From NCBI RefSeq assembly GCF_009193155.1, contig NZ_VUKD01000003.1, forward strand, positions 310,001-374,000: a DNA stretch of 64,000 nt. Direction: 5' to 3'. Shown piece by piece: positions 1-64,000 of this stretch. The stretch is from Georgenia subflava. Lineage in GTDB: Bacteria > Actinomycetota > Actinomycetes > Actinomycetales > Actinomycetaceae. The translations under genes and the position numbers were made by a program. The notes below the pieces were generated by a model that was given only the letters and a program-made list of their open reading frames with translations, searched no databases and had not been told where the DNA came from. How positions within the stretch are numbered: the stretch's first letter is position 1; each line of letters starts with the position of its first letter.

Positions 1-750
1 CCGGCGGGCCAGACCGCGGACGGCCCGGACCAGCTGGGCGCCCCGGTGCGCGGCGCCCCACGCGGTGGTGCGCCACAGTGCCTCCACCACGATCGCCCGG
101 CTCATCTTGGACTGGCCCTCGGCCCGCTCGACGAAGCTGATCGGGACCTCGACGATCCGGCCGCCGCCACGGTGCACCCGCCACGTCATGTCCACCTGGA
201 AGCAGTAGCCCTGCGACTCGATGTCCGCCAGCGGCAGGGCCCGCAGCGTCGCGGCCCGGTAGACCCGGAAGCCACCGGTGGCGTCGCGCACCGGGACCCC
301 GAGGGCGAGGCGCACCCACACGTTGCCGCCGCGGGAGAGCAGCTCGCGGTGGGCGGGCCAGTTCACCACCTCCCCGCCGGGTACCCAGCGAGAACCCAGC
401 ACGAGGTCCGGCGCGTCGCTCTCGGCGGCCCGGGCGAGCAGCCGCGGCAGGTCCTCGGGGCGGTGGCTGCCGTCGGCGTCCATCTCCACGACCAGGTCGT
501 AGCCCCGCTCCAGCGCCCACCCGAAGCCGGCCACGTAGGCGCGCCCCAGCCCCTCCTTGGCCGCGCGGTGCAGCACGTGCACGGACGCGTCGCGGGCGGC
601 CCGGTCGTCGGCGAGGGCGCCGGTGCCGTCCGGGCTGGCGTCGTCGACCACGAGGATGTCGGCGTCGGGAACCGCCTCCCGCGTGCGACGCAGGGCGTGC
701 GGGAGCGCCGCCCGCTCGTTGTACGTGGGGATGATGACGAGCGTCCTCAT
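1..750 (-). CDS. ppm1: Polyprenol monophosphomannose synthase, 3' end cut by window edge
   Basis: A GT2-family glycosyltransferase that transfers mannose from GDP-mannose to polyprenyl phosphate at the inner membrane face, making the donor for mannolipids and protein O-mannosylation. 250 codons are visible and the frame is still open at base 1. Residues 6-12 read IIPTYNE, 34-42 VVDDASPDG and 91-96 DADGSH (metal/nucleotide site); a GSRWVPGG stretch and EGQSKMS follow further on, all typical of dolichol-phosphate-mannose synthases. The ATG at 750 overlaps the lnt stop as ATGA, so the two are translationally coupled. In mycobacteria the equivalents are adjacent or fused, which supports the assignment. 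Any C-terminal part is outside the window. Confidence 0.93.
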   Translation of the reverse strand, partial: MRTLVIIPTYNERAALPHALRRTREAVPDADILVVDDASPDGTGALADDRAARDASVHVLHRAAKEGLGRAYVAGFGWALERGYDLVVEMDADGSHRPEDLPRLLARAAESDAPDLVLGSRWVPGGEVVNWPAHRELLSRGGNVWVRLALGVPVRDATGGFRVYRAATLRALPLADIESQGYCFQVDMTWRVHRGGGRIVEVPISFVERAEGQSKMSRAIVVEALWRTTAWGAAHRGAQLVRAVRGLARR

Positions 751-2354
751 CGGCGTCCCCTGCCCCTCGGCCGGCGTGCGCCCCGTCGTCGCTCGCGGGC
801 CCGCCCGACGGAGGCGACGACGCCCGCCAGCACGGCCGCGGCAGCGAGGACACCGACGGCGAGGGCGGGCCACTGGCCGAGCCGGTCGGACACGGTGAGG
901 GACGTGCGCAGCGGCAGCCGCTCGATCATCTGCTCGGCGGTGTAGTGCCCGGTGCTCTCCATCACCACGCCGTTGGGGCTGATGATGCCGCTCACGCCGA
1001 CGGTGGAGACGTGGACGACGGCGCGGCCGTGCTCGACCGCCCGGAACCGGGACATGGCCAGCTGCTGGCTGGACTCCTGCGTCAGTCCGAAGGAGGCGTT
1101 GTTCGTCGGGATGACGATCAGCTCTCCCCCGGCGACCACCGACTCGCGGATCAGCTCGTCGTAGGCGACCTCGAAGCAGATCCCGACGGCGATCGGGACC
1201 GTGCGGCCGAGGCGCTCGATCTGGACGGGTACCAGTCCCATCTCGGTACCGGCCAGCATGTCGACGGTGATGAGGTCGACGGCGGAGGTGAACGTGCGGA
1301 AGAAGTCCCGGTGCGGCATGTACTCGCCGAACGGCACGGGGTGCTGCTTGGCGTAGCTCACCTGGCTGCCGGCGCCGGGCTCCCACAGGATCATCTCGTT
1401 GTACCGCTGGCGGACGTCGGGGTCCTCCGGGTCGGTGAGGTAACGCTGGGTGCCGAGCAGGATCGGGGCGCCGATGCTCTGGGCGGCGGCGTCGACCGTG
1501 GCGGCGACCTCGGCGTCGGTGCGCGGGTCGATGTCCGCGGCGCTCTCCGGCCACAGGACGAGGTCGAGCTCGCCGGGGGCGACGTGGTCCAGCAGCGCCT
1601 GGGTCCCCGCCGCGTGGTTCGCCGTGACGGCGCGCGCCTGGGACACGGCCTCGGCCCCCTGCTCGGGCACGTTGCCCTGCACGGCGCCGACGCGGATCGT
1701 GCCGGACTCGGCGCGGGTGCCCAGCGGCACGAGCCACGGGGCGAAGGTCAGGGCGGCCGCGAGCAGCAGCACCGCGCTGGCGGACCCGACGCGCCAGCCG
1801 CGCAGGTGCACCAGCGCCTGCGCGAGGAGCGCGCCGATGACGACGACGGCGGCGCTGACCAGCACGGTCGAGCCCACCGAGGCCAGCCGCAGCAGCGGGG
1901 CGTCGGTCTGGGAGAAGGCCAGCGTGCCCCAGGGGAACCCGCCGAAGGGCCACCGGGCCCGGACCTGCTCGACGGCCACCCAGAGGACCGCGACGGCGAG
2001 CACCTGGAGCACTCGGCTCCGTGCCACCGCCGGGATGCGGCGCACCAGCACCCAGGCGGCGCCGAACACCCCGACCATCGCTGCCTCGGCCACCGACAGG
2101 GCGATCCAGCCGATCGGTTCCCCGACCGCCTCGTTGGCCCACCACAGGTGGGGCAGGAAGAAGCCGAGACCGGCCAGGAAGCCGGCGAACCACCCCCACG
2201 GCACCGAGTCGCGCCGCAGGGCCAGGAGGATCAGCGCGATTCCGACGTAGGCCATCGGCCACCACGACTTCGCCGGGAACGCCGTCTCCGTGGCGAGCCC
2301 GCCGGCGACGGCGAGGAGCACGGTCCACCGGCGTGAGGGGAAGGGGCGGGGCAC
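747..2354 (-). CDS. lnt: Apolipoprotein N-acyltransferase
   Basis: Integral membrane enzyme that adds the third acyl chain to the N-terminal cysteine of lipoproteins. 535 aa: an N-terminal multi-helix membrane domain (about residues 10-210), a carbon-nitrogen hydrolase domain (about 218-470) and a last membrane helix before an Arg-rich tail. The catalytic triad is visible as E270 (LWPES), K336 (AKQHPVPFGEY) and C393 (GICFE). The start is a GTG at 2354. A TAGACT box at 2361-2366 ends six bases upstream, which would fit a leaderless transcript, and no Shine-Dalgarno is seen. The 3' end overlaps the mannosyltransferase gene by ATGA. Confidence 0.95.
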   Translation of the reverse strand: MPRPFPSRRWTVLLAVAGGLATETAFPAKSWWPMAYVGIALILLALRRDSVPWGWFAGFLAGLGFFLPHLWWANEAVGEPIGWIALSVAEAAMVGVFGAAWVLVRRIPAVARSRVLQVLAVAVLWVAVEQVRARWPFGGFPWGTLAFSQTDAPLLRLASVGSTVLVSAAVVVIGALLAQALVHLRGWRVGSASAVLLLAAALTFAPWLVPLGTRAESGTIRVGAVQGNVPEQGAEAVSQARAVTANHAAGTQALLDHVAPGELDLVLWPESAADIDPRTDAEVAATVDAAAQSIGAPILLGTQRYLTDPEDPDVRQRYNEMILWEPGAGSQVSYAKQHPVPFGEYMPHRDFFRTFTSAVDLITVDMLAGTEMGLVPVQIERLGRTVPIAVGICFEVAYDELIRESVVAGGELIVIPTNNASFGLTQESSQQLAMSRFRAVEHGRAVVHVSTVGVSGIISPNGVVMESTGHYTAEQMIERLPLRTSLTVSDRLGQWPALAVGVLAAAAVLAGVVASVGRARERRRGARRPRGRGRR

Positions 2355-2414
2355 CTGCCCAGTCTAGGTGGGGCTCGCACGGGTCCGGCCCGCGGCCGAG
2401 AGCGCTTGCAGCGA

Positions 2415-2488
2415 CAGACCCGCGTACCCTTCGGACCGGACGGGCCGCGGGGCGGCGCCGCCCGTTTTCTATCGGGTACGCGGGTCTG
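2415..2488. repeat. 15-bp perfect inverted repeat, 44-bp spacer
   Basis: CAGACCCGCGTACCC (2415-2429) pairs perfectly with GGGTACGCGGGTCTG (2474-2488). The spacer has a second palindrome, GGGCGGC/GCCGCCC, followed by GTTTTCT on the plus strand. If transcription starts near 2585 on the minus strand, this structure lies in the lnt leader. Function unknown. Confidence 0.55.
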
Positions 2489-2590
2489 GTCACTGTGATC
2501 CCGAGAGCCGGTCGACGCGCAGCGGTGGGCCGCTACGGGTGGCCTGCTCGCCGGGGGACAGGGCACGAACCTAGCGCCACCCCGGGGACC

Positions 2591-2622
2591 TTTACAAGCC
2601 GTTGACTGTGCAGGTCAACGGC
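2591..2622 (-). promoter_or_regulatory. Candidate promoter overlapped by 9-bp palindrome, upstream of lnt-ppm1
   Basis: GCCGTTGAC (2614-2622 read on the minus strand) and GTCAACGGC form a perfect 9-bp inverted repeat with a 7-nt loop (2598-2622). It overlaps a minus-strand TTGACC (-35, 2613-2618), a 16-nt spacer and TGTAAA (-10, 2591-2596). A repressor-like operator arrangement is inferred; a terminator for helY is the alternative. Confidence 0.4.
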
Positions 2623-2722
2623 GTTCCTGCTGGTCAGCCGCGATTACCGAATCCAGATGTCCCAAAACTTTCCCGGCGTGTCGCGAGGGTGTGTCGGGCT
2701 GGTGGGGCGGGTGTGACGCCCC

Positions 2723-5602
2723 TCACACGCTCGACCACGCCACGACGCCGCGCCGCACCAGGCCCATCGCCTCGTGGGCGCGCACCGCGAGCGCCCCGCT
2801 CGGCGCGGCCGACGCGAGCTGGTCGAGGACGTCGAGGACCTGCTTGCACCACCGCACGAAGTCGCCGGCGCCCAGGTCTGCCGCACGCAGCGCGTCCGCC
2901 AGCGGCGCGCCGCCGGCCCAGAGGTGGACCGCGGAGACGAGGCCGAGGTCCACCGGCTCGGTGGGCGCCACGCCGTGCAGCCGCTCGAGCTCGGCGAGGT
3001 CGTCGCCGATGCTCGTCGTCGCCGCGAGAGCCTGGCCCAGCTGGCCGTGCCGCCCGCCCGCCAGCGGACCGAGCGTGCCGGGCTCCGGGCTGCGCGCCTG
3101 GTAGACGGTGGTGGAGACGACGGCGGCGAGCTCGGCCGCGCTGAGCCGGTCCCAGGCGCCCGAGCGCAGGCACTCCGCCAGCAGCAGGTCCTTCTCCGCG
3201 TACAGGCGTGCCAGCCAGCGGCCGTCCTCGCTCACCTCCGCGGCGCCCGGCTCCCCGGTGAGGTAGCCCAGCTCGTTCAGCACCGCGCAGACCTTGTCGA
3301 AGTCCTGGGCGATCGTCCCGGTGCGGCGCTGGATGCGGCCCAGGAGCTCCTCGTGCTCGGTCGTGGCGTGCTCCCACCGCACCGCCCACCGGGCGTGGTC
3401 CTCGCGCTCGGCGCAGCCGTGGCAGGGATGCGCCCGCAGCGCCTCGCGCAGGCGGGACAGCTCGGCGTCACCGCCGGCGACGGACGGCGTCCCACGGCGC
3501 GCGGTGCGCCGCTCCCCCGCCGGCTCGGTGCCCAGGCGCCCCTCGGCGAGCGCGTTGCGCAGCGAGGAGGCGAGGTCGCGCCGCTGGGCCGGGTTGCGCG
3601 GGTTGAAGTTCTTCGGCACGCGGACGCCGCCGACCACCGACACCCCGTGCGGGAGCTCGGCCTGATCCATCGTGCGGACCTGCCGCTCGTCGGTGAGCAG
3701 GCGCAGCGACGGTCCCTCGAAACCGCCGTCGAGGCTCTCGAGCACGACGGCGTGAGCGGTGCGCCGCCCGCGCGGGTAGGCCACCACCTGGCCGCGGCGC
3801 AGTCCCTCGAGCGAGCGGCGCACGGCCTGTCGTCGATCGGCGGAGCGCTCGCGGGAGAGGTCGGCCTCGCGGTTCTTGATCTGCCGGCGCAGCTCGGCGT
3901 ACTCGGTGAAGTCGCCCAGGTGGCAGGTCATCGCCTCGGCGTAGCCCGCTACGGCCTCGGCGTGCTTGCGCGCCTGCCGCGCGAGGCCGACCACGCCGCG
4001 GTCCGCCTGGAACTGGGCGAACGACGTCTCGAGCACCTCCCGCGCCTGCTCCTGGCGCATGGTGCCCAGGAGGTTGACCGCCATGTTGTACGTCGGGTGG
4101 AAGGCCGAGCGGAGCGGGTACGTCCGCCGGGAGGCGAGACCGGCCACCCCGACCGGGTCGACCTCGTCGGTGTACAGCACGACGGCGTGGCCCTCGACGT
4201 CGATCCCGCGGCGCCCGGCCCGGCCGGTCAGCTGGGTGTACTCCCCCGGGGTGAGCTGGACGTGCGCGGAGCCGTTCCACTTCACCAAGGACTCCAGCAC
4301 CACGGACCGGGCAGGCATGTTGATACCCAGCGCCAGGGTCTCGGTGGCGTAGACGACCTTGACGAGCCCCGCCGTGAAGAGCCTCTCCACGGTCTCCTTG
4401 AACACCGGCAGCAGGCCGGCGTGGTGCGCGGCGACGCCGTGCTCGAGCGCCAGGGACCACGTGTCGTAGCCGAGGACGGCGAGGTCCTCGGGCGGGATGC
4501 CGGCGCCGGCGTCCTCGACGACCTCCCGGATGATCGCGGCCTCGGCCGCCGTCGTCAGCCGCGTGCCGGCGGCGAGGGTCTGCTGGACGGCGGCCTCGCA
4601 GCCGGCGCGGGAGAAGATGAAGACGATGGCCGGCAGCAGCCCCTCGCGGTCGAGTCGCTCGACGACGACCGGGCGCGGCGCCGGCCGGACCCGGGCCGGG
4701 AAGCGCCCCGAGCCGCCGCGACCGCCCTGGTGCCGGTCCTGGCCGCGCCCGCCGTGGCCCCCGCGACCGCCGCCGCGCCGGCCCGAGCCGCGCCCCGTCC
4801 CGGCGTGCCCGCGGCCGCGGCCCGGCAGGTCCCGGGCGCTGCCGGTGCGCTGGGCGCGGCGGATCGCCTCGACGAGCTGGGGGTTCAGCGGCGGGTCGAC
4901 GCCGACGTCGGTGGGGTCCACGTGCGCGGAGTACAGGTCGAGCAGCCGGCTGCCGACCATCATGTGCTGCCACAGCGGGACCGGGCGCCGCTCGGTGACC
5001 ACGACCTCGGTGTTGCCGCGCACCATGGTCAGCCAGTCGCCGAACTCCTCGGCGTTGGACACCGTCGCGGACAGGGAGACCACCTGCACGGCGGCGTCCA
5101 GGTGGATGATGACCTCCTCCCAGACCGGCCCGCGGAAGCGGTCGGCGAGGTAGTGGACCTCGTCCATGATCACGAAGCCCAGGCCGGCGAGGGTGTCCGA
5201 CCCGGCGTAGAGCATGTTCCGCAGCACCTCGGTGGTCATCACCACGACCGGGGCGTTGCCGTTGATCGTCGTGTCGCCGGTGAGCAGCCCGACCGCTGCC
5301 TTGCCGTGCACGGCGACCAGGTCCACGTACTTCTGGTTGCTCAGCGCCTTGATCGGCGTGGTGTAGAAGACCTTGCGACCCGTGGCCAGCCCCAGGTGCA
5401 CGGCGAACTCGCCGACGACGGTCTTGCCGGCGCCGGTGGGCGCCGCCACCAGCACGCCGTGCCCGGACTCGAGCGCCTCGCAGGCGCGCACCTGGAAGTC
5501 GTCCATCTCGAAGGCGAGACGACGGCGGAAGGCACCCAGCGCGCTGCGCTCGGCCTGCTGTCGTCGGCGTGCGGCGGCATAGCGTTCGGCCGGGGAGCTC
5601 AT
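2723..5602 (-). CDS. helY: Ski2/Mtr4-type DEVH-box RNA helicase HelY
   Basis: Superfamily-2 ATP-dependent helicase, 959 aa, of the Ski2/Mtr4-like HelY family found next to tatC in actinobacteria; presumed RNA processing or decay. Walker A APTGAGKT is at 54-61, DEVH at 147-150, SAT at 178-180, and the second RecA domain ends with QLTGRAGRRG. Between the two RecA domains (about 259-300) is a Gly/Arg/His-rich insertion of RG and GGRG repeats not needed for the fold. ATG at 5602 is chosen because it overlaps the lipid-kinase stop (ATGA) and the protein then begins just before the Q-motif-like FEMDDFQ. The biochemical substrate is not known from sequence. Confidence 0.93.
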   Translation of the reverse strand: MSSPAERYAAARRRQQAERSALGAFRRRLAFEMDDFQVRACEALESGHGVLVAAPTGAGKTVVGEFAVHLGLATGRKVFYTTPIKALSNQKYVDLVAVHGKAAVGLLTGDTTINGNAPVVVMTTEVLRNMLYAGSDTLAGLGFVIMDEVHYLADRFRGPVWEEVIIHLDAAVQVVSLSATVSNAEEFGDWLTMVRGNTEVVVTERRPVPLWQHMMVGSRLLDLYSAHVDPTDVGVDPPLNPQLVEAIRRAQRTGSARDLPGRGRGHAGTGRGSGRRGGGRGGHGGRGQDRHQGGRGGSGRFPARVRPAPRPVVVERLDREGLLPAIVFIFSRAGCEAAVQQTLAAGTRLTTAAEAAIIREVVEDAGAGIPPEDLAVLGYDTWSLALEHGVAAHHAGLLPVFKETVERLFTAGLVKVVYATETLALGINMPARSVVLESLVKWNGSAHVQLTPGEYTQLTGRAGRRGIDVEGHAVVLYTDEVDPVGVAGLASRRTYPLRSAFHPTYNMAVNLLGTMRQEQAREVLETSFAQFQADRGVVGLARQARKHAEAVAGYAEAMTCHLGDFTEYAELRRQIKNREADLSRERSADRRQAVRRSLEGLRRGQVVAYPRGRRTAHAVVLESLDGGFEGPSLRLLTDERQVRTMDQAELPHGVSVVGGVRVPKNFNPRNPAQRRDLASSLRNALAEGRLGTEPAGERRTARRGTPSVAGGDAELSRLREALRAHPCHGCAEREDHARWAVRWEHATTEHEELLGRIQRRTGTIAQDFDKVCAVLNELGYLTGEPGAAEVSEDGRWLARLYAEKDLLLAECLRSGAWDRLSAAELAAVVSTTVYQARSPEPGTLGPLAGGRHGQLGQALAATTSIGDDLAELERLHGVAPTEPVDLGLVSAVHLWAGGAPLADALRAADLGAGDFVRWCKQVLDVLDQLASAAPSGALAVRAHEAMGLVRRGVVAWSSV

Positions 5603-6609
5603 CCTCCGAGCGTACGGGCCAGCACGCCCACCGCACGCGGGTGCAGGTCGCACTGCAGGGGCAGCGCGTCCAGGCGCTCGCCGTCGGCGAAGGCGACCGG
5701 AGGCTCGCCGCCGGCGGAGGGCAGCGGCTCGACGAGCACCGAACGCGCACGGCGCACGTGCACCGCCGGATGGCTCAGGTGCGTGCCGCGGTAGACCCGC
5801 GGGAAGATGCGGAGCAGCTCGGACCGGGTGAGCCCGTCGGCGATGACCACGTCCAGCAGGCCGTCGTCGGGCTCGGCGTCGGGGGCGATGTGCATGCCGC
5901 CCCCGAACCGTCGGATGTTGGCCACGGCGACCAGCGTCCCGGGGCCCTCCCACACCTCGCCGTCCATCGTCACGCGGTACCCGTACGGCTCGAACGAGCC
6001 CAGCTCGGCGAGCAGCGCCCGCACGTACCGGCCGCCCCCGGGTGGCCAGGTCATCCGGTTCGCGCGGTCGTTGACGGCGGCGTCGATCCCGCACGAGAAG
6101 ACGGCGAGGTACCAGTGGTCGGGCAGCTCGCCGGGGCGGGAGACGGCGACGGCGTCGAGCATCCGGGTGCCGGCCGCCCCGGCGGGCGGGCCGCCGGGCG
6201 TCGGGGACGCCGACCAGGCGGCGGCCGCCAGACCGTCGCGGATCACCGCGACCGAGGCGTCGACGTCGTGGACCGGCAGAGCGAGGTCGCGGGCGACGTC
6301 GTTGCCCGAGCCCACCGCGACGATGCCCAGAGGCACCCCGGTGCCCGCCACGACGTTGACGCCCAGGTGGGCCATGCCGTCCCCGCCGACGACGACGAGG
6401 GCGTCCAGGCCCTGGGCGAGGCCGGACCTCGCCCGCGCGACGGCGCTGTCCAGGTCGGCGCCGGAGAGGTCCACCGCGCGCAGGCCGGCGGCGGCGAGGC
6501 CGCCCAGCACCCGGTCGCGGACCTTGCCGCCGCGTCCGGTGCCGGCCGTCGGGTTGACCACCAGGCCAACGCGGCCCGTGGGGCGCCGGTGCGAACCCGG
6601 GAGCGTCAT
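5599..6609 (-). CDS. Diacylglycerol/sphingosine-kinase-like lipid kinase
   Basis: 336-aa member of the DAGK_cat family, which phosphorylates lipid hydroxyls such as diacylglycerol using ATP. The N-terminal VVNPTAGTGRG loop, the nucleotide motif GGDGM (75-79; the usual residue after GGDG is Thr, here Met) and GSGND (100-104) are all visible. The C-terminal half carries the MDGE and FADGE stretches normal for the family. It overlaps tatC upstream (ATGA) and helY downstream (ATGA). The true lipid substrate cannot be told from sequence; involvement in phospholipid recycling is inference, helped by the glycerophosphodiesterase close by. Confidence 0.88.
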   Translation of the reverse strand: MTLPGSHRRPTGRVGLVVNPTAGTGRGGKVRDRVLGGLAAAGLRAVDLSGADLDSAVARARSGLAQGLDALVVVGGDGMAHLGVNVVAGTGVPLGIVAVGSGNDVARDLALPVHDVDASVAVIRDGLAAAAWSASPTPGGPPAGAAGTRMLDAVAVSRPGELPDHWYLAVFSCGIDAAVNDRANRMTWPPGGGRYVRALLAELGSFEPYGYRVTMDGEVWEGPGTLVAVANIRRFGGGMHIAPDAEPDDGLLDVVIADGLTRSELLRIFPRVYRGTHLSHPAVHVRRARSVLVEPLPSAGGEPPVAFADGERLDALPLQCDLHPRAVGVLARTLGG

Positions 6610-7388
6610 ATTCCGAGGGCGGCGTCGTGCGCGGCCCTGCGCCGGGCGACCTGCCGGTCCCGCACGAAGCAGATGCCGACCGCGAGGAAGAAGAGGAGAG
6701 AGATCGCGCCGCCCATGATGACCATCGACCAGGCGTCGGGCAGCGGGTTCGCGATCGCGGTGAAGGCGAACGCCGCGAGCACCGCCCACCGCCACGCCTT
6801 GAGGTAGGTGCGGCCGGAGACGACGCCGAGGAAGTTCAGGCCGACCATCGCCAGCGGCAGCAGGAACGCGATCCCGAAGACGAGGATCACGCGCATGAAG
6901 AACGCGAAGTACGTGCGCGCGTCGAGCAGGTTCAGCGCCTGGGTGGGGGTGAAGGAGGTGAGGATCTGCACCGCGTGCGGCAGGACCCACCAGGCGAGGG
7001 CTCCGCCGCCGACGAAGAGGGCGGCGCCGGCCAGGATGAACGAGATCGAGTACACCCGCTCCTTGCGGGTCAGGCCCGGGGTGACGAACATCCACAGCTG
7101 CCCGATCCACCACGGGCTGGTGAGGAAGAGCCCGAGGAAGATGGCGACCTGGATCCGCAGGTCGAAGGCCTGCCCGACGGTCGTGAAGTTGAGGCTGCCG
7201 ATCGCCTCGAGCGGGGCGACCATCTCCTCGAAGAGCGGCTCGTACAGGAACCACCCGCCGACGGCACCCACGAGGATGCCCGCTGCGGCGAGCATGAGGC
7301 GTCTGCGCAGCTCACGGAGGTGGTCCCCCAGCGGCATCCGCCCCTCGGGGTCCTTCTTGCGGGAGCGTGCGCCTTTGTCAGCGCGCAC
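6606..7388 (-). CDS. tatC: Sec-independent (Tat) translocase subunit TatC
   Basis: Polytopic core of the twin-arginine translocase, which binds RR signal peptides. 260 aa with the six expected membrane segments, the N-terminal MPLGDHLRELRRRL motif (about 18-31) and the conserved first-loop block SPWWIGQLWMFVTPGLTRKER. GTG at 7388 begins three bases after the tatA stop. A basic 17-residue N-terminus precedes the conserved MPLGDHL, and a start at that Met (about 7337) is possible. A tatB gene is not present here, as is common in this gene order. Confidence 0.96.
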   Translation of the reverse strand: MRADKGARSRKKDPEGRMPLGDHLRELRRRLMLAAAGILVGAVGGWFLYEPLFEEMVAPLEAIGSLNFTTVGQAFDLRIQVAIFLGLFLTSPWWIGQLWMFVTPGLTRKERVYSISFILAGAALFVGGGALAWWVLPHAVQILTSFTPTQALNLLDARTYFAFFMRVILVFGIAFLLPLAMVGLNFLGVVSGRTYLKAWRWAVLAAFAFTAIANPLPDAWSMVIMGGAISLLFFLAVGICFVRDRQVARRRAAHDAALGI

Positions 7389-7391
7389 GCG

Positions 7392-7781
7392 TCAGGACTG
7401 CGGCGGCTGCCCGGAGCCGTCCCGGGGCTGGCCCGGCTGGTCCGGGCTCTGTCCCTGCCCGGGCGCGGGTGGTGGCACGGGCGGCTCGTACTGGCCGTGG
7501 CCGGGCTGCTGTCCGGGCGGATTCTGGGACCCGGGCGTCGGCGGCTGCTGGGCGCCGGGGTAGGGCGGGTAGGTGGTCTGCTGGGGCGGCTGGCCACCGG
7601 TCGCGGTGTACGAGGAGGTGTCGGCGTCGTCGTCGCGCAGCTCCTTGACCTCCTTCTTGAAGACCTTCATCGACTTGCCGATGTTGGAGGCGATGTCGGG
7701 AAGCTTCGAGGCTCCGAAGATCAGGATGATCACCAGTACGAGGATGATGATGTGCGAGGGCTGCAGGCCATTGCGGAACAT
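7392..7781 (-). CDS. tatA: Tat translocase subunit TatA
   Basis: Single-helix pore-forming Tat subunit, 129 aa. An N-terminal membrane helix (IIILVLVIILIFGASKLP) is followed by the amphipathic helix with FG and KLPD motifs, then a long Gln/Pro/Gly-rich tail (about 65-129) much longer than in TatA of E. coli. ATG 7781 is preferred over the in-frame GTG at 7790 because AAGG sits about eight bases upstream of the ATG. It is the first gene of the tatA-tatC-kinase-helY unit; a TATCCT box at 7817-7822 is a possible -10. Confidence 0.95.
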   Translation of the reverse strand: MFRNGLQPSHIIILVLVIILIFGASKLPDIASNIGKSMKVFKKEVKELRDDDADTSSYTATGGQPPQQTTYPPYPGAQQPPTPGSQNPPGQQPGHGQYEPPVPPPAPGQGQSPDQPGQPRDGSGQPPQS

Positions 7782-7875
7782 CGGTGACACCTTCAGTCGT
7801 TGGAGGACGTACGGTGAGGATACCCAACGGGAAGGCCCTTACCGACAACCGTGGGGCGACGGCGGCCGTCGGCTT

Positions 7876-7965
7876 GCGCGAGACGGACGGTTAGAAGAGG
7901 CGGGGCGGGATGAGCGGCTCGCGCGAGACGGACGGTTAGAAGAGGCGGGGCGGGATGAGCGGCTC
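7876..7965. repeat. Two exact 45-bp tandem repeats upstream of the glycerophosphodiesterase gene
   Basis: Copies are 7876-7920 and 7921-7965. Each ends in GGGGCGGGATGAGCGGCTC, a near copy of the GGGGCGGGATGAGCAGCTC at 7975-7993 that contains the real gene start. The ribosome-site-plus-ATG block is therefore present three times in a row. Only the last is in frame with the gene. Confidence 0.85.
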
Positions 7966-7983
7966 GAGCACGGTCGGGGCGGG

Positions 7984-8958
7984 ATGAGCAGCTCGGGCGC
8001 GGTCGGGCCGTGGCACCGGGGCGCGCTCGAGGTGACCGGCCACCGTGGCGCTCGCGGTCACGTGGTGGAGAACACCGTCGCCTCGTTCGTGCGTGCGGTC
8101 GAGCTCGGTGCGACCACGCTCGAGCTGGACGTGCAGGTGACCGCCGACGACCAGGTCGTCGTCTGGCACGACCCGGTGCTGCTGCCGGGCAAGTGCCTCG
8201 ACACCGCTCCGGCCGTGCCCGCCGACCCCGCCTTTGCGTACGTCGGCCGCAACCTGGTCGAGCTCACCACGGACCAGCTCTCCACGGTCGACGTCGGGAG
8301 CCGGACCCAGGCCGAGTTCCCGCTCCAGGAGGCACGGCCAGGTGCCCGCATCCCGCTGCTGACCGAGGTCCTGCGGACGGTGCGGGAGGTCTCGCCCGAC
8401 GTGTGGTTCCTCGTCGAGCTCAAGCTCGACCCCACCCGCCCGGAGCTCGGCGTCGGCCCGGCCGAGATGGTTCGGGCCGTTCTCGCCGCCGTGACCGCGG
8501 CCGGCGCCGAGCACCGGGTCGTGCTGCAGTCCTTCGACTGGCGGGCGGTGGCCGAGGCTGGCCGGCAGGCTCCGGACCTGCCGCGTGCGGCTCTGGCCGT
8601 CGACGGGCTCTCCTTCTCCCCCGGCAGTCCGTGGCTCGGGCAGATCCGGTTCGAGGACCACGGCGGCGACCTGGTCTCGGCGGCCGCGGCTCTCGGCGTC
8701 GGGGCGATCACCCCTGCCTGGGCCACCCCGTACGGCGCCACCAGCACCACCGAGGGATTCCGGCTCGTGAGCGACCACGCCTTCGTCGAGCGGGCCCACG
8801 CGGCCGGCCTGGCCGTCGTGCCGTGGACCGTCAACGACGAGGCGGACCTCGAGCTGGTGGTCGGCGCCGGCGTCGACGGCGTGATCACGGACTATCCCGA
8901 CCGCGCGGTGCGGGCGGCGGGCCGGCTGCTCGATCCCCCCGGGGCTCTCGGGGGATGA
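7984..8958 (+). CDS. Glycerophosphodiester phosphodiesterase
   Basis: GDPD-family TIM-barrel enzyme, 324 aa, that hydrolyses glycerophosphodiesters to glycerol-3-phosphate and an alcohol. The catalytic blocks are GHRGARGHVVENTVASF near residue 20, ELDVQVT with its metal-binding Glu/Asp, and VVWHD. Later blocks VELK and VPWTVND..DGVITDYPD are also typical. No signal peptide is seen, so it is predicted cytoplasmic. ATG 7984 has GGGGCGGG directly upstream. Plus strand, flanked by minus-strand genes on both sides; it splits the pafC-tatA neighbourhood usual in actinobacteria. Confidence 0.92.
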   Translation: MSSSGAVGPWHRGALEVTGHRGARGHVVENTVASFVRAVELGATTLELDVQVTADDQVVVWHDPVLLPGKCLDTAPAVPADPAFAYVGRNLVELTTDQLSTVDVGSRTQAEFPLQEARPGARIPLLTEVLRTVREVSPDVWFLVELKLDPTRPELGVGPAEMVRAVLAAVTAAGAEHRVVLQSFDWRAVAEAGRQAPDLPRAALAVDGLSFSPGSPWLGQIRFEDHGGDLVSAAAALGVGAITPAWATPYGATSTTEGFRLVSDHAFVERAHAAGLAVVPWTVNDEADLELVVGAGVDGVITDYPDRAVRAAGRLLDPPGALGG

Positions 8959-9000
8959 CCAGCCCGTGACGCTCGCGACGGCGTGCGCGCAGGTATGAGA

Positions 9001-9210
9001 GCCGGCGGGGGTGTGGCGCGGCCGTGCGGTGCTGGCCGGCGGGGTTGTGGCGCGGCCGTGCGGTGCTGGCCGGCGGGGTTGTGGCGCGGCCGTGCGGTGC
9101 TGGCCGGCGGGGTTGTTGCGCGGCCGTGCGGTGCTGGCCGGCGGGGTTGTTGCGCTGCCGTGCGGCGCTGGGCCGGCGAGGTTGTTGCGCGGCCGTACGG
9201 CGTCCGCCGC
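9001..9210. repeat. 34-bp tandem repeat array, about six copies
   Basis: The unit runs TTGTGGCGCGGCCGTGCGGT followed by GCTGGCCGGCGGGG. The phase marker (TGGCGCGG or a variant) recurs at 9014, 9048, 9082, 9116, 9150 and 9185. Drift (TGTTGCG, a 35-bp last spacing) increases toward 9210. The array fills the convergent gap between the phosphodiesterase and the small membrane gene. 34 is not a multiple of three, so it is not conserved protein. Confidence 0.9.
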
Positions 9211-9211
9211 G

Positions 9212-9562
9212 CTACCCGGCCACGTCGGGGGTGAAGGTCTCCTGGAGCAGGCCCGCGGCGCGCCAGCGGGCCGCGGAGCGGTCGAGACGTCCCTGGCGCT
9301 GCCGGGCGCGGGCGGCCTTCACGCGCTCGCGGGTGCGGCGGGCGGTCTCCAGCGTGCGGTCCTCGCCCAGCGCGCCGGGGACGTACCGCTGCGAGGCGGT
9401 GCTCTGGTCCTCGTCAGCGGCGCTCGAGAGCCGCTCGGCAGCTTCGCCGAGGCCCGCCACCTCGCGACCCAGCGCCTTGACCTGGCGCCAGAGCCGCAGC
9501 ACGAGCAGCGCCCCGGCGCCGAGCGCACCGAGGACGAGAAGGATCCAGATCAGCCACCACAC
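9212..9562 (-). CDS. Small single-helix membrane protein, unknown
   Basis: 116 aa. A strong N-terminal membrane helix (about 2-23, WLIWILLVLGALGAGALLVL) is followed by a charged, probably coiled-coil segment (VKALGREVAGLGEAAERL) and an Arg/Ala-rich cytoplasmic tail. I do not recognise a family. GTG 9562 lies four bases after the pafC stop, so it is very likely co-transcribed with pafB-pafC and possibly coupled. The stop (TAG) directly borders the 34-bp repeat array. Confidence 0.75.
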   Translation of the reverse strand: MWWLIWILLVLGALGAGALLVLRLWRQVKALGREVAGLGEAAERLSSAADEDQSTASQRYVPGALGEDRTLETARRTRERVKAARARQRQGRLDRSAARWRAAGLLQETFTPDVAG

Positions 9563-9566
9563 GGGC

Positions 9567-10541
9567 TCAGGATAGGTGGTCGTACGCGTCGAGGGCGCGC
9601 CGCGCGCGGGTGGCGACGTCGCGGGCGAGCTCCGTGGGCGCCACCGCGCGCACCGACTCCCCCAGGGAGAGCAGCAGGTTGGTGACCCAGGCCGGGTCGC
9701 CGGCCCGCAGCACCACCCGGAGGTCGCCGTCGGGCAGGTCGGTGACGGACTCCACGGGCGCGTGCTCGGCCACCCACCGCGCCTGCGACGCGAGCTCGAG
9801 CGTGACGGTCCGTCCGTCGCCCTCCCAGCCGGTCGCCGGCCCGCTCACGATCTCGGGGTGCTCCGCCGCCCCCTCGTCCAGGACCGCCAGGTCGAGGATC
9901 CGGTCCAGCCGGAAGGTACGGGCTCCCTGGGCGCGGTGGCACCACGCCCGCAGCGCCCAGGTCACACCGTCCGAGCGCAGCTCCACCGGGTCGACGTCGC
10001 GCTCGGTGACCACGTCCGCGGCGGAGACGTACCGCAGGTGCACGCGCCGTCGTGCCTCCACGGCGCCCTGCAGCGTCGCGAGGGTCGCGGCCGGGGCCTC
10101 GGCGTGCACGCGGACCTCCACCGAGGCGGCCTGCTCGGCAGCCCGGCCGGTGGCGGCCGTGAGCTTCCCCAGGGCCGACTCCAGGGCGCCGGCGCCGGGG
10201 TCGAGGCCCGGCTGGCGCTCGGCGAGCTCACGCAGGGAGCGAAGTGCCAGCAGCAGGGCCAGCGCCTCGGAGCTGGACAGCCGCAGCGGCCGGTCCATGC
10301 CGCGCGCGTCGGTCAGCGTCAGCCGGCCGTGGTCGAGAGCCTCGGCCGAGAAGTCGATCAGGTCGTCGGGGAGGTAGCCGGGCGTCCCGGAGACCCAGAG
10401 GAGGTTGACGTCCGCGAGCACCTGGGCCTCGGTCGCGGAGAAGTGCTCGGCGACGTCGGCGACCGGGGCCCCGGGGTGCTCGTTGAGGTAGGCGACCAGG
10501 GCCAGCAGCCGGGTGACCCGCTCGGCGGTGTTCTCAGCCAT
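9567..10541 (-). CDS. pafC: WYL-domain transcriptional regulator PafC
   Basis: Second half of the heteromeric PafBC regulator that, in mycobacteria, activates the LexA/RecA-independent DNA-damage response. 324 aa: N-terminal winged HTH (about 1-75, VTRLLALVAYLNEHPGAPVAD), then a WYL domain with RVHLRYVSAAD and WALRAWCHRAQGARTFRLDRI (about 165-235) and a C-terminal WCX extension. The ATG at 10541 overlaps the end of pafB by eight bases. The usual partner gene pafA (Pup ligase) is not upstream here. Confidence 0.92.
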   Translation of the reverse strand: MAENTAERVTRLLALVAYLNEHPGAPVADVAEHFSATEAQVLADVNLLWVSGTPGYLPDDLIDFSAEALDHGRLTLTDARGMDRPLRLSSSEALALLLALRSLRELAERQPGLDPGAGALESALGKLTAATGRAAEQAASVEVRVHAEAPAATLATLQGAVEARRRVHLRYVSAADVVTERDVDPVELRSDGVTWALRAWCHRAQGARTFRLDRILDLAVLDEGAAEHPEIVSGPATGWEGDGRTVTLELASQARWVAEHAPVESVTDLPDGDLRVVLRAGDPAWVTNLLLSLGESVRAVAPTELARDVATRARRALDAYDHLS

Positions 10542-11538
10542 CCGACCCGCTCCCGTCGAGAGTGGCCGCCGCCCGCAGCCGGCGCAGCACCGCGGTGCGC
10601 AGGTCGGCGGGCTCGAGCACGAGGACGGCCTCGGCGTAGGCGGCGATCTCCTCGGCGAGGTCCTCCAGGTCGTAGAACGGCACCACGACGATCTCCCGGT
10701 CGGCCAGCGGGCCGGGGAGCCCGGCCACGTCGTCGCCGTCGGGCTCCGAACCCGCACGTGCGCGCAGGGCGGCGGCGCGGCCCGGCAGCACGGCCAGCCG
10801 CGCGGTGCCGGACACCGGGCGGGCGCCCCCGACCAGCGCGGCGACGTCGACGTCCACGGGCACGTCGAAGGCCTCGGCGCTGCCGGTGGGTCGCACCCGG
10901 CCCTGGATGCGGGAGAGGCGGAAGGCGCGCGGGGCCGCCCGGTCGACGTCCCGGCCGACCAGGTACCAGCCGCGGTCCTGGCTGAGCAGGCGCCACGGCT
11001 CGACCCGCCGTCGGGTGAGCTGCCCGGTGCTCGCCGCGCGGTAGGTGAAGGTCACCACCTGGCGGGTGTCGATCGCCTCGAGCAGCGGGGCGAACGAGGC
11101 CTCGGGGCCGCGGACCCGCAGCGCGAGGCCGGCGTGCGCGGCCGGCTCCGCGGCCGGCCCCACCGCCCGCAGCTTGGTCATCCCACGCCGCGCGGACGAG
11201 CGCAACGAGGCGTCCTGCCACAGCTCGGCGGCCAGCGACAGCACACCCACCTCGGCGGGTGTGAACGCGACCTCCGGCAACGTGTAGCCGGCCGTGTCGA
11301 TGCGGTACCCGACGTCGTCCTCGTGCACCTGGTCGTGCTCGACGACGAGCGGCACCCCCATCTCGCGGAGCAGGTCCTTGTCGCGCTCGAACATCCGCTC
11401 GAAGGCCGCGTCGCTGGTGGCGTCGGTGTAGCCGTTGACCCGCTCGCGCACCTGCTGCTTGGTCATCCACCGGCGGGTGTGCGAGAGCGCGATCACCAGG
11501 TCGAGCAGCCGCTCGGCCGCCTGTACGCGCTGTGCCAC
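10534..11538 (-). CDS. pafB: WYL-domain transcriptional regulator PafB
   Basis: 334 aa, first gene of the pafB-pafC pair. The N-terminal HTH (VQAAERLLDLVIALSHTRRWMTKQQVRERV) and the block GYTDATSDAAFERMFERDKDLLREMGVPL are diagnostic of PafB-like WYL proteins. The WYL core reads VVTFTYRA..TRRRVEPWRLLSQDRGWYLVGRDVDR. GTG 11538 is the start. It lies 19 bases from the 3' end of ribH, transcribed the same way, so read-through from the riboflavin operon into a DNA-damage regulator is possible. That is an inference from spacing only. Confidence 0.92.
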   Translation of the reverse strand: MAQRVQAAERLLDLVIALSHTRRWMTKQQVRERVNGYTDATSDAAFERMFERDKDLLREMGVPLVVEHDQVHEDDVGYRIDTAGYTLPEVAFTPAEVGVLSLAAELWQDASLRSSARRGMTKLRAVGPAAEPAAHAGLALRVRGPEASFAPLLEAIDTRQVVTFTYRAASTGQLTRRRVEPWRLLSQDRGWYLVGRDVDRAAPRAFRLSRIQGRVRPTGSAEAFDVPVDVDVAALVGGARPVSGTARLAVLPGRAAALRARAGSEPDGDDVAGLPGPLADREIVVVPFYDLEDLAEEIAAYAEAVLVLEPADLRTAVLRRLRAAATLDGSGSDG

Positions 11539-11557
11539 GTCCCCACGCTACCGGGCG

Positions 11558-12043
11558 TCAGGCGCTGCTCGTGGCGCCACGCAGGCGTCGCAGCGCGAGC
11601 GCGGTCGCGACGGCGGCCTCCGCCGCCTCGGCGCCCTTGTCCTCCGCGGACCCCGGCAGCCCGGCGCGGTCGAGCGCCTGCGCCTCGTCGTCGGTCGTGA
11701 GGAGGCCGAACCCGACCGGCACGCCGGTGGTCACCGCGACGTCGGTGAGCCCCGCCGTCGCGGCCTGGCAGACGAAGTCGAAGTGCGGCGTGCCACCCCG
11801 GACGACGACGCCGAGCGCGACCACCGCGTCCGCCCCGCCCCGTGCGGCCGCCGCCGCGACGACCGGCAGCTCGAACGAGCCGGGGACGCGCACGACCGTC
11901 GGGGTGACCTTGGCGCGCGCCAGCGCGCGTGCGGCGCCGTCCAGCAGGCCGTCCATCACCTGGGTGTGCCACTGCGCCGCCACGACTACGACCCGCAGGC
12001 CGGTCCCGTCCACGGTCAGCGCCGGTGCTCCGGCTCCGCTCAT
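11558..12043 (-). CDS. ribH: 6,7-dimethyl-8-ribityllumazine synthase
   Basis: Condenses the ribitylamino-uracil with 3,4-dihydroxy-2-butanone 4-phosphate to lumazine, the penultimate riboflavin step. 161 aa, normal length. Motifs: VVVVAAQWH (substrate loop), [28 protein letters not shown] (catalytic His loop) and [11 protein letters not shown] with [12 protein letters not shown] 12043 overlaps the ribB stop (ATGA). Last gene of the ribD-ribE-ribB-ribH unit. Confidence 0.96.
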
Positions 12044-12774
12044 CTGTCGGTCTCCTCCGAGTCGGCCCGGGTGTCGCCGGCGGTGTCCGGCGTCGAGGAC
12101 CGCCCCGGGAGCCGGTCCCCCCGCGTGGGACGCCGGTGGACGTCGGTCGCGGGGTCGTGGGCGCTTCTCCAGGCACGCAGCTCGTCGATGGTCAGCAGCA
12201 CGAGCCCCTCCCGGCCGGCGAGCTCGCGGGCGGCGTCGAGGCGCACCATCGTGCCGTCGTCGTGGACGAGCTCCGCGATCGCGGCCACCTCGCCCGCACC
12301 TGCCAGGCGGCACAGGTCCACCGCGGCCTCCGTGTGTCCCGGCCTTTCGAGCACGCCGCCGGGCACGGCTCGCAGCGGGAGCACGTGCCCCGGCCGGACG
12401 AGGTCGGCGGGCCCGGTCGCCGGGTCCGCCAGGGCGCGCAGCGTCGTGGCGCGGTCGGCGGCCGAGATGCCCGTCGTCACACCGCCGGCGGCATCCACGC
12501 TGACCGTGTACGCGGTCCGGCGCGGGTCCTGGGACTCGGCCACCATCAGCGGCAGGTCCAGCGCGTCCGCCCGGGCGCCGGGCAACGGCGCGCACAGGTA
12601 GCCGGAGGTGTGGCGGACCGTCCACGCGACCCACCGCTGGTCGGCGGTCGCTGCCGCGAGCACGACGTCCACCTCGTCCTCGCGGTCGCGCGAGTCCGCG
12701 ACGAGGACCGGCCGACCGGTGCGCAGCGCCGCCAGCGCGTCGGCGAGGGGCGTGGCCGTGGCTGTCGTCGTCAT
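12040..12774 (-). CDS. ribB: 3,4-dihydroxy-2-butanone 4-phosphate synthase, stand-alone
   Basis: Makes the four-carbon riboflavin precursor from ribulose 5-phosphate. 244 aa: the DHBP-synthase fold covers about residues 5-205 with [25 protein letters not shown] and a [25 protein letters not shown] block. The acidic loop is DREDEVD rather than the common DRENEGD, and the Cys usually before the later acidic site is Ala ([10 protein letters not shown]). The last about 40 residues are low-complexity and replace the GTP-cyclohydrolase II domain that actinobacterial RibBA fusions usually carry. Overlaps ribE and ribH by ATGA each. Confidence 0.92.
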
Positions 12775-13367
12775 CTCACCGCCCCCGCCGTGAGCCGCTC
12801 GAGGTACTTCGCCACCACGTCGACCTCGAGGTTGACCAGGCCGCCGGTGACGAGGGTCCCCAGGGTGGTGACGGCGAGCGTCGTCGGGATCAGGGCGACG
12901 CCGAAGCTGTCCTGCGTGACGTGCGTGACCGTCAGCGACACACCCTCGACGGCGATCGAGCCCTTCTCCGCCACGTACCGGGCGAGGGTGGCGGGTACGG
13001 CGATCTCGACCTCGTCCCAGCGAGGTCCCGGGGTGCGCCGCAGCACGGTGCCGACGCCGTCGACGTGTCCCTGCACGAGGTGGCCGCCCAGCCGGCCGTC
13101 GGCGCGCACGGCGCGCTCGAGGTTGACCGGTGCGCCGGGCCCGAGAGCGCCGAGGGTCGTGCGGGCGAGCGACTCGGGCATGACGTCGGCGGTGAACCCG
13201 CCGGCGTGGTGGTCCACGACCGTCAGGCAGACCCCTGCCACGGCGACCGAGTCGCCGTCGCTGAGATCGACCGTCACGGCGGTCGCGGCCACGTGGAGCA
13301 GCACGGCGCCGTCGACCTGCTCCCGGTCGCGCACGGTGCCCACCTCCTCGACGAGTCCGGTGAACAT
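12771..13367 (-). CDS. ribE: Riboflavin synthase, alpha subunit
   Basis: Dismutates two lumazines to riboflavin and the pyrimidine substrate. 198 aa with the internal duplication of the family: [21 protein letters not shown] and [14 protein letters not shown] in barrel 1, [11 protein letters not shown] in barrel 2. ATG 13367 shares one base with the ribD stop (TGATG). The 3' end overlaps ribB by ATGA. Confidence 0.96.
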
Positions 13368-14437
13368 CAGCTCTCTCCTTCTGGACGTAACGCGAGGAAC
13401 AGGTCGTCCCCCAGCCGTTGGGTGCGCACGGTCCGCCAGCGCAGCGCGTCGGCGATCGTGCGGATGCCGAGATCCCCCACGGCGCCGGGGCCGGCGCCGA
13501 GCAGGACCGGGGCGACGTAGGCGTGCAGCTCGTCGACCAGGCCGACCTGCAGGGCCGCCGTGAGCACGGTCGGGCCGCCCTCGAGCAGCACGTGCCGGGC
13601 GCCGCGGTCGTGGAGCTCGGCCAGGACGGCCGCCAGGTCGCGGGTGGGGCGGTGGAGCCACTCCCCCGGGCCGCGCCGGATCCGGGCGTCGGGCGGTACG
13701 GGGCGCTCGCCGACGACTACGCGGAGGGGCTGGTGATCGGCCGGGCCGGAGGCCGTGCGGGCGGTGAGGGCGGGGTCGTCGGCGAGCAGCGTGCCGGTGC
13801 CGACGACGATGGCGTCGACGTCGGCGCGAACGGTGTGCGCGTGCGCGCGGGACTCCGTGGAGGTGATCCAGCGGCTGGTGCCGTAGGTCGCAGCGACCCG
13901 GCCGTCGAGGGTCGTGGCAGTCTTCGCGACCAGCCACGGCCGCCCGCGCCGTACGGCGGTCGCCCAGCTCGCCGCCACGTCGCGCGCCCGGGCGACGACG
14001 ACGGGGTCCAGTCCCGCCTCCTCGGCGGTCGAGACGTCGACGCCCGCCGCGCGCAACCACTGGGCGCCGCCGGCGGCACGCGGGTCCGGGTCGGCGACGG
14101 CGTGGACGACCCGGGCGAGCCCGGCGGCGTGCAGGGCGTGCGAGCACGGCGGGGTGCGGCCGGTGTGGTGGCACGGCTCGAGCGTGACGACGGCGGTGCC
14201 ACCGACGAGCGCGCCGCGACTCTCCGGCGGGACCCTTGCGAGCGCGTCGGCCTCGGCGTGGACGGTGCCCGCGCCGCGGTGGCGGCCCACGGCGAGCACC
14301 CGGCCGTCGGAGTCCAGGAGCACGCACCCGACCCGCGGGTTGCCGCCCGCGAGCGGGCCTGTCTCGGCGAGCTCGACGGCGCGCGCCATGGCGTCGTTCT
14401 CGATGGCCGTGCGCCGGGCCGCGGTGGTGGCCGTCAT
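13367..14437 (-). CDS. ribD: Bifunctional riboflavin deaminase/reductase
   Basis: Deaminates and then reduces the pyrimidine intermediate. 356 aa. The N-terminal zinc deaminase has the HAEADAL and PCHHTGRTPPCSHAL motifs (about 50-95). The C-terminal RibD_C reductase begins near RPWLVAKTATTLDGRVA and has GGPTVLTAALQ. ATG 14437 is chosen because it directly precedes the deaminase domain and GGAG lies about a dozen bases upstream; an upstream in-frame ATG (14560) would run into the riboswitch. First gene of the operon, about 95 bases behind the FMN riboswitch. Confidence 0.95.
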   Translation of the reverse strand: MTATTAARRTAIENDAMARAVELAETGPLAGGNPRVGCVLLDSDGRVLAVGRHRGAGTVHAEADALARVPPESRGALVGGTAVVTLEPCHHTGRTPPCSHALHAAGLARVVHAVADPDPRAAGGAQWLRAAGVDVSTAEEAGLDPVVVARARDVAASWATAVRRGRPWLVAKTATTLDGRVAATYGTSRWITSTESRAHAHTVRADVDAIVVGTGTLLADDPALTARTASGPADHQPLRVVVGERPVPPDARIRRGPGEWLHRPTRDLAAVLAELHDRGARHVLLEGGPTVLTAALQVGLVDELHAYVAPVLLGAGPGAVGDLGIRTIADALRWRTVRTQRLGDDLFLALRPEGES

Positions 14438-14531
14438 CTCTCGCTGCTCCTGCCTCTCGGCACGGGCGGCCGGGCGGGAGGGGGCGACGACGAGTGGCGC
14501 CACACGACGGACGGGTGTCCGCAGGCGGCGC

Positions 14532-14665
14532 CACGTGCTTCCTCCCATCCGGACTTTCACCGTCGGTCCCGGAGTTCCACCAGGTCAACCGTCCATCCAT
14601 TGCGGACGAACGGGTCGCGGACTGTCACCGCCGGCTCGGAATTACACCGACCCCGGAGCACGTGC
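14532..14665 (-). promoter_or_regulatory. FMN riboswitch (RFN element) of the ribDEBH operon
   Basis: On the minus strand the conserved RFN blocks are all present: GGGGTCGG near the 5' end, CCGGCGGTGACAGTCCGCGA, the GGTTGACCTGGTGGAACTCC arm, CCGACGGTGAAAGTCCGGAT and GGGAGGAAGCACGTG at the 3' end. P1 is AGCACGTG against CACGTGCT. FMN binding is expected to lower expression of the operon. A weak -10 (CACGAT, 14678-14683) sits about 12 bases upstream of P1. Confidence 0.96.
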
Positions 14666-14728
14666 TGCTCTACGGCCATCGTGCCACACCGCTGCGCTCC
14701 CGTCGTGCCCGGTACCGTGACGGGCGTG

Positions 14729-15940
14729 ATGATCTGGCGCGACGGCGTGGTGCGTGGTGTGCGGGCCGCCTGGGACGGTGCGGTCGAGCTCGAGGTGGAG
14801 ATCACGGGTCCTGCGCCCGGCGCGGCAGGCGCCCCGTCTCCCCTGTCGCCCGGCACTGCGGTCAGCGGCCCGACTCCCCTGTCGCCGGGCACGGCGGTCC
14901 GCGCGCTCGCCTATCCGCACCTGGTCGGCGAGCCTGCGGTCGGCGACCGGGTCACGCTCTCCGCCGCGGCGCTCGCCCGCGGGCTGGGCACCGGCGGCTA
15001 CGCGATGGTCGTCGCGCTGCCCGACGCGCTGCCGCCCGACCCCGGAGCCGGTCCGGGCCACCTCGTCAAGGCCCGGTACACACCGCTCCAGACGATGGTG
15101 CTGGGCGTGGACGAGCAGGAGTCCGCGCACCACGAGGTGCTCCGTGAGGCCGACGACCTCGGCGGCATGCCCGTCGTCGTCGCCGATCTCCACTCCGCCC
15201 TGCCGGCCGTTCTCGCCGGGATACGGAGCGTCGACCCCGAGCTGCGGGTCGCCTACGTGATGACCGACGGCGGGGCGCTCCCCGCGTGGTTCTCCCGGTC
15301 GCTCGCCGGGCTGCGTGACGCGCACTGGCTGGTCGGCTCCGTCACGGTCGGGCAGGCCTTCGGCGGCGACCTCGAGGCGGTCAACGTCCACACCGGGCTG
15401 CTCGCCGCCCGCCTGGTTGTCGGAGCGGACGCCGTCGTCGTCGCGCAGGGCCCGGGCAACCTCGGCACGGGCACCCGCTGGGGGTTCTCCGGCACCGCGT
15501 GCGGCGAGGCGGTCAACGCCGCCGCCACGCTCGGCGGTGCTCCCGTGGCCTCCCTGCGAGTCTCCGGTGCCGATCCTCGCGAGCGTCACCGAGGCGTCTC
15601 GCACCACTCGCTGACGGCCTACGGACGGGTCGCGCTGGCACCGGCGGACGTCGTCGTGCCCCGCTACGACACGGGCGACGCGCTCGAGGCGTCGCTCCCG
15701 CCCGGGTTCGGCGACCGGGTCGCCGAGCAGGCTAGGGCGCTCGCCGCCCCGGCGGGCATCCACCGCCTGGTGGAGGTCTCGACCGCCGGCCTCGGGCAGG
15801 CGCTCGCGGGCTCGCCGGTACGGCTGTCGACGATGGGGCGCGGGCTGGAGCAGGACCCCGCGGCGTTCCTCGCGGCCGCCGCCGCCGGCGTCCACGCGGC
15901 CCGCCTCGCAGGCCGCCCGGTCGGCAACGTGCCGGCCTAG
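14729..15940 (+). CDS. DUF3866 family protein
   Basis: 403 aa. Matches the actinobacterial DUF3866 family, function unknown: YPHLVGEPAVGDRV, LGTGGYAMVVALPD, PGHLVKARYTPLQTMVLGVDEQ, MPVVVADLHSALP and a Gly-rich VVAQGPGNLGTGTRWGFSG block. Near residue 35 a 36-bp unit is duplicated, giving PLSPGTAV twice; this looks like an expanded linker. ATG 14729 is called; the GTG at 14726 is equally possible because TACCGT at 14713-14718 could be a -10 for a leaderless message. Plus strand, divergent from ribD and sharing its short promoter region. Confidence 0.85.
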   Translation: MIWRDGVVRGVRAAWDGAVELEVEITGPAPGAAGAPSPLSPGTAVSGPTPLSPGTAVRALAYPHLVGEPAVGDRVTLSAAALARGLGTGGYAMVVALPDALPPDPGAGPGHLVKARYTPLQTMVLGVDEQESAHHEVLREADDLGGMPVVVADLHSALPAVLAGIRSVDPELRVAYVMTDGGALPAWFSRSLAGLRDAHWLVGSVTVGQAFGGDLEAVNVHTGLLAARLVVGADAVVVAQGPGNLGTGTRWGFSGTACGEAVNAAATLGGAPVASLRVSGADPRERHRGVSHHSLTAYGRVALAPADVVVPRYDTGDALEASLPPGFGDRVAEQARALAAPAGIHRLVEVSTAGLGQALAGSPVRLSTMGRGLEQDPAAFLAAAAAGVHAARLAGRPVGNVPA

Positions 15941-15964
15941 CCGCGGGCCGGTTCGAGGAGCGGA

Positions 15965-16170
15965 GCCGTGCCGGGCCCTTTCCTACGGGCGCGGCCGCGT
16001 GCCGTGGTGACGCCGCATGCCGCAGGTGACGTCACGTGCCGGGGACGGGACGCCTGCCGTGGAGATGGGCTGGCGTGGACGAGACGGCCTGCCGTGGGTG
16101 AGACGGCCTGTCGTGGACGAGACGGCCTGCTGCCGCATGCGGTTTCGTCCACGACATGCGTGTTCGTCCC
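15965..16170. repeat. Degenerate GC-rich repeats between two convergent genes
   Basis: Variants of a roughly 20-22 bp motif (GACGAGACGGCCTGCCGTGG, GTGAGACGGCCTGTCGTGGA, ATGCCGCAGGTGACG) recur with drift. The gap (15941-16203) contains no supportable gene. A 6-bp stem ACCGGC/GCCGGT at 16184-16203 just past the PH-gene stop may aid termination. Confidence 0.6.
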
Positions 16171-16203
16171 CCGGCGGTGCCGGACCGGCCTTTGCCCGCC
16201 GGT

Positions 16204-16656
16204 TCAGGCCGACGGGCCCTCGTGGAGGGCGACCAGGGTGGCGAGGCGGCTCGCCTCGGCAGCCGCGCGTGCGCCGTCGGCCCGCTGGACGGCCATCACG
16301 GCGAGCGTGCCGCCGTCGGAGAGGTCCAGCTGGACCCAGGGCGAGCCGTCGCCGAAGTTCACCGAGACGATCTCGGCCCACTCCACCTCGCGGGTGTGCA
16401 CGAGGTTGCGGACGACGAGCCCCCGCTCCCCCGGCACGGCACGGACGCCGCCCTGGCGCCACAGGCCCCAGCAGATGCCGGCGGCGATCAGGACCGTTCC
16501 GAGCTGGTCTGCCGCGCCGAACGTGACGTTGGCCATCCGCGGCACGGCGATGACGATCACGATCGCCCCGACGACGGTGAGGACGCCCAGGACCAGCGTC
16601 ACCGCCCGGGCCGACCGGGGCCGGAACGGGGCGTGCAGGTCCTGGTAGTCGCTCAT
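16204..16656 (-). CDS. PH-domain membrane protein
   Basis: 150 aa. Two predicted membrane helices (about 19-38 and 50-66) precede a bacterial PH-like domain (about 70-140: GVRAVPGERGLVVRNLVHTREVEWAEIVSVNFGDGSPWVQLDL). Proteins of this type sit beside hisG in many actinobacteria; role unknown. ATG 16656 shares one base with the hisG stop (TGATG), indicating tight coupling. Confidence 0.85.
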   Translation of the reverse strand: MSDYQDLHAPFRPRSARAVTLVLGVLTVVGAIVIVIAVPRMANVTFGAADQLGTVLIAAGICWGLWRQGGVRAVPGERGLVVRNLVHTREVEWAEIVSVNFGDGSPWVQLDLSDGGTLAVMAVQRADGARAAAEASRLATLVALHEGPSA

Positions 16657-17501
16657 CAGAGGCGGCAGGCGTGGATGGAGGTGACGAGGATGGCCCGCGC
16701 GCCGACGTCGTAGAGCTCGTCCATGACCTTGTTCGTGACCTCGCGGCGGACCATCGCCCGGACCGCCACCCAGTTGCCGTCGTGCAGCGGGGAGACCGTC
16801 GGCGACTCCAGACCCGGGGTGATGGCGATCGCGCGCTCGGCGTGGGTGACCGGGACGTCGTAGTCCATGAGGACGTACTGCCGGGCCACGAGCACGCCCT
16901 GGACGCGCCGGTCGAGGACGTTCAGGCCGTTGGACACCTCGTGCCCGGCGGAGTGGATGAGCACGGCCTCGGAACGCAGGATCGGGTCGCCGAAGGTCTC
17001 CAGGCCAGCGGCCCGGAGCGTGGTGCCGGTCTCGACGACGTCGGCCACGAGGTCCGCGATGCCGAGGCGGACGGAGGACTCCACCGCCCCGTCGAGGTGG
17101 ACCACCTCGGCGTCGATGCCCCGGTCGGCGAGGTAGCTGCCCACCAGGACGTCGTAGCTCGTAGCGACCCGCTTGCCGGCGATCTGGTCGACGGAGGTGA
17201 TCTGGCCGGCCGGGGCGGCGAACCTGAAGGTGGAGCGGGCGAACCCGAGCCCGCGGTGCTCGACGGCCTCCACCCCGGAGTCCAGCAGCAGGTCACGGCC
17301 GGTGATGCCGACGTCCACGGTTCCGGAGCCGACGTAGACGGCGATGTCCCGCGGACGCAGGAAGAAGAACTCGACGTCGTTGGCGGGGTCCGGGAGCACG
17401 AGCTCGCGGTTGTCCCGGCGCTGGCGGTAGCCCGCCTCGGTGAGGAGCTGGGAGGCGGGCTCGGACAGGGAGCCCTTGTTGGGCACGGCGATACGCAGCA
17501 C
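16656..17501 (-). CDS. hisG: ATP phosphoribosyltransferase, long form
   Basis: Commits ATP and PRPP to histidine synthesis. 281 aa, the long form with a C-terminal regulatory domain (about 200-281), so no HisZ partner is required and histidine feedback is expected. [16 protein letters not shown] at the start, [11 protein letters not shown] and the PRPP loop [13 protein letters not shown] are visible. GTG 17501 has AGGAG about seven bases upstream. hisE lies 61 bases upstream, same strand. Confidence 0.96.
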
Positions 17502-17562
17502 TGCTAGCTCCTGGGGCGCGGGGCAGGGTCGGACGGGACGGGGCGTACTACAGCGGCGGTGG

Positions 17563-17826
17563 TCACAGGTGGCGGTAGACGTCCTCGAGCGTGAGCCCGC
17601 GCGCGACCATCATCACCTGCAGGTGGTAGAGGAGCTGGCTGATCTCCTCCGCCGCGGCCTCGTCGGACTCGTGCTCGGCGGCCATCCAGACCTCGGCGGC
17701 CTCCTCCACGACCTTCTTGCCGATGGCGTGGATCCCCGCGTCGAGCTGTGCGACAGTGCCCGAACCCTCGGGACGGGTGGCGGCCTTGTGCTGCAGCTCG
17801 GCGAAGAGCTCCTCGAACGACTTCAC
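17563..17826 (-). CDS. hisE: Phosphoribosyl-ATP pyrophosphatase
   Basis: 87-aa MazG-fold enzyme for the second histidine step. It has the acidic metal motif [16 protein letters not shown] with a later [14 protein letters not shown] helix. GTG 17826 is the start and the gene begins only ten bases after the ribY stop, so it is probably on the FMN-riboswitch transcript as well as feeding hisG downstream. Confidence 0.95.
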
Positions 17827-17836
17827 GCGGGCCAGC

Positions 17837-18904
17837 CTAGTTGTTCCCGGCGGGCAGGAACTGGTCGGTCCAGGCGCTGGCCGGGTCGACGTCGCCCTCG
17901 AGCAGGCCGTGCTCGTCCAGCAGCTCGACCATCGCCGTCCAGGTGTCGGGGCTGTGGGTCCCGAGCTCGGCGCCGCTGCCGTACAGGGGGACGGTGGCCT
18001 CCAACGTCGCCAGCGCGGCGGCCTGGGCGTCCGCGCGGCCGAGGTCGGGCACGTGCGCCGCGGAGAGCTCGACGGCGGCCTGCGGGTCGTCGACGACGTC
18101 CTGGACGCCGCGCAGGGTCGCCTCGACCATCGCGGCGACGGCGTCGGGCTGCTCCTCCGCGGTGCCGTCGAGTACCCCGAGGCTGATGCCGACCAGCGGC
18201 GCGTCGCCGTCGGCGACCGGGATGCTGCGCACCTCGAGGCCGGCGGCGTCGAAGCGGACGGCGTCGTTGTTGACGAAGCCCATCACCGCGTCGACGTGCC
18301 CGGCGGTCAGTGCTGCCTGCTGGGTGTAGCCGATGTGCTCGACCTGGACGTCGTCCTCGGTGAGACCGGCGTCGCCGAGGAGGGCGAGCAGCCCGAAGTA
18401 GGTCTCCCCGAACGGCCCCGGGATGCCGACGGTGCGGCCGGCAAGGTCCTCGGCGGCCTCGATGTCGGAGTCTGCCGGCACGATCAGGGCCACCGGGTAC
18501 TCCTGGTAGAGGGTGGCGATTGACTTCAGCGGGACGTCCTGGGAGCGGGCCTGCAGCATCTCGTCGCCGCCGGCGACGACCACGTCCTCCTCGCCGCCGG
18601 CGACGGCCGTGAACAGGCCCTCGCTGGCGCCGTGGTGACGCAGGGTGACGTCGACGCCCGCGTCGTCGTAGTAGCCCTTCTCGAGGGCCACGTAGAAGGG
18701 GGCGAACTGGATGTCGGGTGTGTAGGTCAGGCCGATGGTCAGCTCGGCCGCGGGCGCCTCCGGACCCGGGTCCGAGCCAGTCGTGCCGTCTCCCGGGGCC
18801 GGGGCGGTGGCACCCGTGGTGGGGGTGCCCTCGGACCCGGCGGCGCAGGCGGCAAGGGTGAGGACACCGGCCGAGAGGACGGCGAGGCGGCGGAGGTAGG
18901 ACAT
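17837..18904 (-). CDS. ribY: Predicted riboflavin/flavin-precursor-binding lipoprotein RibY
   Basis: 355-aa NMT1/THI5-like periplasmic-type binding lipoprotein. A signal peptide with lipobox LAAC (Cys20) is followed by a Thr/Gly/Pro linker and then the binding domain (about 55-350: [50 protein letters not shown]). This family includes thiamin-precursor (ThiY) and riboflavin (RibY) binders. The FMN aptamer upstream of the unit, not a TPP aptamer, points to a flavin ligand. AAGGAG precedes ATG 18904. It starts 17 bases after ribX. Ligand is inferred. Confidence 0.82.
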
Positions 18905-18920
18905 GGTGCTCCTTCGAGGG

Positions 18921-19745
18921 TCAGCGCTGCTCGAGGCGGCGCTCGATGAGGTTCAGGACGCCGTAGACGGTCATGGCCAGGACGCACAGGACGACCAGGG
19001 CGGAGAACAGGCCGGTGGTGTCGGCGGAGTCGGCGCGCGTCGCCACGAGCATCCCGAGGCCCTGCCCGCCCATGACGAACTCGCCGACGACGGCGCCGGT
19101 GACCGAGAGGGTGAAGCCGTTGCGCAGGCCGGTCAGCAGGCTCGGCAGGGCTAGCGGGAGCTCGATGTGGCGCAGGAGGTCCCAGCCGCTCGCGCCGTCG
19201 AGCCGGGCGGCGTCGACGACGTCGGGGTCCAGGGTCCGCAGGCCGAGGACCGTGGCGAGCAGGATCGGGAAGAAGACGAGCAGAGCGCACAGCACGACGA
19301 TCGGGACGAGGCCGTACCCGATCCAGAGCATGAGCAGCGGGGCGAGCGCGACCGCCGGGACGGCCTGCGAGGCTGCGATGTAGGGCTCGAGCGCCGCGGA
19401 CGCGCGGTGGCTGCGGAAGACGAGATAGCCCAGGGGCAGGGCGACGACGGCCCCCACGAGGCAGCCCAGGGCCGCCTCGACGAGGGTCGGCAGGACGAAG
19501 CCGAGCAGGCCGCCGGTCGCCAGGTCTTCGCCCAGGCGCACGGCTACCGCCGTCGGCGCGGGGAGGAAGAACGCCGGGACGGCACCGGAGCGGGCGACCA
19601 CCTCCCAGACGATCAGCCCGACGAGGCCGAGCAGCAGCGGTGCGGCGACCCGGCGGGGCGCGCGGTGGGGCCGGGCCAGCCGGCTGGGCGCAGGGGTGGG
19701 CAGCATCGTCGCGGTCGCGTCACGATGCTCGACGTCGGTGCTCAT
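18921..19745 (-). CDS. ribX: Predicted riboflavin ABC-type permease RibX
   Basis: 274-aa ABC importer permease with about six membrane helices. The cytoplasmic EAA-type loop is clear (about 178-200: VVDAARLDGASGWDLLRHIELP), so it should bind an ATPase, but no ATPase gene is nearby. Similar RibX permeases described behind FMN riboswitches also travel with only RibY. ATG 19745 has a strong GGGAGGG about eight bases upstream. An FMN riboswitch ends 95 bases upstream, and a 6-bp hairpin (CACGGC/GCCGTG, 19786-19803) lies in between. Importer direction and substrate are inferred. Confidence 0.85.
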   Translation of the reverse strand: MSTDVEHRDATATMLPTPAPSRLARPHRAPRRVAAPLLLGLVGLIVWEVVARSGAVPAFFLPAPTAVAVRLGEDLATGGLLGFVLPTLVEAALGCLVGAVVALPLGYLVFRSHRASAALEPYIAASQAVPAVALAPLLMLWIGYGLVPIVVLCALLVFFPILLATVLGLRTLDPDVVDAARLDGASGWDLLRHIELPLALPSLLTGLRNGFTLSVTGAVVGEFVMGGQGLGMLVATRADSADTTGLFSALVVLCVLAMTVYGVLNLIERRLEQR

Positions 19746-19839
19746 CTCGTCCCTCCCGGTCGGCACGCTGACCGGGGGCGACGGGCACGGCCGAAAAGCC
19801 GTGGCTCGCGCTCGGCGACGCACCGCAGGGGTGCGCGCC

Positions 19840-19970
19840 GCGTGCTTCCTCCCATCCGGACTATTACCGTCGGTCCTGGAGTTCCACCAGGTCAACCGGC
19901 ACCTTGCGGTGCGCGGCTCGCGGACTGTCACCGCCGGTTCGGACTCTCACCGACCCCGGAGCACGTGCTT
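19840..19970 (-). promoter_or_regulatory. FMN riboswitch of the ribXY transporter unit
   Basis: Full RFN element on the minus strand: GGGGTCGGTGAGAGTCCGAA, CCGGCGGTGACAGTCCGCGA, a variable arm (CCGCACCGCAAGGTGCCGG), GGTTGACCTGGTGGAACTCC, then CCGACGGTAATAGTCCGGAT and GGGAGGAAGCACG. It is close to the ribD element but differs in the variable arm. High FMN should shut the transporter off. Confidence 0.96.
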
Positions 19971-19981
19971 GCTACCCGGGC

Positions 19982-19987
19982 ATCATA
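19982..19987 (-). promoter_or_regulatory. -10 box for the ribXY transcript
   Basis: TATGAT read on the minus strand, five of six bases matching TATAAT and rare in this GC context. It is 12 bases upstream of riboswitch stem P1, so the transcript would begin just before the aptamer. No -35 is recognisable. Confidence 0.6.
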
Positions 19988-20029
19988 ACGCGCGGCGCGT
20001 GCGGAGGCGGGGCGGCCGGCGGTGAGGTC

Positions 20030-20100
20030 GGCCACCGGCTGTGGTCAGTGAGCCACCGCGGCTGCTCAGGGGGCAGCCACCGCCTGTGCTCGGGTCAGCC
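20030..20100. repeat. Roughly 22-25 bp repeats over the putP stop codon
   Basis: GCCACCG-C-TGTGGTCAGTGA-like blocks occur three times (about 20030-20100). Each carries TCA, the complement of TGA, and the last unit contains the putP stop at 20095-20097. The rest of the 19746-20094 gap is the riboswitch and its promoter. Confidence 0.6.
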
Positions 20101-21606
20101 GCGCGGGACGTCCGCGGTGCTCTTGCTGCCCGAGGTCATGATCCGCATCGTCTCGTCGAACTCGGCGGTGACGTCCGAGCTGGCCCGGTGCGTCAGCTTG
20201 CTGATGATGATGGCGAGGACCAGGTTGACCACGAAGCCGGGGAGGATCTCGTAGAGGTCGAAGATGCCGCCGTCGATGTTGCCCCACACACCGACGGTGA
20301 TGGCGCCGGCGACCATGCCGGTCAGGGCGCCAGCGGCGCTGAGTCCACGCCAGTAGAGCGAGAGGATGACGGTCGGGCCGAACGCGGCGCCGAAACCGGC
20401 CCAGGCGAAGGCGACGAGCCCCAGGATGGTGTCGTTCTGCGTCCAGGCCATCGCGCCGGCGACGAGGGAGATGACGAGCACGGCGGCACGGCCGAGCATG
20501 ACCTCCTGGCGGTCCGTCGCGCGTCGCTTCAGAACAGCCTTGAAGAGGTCCTCCACGAGAGCCGACGCGCTGACGATGAGCTGTGACGAGATCGTGCTCA
20601 TGATCGCGGCCAGGACGGCGGCGAGGATGAAGCCGGCGATCAGGGGGTGGAAGAGGATCTCGCCGAGGACGAGGAAGATCGTCTCCGGGTCCTCGAGCGC
20701 GATCCCGTTCTGCTGGACGTAGGCGATGCCGACGAGAGCGGTGGCGATCGCACCGCCGACCGCGAGGATCATCCAGCCGATGCCGATGCGGCGGGCAGAC
20801 TTGGCCTCCTCCACGGACCGCAGCGCCATGAACCGCACGATGATGTGCGGCTGGCCGAAGTAGCCCAGGCCCCACGCGAGGGCGGAGACGACGACGATCG
20901 CGCTCGTACCGGCACCGAGCATCCGGAGGAGGGCCGGGTCGACGTCGCGGATCGTGGCCGCGGCCTCACCGGGACCACCGACGGCGAAGACCCCGACCAG
21001 CGGGACGGCGATCAGGGCGAGGAACATCATCGTGCCCTGGACGAAGTCGGTGTAGCTCGCGGCGAGGAACCCGCCGCCGAGGCTGTACAGGACGGTGACG
21101 CCGGCGACGATCAGCATGCCCGTGCGGTAGTCCATCCCGAATGAGCTCTCGGCGAACACCCCGCCGGCGACCATCCCGGAGGAGACGTAGAACGTGAAGA
21201 AGACGAGGATGATGATCCCGGCCGCGATGCGCAGGAGCCGGGACCTGTCGCGCAGCCGGTTCTCGAAGAAGCTGGGGATGGTGATCGAGTTCGCCGAGAC
21301 CTGGGTGTAGACGCGTAGTCGCGGCGCGATGAACAGCCAGTTCAGCCACGCGCCGATCGTCAGGCCGACGGCGATCCAGGCCTCCACGAGACCTGTCGCG
21401 TAGATCGCACCGGGAAGGCCCATGAGGAGCCAGCCGGACATGTCCGACGCTCCGGCGCTCAGCGCGGCGACCGCTGGCGGGAGGCCGCGACCGCCCAGCA
21501 TGTACTCGTCGAGCGAGTTGTTCTTCCTGACGAAGTACCAGCCGATGCCCAACATGGCGGCGAAGTAGATGATCAGAGCGAGGATGTTAAACGCCTGGTC
21601 GCTCAC
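20095..21606 (-). CDS. putP: Sodium/proline symporter (SSS family)
   Basis: 503-aa Na+-coupled solute symporter with about 13 membrane helices. The N-terminal block LDEYMLGGRGLPPAVAALSA followed by GASDMSGWLLMGLPGA closely matches PutP, so proline is the likely substrate. GTG 21606 is chosen because helix 1 then begins at residue 6 as in known PutP; an in-frame ATG at 21726 would add a 40-residue Pro/Arg-rich leader that starts in a repeat array. No convincing Shine-Dalgarno is seen. Adjacent rpe and ribXY have no obvious functional link to it. Confidence 0.85.
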   Translation of the reverse strand: MSDQAFNILALIIYFAAMLGIGWYFVRKNNSLDEYMLGGRGLPPAVAALSAGASDMSGWLLMGLPGAIYATGLVEAWIAVGLTIGAWLNWLFIAPRLRVYTQVSANSITIPSFFENRLRDRSRLLRIAAGIIILVFFTFYVSSGMVAGGVFAESSFGMDYRTGMLIVAGVTVLYSLGGGFLAASYTDFVQGTMMFLALIAVPLVGVFAVGGPGEAAATIRDVDPALLRMLGAGTSAIVVVSALAWGLGYFGQPHIIVRFMALRSVEEAKSARRIGIGWMILAVGGAIATALVGIAYVQQNGIALEDPETIFLVLGEILFHPLIAGFILAAVLAAIMSTISSQLIVSASALVEDLFKAVLKRRATDRQEVMLGRAAVLVISLVAGAMAWTQNDTILGLVAFAWAGFGAAFGPTVILSLYWRGLSAAGALTGMVAGAITVGVWGNIDGGIFDLYEILPGFVVNLVLAIIISKLTHRASSDVTAEFDETMRIMTSGSKSTADVPRG

Positions 21607-21695
21607 GGGAGTGCCGTTCTCTAGGGTGCCTGGATCCTCAGCACGGTACTCCACGCGTCCGGAACGGCCTGATCTGTCCGCTTCAGGGGCGGCGG

Positions 21696-21785
21696 GGTCG
21701 GGCCGCGACGGGGGCGGCGAGGTCATGCCGCGACGGGGACCGCGTGGTCATGCCGCGACGGGGGCGGCGAGGTCATGCCACGACG
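21696..21785. repeat. 25-bp tandem repeats between putP and rpe
   Basis: Unit GGTCATGCCGCGACGGGGGC plus GGCGA; copies start at 21696 (degenerate), 21721, 21746 and 21771 (partial). The 306-bp gap 21607-21912 shows no supportable gene. Confidence 0.75.
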
Positions 21786-21912
21786 GTCTGCGCTCTGGGA
21801 GCGGCAACGTCAGGCCACAGCGATCGTCCGTTACGGGGCGGGCCGAGCCGTGGCGCTCAGTCCGCTCCAGGTAGCGCGGAACGGGCCGAGCAGACTCGGG
21901 GGCTGTGTGGGA

Positions 21913-22578
21913 TCAGTGCCTGTGGGCCTCGGTCGCGAGACTTCGCAGAGCGTCGACCTCCGCCGCGGCGTCGTCCGCCTTGTAGACGGCGGACCCGGCG
22001 ACGAAGACGTTGGCGCCGGCGTCGGCGGCGCGTTCGACGGTGTCGCGGGAGACCCCGCCGTCCACCTGGAGCCACACGTCCAGCCCGGCGGCCGAGATCG
22101 CCTCGCGGGTGCGCGTGATCTTCGGCAAGGTCCCATCGATGAAGGACTGGCCACCGAAGCCGGGCTCGACGGTCATCACCAAGATCATGTCGAACTCGGG
22201 GAGGAGGTCCAGGTACGGCTCGATGGGGGTCGCGGGGCGCAGGGCGAGGCCCGCGCGCGAGCCCTGGGCTCGGAGGTCGCGCGCCAGCTTGACCGGTGCC
22301 GTGGCGGCCTCGGCGTGGAAGGTGACCGAGGCACATCCGGCCTCGGCGTAGGCCGGGGCCCAACGGTCGGGATCCTCGATCATGAGGTGTGCGTCGACCG
22401 GCACGGGGCTGACCCGCAGGATCGACTCCACCACGGGCAGACCCAGTGACAGGTTGGGCACGAAGTGGTTGTCCATGACGTCCACGTGCGCGTAGTCCGC
22501 GCCGGCAATCTTCGCCAGCTCCCCGCGCAGGTCGGAGAAGTCGGAGTTGAGGATGCTGGGCGAGATGACGATGCTCAC
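21913..22578 (-). CDS. rpe: Ribulose-phosphate 3-epimerase
   Basis: Interconverts ribulose 5-phosphate and xylulose 5-phosphate; ribulose 5-phosphate is also the substrate of RibB encoded in this window. 221 aa: [17 protein letters not shown], the metal motif [39 protein letters not shown] and [12 protein letters not shown] 22578 gives the family-normal start. Lies between rsmB and the putP/ribXY segment on the minus strand. Confidence 0.96.
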
Positions 22579-22704
22579 GCACGCCAGCCTACTGGGACGA
22601 CGTGCGCCTGCCCGGGGACGGCGGCTCACCGGTGGCGCAACGACCTGGGGTTTCCGAAGGTGGTGGGCCGCCCGCTGGGCGCCTGACGAGGCGGGTCACC
22701 CGCT

Positions 22705-22885
22705 CGTCGGGTATGGGGCGGCCTGTCCCGCTGGTCACGGACGGGGCGGGCTGTCCCGCGGGTCGCGGACGGGGCGGGCAGCGCCTTGCTGGTCGCGGAC
22801 GGGGCGGGCAGCGCCTTGCTGGTCGCGGACGGGGCGGGCCGCCATGCTGGTCGCGAGGCGGCAGCCTTGCTGGGCGAGCGCAGGG
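22705..22885. repeat. 28-30 bp tandem repeats downstream of rsmB
   Basis: Unit ACGGGGCGGGCAGCGCCTTG plus CTGGTCGCGG; copies begin at 22741, 22769, 22799 and 22829, with a diverged copy before them. The 347-bp gap 22579-22925 holds nothing else I can support. Confidence 0.85.
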
Positions 22886-22925
22886 CGCCCCGCTCGAGGG
22901 GAGCTCCGGCCTCCACCCGATGTGG

Positions 22926-24557
22926 TCAGGAGCTGGTCCGGCGCAGCAGCGCCAGGAACATCGCGTCGGTGCCGTGCAGGTGCGGCCAGAGCTGGACGAA
23001 CGGGCCGTCACCGAGACCTGGCGGGGGTTCGAGTGCCAGCGAGCTCACGACGGCGACGGCGTCGATCAGCTCGACGTCGTCCCGGTGCCGGAGCGTGTCC
23101 TCGACCACGGCTCGTGTCTCGGCGACGTGCGGGGAGCAGGTGACATAGGCGACCACTCCCCCGACACGGGTGGCGCTCAGCGCGGCGTCGAGGAGGTCGC
23201 GCTGGAGCGGGCCGAGCTGCGCCAGGTCGGCGAGGCTGCGCCGCCAACGAGACTCCGGCCGGCGTCGTAGCGCCCCCAGCCCGGTGCACGGCGCGTCGAC
23301 CATGACGCGGTCGAAGGGTCCCTGGCCCGCGTCGGCGATCTCCCGTCCGTCGCCGGTGCGGACCTCGACCGTTCCCGCCGGGACGGCCGCCACGGAGCTG
23401 CGCACCAACCGGGCCCGGTGCGGAGCGACCTCGTTGGCGAGGAGGTGCGCGCCGCGTTCGTGTGCCAGCGCACCCAGCAGGGCAGCCTTGCCGCCAGGCC
23501 CGGCGCACAGGTCGAGCCACCGTGCGTCTGGGGACGCCGAAGCGGCGTCGTGGGGTCCGAGCGGCGCGGCGTCGTCACGACGGAGCGGTGCGCCGTCGTC
23601 GACGCCTCGCGACTCGATGTCTTCGGGGCCGAGCCGTGACGCGCTAGGACCGAGCAGTGCGGCGGCGAGCGCAAGGGCGACGAGCTGGGAGCCCTCGTCC
23701 TGGACTCCTGCCGCGGCGCGCCGCACCGACGGCAGCCGTGCCGGGTCGCCCCCGACCGTGAGCAGCGCGTAGGGCGACCAACGACCGCGCGCAGGCGGCT
23801 CGCCCGACTCGTTCTCGATCTCGGTGGCGAGACGTGCGGGTTCTACCAGTCCCGGTCGGGCCACGAGCGTCACCCTCGGAGCGAGGTTGTTCGCGGCCAG
23901 CACGTCGGGCAGCTCGGCGGCCGGGCGGTCGTTCGCGAGCAGCGACTGCCGGAAAGCGCGGACGATCCACTCGGGGTGGGACGCGGTGGCCGCGAGGCGG
24001 GCGACGTCGTCCCCAGATCCGCCGACCTCCTCGAGCCACTGCTCGGGCGATCGCCGGGCCACCGCCCGCAGGACGGCGTTGACGAGTCCGGAGGGGCCCT
24101 GCCCGGTGACGGAGCGCGCGAGGCTCACGGTCTCGGACACGGCGGCGTGGGTGGGCACCCGCATGCCGAGGAGCTGATGAGTGCCCAGGCGCAGGAGATC
24201 GAGCACCTCGGGGTCGAGCTGGTCGAGCGGGCGGCCGTTGGTGCACCGGGCGATCACGGCGTCGTACCGTCCACGCAGGCGCAGGGTGCCGTAGGTGAGC
24301 TCGGTGGCGAAGGCGGCGTCTCGGCCGACGATGCCGCGCTCGCGCAGGAGCGGGGGCAGGACGAGGTTGGCGTAGGCGTCGGAGGCGGCGACCTGCCGGA
24401 GCACCTCGTAGGCCGCCTCTCGTGGCGCGTCCGGCTTCTCGCGGCGGGGCCGGTAGCCCGGCCGGCGTCGTGGTGCGCCGCTGCGGGTGCCTCGTCCGCC
24501 GTCGCCCCCTCGTCCGTCACCTGAACGGCCGCGTGCGTCTCCGCGCTCCGCTCTCAC
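22926..24557 (-). CDS. rsmB: 16S rRNA (cytosine-967-C5) methyltransferase
   Basis: 543 aa. An RG-rich N-terminal extension (about 1-37: repeated GRG, GDG, RRR) precedes a NusB-like RNA-binding domain (about 40-180) and the SAM-dependent methyltransferase core with [14 protein letters not shown] (motif I), [21 protein letters not shown] and [10 protein letters not shown], the two catalytic Cys. A low-complexity insertion of about 35 residues ([20 protein letters not shown] region) sits just before motif I. GTG 24557 overlaps the fmt stop as GTGA. Confidence 0.94.
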
Positions 24558-25492
24558 GACTGTGTGCCCAGGACCGTGGTGTCGTCGAGCCGTGCGCCGC
24601 GGGCCCAGGCCTCGGCCGGCATCCAGCTCTTCCCGGCCGGGGCGACCTCGCCGAGAACGACGGCGTGTGAACCGGTGCCGACGAGCACCTCGTGCTTGCT
24701 GGCTCGCACCTGACCGGGAGCGAGGTCCGTGACCTCGCTGCGCACGGTCACCGGGCGAAGCTTCAGCCGGGCGCCGTCGGGAAGAGTGGTCCAGGCGCCG
24801 GGCGCGGGGGTGCAGCCGCGAACGAGCCGGTCGATCGCGAGGGCAGGGTCGGCCCACCGCACGGCGGCGTCCACCACCTCGAGCTTCGGCGCCAGACTGA
24901 CTCCCTCCGTAGCCTGTGGCTGGGGTCTGGCGCTCCCCTCGGCGATGGCGTCGAGCACGGCGATCATCAGCCCGGCGCCCGACTCGGACAGGCGGCCCAG
25001 CAGATCGCCGGAGGTGTCGCGGGGACGGACGGCTTCGGTGAGGGTGCCGTAGACGGGCCCGGTGTCCAGCCCGGCCTCGAGCTGGAAGACGCTCGCCCCG
25101 GTGATCTCGTCGCCGGCGATGACCGCGCGCTGGACCGGCGCTGCGCCGCGCCACGCGGGCAGCAGGGAGAAGTGGAGGTTGACCCAGCCGTGGGTCGGCA
25201 GCTCGAGCAGGTGAGCAGGGACCAGACCGCCGTACGCGACGATCGGGGCGACGTCGATCTCCAGCGCGGCCAGCTGCTCGGCGACTCCGTCCTCACGGAG
25301 ACTGCGCGGCGTCAGGACCTCGATCCCCTCGGTGCGGGCGAGCTCTGCCACCGGGCTCGGGTGAAGGGTGCGACCGCGTCCCCTCCGGGCGTCGGGCCGG
25401 GTGAGTACGGCGACGACCTCGTGCTGGGAGGCGAGCAGGGCCTGGAGGGTGGGCAGGGCCACCTCGGGGGTCCCGGCGAAGAGCAGACGCAT
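24554..25492 (-). CDS. fmt: Methionyl-tRNA formyltransferase
   Basis: Formylates initiator Met-tRNA. 312 aa, standard length. [19 protein letters not shown] at the start, then the catalytic [20 protein letters not shown] and [18 protein letters not shown], with the C-terminal OB-like domain from about 205. ATG 25492. First gene of the fmt-rsmB-rpe run; divergent from the DUF222 gene. Confidence 0.96.
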
Positions 25493-25660
25493 GGTGCTCG
25501 AGTCTATGCGGTGCCTGCCGCGGAGGCCGTGCCGGAACTGTGGCCTGCGAGCTACGTAGCCCAGGAGCTACTACCGGATGCGTCGTGGGCGGCAGGCCCG
25601 CACGCTGGAGAGCTCCGCGCCTCGCCCCAGGCGATGTTATGGCCACGCCCGTCAGGCGTC

Positions 25661-26092
25661 GACGCTTCGGCCCCCAGCCCAGGACCATGAGCGAGATTCC
25701 CACAGCCTTGACGCCGGACGAAGTGGATGTCGTACCCCTCGGATAGTGTCCGAACAACAGTCCAACGAGGTGCTGGAGGGGGTGGGTGCGATGGCACAGC
25801 CGAGCAAGCCGGTTCGTTCGGGCGTTGCGGAACAGTCGTCGCCGATCGCCCTGGTCGTGGAGGTGCGGACGGCGACGACGCTTCGGCCCCCAGCCCAGGA
25901 CCATGAGCGAGATTCCCACAGCCTTGACGCCGGACGAAGTGGATGTCGTACCCCTCGGATAGTGTCCGAACAACAGTCCAACGAGGTGCTGGAGGGGGTG
26001 GGTGCGATGGCACAGCCGAGCAAGCCGGTTCGTTCGGGCGTTGCGGAACAGTCGTCGCCGCTCGCCCTGGTCGAGGAGGTGCGGACGGCGTC
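25661..26092. repeat. 216-bp tandem duplication at the 5' end of the DUF222/HNH gene
   Basis: Copy 1 is 25661-25876 and copy 2 is 25877-26092, with only about three mismatches, all in the last 40 bases. Each copy includes a TTGACG box, GGATAGTGTCC, GGAGGGGG and an ATG (25791 and 26007). 216 is divisible by three and no stop intervenes, so both ATGs are in frame. The rest of 25493-25660 has no supportable gene. Confidence 0.95.
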
Positions 26093-28079
26093 GACGGCGT
26101 TGCGCGGTCGGGCTCCGCACTCAGAGGCGAACGGTTGGCAGCACGCTGAGCGTGAGGCCGTGATCGCTGTGCTCGACGGCCTGATCCAGGAGCTGACGCG
26201 GTATCGCGGTGGTGTGCTTCTCGCGCACCGTGAGGACGGGCGGTGGGGTTCGGCGCGGGATAGGGACTTCACGGACTGGCGGGCCCGGACCAGCGGGACG
26301 GGGCGGGGTTCCGCGATGGGTGAGCTGATGGTCGCCGAGGGTCTCGAGGCGATGCCCGAGGTCGCGGAGGCGGTCGATGCCGGTGAGCTCACGCTGGAGC
26401 ACGCCAAGGCGTTGTCCCGGCTGCGGGCCGGCGCGTCCGCAGAGGTGAAGGAGGCGTTGGAGAACGGCGCGGCGGGTGAGCTGATCGAGCGGGCCAAGGC
26501 CAAGGACCTCACTGCTCCGGAGCTGGCCAAGGCCGCCAAGCAGGTCGCGGCCACGATCGACACGCAGGCCGCCCAGGACTCCTTCGAGGCCACCTGGCGG
26601 AGGCGTTCGCTGACCACGGGCAAGACGGCCGGGGGACGGTCCGGGCAGTGGGTCCTGGACGAGATCTCCGGCCGGGTCGTGGAGACGGCGCTCGAGACGA
26701 TCATGGGCAAGCCCGCGCTGGATGATGAGCGCACGCGCGGGGAGCGCATGGCCGACGCGCTGGTGACCATGTCCTCGCGGGTCCTGACGGTGGGCGCCGA
26801 CCTCAACGGTGCCCAGGTCCGCCCGCACCTGGCGCTGCTGGTCGATCAGGAGACCTGGGCCGCGGCCCGGCGCCACCTCGGCGAGGTCGATGACACCGTC
26901 GCCGCGGCGGTCGAGGCCACCCACGGCACCGGTGCCGCCTTCGGCCTCGGCCCGGACGGGCAGCCGCTGCGGGTCGCCGACCTCGAGGCCGACCGCACGG
27001 CCGGGCCGTGCGGTGGACCGGCCGGCGCGGGCGCCGACGGAGCCACCGTGCCCCCGACGGGTGTCGTGGCGGGGAGGACCACCCGGGGCGGCATGGGCGG
27101 CTGCGAGGTCACCGCGTTCGGGCGGGCCGCTGTGCCGCGGCTGCCCGATGTGGCTCCGGCTGAGCTCGAGGACGGCACCCTTGTCCCGCTCGGTGAGCTT
27201 CAGCGGATCATGTGCGACTGCGAGATGACCCGGATCGTGCTGGACGCCGACTCCGTCCCCCTGGACGTCGGCATGACCCAGCGCACCTACACCAAGGAGC
27301 TGCGCCGCGCCGTGACCACGCGGGATCGCCACTGCCAGTGGCCCGGCTGCACCATCAAGGCGTCCTGGACCGAGGTCCATCACGTCATCTGGTACTCCCA
27401 CAACGGCCCCACCTCGCTCGAGAACGGCATGTGTGCCTGCACGTACCACCACCACGTCATCCACCGAGACCACATCCGCGTGGTACCGCTCGCGGACGGC
27501 TTCGCGTTCTACCGCCCGGACGGAACCATGGTCGGGACCACACACCGCCGACCCCGCCGACCCCATCGAGGCAGCACCGCCGGCCAGGCCCCCGCCACCG
27601 ACGAGCTCACCCCGCCGAGCACCGGCGAGCACGAGCAGCTACTGCGCGACTGGCAACAGGTCGTGAGTAGCAACGGACGGCACCCACCCGAAACGCCACC
27701 ACCAACCCGGTCCGACGGCACAGCCCTGCCCATTTCGAGCAACCGTGTAGGCGATCCGCCCGATAGGCCCGCGCTCTCCGACCCGCCTGTTGGAGCAGCC
27801 CTTGCCAGTCCGCCTGTTGGGTCAGCCCTTGCCGACGCGCGTGGGGGGTCAGCGCCTGCGGGCCCGCGTGCGGGGTCAACGCCTGCCGGTGCGTCTGTGG
27901 GGTCACCGGCTGCCAGCCTGCGTGCGGGGTCAGCGCCTGCCGATCCTGGGATGGCAGCGCAAGAGCCGCTACCAGAGGTGAATCGCGTGCCTGACGCTGG
28001 TGCACTCTTCACGCGCGAGCCCGCCGCGACGCTCTGGGACGACTCCCTGCTCGAGCAGTCCCCCGAGCCGCCGTTCTGA
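26007..28079 (+). CDS. DUF222 / HNH endonuclease-domain protein (13E12-repeat family)
   Basis: 690 aa. An N-terminal DUF222 helical domain (about 20-330) is followed by an HNH nuclease motif (about 430-490: TTRDRHCQWPGCTIKASW, TEVHHVIWYSHNGPTSLENG, CTYHHHVIHRD) and a long Ala/Gly/Pro tail of repeats (about 560-660). These genes are multi-copy and variable in actinobacteria; nuclease activity is plausible but the biological role is unknown. ATG 26007 has GGAGGGGG eight bases upstream. Starting instead at the duplicated ATG 25791 would add 72 residues. An isolated plus-strand gene, with a locally less GC-rich 3' flank (28080-28350) that looks unlike its neighbours. Confidence 0.88.
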   Translation: MAQPSKPVRSGVAEQSSPLALVEEVRTASTALRGRAPHSEANGWQHAEREAVIAVLDGLIQELTRYRGGVLLAHREDGRWGSARDRDFTDWRARTSGTGRGSAMGELMVAEGLEAMPEVAEAVDAGELTLEHAKALSRLRAGASAEVKEALENGAAGELIERAKAKDLTAPELAKAAKQVAATIDTQAAQDSFEATWRRRSLTTGKTAGGRSGQWVLDEISGRVVETALETIMGKPALDDERTRGERMADALVTMSSRVLTVGADLNGAQVRPHLALLVDQETWAAARRHLGEVDDTVAAAVEATHGTGAAFGLGPDGQPLRVADLEADRTAGPCGGPAGAGADGATVPPTGVVAGRTTRGGMGGCEVTAFGRAAVPRLPDVAPAELEDGTLVPLGELQRIMCDCEMTRIVLDADSVPLDVGMTQRTYTKELRRAVTTRDRHCQWPGCTIKASWTEVHHVIWYSHNGPTSLENGMCACTYHHHVIHRDHIRVVPLADGFAFYRPDGTMVGTTHRRPRRPHRGSTAGQAPATDELTPPSTGEHEQLLRDWQQVVSSNGRHPPETPPPTRSDGTALPISSNRVGDPPDRPALSDPPVGAALASPPVGSALADARGGSAPAGPRAGSTPAGASVGSPAASLRAGSAPADPGMAAQEPLPEVNRVPDAGALFTREPAATLWDDSLLEQSPEPPF

Positions 28080-28350
28080 CGTCGATGGCTCATCGACGCA
28101 TCGGAGTGTCAGCGGCGGCCGAAAGTTGACCTTTGTGCGGCGGTCGAATACCGACCCCCCTCGCTGGTTCGTTTGTAATGTGGCCATTCCAAGGATCGGT
28201 GAGGCGGAAGCCCTCGGGCCCGCCGGTCAAGCTGCCCACCTGTCAAGCGACAGCAGATGTCCTGTTGAGCTGCCGTGGTGCAACGACCTGGCCAGGTCGA
28301 GCAGACGTGGACGGCGGCCGCGGTTCGCCACCGTGGTTGCGAGATCGAGC

Positions 28351-28977
28351 TCAGGCCCTCCGGATCGGGAAGCCGAGGTCGTGCAGGTCGGCCCGGAGAC
28401 GCCGAGCGTCTGTGAACTGCAGCGCGGTCAGGCCCGCGTCGGAGGCGCCGCTGACATTGGCCGGGGAGTCATCGACGAAGACGGTGCTCTCGGCCTTGAG
28501 CGCGTGGCGGTCAAGGAGAATCCGGAAGATCTCAGGATCGGGCTTGACGTAGCCCTCCACGCCGGAGACGACGACGTCGTCGAGCAGCTGGATCGCCGGG
28601 GCCGCCGGTGCGGCGTGCCGGAAGGTCTCGGCAGACCAGTTGGTCAGACCGAGGAGCCGTACGTCCGCGGCGGCCAGCTCGTCGATGATCTCGGCGGTGC
28701 CCGGCATCGGCCCGGTCAGGCTCGCGGCGAAGTTCTCGCAGTACCGGGCCAGGATCTGTGCGTGCCCGGGACGCTCCGGGTGCGCCGCCGAGACGCGGGC
28801 GACCGCCTCGGCGTGCGTGAGGCCGCGGTCCATCTCGAGGTTGATCGCCGGGAAGTCGATGGCGTCCGAGAACTCCTGCCACTCGGCGCGGGTCAGCCGG
28901 TCGGCAAGGGCGCCGTACGGGTCCCAGCCCACGACGACCTGACCGAGATCGAGGACGAGAGTCAGATCAGTGGTCAC
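28351..28977 (-). CDS. HAD-superfamily phosphatase (YihX-like subfamily)
   Basis: 208 aa HAD hydrolase. Motif I is VLDLGQVVVGWDP (nucleophile Asp, with Leu at the next position as in the D-L-G subfamily), motif II is LTNWSAETF, motif III is KPDPEIFRILL and motif IV is VFVDDSPANV. The closest general type is the sugar-phosphate phosphatase YihX; the substrate cannot be assigned. GTG 28977 is the start with only a weak ribosome site. Confidence 0.85.
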   Translation of the reverse strand: MTTDLTLVLDLGQVVVGWDPYGALADRLTRAEWQEFSDAIDFPAINLEMDRGLTHAEAVARVSAAHPERPGHAQILARYCENFAASLTGPMPGTAEIIDELAAADVRLLGLTNWSAETFRHAAPAAPAIQLLDDVVVSGVEGYVKPDPEIFRILLDRHALKAESTVFVDDSPANVSGASDAGLTALQFTDARRLRADLHDLGFPIRRA

Positions 28978-29073
28978 CGGCCCATCGTGCCTGCTGGAGC
29001 GGAACGCTGCCCGCCCCGTCCAGCAGGTGCAGTCGGCGCGGTCGCAGCCCCCGTGGTGCTGGTGCTGGGTACC

Positions 29074-31317
29074 TCACCACAGGTCGGGCGGGTCGACCTG
29101 GAGGCGCAGCGTTCCCTCCTCCTTGCGGGCCGTCCGGGCGGCGTTGGCGTGCGCGAGCCGTTGGGACAGCAGCCCGCCGAGCCGTCGCTCCACCCGCAGG
29201 AGCGCCCGCACATCGCCGTCCTCGACGTCGACCGGCCCGAGGATCTCGAGCCCGTCCAGTGGTTCCAGGTGCGCAAGGAGGGACCGGACAGCAGTCGGCG
29301 CGCCCTGCGCGGACGCCATCCGGACCGCGGGCGGGAAGGCGAGGTCGGCACGCTCGGCGAGCTCACGGGCAGCGAACCCTGCCGGGTCCCAACGGACAAG
29401 CGCCTGCGCCGGCACCGGCGCGGGCTGACCCAGCAGCATGACCTGTCCGCCGTCGGCGGCACCGCGCACCAGGGCGGCGGCGCCGAGCCAGCGTCGCAAC
29501 GCCTCCGCCGAGGCCCAGAGCTCCGGGCGGGAGGTCGCAGCGGCACCGTCGAGCAGCAGCGCAGCGGCGTAGCCACCGTTCGCCACGGGCTCCGCCCCTG
29601 GGGTGGCCACGACGAGACGGGGACGGTGGTCGACCGTCTCGACCACGCCGTGGCTCGCGGTCGTTCCGGACACGACGACGGGCACGGACGGGAATGCGCG
29701 GCCGAGCTCTTCGGCCGTGCGCCCGGACCCCACCCGGACGGCCCGCAGGGCGGTGTGGCGGCAGACCTGGCAGGACCAGTCCACGGCATGGCGCCCGCAC
29801 CACGAGCACGTCGGCGCGGTCCCCCGCCGGTCCAGGCGCAGCGGACCGTGGCAGGCCGTGCAGCGTGCGGGTTCACGGCATCTGGCGCACGCCACCATGG
29901 GCAGGTAGCCACCGCGAGCCACCTGCACCAGCACCGGGCCGGACTCGAGTCCGCGGCGGGCGAGCTCCCAGGCGGGGCGCGGGATGCGCGCCGCCGCCGC
30001 GGCGCCCTCACGGGCGAGGTCGACCTCCGTCGGGGCGCTCACGCGTGGGGTCGCTCGACGGACGACCTCGCGGGATGCCTGGACGGGCTGCGCCCAACCC
30101 TCCTCGACGAGGAGCTGTCCCTCCGACGAGCGTGCGAAGCCACCCAGCAGGAACGCTGCGCTCTCCTGCTCGGCGCGCAGAGCGAGCACCTGCCGCGCAT
30201 GCGGATACGGCGTGCGCGGCTCGGCGAGCCGGTCGTCACCGTCGTCGAAGCAGACCAGCAGGCCGAGGTCGTTGACCGGTGCGAACGCGGCCGCCCGCGT
30301 GCCCACGACGACGCGCACCTCGCCCAGCAGCACCCGAAGGAAGGCGCGGTACCGGCGCGAGGGGCCGTCGTCGGCGACCAGTCGCACCACAGGCTCCCCG
30401 GGGAGCTCGGCCGCCAGTGCGGCCACGACGAGGTCGACCTGCCGAGTGGTGGGCACGACGACGAGGACACCCCGCCCGGAGGCGCGTGTCGCGCGGGCGG
30501 CCTGGGCGACGGCGGCCGGCCAGGGTGCGACGTCGCCGGTGACTGCATGCGTGCGCGGCTCCGCTGGACCCGTTGATCCTGCCGGAGTGGCCGCCTCGGT
30601 CGGACTCGATGGTCCTGCCGGAGCGGGCTGCTCCGTCGGACGGGTTGGTGCTGCCGGGGTGGGGGGCTCCGTCGGACGGGCTGGTCCTGCCGGCGCGGGC
30701 TGCTCCGTCGGACCTGCTGAGCCCTCGGTGCGGGGGTTGGACGGCAGTGCGGTCCAGACGGCGCGAGGGCTCTTCCCGGCGCCGAGGTGGCGAAGGAAGG
30801 CGGGCCCACCCGTGTAGGCCGCCCAGGCCTGGCCTGTCGGGGGCTCCACGGGCCGCGACACCAGCGGGGCGGTGCCGTGCTTCTCCAGCACTGCCTTCTC
30901 GGTGCTGGCGTGACGTGGCGGCACGGCGAGGCGGACGACGTCCATGAGCGTTCCGGCGTACCGGTCGGCCACCGCGCGGCACAGGCGCAGCACGGCCGGG
31001 GAGAGCACGGGCACCGGGGAGACGGCGCGCCGCAGCGGCGCGAGCGACCCGCCGTGGTCGGTGTCCGACCGTCGCTCGATGACGAACGCCGAGCGGTCCT
31101 TTCCCGCGAAGCGGACCTGCACGCGCGCCCCGGGCAGCGCCGTGTCGGCCATGGCGGGCGGTACGAGGTAGTCGAAGGGGTGGTCCAGGTGCGGCAGAGG
31201 CACGTCCACCATCACCCGCGCGACCGGATCGAGAACGCCGCCGCCGTCGACCGCAGCCGGGGCCCGGGCGGGCAGATCCAGGAGCGCGCCCTGCTCGGGT
31301 CGGGAGCCGCTGGTCAT
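29074..31317 (-). CDS. priA: Primosomal protein PriA, helicase-motif-deficient form
   Basis: 747 aa. The N-terminal DNA-binding domain (about 30-135) and the eight zinc-binding Cys (477, 480, 486, 489, 504, 507, 516, 519) are intact. The Walker A loop GxTGSGKT expected after about residue 255 is missing: HAVTGDVAPWP stands there. The DEEH box is degraded to CFDDGDD (356-362). Actinobacterial PriA is known to lack helicase motifs, so this is probably a structural replication-restart factor. Just before the lost Walker A site is a 12-residue repeat tract (about 196-255). ATG 31317. Confidence 0.9.
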   Translation of the reverse strand: MTSGSRPEQGALLDLPARAPAAVDGGGVLDPVARVMVDVPLPHLDHPFDYLVPPAMADTALPGARVQVRFAGKDRSAFVIERRSDTDHGGSLAPLRRAVSPVPVLSPAVLRLCRAVADRYAGTLMDVVRLAVPPRHASTEKAVLEKHGTAPLVSRPVEPPTGQAWAAYTGGPAFLRHLGAGKSPRAVWTALPSNPRTEGSAGPTEQPAPAGPARPTEPPTPAAPTRPTEQPAPAGPSSPTEAATPAGSTGPAEPRTHAVTGDVAPWPAAVAQAARATRASGRGVLVVVPTTRQVDLVVAALAAELPGEPVVRLVADDGPSRRYRAFLRVLLGEVRVVVGTRAAAFAPVNDLGLLVCFDDGDDRLAEPRTPYPHARQVLALRAEQESAAFLLGGFARSSEGQLLVEEGWAQPVQASREVVRRATPRVSAPTEVDLAREGAAAAARIPRPAWELARRGLESGPVLVQVARGGYLPMVACARCREPARCTACHGPLRLDRRGTAPTCSWCGRHAVDWSCQVCRHTALRAVRVGSGRTAEELGRAFPSVPVVVSGTTASHGVVETVDHRPRLVVATPGAEPVANGGYAAALLLDGAAATSRPELWASAEALRRWLGAAALVRGAADGGQVMLLGQPAPVPAQALVRWDPAGFAARELAERADLAFPPAVRMASAQGAPTAVRSLLAHLEPLDGLEILGPVDVEDGDVRALLRVERRLGGLLSQRLAHANAARTARKEEGTLRLQVDPPDLW
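30559..30738 (-). repeat. 36-bp in-frame repeats inside priA
   Basis: Units begin at 30559, 30595, 30631, 30667 and 30703 (landmark CTCCGTCGGA). They encode P-T-E-Q-P-A-P-A-G-P-x-R type dodecapeptides, a Pro/Ala linker at the position where helicase-active PriA proteins have the ATP-binding loop. Confidence 0.9.
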
Positions 31318-31398
31318 GACCTCATCTCACCACGCGACGCAGACGAGCCGATACGCGGCCGTGGACGGCTTCGACCAGATGGTGCGCCCGGTCGACCT

Positions 31399-32607
31399 TC
31401 AGGCCCCGACAGCTGACTGGAGGTCTGCGGTGCGGTCGGTGCGTTCCCAGGTGAAGTCGGGCAGCTCGCGGCCGAAGTGGCCGTAGGCGGAGGTGTGCCG
31501 GTAGATCGGGCGCAGCAGGTCCAGGTCACGGATGATCGCGGCCGGTCGCAGGTCGAAGACCTCGCGCACCGCGGCCACGATCCGCTCCACCGGTACCGTC
31601 TCGGTGTCGAAGGTCTCCACGAACAGCCCCACCGGGTGCGCCCGCCCGATGGCGTAGGCGACCTGGACCTCGCACCGGCGCGCGAGCCCGGCAGCGACGA
31701 CGTTCTTGGCGACCCAGCGCATCGCGTACGACGCCGAACGGTCCACCTTCGAGGGGTCCTTGCCCGAGAACGCGCCACCACCGTGACGCGACATCCCGCC
31801 GTAGGTGTCGACGATGATCTTCCGACCGGTCAGACCGGCGTCGCCCATCGGCCCGCCCACGACGAACTTTCCCGTCGGGTTCACCAGCAGCTCATGACCC
31901 TCCGTGTCGAGGTCCAGCCCTGCGGCGGCGAGCACCGGGGCGACGACCTCCTCGGCGACGGCGCTGTGCAGCAGGTCCTGGCGGACCCAGTCGTCGTGCT
32001 GGGTCGAGACCACCACCGTGTCCAGGCTCACCGCCCGGTCACCGTCGTAGCCGATGGTCACCTGGGTCTTGCCGTCCGGGCGCAACCCCGCCACCACCGC
32101 CTCCTTGCGCACCAGCGCCAGCCGCTCGGCCAGCCGGTGCGCCAGATGGATCGGCAACGGCATCAGCTCGGCCGTGTCGTCGCACGCATAGCCGAACATC
32201 AGCCCCTGGTCACCGGCGCCCTGGTGGTCCAGCTCGTCGTCCCCACCGGTGTCGGTGCGCTCCTCCAACGACTTCGACACCCCGGCCGAGATGTCCGGGG
32301 ACTGCTGCCCGATCGAGACCGACACCCCGCACGAGGACCCGTCGAAACCGATCGCCGAGGAGGTGTACCCGATCCGGCGGACCTCATCACGCACCAGCTG
32401 CGGGATCTCCACGTACGCATCGGTGGTCACCTCACCGATGACATGGACCAGACCGGTGGTCACCACCGTCTCCACCGCCACCCGCGCCGCCGGATCCTGC
32501 TCCAGCATCGCGTCCAGGATCGTGTCCGAGATCCGGTCGCACACCTTGTCCGGATGCCCCTCGGTCACCGACTCGGACGTGAACTGACGCAGTGCGGGAG
32601 AAGTCAC
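31399..32607 (-). CDS. metK: S-adenosylmethionine synthetase
   Basis: Makes SAM from methionine and ATP. 402 aa, normal length. Motifs: [14 protein letters not shown] (N-terminal ATP site), [12 protein letters not shown] and [23 protein letters not shown] 32607 overlaps the coaBC stop (GTGA). The 81-base gap to priA contains no recognisable SAM riboswitch. Confidence 0.98.
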
Positions 32608-33956
32608 CGCTCGATCGTAGTGGTAGCCCGCAGGCGCTCCGCGACGGCGTCCAGCAGGGCGTCGGCGACGTCGGCCTTGCTGCCGCTCCCCTGCCCGACG
32701 ACCGCGCCGTCGGCGTCGAGGACGGTGACCTCGTTGGGCACGTCGCCGAAGCCGCGGTCGGTGCCGACCTCGTTCACGGCGAGCAGGTCGGCACCCTTGC
32801 GGCGGGCCTTCGCGCGGCCGTGCGCGAGGACGTCGCCGGTCTCGTCCCCGGTCTCGGCGGCGAAGCCGACGACGACCTGCCCCGGTCGCAGCCGGTCGGC
32901 GGCGAGCTCGGCGAGGATGTCGGGGTTCTGCGCGAGCTCGATCGGCTCCGGCCCGGCGTCGGACTTCTTGATCTTGTGCGCGGTGCTGGCCACGGGGCGG
33001 AAGTCGGCGACCGCGGCCGCCATGACGATCACGTCCGCGCCCGCTCCGGCCGCGCGCACGGCGCTGCGCAGCTCCGCCGTGGTCTCGACCCGCTCGACGG
33101 CGATCGCTGGGTGGTCGGGCAGCAGCGACTCGTCGACGTTGGCGGCCGCGAGAGTCACGGTCGCGCCGCGCCGGGCGGCGGCCACGGCGAGGGCGATGCC
33201 CTGCCGGCCGGAGGAGCGGTTGCCGAGGAAGCGCACGGGGTCCAGCGGCTCGCGGGTGCCGCCGGCGGAGACGACGACGGTGCGTCCGGCGAGGTCCTGG
33301 ACGTCGTTCCAGCCGTGCGCTGCGCTGTCACCGGAGGTTGCGCTGCCGCCGGCGGGCGTGCGGCCGCCGGGCACGGCAGCGTCGTCGACGAGCGCGAGCG
33401 CGGCCGCGACGATGGCCTCCGGCTCGGGCAGCCGGCCCGGGCCGGTGTCCTTGCCGGTGAGGCGCCCGGAGTCCGGCTCCAGGACGTGCACGCCGCGCGA
33501 CCGGAGGACCTCGACGTTGGCCCGGGTGGCGGGGTGCAGCCACATCTCGGTGTGCATGGCCGGGGCGACGAGCACCGGGCAGGTCACGGTGAGCAACGTG
33601 GCGCCGAGCAGGTCGTCGGCCATGCCGGCCGCCGCGCGGGCGAGCAGGCTCGCCGTCGCGGGGGCGACGACCACGAGGTCGGCGCTGCGGCCCAGCGCCA
33701 CGTGGTCGACGTGCTCGGCGTCGTCGAAGACGGAGGTGCGCACCGGCTCGCCGGACAGCGCCTCCCACGTGGGGGCGCCGACCATGCGCAGCGCCGACTC
33801 GGTGGGGACGACCCGTACGCGGTGTCCCGCCTCACGCAGCAGCCGCAGCACGTAGGCAGCCTTGTACGCGGCGATGCCACCGGTGACGCCGAGGATGATG
33901 CGCAGAACGCCGCCAGACCCCTCGGTCGTGGCGGCGCGTGCGTCGGTGCCGGTCAT
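32604..33956 (-). CDS. coaBC: Bifunctional phosphopantothenoylcysteine decarboxylase / phosphopantothenate-cysteine ligase
   Basis: Two CoA-synthesis steps in one 450-aa protein. The N-terminal CoaC flavoprotein (about 16-190) has [10 protein letters not shown], the active-site AEHVDHVAL and the PAMHTEMW block. The C-terminal CoaB (about 222-445) has [32 protein letters not shown] and KIKK. A Gly/Ala/Ser-rich linker (about 192-215) joins them. ATG 33956 follows rpoZ by 12 bases. Confidence 0.96.
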
Positions 33957-33968
33957 GCCAGCGCCGGC

Positions 33969-34232
33969 TCAGTCCTCGATGCGGGTGAGGGTCAGCATGC
34001 CCTCGTTGATCTCGCGCATCGCGATGGAGAGCGGCTTGTCCTCCTGGGCGGCCGGGACGAGCGGGCCGACGAACTCGAGGAGGCCCTCCTGGAGCTGGGC
34101 GTTGTAGGTGTTGATCTGGCGGGCGCGCTTGGCGGCGTAGATCACCAGGGCGTACTTGGAGTCGACGTTCTCGAGCAGCTCGTCGATGGGCGGGTCGGTG
34201 ATGCCCTCGGGGGCGGCGACGGTTCCGTACAT
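33969..34232 (-). CDS. rpoZ: RNA polymerase omega subunit
   Basis: 87 aa, helps assemble RNA polymerase. [35 protein letters not shown] is the omega signature, followed by the conserved [14 protein letters not shown] 34232 has GGAGAAGG seven bases upstream. Lies between gmk and coaBC, the order usual in actinobacteria. Confidence 0.96.
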
Positions 34233-34324
34233 GGGTGACCTTCTCCAGGATCGATGGTTCTCGGGCAGGTGCACGGGTGGGCTCCGGGACAGCTCGTACG
34301 GGCGCACCGCACGCATGCAACGCC

Positions 34325-34954
34325 CTAGTCTACCCGTTCGGTCACACCCATGAGCGACAGCAGCTCGTCCGTGGCGCGTCCCACCTCGTCGTTGACGATG
34401 ACGTGGTCGAACTCGGCGACGGCGGCGAGCTCGTCGCGGGCGGTGTCGAGGCGACGCTCGCGCTCGGCCGGGCCCTCGGTGCCGCGTCCGGTGAGACGGC
34501 GCACGAGCTCGTCCCACGAAGGCGGGGCGAGGAAGACGAAGTTGGCCCCGGGCATCGCACGACGCACCTGGCGCGCGCCCTGGAGGTCGAGCTCGAGGAA
34601 CACCGGCCGGCCGGCGGCGAGCTCCCGCTCGACCGGCTCGCGCGGAGTGCCGTAACGGTTGCGTCCGTGCACGACTGCCCACTCGAGCATGCGGCCGGTG
34701 GCGACGAGGTCGTCGAACTGCGCGGGGGTGAGGAAGTAGTAGTGCACGCCGTCGATCTCCCCCGGCCGCGGCTCGCGCGTGGTGGCCGAGACGGAGATCA
34801 GCAGGTCCGGGGCCCGACGGCGCATCTCGGCCATGATGGTTCCCTTGCCGACCGCGGTCGGGCCCGACAGGACGGTCAGACGGGCGGGGTCACGCGGTTC
34901 GTACGGCGGTGCGTCGAGCGGCGTCGGGTCGCTCGAGGGGGCGGCGTCGGTCAT
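34325..34954 (-). CDS. gmk: Guanylate kinase
   Basis: Phosphorylates GMP to GDP. 209 aa with a 25-residue Pro-rich N-terminal extension before [14 protein letters not shown] (P-loop), then [22 protein letters not shown] (GMP binding) and [15 protein letters not shown] 34954. About 90 bases separate it from rpoZ. Confidence 0.96.
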
Positions 34955-35089
34955 CCCGTCATCCTGCCAGGTTGCCGCGGGCGGGTGCAGTCGGCGTCGG
35001 CGTCGCGAGCTCGTGCGGGCGTAGGGATTCGCGACTCCCGCGCGCTGCGGTGCGCGCGGCCCCGTGCCGGTGCGCGGCCCCGTGCCCGG

Positions 35090-35410
35090 CTAACCGAAGC
35101 GCTCCACGAGCGAGGCGCTCTGGTGCGGTCCGAGGCCGCGCACACGGCGTGCCTCGGAGATGCCGATCTCCGACATGAGAGACCTGGCCGTCGCCTTGCC
35201 GATCCCGGGCAGGGACTCCAGCAGCGAGACGACCTTGAGCTTGCCGAGGGCCTCGTCGGTGCGAGCGGCCTCCAGAACCTCGGAGAGGGTGACCTGGTTG
35301 TACTTGAGCTTGTTCTTCACCTCTGCCCGGGTGGTTCGGGCCGCGGCAGCCTTGGCCAGGGCGGCGGACCGCTGCTCAGGGGTCAGGGGCGGCAGTGCCA
35401 CGTCGGTCAC
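35090..35410 (-). CDS. mihF: Mycobacterial-type integration host factor (mIHF)
   Basis: 106-aa nucleoid protein specific to actinobacteria; binds and bends DNA through a helix-two-turn-helix. The core LESLPGIGKATARSLMSEIGI with downstream RRVRGLGPHQ is the signature. A basic helix KVKNKLKY-like segment (AEVKNKLKYNQVTL) precedes it. GTG 35410; a candidate promoter lies 30-57 bases upstream. Sits between gmk and pyrF as in related genomes. Confidence 0.94.
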   Translation of the reverse strand: MTDVALPPLTPEQRSAALAKAAAARTTRAEVKNKLKYNQVTLSEVLEAARTDEALGKLKVVSLLESLPGIGKATARSLMSEIGISEARRVRGLGPHQSASLVERFG

Positions 35411-35438
35411 CTCGTCAGCTCACGGATGGGTAGTCCCG

Positions 35439-35467
35439 AAGGTAGTGACCCATGACGCTACCGGCAA
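35439..35467 (-). promoter_or_regulatory. Candidate sigma-A-type promoter of mihF
   Basis: On the minus strand TTGCCG (35462-35467), a 17-base spacer, then TACCTT (35439-35444). It would give a leader of roughly 20 nt before GTG 35410. Match to consensus is partial. Confidence 0.4.
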
Positions 35468-35610
35468 CGGGTGGTCGGCGGGCGGTGGGACGACAGATCG
35501 ATCGCAGCCGGTGCCGCGCCGGACTGGCCCACGCTGCTGGTCGAGTGCCGGGGCCGATCCGCGCCGTGGCAGGACCGACTCCGGACGGTGCCGGAACGGC
35601 GCGGCGTCGC

Positions 35611-35703
35611 GACCGGACGGGGCCGTCAGCGGGGAGCACGCGACGGGACGGGGCTGTCAGCGGGGAGCACGCGACGGGACGGGGCTGTCAGCGGAGAGCA
35701 GCA
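35611..35703. repeat. Three 31-bp tandem repeats across the pyrF stop codon
   Basis: Copies 35611-35641, 35642-35672 and 35673-35703, unit GACGGGACGGGGCTGTCAGC plus GGGGAGCACGC. The third copy contains the pyrF stop (35688-35690) and its last codons; the other two lie downstream of the gene. The rest of the 277-base gap holds only the mihF promoter. Confidence 0.9.
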
Positions 35704-36664
35704 GCGGCGCTGTCGACGGCGGAGCCGAGGGCGTCGCGCAGGGCCGACGCCGACGGCCCGGCGGCCAGCACGCCGCGCGAGGTGCTGGCGAGGACCTGGC
35801 GGCGGGCGTCGCCGAAGACGTGGACGAGCTCCCGAGGACCTGCCCCCTGCGCACCTACGCCGGGCGCCAGCAGCGGCCCGCGCGTCGCGGCGAGGTCGAG
35901 GCCGAGATCGGCGGCGGCCGCGCCGACGGTCGCCCCGACCACGAGCCCGACCGAGCCGAGAGGTGCCTCGGCGTCGATGTCGTTCTCCGCCCGCGCGCCG
36001 TCGACCATCTGGCGTGCCACCGGGCCCGCCGCGGCGACGGCGTGCTGGACGTGGTGGCCCTCGGGGTTGGACGTGAGAGCGAGCACGAAGACCCCGCGAC
36101 CGGTCGACCTGGCGAGGTCGAGAGCGGGGCGCAGCGACGCGAAGCCGAGGTACGGCGAGAGGGTGATGGCGTCGGCCGCGAGCGGAGCGCCGTCGCGCAG
36201 GTATGCGTCGGCGTAGCCGGCCATGGTCGAGCCGATGTCGCCGCGCTTGACGTCGAGGACGGTCAGCGTGCCCGCCGTCCGCGCCGCCGCCAGGACCTCC
36301 TCGAGGACGGCGATGCCCGCGGAGCCGTGCCGCTCGAAGAACGCCGACTGTGGCTTGAGGGCGGCGACCCGCCCGCCGAGCGCGTCGACGACCGTCAGGG
36401 CGAACCGCCGCAGCCCCTCAGGGGAGTCGGTGAGGCCCCACGTCTCGAGGAGGGCAGGGTGCGGGTCGATGCCCACGCACACCGGCCCGTGGGTGTCCAT
36501 CGCGGCGGCGAGCCGGGTGCCGAAGGGCACCCGGGCACCCTCGCCGGCCGGCGACCCGCCGGCAGGTGACCCGTCGGCCGGTGACCCGTCGGCCGGCGTC
36601 AGGCCGGCGGGCGACGCACCGACAGGCGAGACGTCTCCGGCCGGGGCCCCGGCCGCCCCGCCCA

Positions 36665-36665
<1 letters not shown>
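35688..36665 (-). CDS. pyrF: Orotidine 5'-phosphate decarboxylase
   Basis: Last step of UMP synthesis. 325 aa of the long mycobacterial-type (PyrF type 2) family: VCVGIDPHP, ALKPQSAFFERHG, LDVKRGDIGSTMAGYADAYL with the catalytic Lys/Asp, and LLAPGVGAQG. The N-terminal about 42 residues are a pentapeptide repeat (SPADG/SPAGG) coded by 15-bp units and probably dispensable. ATG 36665 shares one base with the carB stop (TGATG). The 3' end is inside a 31-bp repeat. Confidence 0.95.
36544..36630 (-). repeat. 15-bp in-frame repeats, N-terminus of pyrF
   Basis: Units of the type TCGGCCGGTGACCCG from 36544, about six copies, coding for SPADG-like pentapeptides directly after the carB stop codon. Confidence 0.85.
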
Positions 36666-39993
<3,328 letters not shown>

Positions 39994-39994
<1 letters not shown>

Positions 39995-41325
39995 CAGCTG
40001 TTCTCGCTCTCGTCGGTGGTGCGGTGCGCGTCCGTGGTGCGGGGCGCATCCGTGGTGCGGTGCGCCTCCGTGGTGCGGGGTGCGTCGGTGGTGGGGTGCG
40101 CGTCGCCGGCACGGTGCTCGTCGATCATCCGGACGAACCGGTCGAAGAGGTGCTCGGCGTCGTGCGGGCCCGAGGCGGCCTCGGGGTGGTACTGGACCGA
40201 GAAGGCGGGCAGGTCCAGCGCTCGCAGCCCCTCCACGACGTCGTCGTTGAGGTTGACGTGCGAGACCTCGACGTGCCCGTACCGGCCGCCGTCGAACGGG
40301 GCGAGGGAGGGGGCGTCGGTCGGGGCGTCGACGGCGAACCCGTGGTTGTGGGCGGTGATCTCGACCTTGCCCGTGGTGCGGTCCAGGATCGGCTGGTTCA
40401 CGCCGCGGTGGCCGTAGGCGAGCTTGTAGGTGCCGTAGCCGAGCGCCCGGCCGAGGAGCTGGTTGCCGAAGCAGATGCCGAAGAACGGCAGGCGTGCGTC
40501 CAGGACGCCGCGCAGGAGCTCGACCTCGTGGGTGGCGGCCTCGGGGTCGCCGGGGCCGTTGGAGAAGAAGACGCCGTCGGGCGCGAGCGCGAGGAGCTCG
40601 GCGAGGGACGTCGACTGGGGCACCACGTGGACCCGGACCCCGCGCGCGGCGAGCTGGGCGGGGGTGCGGGACTTGATGCCCAGGTCGACGGCGACGACGG
40701 TCGCGACCGGGTCCTTGCCGGCGAAGTCGCCGGTAGGCTCGACGACGTAGGTGGCGGGTGTGGAGACCTCGCGGGCCAGGTCCGCGCCGGCCATCTGCGG
40801 CGCCTGGCGCACGATGTCGAGCAGGACCTCGACGGCCTGGTCGGTGAGGTGCTCGGCGCCCGCCGGGAGCGCCGCGCCGGAGAAGATGCCGGCGCGCATG
40901 ACGCCGCGCTCGCGCAGGTGCCGGGTCAGGGCCCGGGTGTCGACGTCGCAGACGCCGACGACGCCCTGGTCGGCCAGCTCGTCCTCGAGCTCGCGCTCGG
41001 CGCGCCAGCTCGAGGCCCGCCGGGCGGCGTCGCGGACGACGACGCCGGCCACCCACACCTTCCCCGACTCCGGGTCCTCGTCGTTGACGCCGGTGTTGCC
41101 GATGTGCGGGGCGGTCATCACGACGATCTGCCGGTGGTAGCTCGGGTCGGTGAAGGTCTCCTGGTAGCCGGTCATCCCGGTGGAGAAGACGACCTCGCCG
41201 ACGGTGCGACCGGTGGCTGCGTAGGCGCTGGCCCGCATGACGAGCCCGTCCTCGAGGACGATCAGCGCCGGTTCGCGCAGGGCGCCGCGCAGGGCCGTCC
41301 CGGTGGCTGTTGTGGGGGCGCTCAT
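39994..41325 (-). CDS. carA: Carbamoyl-phosphate synthase, small (glutaminase) subunit
   Basis: 443 aa. N-terminal CPSase small domain ([34 protein letters not shown]) and class-I glutaminase with catalytic Cys in [13 protein letters not shown], plus HNHGFAVD and [12 protein letters not shown]. After the normal end near residue 408 there is a tail of hexapeptide repeats ([12 protein letters not shown]) encoded by 18-bp units. ATG 41325 overlaps pyrC (ATGA). Confidence 0.97.
40011..40100 (-). repeat. Five 18-bp in-frame repeats, C-terminus of carA
   Basis: Exact 18-base phase at 40011, 40029, 40047, 40065 and 40083, alternating CGTCCGTGGTGCGGGGCG and a GCGGTGCG variant. They encode alternating AHRTTD and APRTTD blocks just before the stop codon. 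Confidence 0.92.
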
Positions 41326-42631
41326 GCGCCGACCTCCTCCCGCGCCACGGGGGCGCCGTCGTACGCGGTGGCGCGTCCCCGCAGGAACGTCGCCATGACC
41401 TGGCCGGGCAGCTCGGTGCCGGCGAAGGGGCTGTTGTGGCTGCGCGTGGCCTGCGCGGCCGGGTCGACCACGCGGCGCACCGCGGGGTCGACGAGGGTGA
41501 GGTTCGCCGGCTCGCCGACGGCGAGGGGCCGGCCCTGGTCGGCGACGCGGCCGATGCGGGCAGGGGCGGTCGACAGCACGCGGGCGACGTCGGGCCAGCT
41601 CAGCCGGCCGGTCTCGACCATCGTCTCGATGACCACCGGCAGGGCGGTCTCCAGGCCCGTCATCCCGAACGCGCCGGCGGGCCACTCGCAGTCCTTGTCC
41701 TCCGCCGAGTGCGGGGCGTGGTCGGTGGCCACGATGTCGATGGTGCCGTCGGCCAGGCCGGCGCGCACGGCCTCGACGTCCTCGGCGGTGCGCAGCGGCG
41801 GGTTGACCTTGTAGCGCGGGTCGTAGCTGCGGGCGAGCTCGTCGGTGAGGATGAGGTGGTGCGGGGTGACCTCGGCGGTGACGTCGATGCCGCGGGCCTT
41901 GGCCCAGCGGATGATGTCGACGCTGCCGGCGGTGGACAGGTGGCACACGTGCAGCCGGGAGCCGACGTGCTCGGCGAGGAGCACGTCGCGGGCGATGATC
42001 GACTCCTCGGCGACCGCCGGCCAGCCGGCGAGGCCGAGCTCGGCGGAGACGGCGCCCTCGTGCATCTGTGCGCCCTCGGTCAGCCGCGGCTCCTGGGCGT
42101 GCTGGGCGATGACGCCGTCGAACGCCTTGACGTACTCCAGCGCACGGCGCATCAGGACCGGGTCGGCGACGCACCTGCCGTCGTCGGAGAAGACGCGGAC
42201 GCGGGCGGCGGAGGTGGCCATGGCGCCCAGCTCGGCGAGGTGCTGCCCGTTGAGCCCGACGGAGACGGCGCCGACCGGGTGGACGTCCACCCAGCCGGCC
42301 TGGCGCCCGAGGTTCCAGACCTGCTCGACGACGCCCGCGGTGTCGGCCACCGGGGTCGTGTTGGCCATGGCGTGCACGGCGGTGAAGCCGCCCGCGGCGG
42401 CGGCCCGGGTACCGGAGAACACGGTCTCGGTGTCCTCTCGGCCGGGCTCGCGCAGGTGGGTGTGCAGGTCCACCAGGCCCGGCAGGGCGATCAGCCCCTC
42501 GGCGTCGAGGACCGCCGCGCCGGCGGCGTCACGGGCGGCGTCGGCGCCGGTGGCGACGATGAGGCCGTCGCGCAGCAGCAGGTCGGTGGGCTCCGCGCCG
42601 AGGGGGCGGGCCCCACGGATGAGGTGGTCGG

Positions 42632-42635
<4 letters not shown>
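41322..42635 (-). CDS. pyrC: Dihydroorotase
   Basis: 437-aa zinc amidohydrolase of the class-I type closing the pyrimidine ring. Motifs: [16 protein letters not shown] (metal His pair), [25 protein letters not shown] and [15 protein letters not shown] 42635 overlaps the pyrB stop (ATGA) and the 3' end overlaps carA (ATGA). Confidence 0.97.
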
Positions 42636-44304
<1,669 letters not shown>

Positions 44305-44396
44305 CCTTAAAGGATGTCGGACGCGGCGATGCTACCGCCCCGCCGAGGGGCCAGAACCTGCGCGCCCCGCCCGTGAGACGGAATGTGACCGGGACC

Positions 44397-44906
44397 TCAC
44401 GGACGAGCCCGACCGACGTGATCGGGCCCGGTCGGGATCATCTCCAGGAGCAGCGTCAGCGCGCGGAGCGTGGTCTTCGCGAGGATCTCCTCGGGTCCGC
44501 CGTCGAGCTGGTGGTGCTCGGTGGTGGAGCGCGCGCCGGCGCAGGCACCGATGTACACCGTGCCGGCCTCCTTGCCCTCCTCGGGTCCCGGCCCGCCGAC
44601 GCCGGTCACCGCGACGGCGATGTCCGCGCCGGTCAGCCGGGCGACACCGGTGGCCATCTGCTCCGCGCAGCGCGCGGTGACGACCGGTCCGCGCTCGACA
44701 CCGAGGACCGAGTACTTCACCTCGTTGGTGTAGGCGACGACGCCGCCGGCGAACCACGTCGACGAGCTGGGCGCGGCGCCGAGGTGGCTGGCGATCTTCC
44801 CGGCCGTCAGCGACTCGGCGACGGCGATCGTCCGGCCCGAGCCGTCGAGCCGGGCGGCGATCTCGTCGAGGAGGGGGTGGGCGGCGTCGAGGATGCCATC
44901 GGTCAT
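44397..44906 (-). CDS. pncC: CinA C-terminal-type nicotinamide-nucleotide amidohydrolase
   Basis: 169-aa stand-alone CinA_C domain, deamidating nicotinamide mononucleotide in NAD salvage. Motifs: [39 protein letters not shown] region and [26 protein letters not shown] 44906 is called; a GTG at 44951 would add 15 residues and neither has a strong ribosome site. Same strand as pyrR, in a segment that interrupts the usual nusB-pyrR order. Confidence 0.88.
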
Positions 44907-45036
44907 GATGGGGATCTTCGCGTGCTCGGCGCCCGAGCGCGACCGCGCCACGGGCGGAGCGGCGGCACGCCGCGGCGCCGTGCGGTCGGGCGGAACCCTC
45001 CGGAGCCGGTCCGTCCTGCCGGTGGTCGCCGTCTGG

Positions 45037-45783
45037 CTAGCCGAACGCGAGCGAGAGCCCGCCGACGATGCCGTAGAGGCTGACCGCCCCGAGGATCGCC
45101 GCGAGGGTGCGCCAGCCGGCCCGACCGGTCAGGCAGATCGAGCTGCCGAGGATCAGGGCGAGTCCGAGGACCACGTAGCCGAGCACGTCGTCCTCGAGGG
45201 GGCTCTCCGCGACGACCCCGGTGAGGCGCCGAGCCACGGCACCCAGCGTGAGCACGATGCCGGCGAGGGCGATAGCGACCAGACCCGCCCGGGCGACGCC
45301 CGTGGGGCCTGCGGCCCCGGACGCACCGCCCCGCAGGACGAGGCGCCGCTCCGGGTGCAGGAGCACGAACGGCACGGCAGTGAGCGCCACGGTCGCCACG
45401 GCCTGCACGAGTGCACCACCGACGCCCTGGTGCTGCTGGAGGATCACGGAGACCCCGCTCGACATCCCCACGACGGTGAGCATCGCCGCGACCCATGCCA
45501 CGAGCGCCGAGCGCCCGACGGGCCGCAGCGCGAGGACGAGCGCACCGAGACCGACGGCAGCCATCGCGGCGGCCGAGGCGCTGTCGGTGTAGCGGTGCAG
45601 CTCTGGCGTGCGGGTCCACCCGTGGTCGGTGGCGTCCGGGAACGTCACCCACGGCGTCAGGATCGACTGCCACACGCCGAAGACCACGAGGAACGCCAGG
45701 GCGATCAGCACGGCGACGATCCGGAAGGGGATGTGGCGGCGCCCGGTGGTGCGGGCGCGGCGTGCGGCGGTCGTGGTGGTCAT
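45037..45783 (-). CDS. Multi-pass membrane protein, unknown
   Basis: 248 aa with about seven predicted membrane helices; a basic cytoplasmic N-terminus and no signal peptidase site. I cannot place it firmly in a family; overall layout resembles DUF998-type proteins, but that is weak. ATG 45783 has AGAGAGGA about nine bases upstream. It is divergent from the histidine-kinase gene across a 173-base gap, so it may be a target of that two-component system; this is inference from position. Confidence 0.7.
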   Translation of the reverse strand: MTTTTAARRARTTGRRHIPFRIVAVLIALAFLVVFGVWQSILTPWVTFPDATDHGWTRTPELHRYTDSASAAAMAAVGLGALVLALRPVGRSALVAWVAAMLTVVGMSSGVSVILQQHQGVGGALVQAVATVALTAVPFVLLHPERRLVLRGGASGAAGPTGVARAGLVAIALAGIVLTLGAVARRLTGVVAESPLEDDVLGYVVLGLALILGSSICLTGRAGWRTLAAILGAVSLYGIVGGLSLAFG

Positions 45784-45956
45784 GACGATCGTCCTCTCTT
45801 CTCCCGGGAGGAACACCCGCCCGGTGGTGGCAGGAGGCTGCCGCGCCCGCCGACGGTCGGGACAGGGGCACAGGTCCCGACCTGCCGGGCAACCTGCCCG
45901 GGAGGTCGGGCGCCCAACGGGCACCCCGGCGGGCGCACAGGGCCCAGAATGTCGCC

Positions 45957-47927
45957 ATGCGAGCGCGAGCGGTGGGCACCGGGCTGCTTGCCGTCAGCCT
46001 GGTCGCCGCCGTGTGCGGTGGCTGGGCGGAGGCCCGGGGAGGCCACGGAGCCGCCCTCGACGTGACCGTCCTGCACGTGGCCCTGACCGTCGTCGGACTC
46101 TCGTGGGCGGTGGTCGGCGCGACGCTCACCTGGCTGCGTCCGCGCAACGTGCTGGGTTGGCTGTTCCTGGTCGTCGGCACGACGACGCAGCTGAGCCTGA
46201 GCGCGGACGCCCTCGCCCGACTGCGCGCGCCGGGCGCCGAGTCGTCCTGGATCCGGCCGGGCGAGCTCCTCCTCAGCGTCGCGGGCGGCTTCCTCATCTT
46301 CGTCCTGCTCGGGCTGCTGCCCGTGCTGTACCCCTCGGGGCAGCTGCCCCGAGGGGTGTCGCGCGTGGCGGCCGCCGTCGTCGTCGCGGGCGCGGCGATG
46401 ATGCAGACGCAGTGGCTGCTGTCCCGGCTCGACGACGCCTGGGCGTGGCCGTTCTCGCCCGCACCCGGCTCGACCCAGCCGGCGTGGCTCGTGTGGGCAC
46501 CGGCGGCCGTGTATCTCAGCGCGACCGTGGCGGTCTGGGTCCTGTGCGTGGTGCGTCTGGCCCGGGCCCGGCGCCCGGAGCGCCAGCAGCTCGCGTTGCT
46601 CCTGACCGCGGTCGTCGTCGTCATGCTCACCCAGGCTCTGGGGTCCTCGACGACGGCGCAGTGGCTGCAGGCCGTCGGTCTGTACCTGCTGCCGGCCGCG
46701 ACCGCCGTCGGCATCCTGCGCTACCGGCTGCTGGGCATCGAGATCGTGCTGCGGCGCGGGCTGGTGTACGCCGTCCTCACCGCGGGCATCGTGGCCGCGC
46801 ATGCGCTCGTGGCCGCAGTGACCGGCGCACGGCTGACCGGTGGGGCGCTGCCCGGCGTGGTCGCCGCAGCCGCCGTCGCCGTGGGGCTCACGCCCCTGCG
46901 GGACCGGCTCCAGCTCGTGGTGGACCGCGTGCTCTACGGCCGGCGTGCCGACCCGTTCGGCGCGGTCGCGGACCTGGGTGACCGGGTGGCCACTGCCGGG
47001 CCGACCGAGCTGCTCGACGCCGTCCTCACCGGGGTGCGCGAGGCCGTGCGGGCGACCGGCGCCCGCATCGACCGGCCGGACGGCACAGTCCTGACGGCGG
47101 TGGGCGCGTCGCACGCCGCGGACGCGCTCGCCGTCCCGCTCACGGTGGGCGGAGAACCCCTCGGTGTCCTCCGTCTCGCGGCGCGCAGCCCGGGCGAGCG
47201 GTACTCCGCCGCCGACGAGCGGCTGCTCGTCGTCCTGGCCACCCAGGTTGCCGTCGTCGTGCGTGCGTTCGACCTCGCCGCGGAGCTCGAGCACCAGCGC
47301 AACGCCGTCCTCGACGCCCGGCTGCAGGAACGGGACCGGTTGCGCCGCGACCTGCACGACGGCCTGGGGCCGGCACTCACCGGTATCGGGCTCGGGCTGC
47401 AGGCGTTGGAGGACCTGGCGGCGCAGGACCGCTCGCGCGCCGAGCTCACCAGCACGCTGCGCGGCGAGGTCGCCGACGCCATCACCGACGTCCGCCGCAT
47501 CCTCCAGGACCTGCGCCCGGCCCCGCTCGCCGAGCGTGGGCTCGCGCGCGCCCTCAGCGACCGCATCGGTGCCACACCGATCCCCGTCGACGTCGCGGTG
47601 GGTGCGCTCCCCCGGCTGCACGCTCCGGTCGAGGACGCGGTCTACCGCGTCGCACTCGAGGCGGTCACGAACGTGCTGCGCCACTCCGGGGCCACCCGAG
47701 CGTCCGTCGACCTGTGGGCCGACGGCTCGGAGGTGACTCTGCGGGTGGCGGACGACGGTGCCGGGTTCACCCGCGGGGCTGTCCCCGGGATCGGGCTCAC
47801 CTCGATGCGTGAGCGGGCCGACCTGCTCGGCGGACGGCTCGACGTCGGCACCGGTCCCAGCGGGACGACGGTCACGCTGGCGCTCCCGCTCGCCGTCCTG
47901 GCGGCGGCCCCGGGAGCCGCGTCATGA
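45957..47927 (+). CDS. Membrane sensor histidine kinase (NarL/DesK-type)
   Basis: 656 aa. An N-terminal membrane region of about eight helices (1-290) is followed by a GAF-like segment (about 325-430), a HisKA_3 dimerisation helix with ERDRLRRDLHDGLGPALTGIGL (phospho-His about 467) and an HATPase domain (ALEAVTNVLRHSGAT, DDGAGF, GIGLTSMRERADLLGG). No large extracellular sensor loop, so it may sense within the membrane. ATG 45957 follows a CAGAAT box by six bases, fitting a leaderless start. The stop overlaps the regulator start (ATGA). The signal is unknown. Confidence 0.92.
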   Translation: MRARAVGTGLLAVSLVAAVCGGWAEARGGHGAALDVTVLHVALTVVGLSWAVVGATLTWLRPRNVLGWLFLVVGTTTQLSLSADALARLRAPGAESSWIRPGELLLSVAGGFLIFVLLGLLPVLYPSGQLPRGVSRVAAAVVVAGAAMMQTQWLLSRLDDAWAWPFSPAPGSTQPAWLVWAPAAVYLSATVAVWVLCVVRLARARRPERQQLALLLTAVVVVMLTQALGSSTTAQWLQAVGLYLLPAATAVGILRYRLLGIEIVLRRGLVYAVLTAGIVAAHALVAAVTGARLTGGALPGVVAAAAVAVGLTPLRDRLQLVVDRVLYGRRADPFGAVADLGDRVATAGPTELLDAVLTGVREAVRATGARIDRPDGTVLTAVGASHAADALAVPLTVGGEPLGVLRLAARSPGERYSAADERLLVVLATQVAVVVRAFDLAAELEHQRNAVLDARLQERDRLRRDLHDGLGPALTGIGLGLQALEDLAAQDRSRAELTSTLRGEVADAITDVRRILQDLRPAPLAERGLARALSDRIGATPIPVDVAVGALPRLHAPVEDAVYRVALEAVTNVLRHSGATRASVDLWADGSEVTLRVADDGAGFTRGAVPGIGLTSMRERADLLGGRLDVGTGPSGTTVTLALPLAVLAAAPGAAS

Positions 47928-48574
47928 CCCCACCGGTCCGCGTGGTGATCGCCGACGACCACCCGATGTTCCGCTACGGGCTGCGGGCGGCTCTCGAGGC
48001 CGTGACCGAGATCGAGGTGGTCGGCGACGCCTCTGACGGCGGGACGCTCGTGGCGCTCGTGGACGAGCTCCGACCGCACGTCGTGCTCACCGACCTGACC
48101 ATGCCCAACGTCGGCGGAGAGACCGCCATCGCACTGATCCTCGCCCGGTTCCCCGAGGTGGCTGTGCTCGTCCTGAGCATGCACGCCGACGACGACGCCG
48201 TGCTCGGCGCGCTACGCGCAGGTGCGCGGGGCTACCTGCTCAAGGGCGCCGACCGCGACGAGATCGCCCGGGCGGTCCTCACCGTGGCGGGCGGGGGCAC
48301 GGTGTACGGCCCCGAGGTGGGACGGCGGCTCAGCGAGCTCCTCGCGCTCCGCGGCCCAGCGGTGCGTCCCTTCCCCGATCTCACTCCGCGGGAGGAGCAG
48401 GTGCTCTCCCTCGTCGCCACCGGTCTCGGCAACCACGAGATCGCCCGGCGCCTCGGTCTGTCCGAGAAGACGGTGCGTAACAACGTCGCGGCGACCCTCG
48501 CCAAGCTGCAGGTCCGTGACCGGGCCGCCGCGGTGGCACGGGCGCGGGACGCGGGCATGCGTGCGCCGTCGTGA
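47924..48574 (+). CDS. NarL/FixJ-family response regulator
   Basis: 216 aa. A receiver domain (1-120) with DDHP acid pocket, phospho-acceptor D57 (VVLTDLTMPN) and the K of LLKGADRDE, then a LuxR-type HTH (about 150-205: LTPREEQVLSLVATGLGNHEIARRLGLSEKTVRNNVA). Overlaps its kinase gene by four bases, so the pair is cognate. Target genes unknown; the divergent membrane gene is a candidate. Confidence 0.94.
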   Translation: MTPPVRVVIADDHPMFRYGLRAALEAVTEIEVVGDASDGGTLVALVDELRPHVVLTDLTMPNVGGETAIALILARFPEVAVLVLSMHADDDAVLGALRAGARGYLLKGADRDEIARAVLTVAGGGTVYGPEVGRRLSELLALRGPAVRPFPDLTPREEQVLSLVATGLGNHEIARRLGLSEKTVRNNVAATLAKLQVRDRAAAVARARDAGMRAPS

Positions 48575-48576
48575 TT

Positions 48577-48670
48577 CGCCTCAAGACCGCATGTTTGCCC
48601 GCGTCGCGCGACGCGTCGTGACGCGCCTTGAGATCGCAGGTCTGCCCGCGTCGCGCGAGGGGCTCGCGGC
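48577..48670. repeat. Two 47-bp imperfect repeats downstream of nusB
   Basis: CGCCTCAAGACCGCATGTTT and CGCCTTGAGATCGCAGGTCT open the copies at 48577 and 48624; both continue GCCCGCGTCGCGCGA. They fill the convergent gap between the response regulator and nusB. Confidence 0.75.
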
Positions 48671-48680
48671 CCAGTGGCCC

Positions 48681-49103
48681 TCAGAGCGTGGGCTTGAGCT
48701 CCAGGAGCCGGGCGAGGAGGCCGTTGACGAAACCCGGCGAGTCGTCGGTCGACAGCTCGGCCGCCAGGTGGACGGCCTCGTCGACGGCGACGGCGTCCGG
48801 GACGTCGTCGTTGTGCAGCAGCTCCCACGCGCCCAGGCGCAGGATGCACCTGTCGACCGTGGGCATGCGGTCCAGGGACCAGCCCTGGGAGTAGGTGCTG
48901 AGGAGCTCGTCGAGCTCGGCCCGGTGCGCCGCGACCCCCTCGACGATGTCGACCGCGTACTGGGGGAAGGACCCCTGTGCCACGGTGACGTGCATGCGCT
49001 GCTCGAGCAGCTCGAGGAGCTCGTCGGCCGAGTCCTTGCCCTTCTGGTCGGCCTCGAACAGGACGTCCAGCGCCCGGCGGCGGGCCTTGGTGCGTGCGGC
49101 CAC
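48681..49103 (-). CDS. nusB: Transcription antitermination factor NusB
   Basis: 140 aa, binds boxA RNA with NusE in rRNA antitermination. ARTKARRRALDVLFEADQK at the start, PTVDRCILRLGAWELLH and a DSPGFVNGLLARL C-terminus are the family pattern. GTG 49103. It follows efp on the same strand across a short repeat array. Confidence 0.96.
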   Translation of the reverse strand: MAARTKARRRALDVLFEADQKGKDSADELLELLEQRMHVTVAQGSFPQYAVDIVEGVAAHRAELDELLSTYSQGWSLDRMPTVDRCILRLGAWELLHNDDVPDAVAVDEAVHLAAELSTDDSPGFVNGLLARLLELKPTL

Positions 49104-49140
49104 GGAGGTCCTCTCTCGATGCCGCGCCGGTGGGCGCGGT

Positions 49141-49200
49141 TGGGTCGGCGTGCCGAGGTGTCGGTCGGCGTACTGACGTGTCGGTCGGCGTGCTGGCGCG
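49141..49200. repeat. Three 20-bp tandem repeats between efp and nusB
   Basis: Copies 49141-49160, 49161-49180 and 49181-49200, unit TCGGTCGGCGTACTGACGTG with variation. Not a multiple of three; no gene in 49104-49249. Confidence 0.88.
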
Positions 49201-49249
49201 GGGGGCCGCTCCCCCGCCGGGGCGGGTGGAGCGGCGCGGTCGCGGTGGG

Positions 49250-49813
49250 TCAGTCGTTGACGCGGCCGAGGTAGTCCCCCGAGCGCGTGTCGACCTTGAC
49301 CTTGGTGCCGGTCTCGAGGAACAGGGGCACCTGGATCTCGTAGCCGGTGGCGATGGTGGCGGGCTTGGTGCCGGCCGAGGAGCGGTCGCCCTGCAGGCCG
49401 GGCTCGGTGTAGGTGATCTCCATGACGACGGAGGCCGGCATCTCGACGAAGAGGACCTGGCCCTCGTGCATGGCCACGATGACGTCCTGGTTCTCCAGGA
49501 GGAAGTTCGCGGCGTCGCCGACGGTCTCCGGCGGGATCGGGATCTGCTCGTAGGTCGAGGAGTCCATGAAGACGAAGTCGGTGCCGTCCTTGTACAGGTA
49601 CTGCATGTCACGGCGGTCCACCGTCGCGGTGTCGACCTTGACGCCGGCGTTGAAGGTCTTGTCCACGGTCTTGCCGGACAGGACGTTCTTGAGCTTCGTG
49701 CGGACGAAGGCTGGCCCCTTGCCGGGCTTGACGTGCTGGAACTCGACGACGGACCAGAGCTGTCCGTCGATGTTGAGCACCAGACCGTTCTTCAGGTCGT
49801 TGGTCGAAGCCAT
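49250..49813 (-). CDS. efp: Elongation factor P, actinobacterial PGKGP-loop type
   Basis: 187 aa, relieves ribosome stalling on proline runs. Three beta-barrel domains at full length. The tip of domain I reads [12 protein letters not shown] with P30-G31-K32-G33-P34, the palindromic PGKGP loop of an actinobacterial subfamily reported to work without lysine modification. ATG 49813. No modification genes are seen in the window, consistent with that. Confidence 0.97.
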
Positions 49814-49898
49814 GCGTGGGCCGTCCTTGAGTATCGGGTTCGGATGGGGCGAACGGCCGCGCGGTGACGCGGCGGTCCCAGGGGCCGTTCGGCGGCGC

Positions 49899-50279
49899 TC
49901 AGGATACCGCGCCGAGCCACAGGACGCCGACGACGCCGGTCAGCCCGGCCCAGGTGTAGCTCGCGAGCGTGCCGATGATGAAGCGTTCGGCGGCCGGGCT
50001 GCGGCGGTCCGGATGGGCCTCTCGCAGCTCCGGGTAGCGGCCGAGGCCCTTGACCGCGAGGACGACGGCGACCGCCTCCGGGAAGCCCGCGAGCACCGAG
50101 CCGGTGATCGCCAGACGCTCGAGCATGCCGATCCAGGTGCCGCCGCGCAGCACGCCCGCGACGGCGGGGCCGGGCTCGACGCGGCGCAGCACCGCCCAGA
50201 CGAGCAGCCGGCCCACGGCGACCGAGACGGTCAGGACGGCGAGGACGACGCCGACGACGGCGAGCGTGTCCGATGTCAC
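49899..50279 (-). CDS. Small membrane protein, DUF3307-like, partner of SatD
   Basis: 126 aa, about four membrane helices. The block [36 protein letters not shown] and later [12 protein letters not shown] resemble the C-terminal half of DUF3307 proteins, which accompany SatD-like genes in other phyla. GTG 50279 overlaps the SatD stop (GTGA). Function unknown; a membrane effector under SatD control is inference. Confidence 0.7.
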
Positions 50280-50902
50280 GCGTCCTCCCCTCCGCGCTCC
50301 CCCGCGGCACGGGCGATCAGCCCGGCGGCGAGCGGGCGCACCTGCAGCTCCTCCTCCAGCAGGGCCGACCGTACCCGTTGGCTGACCGCCTGCTCGGAGA
50401 TGTCGAGCGTGTTGGCCACGTCCTTCTGCCGCACGTCGGGGCGGAGGAGGTCGGCGGCCTCCCAGCCGGCGGCGGAACGGCGCCGGACCACTGAGGCGAG
50501 CAGCTGGACGAGGGCGGTCGCCTCCCGTGCGGCGGCCTCGTCGTCGCCGGCCACGACGACAGGAGCCGGTTCGCCGCGTCCACGGGCGCGCTCGACGGCG
50601 GCGCGGGCATGGACGAACGCAGGTCCGGAGCTTGCGCGCGAGGACGTCCCGAGGGGCTCGTGCACCTGCCCGGCACCGATTCCGACGGCCCACTCGCCCA
50701 GGCGCATCAGATGGAGGGCGAGGTCCAGAGCGGCGTCGGCACGGGTCAGCACGGTCTGTACCTCGTCGCCGACCGTGCGCTCGAGCGGGAGTGCCAGCGC
50801 GTCGGCGTGCTCTGTCGACCACGTACCGAGGGAGGCGAGAAGGTCCTCGACCTTGTCGCCGTGGCGCGTGCTGGCGTTCTGATCTGCCGTGAGGACGAAC
50901 AT
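50276..50902 (-). CDS. SatD-like protein with C-terminal helix-turn-helix
   Basis: 208 aa. The N-terminus MFVLTADQNASTRHGD and the ERTVGDEVQTVL stretch match SatD-family proteins (named from a Streptococcus acid-tolerance operon). A C-terminal HTH is clear (about 160-190: DVRQKDVANTLDISEQAVSQRVRSALL). ATG 50902 has no Shine-Dalgarno; TAGCCT ends seven bases upstream with TTGATA 17 bases before it, so the message should be leaderless. Two 23-bp palindromic sites surround this promoter, suggesting self-regulation. Ligand unknown. Confidence 0.82.
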   Translation of the reverse strand: MFVLTADQNASTRHGDKVEDLLASLGTWSTEHADALALPLERTVGDEVQTVLTRADAALDLALHLMRLGEWAVGIGAGQVHEPLGTSSRASSGPAFVHARAAVERARGRGEPAPVVVAGDDEAAAREATALVQLLASVVRRRSAAGWEAADLLRPDVRQKDVANTLDISEQAVSQRVRSALLEEELQVRPLAAGLIARAAGERGGEDA

Positions 50903-50909
50903 GCCTGTA

Positions 50910-50937
50910 AGGCTACAGACTTGATCCTCATGTATCA
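50910..50937 (-). promoter_or_regulatory. Leaderless promoter of the SatD-like gene
   Basis: Minus strand: TTGATA (50932-50937, five of six to TTGACA), a 17-nt spacer, TAGCCT (about 50909-50914). Transcription should begin at or within a base or two of ATG 50902. The -35 is inside the proximal operator. Confidence 0.6.
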
Positions 50938-50940
50938 AGG
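50918..50940 (-). promoter_or_regulatory. Operator site 1, 23-bp dyad
   Basis: Read on the minus strand CCTTGATACATGAGGATCAAG plus TC; the half-sites CTTGAT and ATCAAG are perfect complements. It covers the -35 and spacer of the SatD promoter. Confidence 0.75.
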
Positions 50941-50945
50941 CTGCT

Positions 50946-50968
50946 GACTTGACCAAACGTGATCAAGG
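50946..50968 (-). promoter_or_regulatory. Operator site 2, 23-bp dyad
   Basis: Minus strand CCTTGATCACGTTTGGTCAA plus GTC; half-sites CTTGA and TCAAG. Same length, ends and orientation as site 1, separated from it by five bases (28 bp centre to centre), so two dimers could bind on nearly the same DNA face. Confidence 0.75.
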
Positions 50969-51120
50969 ACGCGCCACGGATCTTGGAAAGCCGGATGCCT
51001 TGTGAGTGATCTGGCATCTCGTGGTCGAGCCGCCAGGTCACGCCATGTGCTTGGGGCAGGTATCCGCCGCAGTCAGGACGGGCACCGCGGCCCGGGACTG
51101 TCCTTGTGGGTCTGGACGGA

Positions 51121-51864
51121 TCAGTTTCGCGGCCGCTCGAGCACCGCGAGCACCGCGTCGGTGGCGTCACCGACATCGGTCCCGGAGGTGTCCACCACCG
51201 CCGCGGCCACCGCCTCGTAGGCAGGGCGGCGCCGGGCGGCCATCGAGGAGAACTGGGAGCGAGGGCTGCCGAGGGCGACCGAGCGCGGCGCGTTCAGACC
51301 GACGCGCGGCATGCCCGCGGCCAGGGAGACGTCGAGGAAGACGACGGTGCCCCCGTCGGCCACGTACCGCTCGAGGCGGGAAGCCGCCCGTTCGACGGCA
51401 CCGCTGCCCAGGGCGACCACGCCGTCCGCGGCGAGGGCCTCGGCCACGATCTGCTCCTCCAGCTCCCGGAAGCGTTCCTCGCCGAGGTCGACGAACAGCT
51501 CTCCGACGCTGGTGCCGGACCGCTCCGCCAGGACGGTGTCGGTGTCGACGAAGGGCACGGCGAGCCGCTGGGCGGCCTCGGCTCCGACGGCCGACTTACC
51601 GGCGCCGGGCGGACCGACGAGGACGAGACGCGGGATGCTCACGCCCACACCGTAACCGCCGCCCGCGCGACCATCGTCGTTCGTTCCTGCATCCCGGTGG
51701 ATGTGTGCACTGCCGCTGTCATGTGCACTGCCGTTCCCGTGTGCACTGCCGCTGTCATGTGCACTGCCGTTCCCGTGTGCACTGCCACTGTCGTGTGCAG
51801 TGCCGTTGCCTCGAGCATCGCCGCTGTCGTGTGCAGCGTCGCCCATGTGCTCCCCGTCGCTCAT
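51121..51864 (-). CDS. Second shikimate-kinase-like protein with repeat-rich N-terminus
   Basis: 247 aa. The kinase part (about 76-247) has Walker A GPPGAGKS (84-91), FVDTD with the shikimate-binding Asp, ERFRELEEQ and RRPAYEAV. The usual GGG is GSG (ALGSGAV) and the lid region differs (NAPRSVALGSPRSQF), so activity on shikimate is uncertain. Residues 1-74 are mostly DSGSAH/GNGSAH hexapeptides. ATG 51864 is called because it overlaps the aroK-aroB stop (ATGA); GTG 51642 would give the bare kinase. It is a diverged paralogue of the AroK half next door. Confidence 0.75.
   Translation of the reverse strand: MSDGEHMGDAAHDSGDARGNGTAHDSGSAHGNGSAHDSGSAHGNGSAHDSGSAHIHRDAGTNDDGRAGGGYGVGVSIPRLVLVGPPGAGKSAVGAEAAQRLAVPFVDTDTVLAERSGTSVGELFVDLGEERFRELEEQIVAEALAADGVVALGSGAVERAASRLERYVADGGTVVFLDVSLAAGMPRVGLNAPRSVALGSPRSQFSSMAARRRPAYEAVAAAVVDTSGTDVGDATDAVLAVLERPRN
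51703..51846 (-). repeat. Eight 18-bp in-frame repeats, N-terminus of the second shikimate kinase
   Basis: Units at 51703, 51721, 51739, 51757, 51775, 51793, 51811 and 51829, alternating ATGTGCACTGCCGCTGTC and a GCCGTTCCC form (36-bp higher-order period). The first three pairs are nearly exact; the last two units have drifted. Confidence 0.92.
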
Positions 51865-53642
51865 GCGCTCACCGCAGAGTAGGCGGCCCGGAGCTGCTCG
51901 GGGGTCGGTGCGCGCAGGACCGTCGGTTCGGCGATGTCCGTCAGCACCACGAACCGCAGCGCGTCGTCGCGCACCTTCTTGTCCCGGGCCATGGCGTCGT
52001 GGAGCTCCGGCCAGCGGTCGCCGCGGTAGGTCGTGGGTAGCCCCAGGAGGCTGAGCACCTTGCGGTGACGGTCCACCACTGCTGCGTCGAGCATTCCCGC
52101 GGCGTGGGCAAGCTCGGCGGCGAACACCATCCCGACGGCGACGGCATCGCCGTGGCGCCAGGAGTAGGCCTCGGTCCGTTCGATGGCGTGGGCGAGCGTG
52201 TGCCCGTAGTTGAGGATCTCGCGCAGCCCGGCCTCACGCAGGTCCTCCCCCACCACCCGCGCCTTGACGGCGACGGCACGCTGGACGAGCTCGCGCAGGA
52301 CCGGTGACGCGGGGTCCTGGGCGGCCGCGCCACCGTCCGCCTCCACCAGGTCGAGGATCCTCTCGTCGGCGATGAAGCCTGCCTTGACCACCTCGGCGAG
52401 CCCGGCGCGCAGGTCCGCGGCCGGCAGGGTCGTCAGCGCGGCAAGGTCGCAGACTACCCCGGCGGGCGGGTGGAACGCACCGACGAGGTTCTTGCCGGCG
52501 GCCGTGTTGATGCCGGTCTTGCCGCCGAGCGCGGCGTCGACCATGCCGAGGAGGGTGGTGGGGACGTTGACGAGACGGACACCGCGTAGCCAGGAGGCGG
52601 CCACGAAGCCGGCGACGTCGGTCGTGGCACCGCCGCCGACGGCGACCACCACGTCCTGCCGGCCGAAACGGTGCTCGCCCAGCCGGTCCCAGCAGCGGGC
52701 GACGACGTCGATCGTCTTGGCCGCCTCGGCGTCGGGCACCTCGTGGAGGACGACCTCGCGGCCGGCCGCGCTCAGGGCGTCGCCCAGCCGTCGGGCCCGG
52801 TCGACGGTGGCGGGGGCGTGCACGACGAGCACCCGGGACGCGTCGGAGCCGACAAGGTCGACGACCTCGGCGCCGAGATCGTGACCGACGACGACGTCGT
52901 ACGGGTTCGCTCCGGCGACGCTGATGCGGCCGGGCGCTCCGGGGACGCCGATGCGGCCAGGTGCTCCGGGGACGCCGATGCGGCCAGCGGTCTCCGCGTC
53001 GCTGGTGCGACCCCCCGCGTCCCCTGCCGTGCCTGCCGGCACGGTGCTGCCGGCAGGTGTCGGGGTGTCCGCCGGTGCGGGGTCGCCGACCGGTGCCGGG
53101 CTGCCGGCCGCAGCTGTGGTCGAGGCGGTGTGCCGCGCACGGGCGGACAGCAGAGCGAGGATCTCCTCCGCCACGTTCTGCGGGCTGCGGTCGTTCGTAC
53201 GCACGACGGCGGTCGCCACGGCTTCGTAGACGGGACGCCGTTCGGCGACGAGCGCGGCGAGCCGCGCGGCGGGGTCGCCGGCGAGCAGGGGCCGCTCCTC
53301 GGACCGGGACACCCGTACCAGGGCCTCCTCCACGTCGACGTCGAGGTAGACCACCGTGTGCCCGCGCAGTGCCTCGCGCGTGCCGGGGTGCAGCACGGCA
53401 CCGCCGCCGAGCGAGACAACGGCGTCGGTGGCGAGCAGCCGGGTGACCGTCTCGTGCTCCAGGTGGCGGAAGTGCTCCTCCCCGTGGGTGCGGAACAGCT
53501 CGGGGATGGTGGTGCCCGCGGTGCGCTCGACCTCGGCGTCGGCGTCGTACAGCTCGACGTGGAGGGCGCGGGCGAGCAGCCCACCGACGGTGGTCTTGCC
53601 CGCACCGGGCGGGCCGACGAGGACGACGTGGGGACTGGTCAC
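51861..53642 (-). CDS. aroKB: Fused shikimate kinase / 3-dehydroquinate synthase
   Basis: 593 aa joining two shikimate-pathway enzymes. AroK part (1-165): GPPGAGKT (10-17), ELYDADAEVE, EEHFRHLE, SLGGGAV (79-81 GGG), SRSEERPLL lid and ERRPVYE. A low-complexity linker (about 170-232) includes a 9-residue repeat GRIGVPGAP. AroB part (about 236-593): VVAVGGGATTDVAGFVAASW, PTTLLGMVDAALGGKTGIN, AGLAEVVKAGF, and the zinc motif NYGHTLAHAIE...HGDAVAVGM. GTG 53642. Both halves look active. It overlaps the second kinase gene by ATGA. Confidence 0.95.
   Translation of the reverse strand: MTSPHVVLVGPPGAGKTTVGGLLARALHVELYDADAEVERTAGTTIPELFRTHGEEHFRHLEHETVTRLLATDAVVSLGGGAVLHPGTREALRGHTVVYLDVDVEEALVRVSRSEERPLLAGDPAARLAALVAERRPVYEAVATAVVRTNDRSPQNVAEEILALLSARARHTASTTAAAGSPAPVGDPAPADTPTPAGSTVPAGTAGDAGGRTSDAETAGRIGVPGAPGRIGVPGAPGRISVAGANPYDVVVGHDLGAEVVDLVGSDASRVLVVHAPATVDRARRLGDALSAAGREVVLHEVPDAEAAKTIDVVARCWDRLGEHRFGRQDVVVAVGGGATTDVAGFVAASWLRGVRLVNVPTTLLGMVDAALGGKTGINTAAGKNLVGAFHPPAGVVCDLAALTTLPAADLRAGLAEVVKAGFIADERILDLVEADGGAAAQDPASPVLRELVQRAVAVKARVVGEDLREAGLREILNYGHTLAHAIERTEAYSWRHGDAVAVGMVFAAELAHAAGMLDAAVVDRHRKVLSLLGLPTTYRGDRWPELHDAMARDKKVRDDALRFVVLTDIAEPTVLRAPTPEQLRAAYSAVSA
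52924..52986 (-). repeat. 27-bp in-frame repeats in the AroK-AroB linker
   Basis: ATGCGGCCAGGTGCTCCGGG plus GACGCCG at 52924, 52951 and (partial) 52978, coding for the nonapeptide GRIGVPGAP between the two enzyme domains. Confidence 0.88.
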
Positions 53643-53771
53643 GCGGTCACGCTACCGCCGCGGCGCGGGGCCGGAGCCGACGGTCTCAGTCCCCAGTCGG
53701 CAGGCTGCACTCATGATCGCGCGTGCACCGCCGGGCGAGGTCGACGCACCGCGTCCGGCCCGCGGCCGGGC

Positions 53772-54986
53772 TCAGCGGCGCGTCTCGGGGATGGCGTCGA
53801 GGTAGCCGCGCAGGTTGCGGGCCGCCTCCCCGACGGAGTCCCCGCCGACCTTCTCGAGCAGCGCCTGGGCGAGGACGAGGGCGACCATCGCCTCGGCGAC
53901 CACGGCAGCGGGCGGCACGGCGCACACGTCCGAGCGCTGGTGGATGGCCTTCGCCGGCTCGCCGGTGGTGACGTCGACGGTGGCCAGGGCGCGCGGCACG
54001 GTGGAGATCGGCTTCATCGCCGCACGCACGCGCAGCACCTCGCCGTTGCTCATGCCTCCCTCGGTGCCGCCGGCACGGTTCGTCGCACGGCGCAGCCGAC
54101 CGTCGGCCGAGACGATCTCGTCGTGCGCGACGCTGCCGCGGCGGGCTGCCGTGCGGAAGCCGTCACCGATCTCGACGCCCTTGACAGCCTGGATGCCCAT
54201 GACCGCGCCGGCGAGGCGCGAATCGAGCCGGCGGTCGCCCGAGACGTGCGAGCCGAGGCCGGGCGGCAGGCCGTAGGCGAGGACCTCGACGACGCCGCCG
54301 ACGGTGTCGCCGTCGCGCTGGCACTGGTCGATCTCGGCCACCATCGCGGCCGAGGAGGCGGGGTCGAGGCAGCGCACGGGGTCGGCGTCCAGGGCGGCGA
54401 CGTCGTCGGGCCCGGGCAGCGGTGCGTCCTCGGGCGTGGCGACTGGGCCGATCGCGACGACGTGCGAGACGAGGCGGACGCCGGCGACCTGCTCGAGCAG
54501 CGCGGCCGCCACCGTTCCCAGGGCGACCCGGGCCGCGGTCTCACGGGCGCTGGCCCGCTCGAGAACCGGGCGGGCGTCGTCCAGATCGTACTTCTGCATG
54601 CCGACGAGGTCCGCGTGGCCGGGACGGGGACGCGTGAGCGGCCGGTTGCGGGCGACCTCCCGCTCGTCACCGGTGCCGGCGTCGATCAGGAGGGACTCGG
54701 CGGGGACGGGGTCGGCGGACATGACCGTCTCCCACTTGGGCCACTCGGTGTTGCCGATCTCGACCGCCACGGGGCCGCCCATGGTCTGGCCGTGCCGCAC
54801 GCCGCCGAGGATGCGCACCTCGTCCTGCTCGAACTTCATGCGCGAGCCGCGCCCGTGGCCGAGTCGCCGCCGGGCGAGGGCGGCCCGGATGTCGGCGGAG
54901 GTCACCTCCACGCCGGCCGGCACGCCCTCGAGGACGCCGACGAGGGCGGGGCCGTGCGACTCACCTGCGGTCAACCATCTGAGCAT
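53772..54986 (-). CDS. aroC: Chorismate synthase
   Basis: 404-aa FMN-dependent last enzyme of the shikimate pathway. [21 protein letters not shown] at the start, [34 protein letters not shown] and [11 protein letters not shown] are signatures. ATG 54986 is the family-normal start. It uses reduced FMN, the cofactor sensed by the two riboswitches in this window. 129 bases separate it from aroKB. Confidence 0.97.
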
Positions 54987-55317
54987 GGCCCCGATCCTGC
55001 CACGGCGAGACACGTCGCCCGGATGGCGTCCACGATCGGCAACCCGATGTCGTCGGGACGGCCACGTTGTTGGGACGGCCTCGTTGTGGGACGGCGGCCA
55101 CGTCGTCGGGACGGCCAACGGACGCTGTCGGGACAGCCGACGACTTTGGTCGGGACGGATGCTGTCGGGACGGCCACCGACGCTGTCGGAACGGCCGACG
55201 ACGTTGTCGGGACGGCCACCGCCGGTGCGAATTGGAGGGTGGATGTGGGTTGACGCCAGGAGGCTCGTGGTGAGGCCTGTTCGTACCGGGCGCCGCGCTG
55301 CGCTGCTGGTGCGCCAC
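54987..55317. repeat. 331-bp gap with degenerate short repeats between pilD-type gene and aroC
   Basis: From about 55048 to 55230, variants of GTCGGGACGGCCACG and GTTGTCGGGACGGCC recur every 17-29 bases, about nine times. No gene is supportable. It lies just 3' of the prepilin peptidase. Confidence 0.8.
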
Positions 55318-56058
55318 TCAGTGCAGCAGGTGGCCGCCGATATGCAGCGCGGTGGCCGCAGCGGCGCCGAGGAACAGCCACGGGCCGAGCGCGACGGCGC
55401 TGCGCCGGTGTGCCCGCCGCGTCAGCAGCAGCACCGCGGCGAAGACCCCACCGAGGATGAACGTGGCGAGCACGCCCGCCACGACGGCTGTCCATCCGAA
55501 CCAGCCCAGCCACACCCCGACGACGGCACCCACCTTGACGTCACCGAGGCCGAGCCCGCCGGTGCGCAGCAGCGCGAGCGCGAGGTACACCAGCCCTGAG
55601 ACGGCGCCCGCGAGTCCGGCCCGGCCGAGCGCCGGCCAGCCCCCGGTCAGCACGGCAGCGAGCGTGAGACCGACGGCGACGATCGCCAGCCCCACGAGCA
55701 CCAGGCGGTCCGGGAGCCGGTGGGTGCGCACGTCGATGACGGCGAGCAACGTCGCCGCCGCGGTCAGCGCGGCGCCGGTCAGCACGACGGACCAAGGCTG
55801 GCCGGTCAGACCGACGGCCGCGAGGATCATCAGGAGGAGGGCGATCGCTCCGTCGAGCGGGCGCAGGTTGGCGCGGACGCGTGCCCGTCCAGGCGCTGCT
55901 GCAGAGATGCCGACCTTCTTTGCCGGCGCCTCGGCCGCCGTGCCGACCTTCTCGGCCGCCGCCTCGGCCGCCGTGTCGACCCTCTCGGCCGACGTGTCGA
56001 CCTTCTTGGCCGGCACCTCGGCCGACGTGTCGACCTTCTTGGCCGGCTCAGCCGGCAT
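55318..56058 (-). CDS. A24-family prepilin peptidase
   Basis: 246 aa. Membrane aspartyl protease that trims type IV pilin/Tad-type prepilins. The two catalytic Asp are in [13 protein letters not shown] and [10 protein letters not shown] (GxGD), within about six helices. It lacks the N-terminal zinc/methylase domain of long PilD proteins. Residues 1-50 are an Ala/Lys/Val repeat ([10 protein letters not shown]). ATG 56058 overlaps aroE by 11 bases; a later start near the first helix is possible. No pilin genes are in the window. Confidence 0.85.
55915..56049 (-). repeat. 33-bp in-frame repeats, N-terminus of the prepilin peptidase
   Basis: GCCGACGTGTCGACCTTCTT followed by GGCCGGCACCTCG at 55988 and 56021, with degenerate units before. 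They encode [10 protein letters not shown]-like blocks and directly follow the aroE stop. Confidence 0.85.
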
Positions 56059-57034
56059 GCCTGTCCTTGCGGTCCGCGGGCAGCGTGAACGGTGGTGGCG
56101 AGCTCAGCACCTCTCCCCCGGCGGAGCGCCGCGCCAGCTCGCCGACGAGAGCGTCGCGCATGACCTCCACGTCGGGGGTCCTGCCCGTCATCAGCCGGAC
56201 CTGCGCCTCCGCCTGGTGCAGCAGCATCCCCCACCCCGGGGCGACGGTGCCGCCGGCCTCCTGCCATGCCTCGTCGATAGGGGTCGGCCACGGGTCGTAG
56301 ACCACGTCGAGCAGGACCGCACCGGACAGCGCGTTCGGCGAGCCGGCCAGCCGGTCGCGCATCACGGTAGAGACCGGGTCCGCGATCCCGGCGGGCACGG
56401 TGGAGATCACCACGTCAGCGGCGAGGACGGCGTCGGCCGCCACGTCGGGCGTGGACCAGGTGACGTTTTCGGTCGTGACGCCCATGCGGTGGGCGGCGAC
56501 TGCGGCGCTCCCCGGGCCGGCGAAGCTGCGTGCCACGAGGGTCGTGCGTGTGCAGCCCAGCTCGCCGAGCGCAGCGAGGGCGGAGGACGCGGTCGCGCGG
56601 GCGCCGAGCACCACCGCCCGCTGCGGACGCCAGCCGGCCGGTGCCGCCTCGCGGAGGGTCGCGACGATGCCGTGGACGTCGGTGTTGAACCCGGACAACG
56701 GCCCGGCGCGCCCCGCGCGCCCCGGCTGGACGACAAGGGTGTTCACCGCTCCGGTGACCTCGGCGAGCGGGTCGACGGCGTCCAGGAGCGGCATGATCGC
56801 CTGCTTGAGCGGCATCGTCAGCGACAGGCCGCCCCAGCTCGCGTCGAGCTGGTCGACGACGGCGGGCAGCTGGTCGGCCGTGACGTCCTGGAGCCCGTAG
56901 CCCCAGTCGTCCAGACCCAGCTGTGCGTAGGCGGCCCGGTGCAGCGTCGGCGAGAGCGAGTGACCCACCGGGTGGCCGAGCACGGCGCAGCGTCGGTCGA
57001 TACCGGGCGCGGCGAGGTCCTGTCCGACGGCCAT
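56048..57034 (-). CDS. aroE: Shikimate dehydrogenase
   Basis: 328 aa, reduces 3-dehydroshikimate with NADPH. AVLGHPVGHSLSPTLHRAAY, GGLSLTMPLKQA (catalytic Lys), GAVNTLV, GFNTDVHGI and the C-terminal GWGMLLHQAEAQVRLMTG are visible. The nucleotide loop is VLGARATAS rather than GAGG(A/S)(A/S)R, a diverged form. ATG 57034. 360 bases of repeats separate it from mltG. Confidence 0.93.
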   Translation of the reverse strand: MAVGQDLAAPGIDRRCAVLGHPVGHSLSPTLHRAAYAQLGLDDWGYGLQDVTADQLPAVVDQLDASWGGLSLTMPLKQAIMPLLDAVDPLAEVTGAVNTLVVQPGRAGRAGPLSGFNTDVHGIVATLREAAPAGWRPQRAVVLGARATASSALAALGELGCTRTTLVARSFAGPGSAAVAAHRMGVTTENVTWSTPDVAADAVLAADVVISTVPAGIADPVSTVMRDRLAGSPNALSGAVLLDVVYDPWPTPIDEAWQEAGGTVAPGWGMLLHQAEAQVRLMTGRTPDVEVMRDALVGELARRSAGGEVLSSPPPFTLPADRKDRHAG

Positions 57035-57250
57035 GCGGGTCGGTCCTCCAAGTCGGTGGTGCTGTCGATCGCGACCGTCCGGCCGCCAGCCAAGTTCTAC
57101 CAGCCGGGGCCGTGGGACGGTGCCGAGGTCCACAGCCGGCTCAAGGCGCTCGTTCGCCGGACCTGCTCGTCAGCTCGTGCCCGATGGCACGGCCGATGGC
57201 AGCCTCGACCGCCTCGGCGACCTCGTCCGGCGCACGGCCCAGGAGACCAC

Positions 57251-57401
57251 CGGTCAGGAGGTGCTGACTCGTGTCACCCCTCGGGGTCACGGTTTGCAGG
57301 TGGTCAACTCGTGTCCCCTGCCGGGGCCACCGGTCAGGAGGTCCTGACTCGTGTCACCCCGCGGCGGCCTCCGGTCACGAGGTGCCGACTCCTGTCACCC
57401 G
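57251..57401. repeat. Four 30-bp units spaced about 40 bp, ending over the mltG stop
   Basis: Unit CGGTCAGGAGGTCCTGACTC plus GTGTCACCCC at 57251, 57290, 57331 and 57372. The last contains the mltG stop codon (57395-57397). TCAGGAGGTCCTGA within the unit is itself palindromic. The remainder of the 360-base gap (57035-57250) shows no gene. Confidence 0.88.
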
Positions 57402-58558
57402 TCGGTCTGCGGGTTCTCCGCGAGCCAGGCGCGCAGCTCGGCGACGTTGGCGTTGTGCTCCTGCAGCGTCGCGGCGAACTTCGTCTCACCGGTGTCGAGG
57501 TTGACGGTGGCGAAGTAGAGCCAGTCCCCCTCCGGCGCCGTCAGGACGGCGTCGATGGCGGCCGCTCCCGGCGCACCGATCGCCGTGGGCGGCAGTCCTG
57601 CGTGGAGATAGGTGTTGTACGGGTTGTCGTCGTCCAGGTCCGCCTGGGTGGGAACGCCGCCGACCTTGCCGACGCCGTACAGCACGGTGGAGTCCATCTG
57701 CAGGCGACCGTTCACCTGTCCGGTGTCCTCGAGCCGGTTGTCGATGACGCGCGCGACCTGGCCGTAGTACTCCGGCAGGTTCACCTCACGCTCGACGATC
57801 GAGGCCTTGGTGAGCACCTCCTGGCGCTGGTCCTGCGGGACGTCGCGCTCGTCCAGGCGGGCCACCGTCTGGGCGACCATGGTGGAGAGGATCGTGGCGG
57901 CGTCGTCGCTCGGCTGGAACGAGTAGGTCGCGGCGGCCAGCCACCCCTCGGGGTTGCCGCCGGCCTCGGCCGGCAGGCCGATGAGCTCGGGGTCCTCGGC
58001 GGCGGCCTGGACGTCCTCGAGCGGGATCTCGGCGACGTTCGCGATGCGTTCGTACACCTGCATCGCCTGGAAGCCCTCGGGCACCGTGATGGTGACCTCG
58101 GCCTTGTTGGCCGGGTCGAGCAGGGCGGCCACGGCGTCGGCCGCCGCCATCTCCTGCAGGAGCGTGTACGTCCCGGGCTGGATGCGCGGGGCGTTGACGT
58201 TCTCCGCGAAGGCTGTGGTGAACGCCCGCACCGAGGCGACGACGCCCTCCTCCTCGAGCACCGAGCCGATCTCCTGGCCCGACGCACCCGAGGGGATCAC
58301 CACCTCGACCTCGCCCGAGCCAGGACCCGGGTAGTCCTCCGCGGCGGTCGTGGGGCGGCTGGTGACCATGTCCCGCACCTGCGGGAACGCCCAGATCGCC
58401 AGGACGGCGACGACGACCACGGTCAGAGTGAGCACCACCGCCGAGCGGCGGCGCCGCTGCTTGCGCCGGACCTCCCGGGCACGCCGGTGCTCCCGACGCT
58501 CGCGCCGCGGCTCCGACGACGCCTCCCCAGGGGCGCCGTCGACAAAGAGGTCGTTCAC
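57395..58558 (-). CDS. mltG: Endolytic peptidoglycan transglycosylase MltG
   Basis: 387 aa. An Arg-rich cytoplasmic N-terminus (15-40), one membrane helix (about 40-58), a LysM-like linker domain (IPSGASGQEIGSVLEEEGV) and the YceG catalytic domain with the catalytic Glu in KASIVEREV, plus LQMDSTVLYGVG, YNTYLHAGLPPTAIGAPG and a YFATVNLDTGETKFAATLQEHN end. Cleaves nascent glycan strands at the membrane. GTG 58558 overlaps ruvX (GTGA). Confidence 0.95.
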   Translation of the reverse strand: MNDLFVDGAPGEASSEPRRERREHRRAREVRRKQRRRRSAVVLTLTVVVVAVLAIWAFPQVRDMVTSRPTTAAEDYPGPGSGEVEVVIPSGASGQEIGSVLEEEGVVASVRAFTTAFAENVNAPRIQPGTYTLLQEMAAADAVAALLDPANKAEVTITVPEGFQAMQVYERIANVAEIPLEDVQAAAEDPELIGLPAEAGGNPEGWLAAATYSFQPSDDAATILSTMVAQTVARLDERDVPQDQRQEVLTKASIVEREVNLPEYYGQVARVIDNRLEDTGQVNGRLQMDSTVLYGVGKVGGVPTQADLDDDNPYNTYLHAGLPPTAIGAPGAAAIDAVLTAPEGDWLYFATVNLDTGETKFAATLQEHNANVAELRAWLAENPQTDG

Positions 58559-59079
58559 TCGCTCTCCTCGTTCCCAGCGGGCACGTCGGGCACGACCAGC
58601 TCACCGGCGGGGGCTCCGGTGCGTCGCTCGACCTCGAGTGCCTGCTCCACGATCATGACCGCGGCGACCTGGTCCACCACGTCCCGGTGCCGGCGTCCCG
58701 GGCGACCGGAGGCGTGCAGCGCCTGGTGGGCGCTGACGGTGGTCAGCCGTTCGTCGACGAGGCGCACGGGTAGAGGGTCCAGGGCGGCCGCAACCCGGAC
58801 AGCGTACCCGCGCGCGGCATCCGCGGCGGGACCTTCGCGTCCGGAGAGGCTGCGCGGCAGCCCGACCAGCACCTCGACGGCCTCGTGCTCGCCGACGAGA
58901 GAGACGATCTCGGCGAGGTCGGCGCCGTCCTTGCGCCGGGCGACCGTGCGCACCGGCGTCGCGAGGATCCCCGCGGCGTCGCAGCGTGCCACGCCGATGC
59001 GCACGGACCCCACGTCGATCCCGATCCGGACGCCGCGGCGCAGCGCGGCCGGCCCGTCGGCCGGGTCGCCGCCCGTCAT
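58555..59079 (-). CDS. ruvX: YqgF/RuvX-family putative Holliday-junction resolvase
   Basis: 174-aa RNase H-fold protein, linked in other bacteria to pre-16S rRNA 5'-end processing as well as resolvase activity. RIGIDVGSVRIGVA, VLVGLPRSLSGREGPAA, VDERLTTVSA and DQVAAVMIVEQAL carry the acidic site. ATG 59079 overlaps the alaS stop (ATGA). Confidence 0.95.
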   Translation of the reverse strand: MTGGDPADGPAALRRGVRIGIDVGSVRIGVARCDAAGILATPVRTVARRKDGADLAEIVSLVGEHEAVEVLVGLPRSLSGREGPAADAARGYAVRVAAALDPLPVRLVDERLTTVSAHQALHASGRPGRRHRDVVDQVAAVMIVEQALEVERRTGAPAGELVVPDVPAGNEESE

Positions 59080-61778
59080 GCGGTCAGCAGGGACGCGACC
59101 TCGTCCCGGACGGCGGCGAGGGCCTCGCTCAGCCTGGCGGCGTCCGTCCCGCCCCCCTGGGCGACGTCGTCCTTGCCACCACCGCCGCCGCCGAGGGTCG
59201 TGGCGGCGGTCCGGACGAGCGCGCCGGCACGCACGCCGGCGGTGCGGGCGTCGGCGTTGGTGGCGACCACCACGAGCGGGCGGCCCTTCGCGACGCCGCC
59301 GACGGCGACCACCGAGGCGGCGGCGTCACCGAGCCGGGAGCGCACGTCCAGTGCGAGGGTGCGCAGGTCGTCGGCCGAGGCGACCTCGCCGGCGTCGTGC
59401 GTGACGACCCGGGCGGTGCCGACCTGGGCCGCCTCGTCGGCGACCCGGCCCGCCTGGGCGAGCAGCTGGCCCTGGCGCAGCGAGGCGAGCTCCTTCTCGG
59501 CGGCCTTGAGCTTGCTCATCAGCGAGCTGACCCGCTCGGGCAGCTCCTCGGGGCGTCCGCCGAGCAGCGTGGTGACCTGGCCGACGAGGGCGTGCTCCTT
59601 GGCCTGGAATCCGTAGGCACCGGCGCCTACGAGGGCGTCGACGCGGCGCACGCCGGAGCCGATGGAGGCCTCGCCGAGGAGGGTGACCAGCCCGAGGTTG
59701 CCGGTGGTGGGCACGTGGGTGCCGCCGCACAGCTCCTTCGACCAGTCGCCGCCGATGGAGACCACGCGTACGTTGCGGCCGTACTTCTCGCCGAACAGGG
59801 CCATGGCGCCGGCGGCGCGGGCCTCGTCGATGTCCATGATCTCGTCGGTGACCTCGAGGTTCTCGGCGAGCTGGGCGTTCACCCGCTCCTCGATCTCGCC
59901 GAGCACCGGCGCCGGGACGGCGGAGCCGTGCCGGAAGTCGAACCGCAGGCGCGAGGGCGCGTTCTCGGAGCCGGCCTGGGTGGCCTGCTCGCCGAGCTGC
60001 TCGTGCAGGGCCTTGTGCACCATGTGGGTGGCCGTGTGGGCGCGCGCGATCGCCTTGCGCCGGGTGGTGTCGATGGCCGCGACGCCCTTCTCGTCCAGCG
60101 TCAGGCTGCCCTCGGTGAGCCGGCCGCGGTGCACGGAGAGCCCCTTGATGGGGGCCTGGACGTCCGCGACGTCGACGATCCCGCCGCCGGCGAACGCGAT
60201 CGTGCCCTGGTCGGCCAGCTGGCCGCCGGCCTCGGCGTAGAACGGGGTCCGGTCGAGGACGACCTCGACGTCGGCCGGCGCGGTCGCGGCCGGGGCGGGG
60301 ACGCCGTCGACGAGCAGGCCCACGACCCGGGCCTCGGCGGTGGCGTCGGTGTAGCCGAGGAACTGCACCGGGCCGTCCAGGCGCTGGCGCAGGTCGGCGT
60401 ACAGCGAGGTGTCGACGTGGCCGGTCTTCTTGGCCAGGGCGTCGGCGCGGGCGCGCTGGCGCTGGTCGTCCATGAGCGAGCGGAAGCCCGTCTCGTCGAC
60501 GCTCACGCCGTGCTCGGCCGCCATCTCCAGGGTCAGGTCGATGGGGAAGCCGTAGGTGTCGTGCAGCGCGAAGGCCTCGGCGCCGGCGAGGACCGGCGCG
60601 GCGGACGAGGTCTTCTTGGCCTTGGCGACGGCGGTGTCGAGGATCGTGGTGCCCGCGGCGAGCGTGCGGCGGAACGCCTCCTCCTCCTCGTAGGCCACCT
60701 GGGAGATGCGGGCGAAGTCGGTCTCCAGCTCCGGGTAGGAGGCCTTCATGGCGTCCTTGGAGATGGGCAGCAGCACCGGCAGGGTCGCCTCGTCGACGCC
60801 GAGCAGGCGCATGGAGCGCACCGCGCGGCGGATGAGGCGGCGCAGCACGTAGCCGCGACCGTCGTTGGCGGGGCGGACGCCGTCGCCGATGAGCATCAGC
60901 GCCGAGCGCACGTGGTCGGCGACCACGCGCATCCGCACGTCGTCGGCCGCCTGGCTGTTGGCCCCGAGGGTGTAGGTCTTGCCGGAGAGCTCCTCGGCGG
61001 CGGAGACGACGGGGAAGACCTCGTCGATCTCGTACATGTTCTCCTTGCCCTGGAGCAGGTACGCCACCCGCTCCAGGCCGAGGCCCGTGTCGATCGACTT
61101 GTGCTCGAGCTCGCCGAGCAGCGGGTAGTCCTTGCCGCGGCCCTCGCCGCGGAGGAACTGGTCGAAGACGAGGTTCCAGATCTCGAGGTAGCGGTCCCCG
61201 CCGGGGTCGACGGTGCCGCCGACGGCGTCGGGGCCGTACTGGGGGCCGCGGTCGTAGTGGAACTCCGCGCAGGGGCCGGCCGGTCCGGGCTGGCCGGTGT
61301 CCCAGAAGTTCTCCTCGCGGGGCAGGCGGACGATGTGCGCGGGGTCGACGCCGACGCGCGTGAGGGCGTCGAGGGCCTCGGCGTCCTGGTCCCAGATGGT
61401 CACCCACAGCCGGTCGCCGTCCAGGCCGTAGCCGCCGTCGGCCTGCGACCCGGTGAGCAGCTCCCAGGCGAGGTCGACGGCGCCGTCCTTGAAGTAGTCG
61501 CCGAAGGAGAAGTTGCCGTTCATCTGGAAGAACGTGCCGTGCCGGGTGGTCTTGCCGACGTTGTCGATGTCGTTGGTGCGGATGCACTTCTGCACGCTCG
61601 CCGCCCGCGGCCACGGGGCCTTCTCGGTGCCCACGATGTACGGGATGAACGGCACCATGCCCGCGATCGTGAAGAGGATCGACGGGTCGGGCGAGACCAG
61701 CGACGCGCTCGGCACGATCTCGTGGTCGTGCTTGGCGAAGTAGTCCAGCCAGCGGGTGCGGATCTCAGCGGTGCGCAT
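59076..61778 (-). CDS. alaS: Alanyl-tRNA synthetase
   Basis: 900 aa, full length. Class-II core with RWLDYFAKHDHEIVPSASL, FTIAGMVPFIPY and QKCIRTNDIDNVGKTTRHGTFFQMNGNFS region, the editing domain zinc ligands HTATHMVH (about 585) and CGGTHVPTTGNLG, and a C-terminal oligomerisation/DHHA1 domain rich in Gly (GGGGGGKDDVAQGGG). ATG 61778. Followed by ruvX-mltG-aroE. Confidence 0.98.
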   Translation of the reverse strand: MRTAEIRTRWLDYFAKHDHEIVPSASLVSPDPSILFTIAGMVPFIPYIVGTEKAPWPRAASVQKCIRTNDIDNVGKTTRHGTFFQMNGNFSFGDYFKDGAVDLAWELLTGSQADGGYGLDGDRLWVTIWDQDAEALDALTRVGVDPAHIVRLPREENFWDTGQPGPAGPCAEFHYDRGPQYGPDAVGGTVDPGGDRYLEIWNLVFDQFLRGEGRGKDYPLLGELEHKSIDTGLGLERVAYLLQGKENMYEIDEVFPVVSAAEELSGKTYTLGANSQAADDVRMRVVADHVRSALMLIGDGVRPANDGRGYVLRRLIRRAVRSMRLLGVDEATLPVLLPISKDAMKASYPELETDFARISQVAYEEEEAFRRTLAAGTTILDTAVAKAKKTSSAAPVLAGAEAFALHDTYGFPIDLTLEMAAEHGVSVDETGFRSLMDDQRQRARADALAKKTGHVDTSLYADLRQRLDGPVQFLGYTDATAEARVVGLLVDGVPAPAATAPADVEVVLDRTPFYAEAGGQLADQGTIAFAGGGIVDVADVQAPIKGLSVHRGRLTEGSLTLDEKGVAAIDTTRRKAIARAHTATHMVHKALHEQLGEQATQAGSENAPSRLRFDFRHGSAVPAPVLGEIEERVNAQLAENLEVTDEIMDIDEARAAGAMALFGEKYGRNVRVVSIGGDWSKELCGGTHVPTTGNLGLVTLLGEASIGSGVRRVDALVGAGAYGFQAKEHALVGQVTTLLGGRPEELPERVSSLMSKLKAAEKELASLRQGQLLAQAGRVADEAAQVGTARVVTHDAGEVASADDLRTLALDVRSRLGDAAASVVAVGGVAKGRPLVVVATNADARTAGVRAGALVRTAATTLGGGGGGKDDVAQGGGTDAARLSEALAAVRDEVASLLTA

Positions 61779-61856
61779 GGTTCCTCAGGTTACGTGTCGG
61801 TGTCGGCGGGCCGGCGGTCGCGGTCCGCCGGCGGCAGGTCGGGCGGCTCGCCCGGG

Positions 61857-62162
61857 TCAGAACTCGTAGGGCAGGTCGTCGGCGTCGTCGGGCGAGACGG
61901 CGCCCGACGGCACGGCGCCGAGGTGACGCCCGGCGCTGCGCCGGGCGGCGACGTCGGCGCGGGCGGCGGCCACGGCGGCGTCGTCGGGCAGCAGGGCGGC
62001 GCGGAGCTCGGCCTCCCGCTCCCGGTAGGCGGCGGTGAAGTCCTGCGGCAGGTTGCGCAGCCGGTCCAGCACCGAGGGTGCCCTGCCGGCGGCGAGCACG
62101 ACGGCGGTGCCGGCGACGGCGACCCCGAGCAGGCCGAGGCCGATCAGGAGCTTGGGGCTCAC
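61857..62162 (-). CDS. Small membrane-anchored protein, DUF6167-like
   Basis: 101 aa. One N-terminal helix (about 5-25) and a hydrophilic helical tail. Small proteins of this type sit between a DUF948 gene and alaS in many actinobacteria. GTG 62162 overlaps the DUF948 stop (GTGA). Function unknown; family naming is from memory of gene order, not a profile match. Confidence 0.75.
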   Translation of the reverse strand: MSPKLLIGLGLLGVAVAGTAVVLAAGRAPSVLDRLRNLPQDFTAAYREREAELRAALLPDDAAVAAARADVAARRSAGRHLGAVPSGAVSPDDADDLPYEF

Positions 62163-62515
62163 CGGGACCGGTCCTTCCTGCCGAGCACGCTGCGCACCGC
62201 ATAGGAGAAGGCCGAGAGCTTGATGAGCGGGCCGCCGACCGTCGCGGAGACGAGCGTGGTGAGGGCGGAGACGTCCTCGGTGACCTGGGCGGCCGACGTG
62301 GTGATGGTGTCCACCTTCGCGAGCTGGCCGTTGGTCGCGCGGATCGTCTGGGCGGCCTCGTCGATCGCGGGCAGCGTGTGGTCCGTCAGCTGCCTGACGG
62401 TGCCCCGCGCCTCGTCGAGGACCTTGCCGAGCTTGAGCAGGGGCACGGCGAGGAAGATCACCAGCGCGACGAACGCCAGCGCCGCGACGAGACCGGCGAT
62501 GTCACCGACGGACAT
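62159..62515 (-). CDS. DUF948 family membrane protein
   Basis: 118 aa. N-terminal helix (about 5-26), then a coiled-coil-like segment (LGKVLDEARGTVRQLTDHTLPAIDEAAQTI) typical of DUF948, function unknown, possibly a cell-envelope or stress protein. ATG 62515. First gene after the rpsD terminator. Confidence 0.85.
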   Translation of the reverse strand: MSVGDIAGLVAALAFVALVIFLAVPLLKLGKVLDEARGTVRQLTDHTLPAIDEAAQTIRATNGQLAKVDTITTSAAQVTEDVSALTTLVSATVGGPLIKLSAFSYAVRSVLGRKDRSR

Positions 62516-62608
62516 GAGGGCTCCTTTTCGAGGGACGTGGGCGAGGGCCGGGCAGGCCCGCGACCTGGACGGATGCGCCGTCGGGAAGAATCTACCCGCA
62601 ACACGGCG

Positions 62609-62647
62609 GCGCCCCGGGAACCGGCACAGGCCGGCTGCCCGGGGCGC
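62609..62647 (-). terminator. Strong hairpin terminator downstream of rpsD
   Basis: GCGCCCCGGG pairs with CCCGGGGCGC (10 bp), enclosing CCGGC/GCCGG. It lies 25-63 bases after the rpsD stop. There is no T-run, as is common for terminators in high-GC actinobacteria. Confidence 0.8.
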
Positions 62648-62671
62648 AGCGTCCGTCAGAGGTGGAGCAGG

Positions 62672-63295
62672 TCAGCGCGAGTAGTACTCGACGACCAGCT
62701 GCTCGTTGCAGGTCACGGGGACCTCGGCGCGGCGCGGGCGGCGGACCAGCTCGGCGCGCAGCTTCTCGACCTGGACGTCGAGGTACTCGGGCACCTTGGG
62801 CAGCACGTCGCGGTGGGCGCCGGCGGCGGCGACCTGGAACGGCACCATGGCCTGGCTCTTCGGCTTGACCTGGATGACCTGGCCGGGCTTCACGCGGAAG
62901 GACGGACGGTCGACGAGCTTGCCGTCCACGAGGATGTGGCGGTGCACGACGGCCTGGCGGGCCTGGGCGATCGTGCGGGCGAAGCCGGAGCGCAGGACCA
63001 GGGCGTCCAGGCGCATCTCGAGGAGCTCGACCAGCGACTCACCGGTCAGGAACTGCTCGCGGCGGGCCTCCTCGAAGACGCGCTGGATCTGCGCCTCGCG
63101 GATGCCGTACTGGGCGCGCAGACGCTGCTTCTCCTTGAGGCGGACGGCGTAGTCGGACTCGGTACGGCGACGGGCGCGGCCGTGCTCGCCGGGGCCGTAG
63201 GGGCGCTTCTCGAAGTACTTGACGGCCTTCGGGGTGAGCGCGATGCCCAGGGCGCGGGAGAGGCGCACCTGACGGCGCGTGCGGGAAACTGCCAT
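62672..63295 (-). CDS. rpsD: 30S ribosomal protein S4
   Basis: 207 aa. N-terminal S4 domain then the S4 RNA-binding fold (LEMRLDALVLRSGFARTIAQARQAVVHRHILVDGK). The zinc Cys of the C+ form are absent from the N-terminus, so this is the C- form. Here it is a lone gene, as in other actinobacteria, between rarA and the alaS cluster. ATG 63295. Confidence 0.98.
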   Translation of the reverse strand: MAVSRTRRQVRLSRALGIALTPKAVKYFEKRPYGPGEHGRARRRTESDYAVRLKEKQRLRAQYGIREAQIQRVFEEARREQFLTGESLVELLEMRLDALVLRSGFARTIAQARQAVVHRHILVDGKLVDRPSFRVKPGQVIQVKPKSQAMVPFQVAAAGAHRDVLPKVPEYLDVQVEKLRAELVRRPRRAEVPVTCNEQLVVEYYSR

Positions 63296-63439
63296 GAGAG
63301 AACTTCCTGTCGTGTTGACGTCACACCGGCGACGGCGGCTGCCGTGCGGCGTGGGGTCGACCCGTTGGCCATGACCCCAGGTGGTGGCCCGGTGCGCCGT
63401 CGGGAGTGACGGGGTCGGCCGGGCAACCGGGAAAGCCTA

Positions 63440-64000
63440 TCACCGGCCGCCGGCGAGCAGCTGCCTGATCTTCTCGAGGCGGAGTGTGATGTCGCGCTCG
63501 TGCCCGCGCCCGGTGGGTTCGTAGTACCGGGCGCCGACGAGATCGTCGGGTACGTACTGCTGGGCGGCGACGGCGTGGGGCTCGTCGTGGGCGTAGACGT
63601 ACCCCGCGCCGTGGCCGTGGCCCTCGGCACCGGCGTAGTGGGTGTCGCGCAGGTGCACCGGCACGGGCCCGGCCTTGCCCGCTCGCACGTCGGCCATGGC
63701 GGCGCCGATGGCCTTGTAGGCCGCGTTGGACTTCGGCGCCGTGGCCACGTGCACCACCGCCTCGGAGAGCACGAGCGCCCCCTCGGGCATGCCGATGAGC
63801 TGGACGGCCTGGGCCGCGGCGACCGCCGTCTGCAGCGCGGAGGGATCGGCCATGCCGACCTCCTCGGCGGCGGCGATGACGATCCGCCGGGCGATGAAGC
63901 GCGGGTCCTCCCCCGCCACGATCATCCGGGCGAGGTAGTGCAGGGCGGCGTCGACGTCGGAGCCGCGCATGGACTTGATGAAGGCCGAGGTGACGTCGTA
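63440..64000 (-). CDS. rarA: Replication-associated recombination protein RarA (C-terminal part)
   Basis: 187 codons visible; the frame is open at the right edge, so the AAA+ N-terminus is outside. The visible part is the MgsA/RarA C-terminal domain: [62 protein letters not shown], and [30 protein letters not shown]. It acts at stalled forks and gaps. Stop at 63440-63442, then 144 bases of gap before rpsD. Confidence 0.96.

Follow-up and report, generated by a model that had tools for sequence, protein, structure and literature searches.

Tandem arrays across the window

The window, meaning the whole stretch of 64,000 nt of Georgenia subflava DNA analysed here, holds 19 non-redundant tandem arrays at a TRF score of at least 80, lying in spacers, over stop codons, and within genes. 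In the spacers, where no strand is assigned to the arrays, a 45-bp unit repeated 2.2 times with 98% matches (7870–7966) occupies the divergent spacer between the gene at 7392–7781(-) and the GDPD gene at 7984–8958(+), and the convergent spacer between that GDPD gene and a 116-aa ORF at 9212–9562(-) carries 5.9 copies of a 34-bp unit (9001–9200). Farther along are 5.2 copies of a 19-bp unit in the convergent spacer past the DUF3866 gene (16037–16130), 4.0 copies of a 25-bp unit between the ribulose-phosphate epimerase and SSF symporter genes (21686–21786), 4–5.5 copies of 28–30-bp units between the rsmB-like and epimerase genes (22699–22855), 2.5 copies of a 20-bp unit between 49250–49813(-) and nusB (49143–49193), and 17/58-bp units between 55318–56058(-) and 53772–54986(-) (55052–55221). 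Stop codons are covered at pyrF (31 bp, 3.0 copies, 35608–35700, minus strand, gene end at 35688), at a response regulator gene convergent with nusB (47 bp, 2.0 copies, 48567–48658, no strand assigned, gene end at 48574), and at a YceG/MltG-like gene (41 bp, 4.0 copies, 57247–57405, minus strand, gene end at 57395). The initial annotation had most intergenic arrays just 3' of a minus-strand stop codon, and the arrays do lie where it put them, but this pattern is nearly forced because the minus strand carries most of the genes called in the window.

Within genes, the plus strand has 2.1 copies of a 36-bp unit at residues 436–461 of the DUF3866 ORF (14829–14904), directly ahead of the Pfam domain at 460–789 with which it shares two residues, and 27/54-bp units at residues 599–646 of the 690 of a DUF222 ORF, close to its C-terminus (27796–27943). 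All the following are on the minus strand. PriA carries 36/72-bp units at residues 202–254 (30555–30713), past its 3' DNA-binding domain (34–133), and 4.9 copies of a 15-bp unit (36542–36615) likely form an N-terminal extension of PyrF; judged by eye, the frame stays open back to an ATG sharing bases with the stop of carB (TGATG). CarA ends in a C-terminal extension of 18/36-bp units (40011–40104; residues 408–439 of 443, outside the GATase domain at 212–399) and PyrR in one of 18-bp units at 4.2 copies (43659–43734; residues 180–205 of 208). The second shikimate kinase gene (second aroK) is likely extended in frame at its N-terminus by the 18/36-bp units at 51703–51835, an extension that would begin, again judged by eye, at an ATG overlapping the aroKB stop. 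Fused AroKB itself holds 3.0 copies of a 27-bp unit (52908–52987) in the linker between its AroK (12–164) and AroB (from 249) domains, and the prepilin peptidase has 33/54-bp units in an N-terminal extension (55908–56047; residues 5–43, domain at 97–207).

Such a series is far beyond chance, since 20 shuffles of the window that kept codons and structure gave only four arrays in all at a score of at least 80, and at a score of at least 100 the window's 16 arrays compare with two in 20 shuffles keeping codons within genes and none in ten dinucleotide shuffles. As head-to-tail units of about 10–100 bp in excess of chance, with 71–98% matches between units, they are minisatellites of the VNTR type. 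The initial annotation had counted at least 15 arrays with private units; TRF recovers 15 of 15 at those places and unit lengths, together with four that it had passed over (7870–7966, 16037–16130, 27796–27943, and 55052–55221), and among 76 units compared no similar pair joins separate arrays, the sole similar pair (E ≤1e-3) being two overlapping pieces of one array. Arrays also occur throughout the sampled genome, with 57 in a 400-kb sample outside the window (1.43 per 10 kb), a lower density than the 19 per 64 kb of the window.

Frame, protein domains, and a probable role of tolerance

A broader sample of 1.6 Mb from nine Georgenia genomes contains 212 arrays, three of which are left unclassified by the split into coding and noncoding DNA. 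Unit length is divisible by three in 79 of 79 coding arrays vs. 56 of 130 noncoding ones (remainders 0/1/2 = 56/34/40), so unit length modulo three differs inside and outside genes, which bears out the earlier proposal of selection for frame. The G. subflava sample gives the same picture, with 26 of 26 coding units divisible by three and noncoding remainders of 17/16/17, and only four of 26 coding arrays fall within Pfam domains, where 12.4 are expected (P = 6e-5). In the 1.6-Mb sample, the arrays are strongly skewed to noncoding DNA, their coverage of bp being 0.6% in coding DNA vs. 4.3% in divergent, 7.4% in co-directional, and 8.4% in convergent spacers, and they straddle stops in 29 of 212 cases vs. 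starts in four of 212, the gene starts used being approximate ones from the gene caller; the stop-to-start ratio in G006, one of the relatives, is 10:3 in an extended sample and 6:0 in a smaller one. Substitutions between the sister species G005 and G006 amount to 17.0% in convergent, 8.6% in co-directional, and 8.9% in divergent spacers and 4.8% in coding DNA, and these rates parallel array tolerance.

Most likely, with a probability of about 0.84, these are ordinary minisatellites arising by slippage throughout the chromosome and removed by selection mostly where they do harm; the gene-end pattern would then mainly show where selection permits them. Such repeats are usually explained by replication slippage. 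By this mechanism, which we infer together with its selective filter from the distribution of the arrays, a local sequence would be tandemly duplicated by slipped-strand mispairing in replication or repair, possibly anywhere on the chromosome, and would then gain or lose whole units. Selection would purge most events that put a gene out of frame or damage a folded domain, a ribosome-binding site, or a promoter, and because of this removal elsewhere, the survivors would sit in spacers, over stop codons, or, with units divisible by three, in protein linkers and terminal extensions. An array over a stop would be tolerated in that translation still ends in the first copy, at the true stop, and the extra copies therefore fall into the 3' untranslated region. 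The apparent gene-end system would then be a clear example of mutation combined with tolerance, in which the rule on frame, the rarity of arrays over starts compared with stops, and their avoidance of domains show how much change a given stretch of DNA can withstand.

Turnover, array load, and described repeats

With one genome compared per species, several orthologous arrays of G005 and G006 differ by whole units (1.00, 2.00, 3.00, or 5.00), as in a 24-bp unit by 3.00 and a 15-bp unit by 2.00; many others are equal, others differ by non-integers, and some have no placeable ortholog. One stop-straddling array is 69 bp long in one sister and reaches 186 bp, or 4.2 units, in the other. In G006, a 44-bp unit holding the last codons and the stop occurs four times at 44-bp spacing, and in its G005 counterpart, a single longer copy, the stop region has a 15-bp repeat of its own.

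The initial annotation knew no described system that would explain the arrays, a view that does not hold, since the tandem repeats of Borg extrachromosomal elements, in the passages drawn on here (Schoelmerich et al. 2023, PMC9879509), follow the same frame rule, with all ORF units divisible by three vs. only 14–38% of intergenic ones, and have virtually all units unique, fast turnover between close relatives, and in-frame repeats that give disordered protein regions. The Georgenia arrays share the unique units, the coding units divisible by three, and the turnover between relatives; in contrast to the Borg repeats, described as perfect and A-biased (PMC9879509), they are 71–98% matching in the window, GC-rich, and located in a bacterial chromosome, with an array AT content of 22% vs. 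27% in array-free co-directional spacers. They likewise resemble the prokaryotic satellites of Subirana and Messeguer 2019 (PMC6749651), whose units are 10–200 bp, with multiples of three taken as coding, and in some species are all unrelated and scattered over the genome. The top bacterial density in Table 1 of that paper is 23.0 per Mb, and ours is 42 per Mb in the 400-kb sample, counting arrays with at least about four copies, under a looser TRF criterion, and therefore the two are not strictly comparable. The term "stop codon" is absent from the main text of PMC6749651, as are "stop codon" and "convergent" from that of PMC2884548. In Mycobacterium tuberculosis, too, tandem repeats change in copy number, and 17 of 25 pe/ppe structural variants are in-frame (PMC12817950); as far as the parts cited go, that paper stresses promoter repeats and attributes the in-frame bias to mechanism rather than selection, whereas the arrays here are scarce beside start codons and their frame bias is confined to coding DNA. 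The behaviour is thus ordinary for minisatellites, as described in Borgs and other prokaryotes. A search of the open-access literature gave no relevant paper on Georgenia tandem repeats, judged by title, and the genus suits studies of how conserved enzymes (CarA, PyrR, AroKB, PriA) acquire new tails and linkers from repeats, and also of why array load differs between sister species.

That load varies several-fold between close relatives, with arrays covering 7.7% of spacers in G. subflava, 5.5% in G006, 1.0% in G005, and 0.5% in G008 (80 kb only), and neither GC nor chance accounts for the load, so that the slippage-and-tolerance account may lack a rate factor specific to certain lineages. On the ground of these differences among congeners of similar GC, sister species included, it is conceivable, though we doubt it, that a slippage-mutator state, heritable and marked by more frequent tandem duplication, exists in some lineages of Georgenia and in a neighbouring genus (G015), the excess accumulating in tolerant DNA; if so, housekeeping enzymes would continually receive new disordered tails and linkers. 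G006 has 63 arrays vs. 26 in G005 (27 vs. 8 in a collinear block, p = 0.002), but in the aligned part, tandem insertions are similar (45 vs. 36, p = 0.37) and other insertions are in excess (102 vs. 50, p = 3e-5); G006 therefore holds more inserted DNA of every kind, which lowers the odds of a mutator state a little. As causes of the load, we rejected mismatch-repair loss, given that NucS (PF01939) was found in all 39 genomes searched, our own included, and its absence cannot explain the load, and non-homologous end joining, with Ku (PF02735) in 24 of 39, among them all nine Georgenia and also the array-poor G021 and G034.

Gene ends and transcription ends

The initial annotation had suggested that local duplication is concentrated at gene ends. 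Such a process, be it dedicated or mechanistically focused, e.g., at stalled forks or at transcription termination, we consider unlikely. In its favour, the G. subflava sample has 14 arrays over stops and none over starts, and arrays are densest in its convergent spacers, where 15 of them in 5.9 kb take up 25% of bp; with 7.4 ± 2.6 expected at random for each, however, the 14 do not exceed what 500 random placements gave (maximum 17), and the convergent excess shrinks in the larger set to the 8.4% vs. 7.4% of co-directional spacers, with convergent spacers also having the top substitution rate. The stop is the nearer boundary for 34 of 53 arrays in co-directional spacers (binomial p = 0.053), ten of these 34 lying over it, but the 43 arrays wholly inside such spacers are placed uniformly from stop to start (KS p = 0.41).

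The indels that separate the sister species (81 tandem and 152 other) also argue against a focus on gene ends, as the tandem-to-other ratio is not higher in spacers containing a 3' end than elsewhere (Fisher p = 0.49), nor was it in the first half of the data against coding DNA (p = 0.43), and new duplications thus show no enrichment beyond general tolerance. Here, tandem indels are those overlapping TRF arrays, a strict self-similarity filter having passed just 6 of 120 indels. In coding DNA, the non-tandem indels that were called have no frame bias (17/16/19), so some of them are alignment or gene-call artefacts, which makes them a weaker yardstick for this comparison. The tandem indel rate is roughly flat with distance from stops and starts, at 2.0–3.6 per kb across bins 0–300 nt past stops and 2.2–2.7 per kb at 30–300 nt ahead of starts, save for a near absence (0.2 per kb) in the nearest 30 nt before the start. 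Relative to other indels, tandem ones are more frequent in divergent spacers than in convergent (p = 0.03) or co-directional spacers (p = 0.02; both uncorrected).

A shade less probable again is that the 3' arrays are functional transcription-end elements under selection, i.e., repeated terminator hairpins or C-rich Rho-loading sites. Many spacer arrays do come after stop codons, and in co-directional spacers, the only ones compared, they show a slight C excess on the transcript strand (0.058 vs. 0.028 array-free) and a slightly lower mean folding z (-0.88 vs. -0.65), but neither the skew (p = 0.31) nor the folding (p = 0.41; medians -0.52 vs. -0.69, 53 arrays vs. 80 sampled spacers) differs significantly, the units have no common sequence, and many orthologous spacers in relatives lack arrays. 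Least probable by far is a dispersed mobile repeat family inserted downstream of genes, the position in which MIRU, REP, and palindromic-unit elements are described and which the arrays resemble, given that no unit recurs at many loci among the 76 compared (E ≤1e-3).

Separately, the word CGGCACCG is enriched in the 3' regions of the G. subflava sample, occurring in 22 of 260 vs. 3.4 expected.

Tandem arrays and their private units

All 15 arrays named in the initial annotation were recovered in the window by TRF, which at a score of at least 80 called 19 non-redundant arrays with units of 10-120 bp, four of them (7870, 16037, 27796 and 55052) additional to that list. Twenty shuffles preserving the codons of genes and the dinucleotides of spacers yielded four arrays in total at this score, and at a score of at least 100 the window held 16 arrays vs. 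none in ten plain dinucleotide shuffles. Gene names in the window rest on Pfam matches for 18 of the 20 proteins scanned, plus metK, with carB, aroE, aroC and efp named by position or after the initial annotation rather than by Pfam scan.

The same genome (4.32 Mb, 11 contigs) was sampled in 20 stretches of 20 kb from 4 of its 11 contigs, giving, together with the window, 76 arrays in 464 kb. Among these 76 units, the single similar pair consisted of two overlapping pieces of one array, so that the privacy of the units claimed at the outset holds, and a dispersed repeat family, which would require units in common between separate arrays, is dismissed. We judge the array finding to be real and ordinary in kind, with published parallels in Borg repeats (PMC9879509) and in a survey of prokaryotic satellites (PMC6749651), and informative chiefly as an example in which tolerance filters mutation.

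Reading frame, protein domains and gene ends

The proposed selection for frame was borne out. In the 464 kb, all 26 coding arrays had units divisible by three, and the 50 mostly noncoding ones were spread 17/16/17 over the remainders modulo 3; across 1.6 Mb from nine Georgenia genomes, the bulk of it from three (this one, 464 kb; G006, 420 kb; G005, 427 kb), 212 arrays included 79 of 79 coding units divisible by three vs. 56/34/40 for noncoding ones, with 3 unclassified. Part of the multiple-of-three excess among the noncoding arrays probably comes from N-terminal extensions that the gene caller did not annotate, as for pyrF and the second aroK, whose arrays by frame are N-terminal extensions. 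The prepilin peptidase array is likewise an N-terminal extension, those of CarA and PyrR are C-terminal tails, and those of AroK-AroB and PriA lie in linkers, the latter after the 3' DNA-binding domain. Alignments of PyrR with relatives stop at residues 184-192 in 7 of 7, and those of CarA at 403-416 in 5 of 7, with the sister species G005 and G006 aligning to the end. Only 4 of the 26 coding arrays lay inside a Pfam domain, whereas the share of those 26 proteins covered by domains predicts 12.4 (P = 6e-5). In this count 3 of the 26 proteins lacked a Pfam match, the array of DUF3866, which reaches two residues into the domain, was scored as outside, and a few matches below Pfam's own cut-off were scored as domain.

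The further proposal of a duplication process focused on gene ends was not supported. In the 464 kb, 14 arrays straddle a stop codon and none a start, when random placement predicts 7.4 +/- 2.6 for each (stop maximum 17 in 500 placements), so that the start deficit is as marked as the stop excess; in the nine genomes, 29 arrays lie over a stop and 4 over a start. Co-directional spacers of five genomes held 53 arrays, of which 34 were closer to the stop and 19 to the start (p = 0.053), but 10 of the 53 straddle the stop, and the 43 wholly within the spacer are spread uniformly between the two codons (KS p = 0.41, mean relative position 0.45). We also aligned G005 with G006 over 263 kb, a further 168 kb falling in unaligned gaps >2 kb, and split indels of 10-600 bp into 81 tandem-repeat and 152 other. 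Tandem indels per kb ran 3.2, 2.4, 3.6, 2.0 and 2.7 outward from stops and 0.2, 2.4, 2.2, 2.7 and 2.5 outward from starts, other indels went from 6.4 to 4.3 and from 1.1 to 5.1, respectively, and the tandem share was not raised in convergent and co-directional spacers (Fisher p = 0.49). Substitutions reached 17.0% in convergent, 8.6% in co-directional and 8.9% in divergent spacers, and 4.8% in coding DNA. Against the absence of focus stand relatively more tandem indels in divergent spacers (p = 0.02-0.03, uncorrected) and the lack of frame bias among other indels in coding DNA, the latter meaning that part of this class is artefact. As for terminator or Rho-site elements, neither RNA folding nor C/G skew differed significantly between arrays and array-free co-directional spacers.

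Array load and turnover among relatives

Densities per 10 kb (score at least 80) were 1.43 in this genome and 1.28 (G003), 1.50 (G006), 0.67 (G007), 0.61 (G005) and 0.37 (G008) in other Georgenia, 1.94 in G015 of a neighbouring genus of the family, and 0.64 (G010), 0.36 (G021), 1.14 (G025) and 0.33 (G034) farther out, with no array in one shuffle of each sample. At the aroKB locus (39 of 57 loci, leaving out two Georgenia and 16 short, low-GC or unsorted), Streptomyces had 0.62, Nocardioides and allies 0.46, and other high-GC loci 0.23. The genus is therefore on the rich side, unevenly, and overlapped from outside. Between the sister species, G006 carries 63 arrays and G005 26 in about 420 kb each (p = 7e-5), covering 5.5% vs. 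1.0% of spacers and, alike, 0.63% vs. 0.49% of coding DNA; other insertions also number 102 vs. 50. Neither of two repair genes accounts for the several-fold difference in load among close relatives: NucS is present in 39 of 39 genomes, which rejects its absence as the cause, and Ku presence does not track array load.

Nine window spacers were compared with up to seven relatives. After DUF3866 and in the epimerase-symporter and aroC-peptidase spacers, relatives have arrays with units apparently unrelated, by eye, to those of the window, one unit being common to G005 and G006, and the nusB-efp and aroK-aroKB spacers hold no arrays in 7 of 7 relatives. G005 and G006 are 93.2% identical over BLAST blocks and 94.8% over the aligned collinear block; in several orthologous arrays the two differ by a whole number of units (3.00 of a 24-bp unit, 2.00 and 5.00 of 15-bp units), many more are unchanged, and some show non-integer differences or are not placeable. 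One stop-straddling array in G006 (186 bp) has a 44-bp unit carrying the last codons and stop of the gene, in four repeats at exact 44-bp spacing; the matching 69 bp of G005 hold one long copy and a separate 15-bp repeat covering the stop region, and are flanked by an 11-base direct repeat with copies 59 bp apart. In this one example, we infer that the direct repeat fits a slippage seed for the G006 unit, since subtracting the 15-bp repeat from 59 leaves 44.

Side observations

At 25655-26096 in the window, on the 5' side of a DUF222 gene, a stretch of 216 bp is directly duplicated (2.0 copies, with 98% matches). It amounts to 72 codons, is open in the DUF222 frame and takes in the called start region, so that either the DUF222 N-terminus or the upstream region is doubled. 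The fused aroK-aroB gene and the second, separate shikimate kinase gene that follows it (51121-53642) have matches at separate places in 7 of 7 relatives compared. Of 260 3' regions in this genome's sample (window and stretches L096-L115), 22 contain the word CGGCACCG vs. 3.4 expected; the word may belong to a terminator stem.
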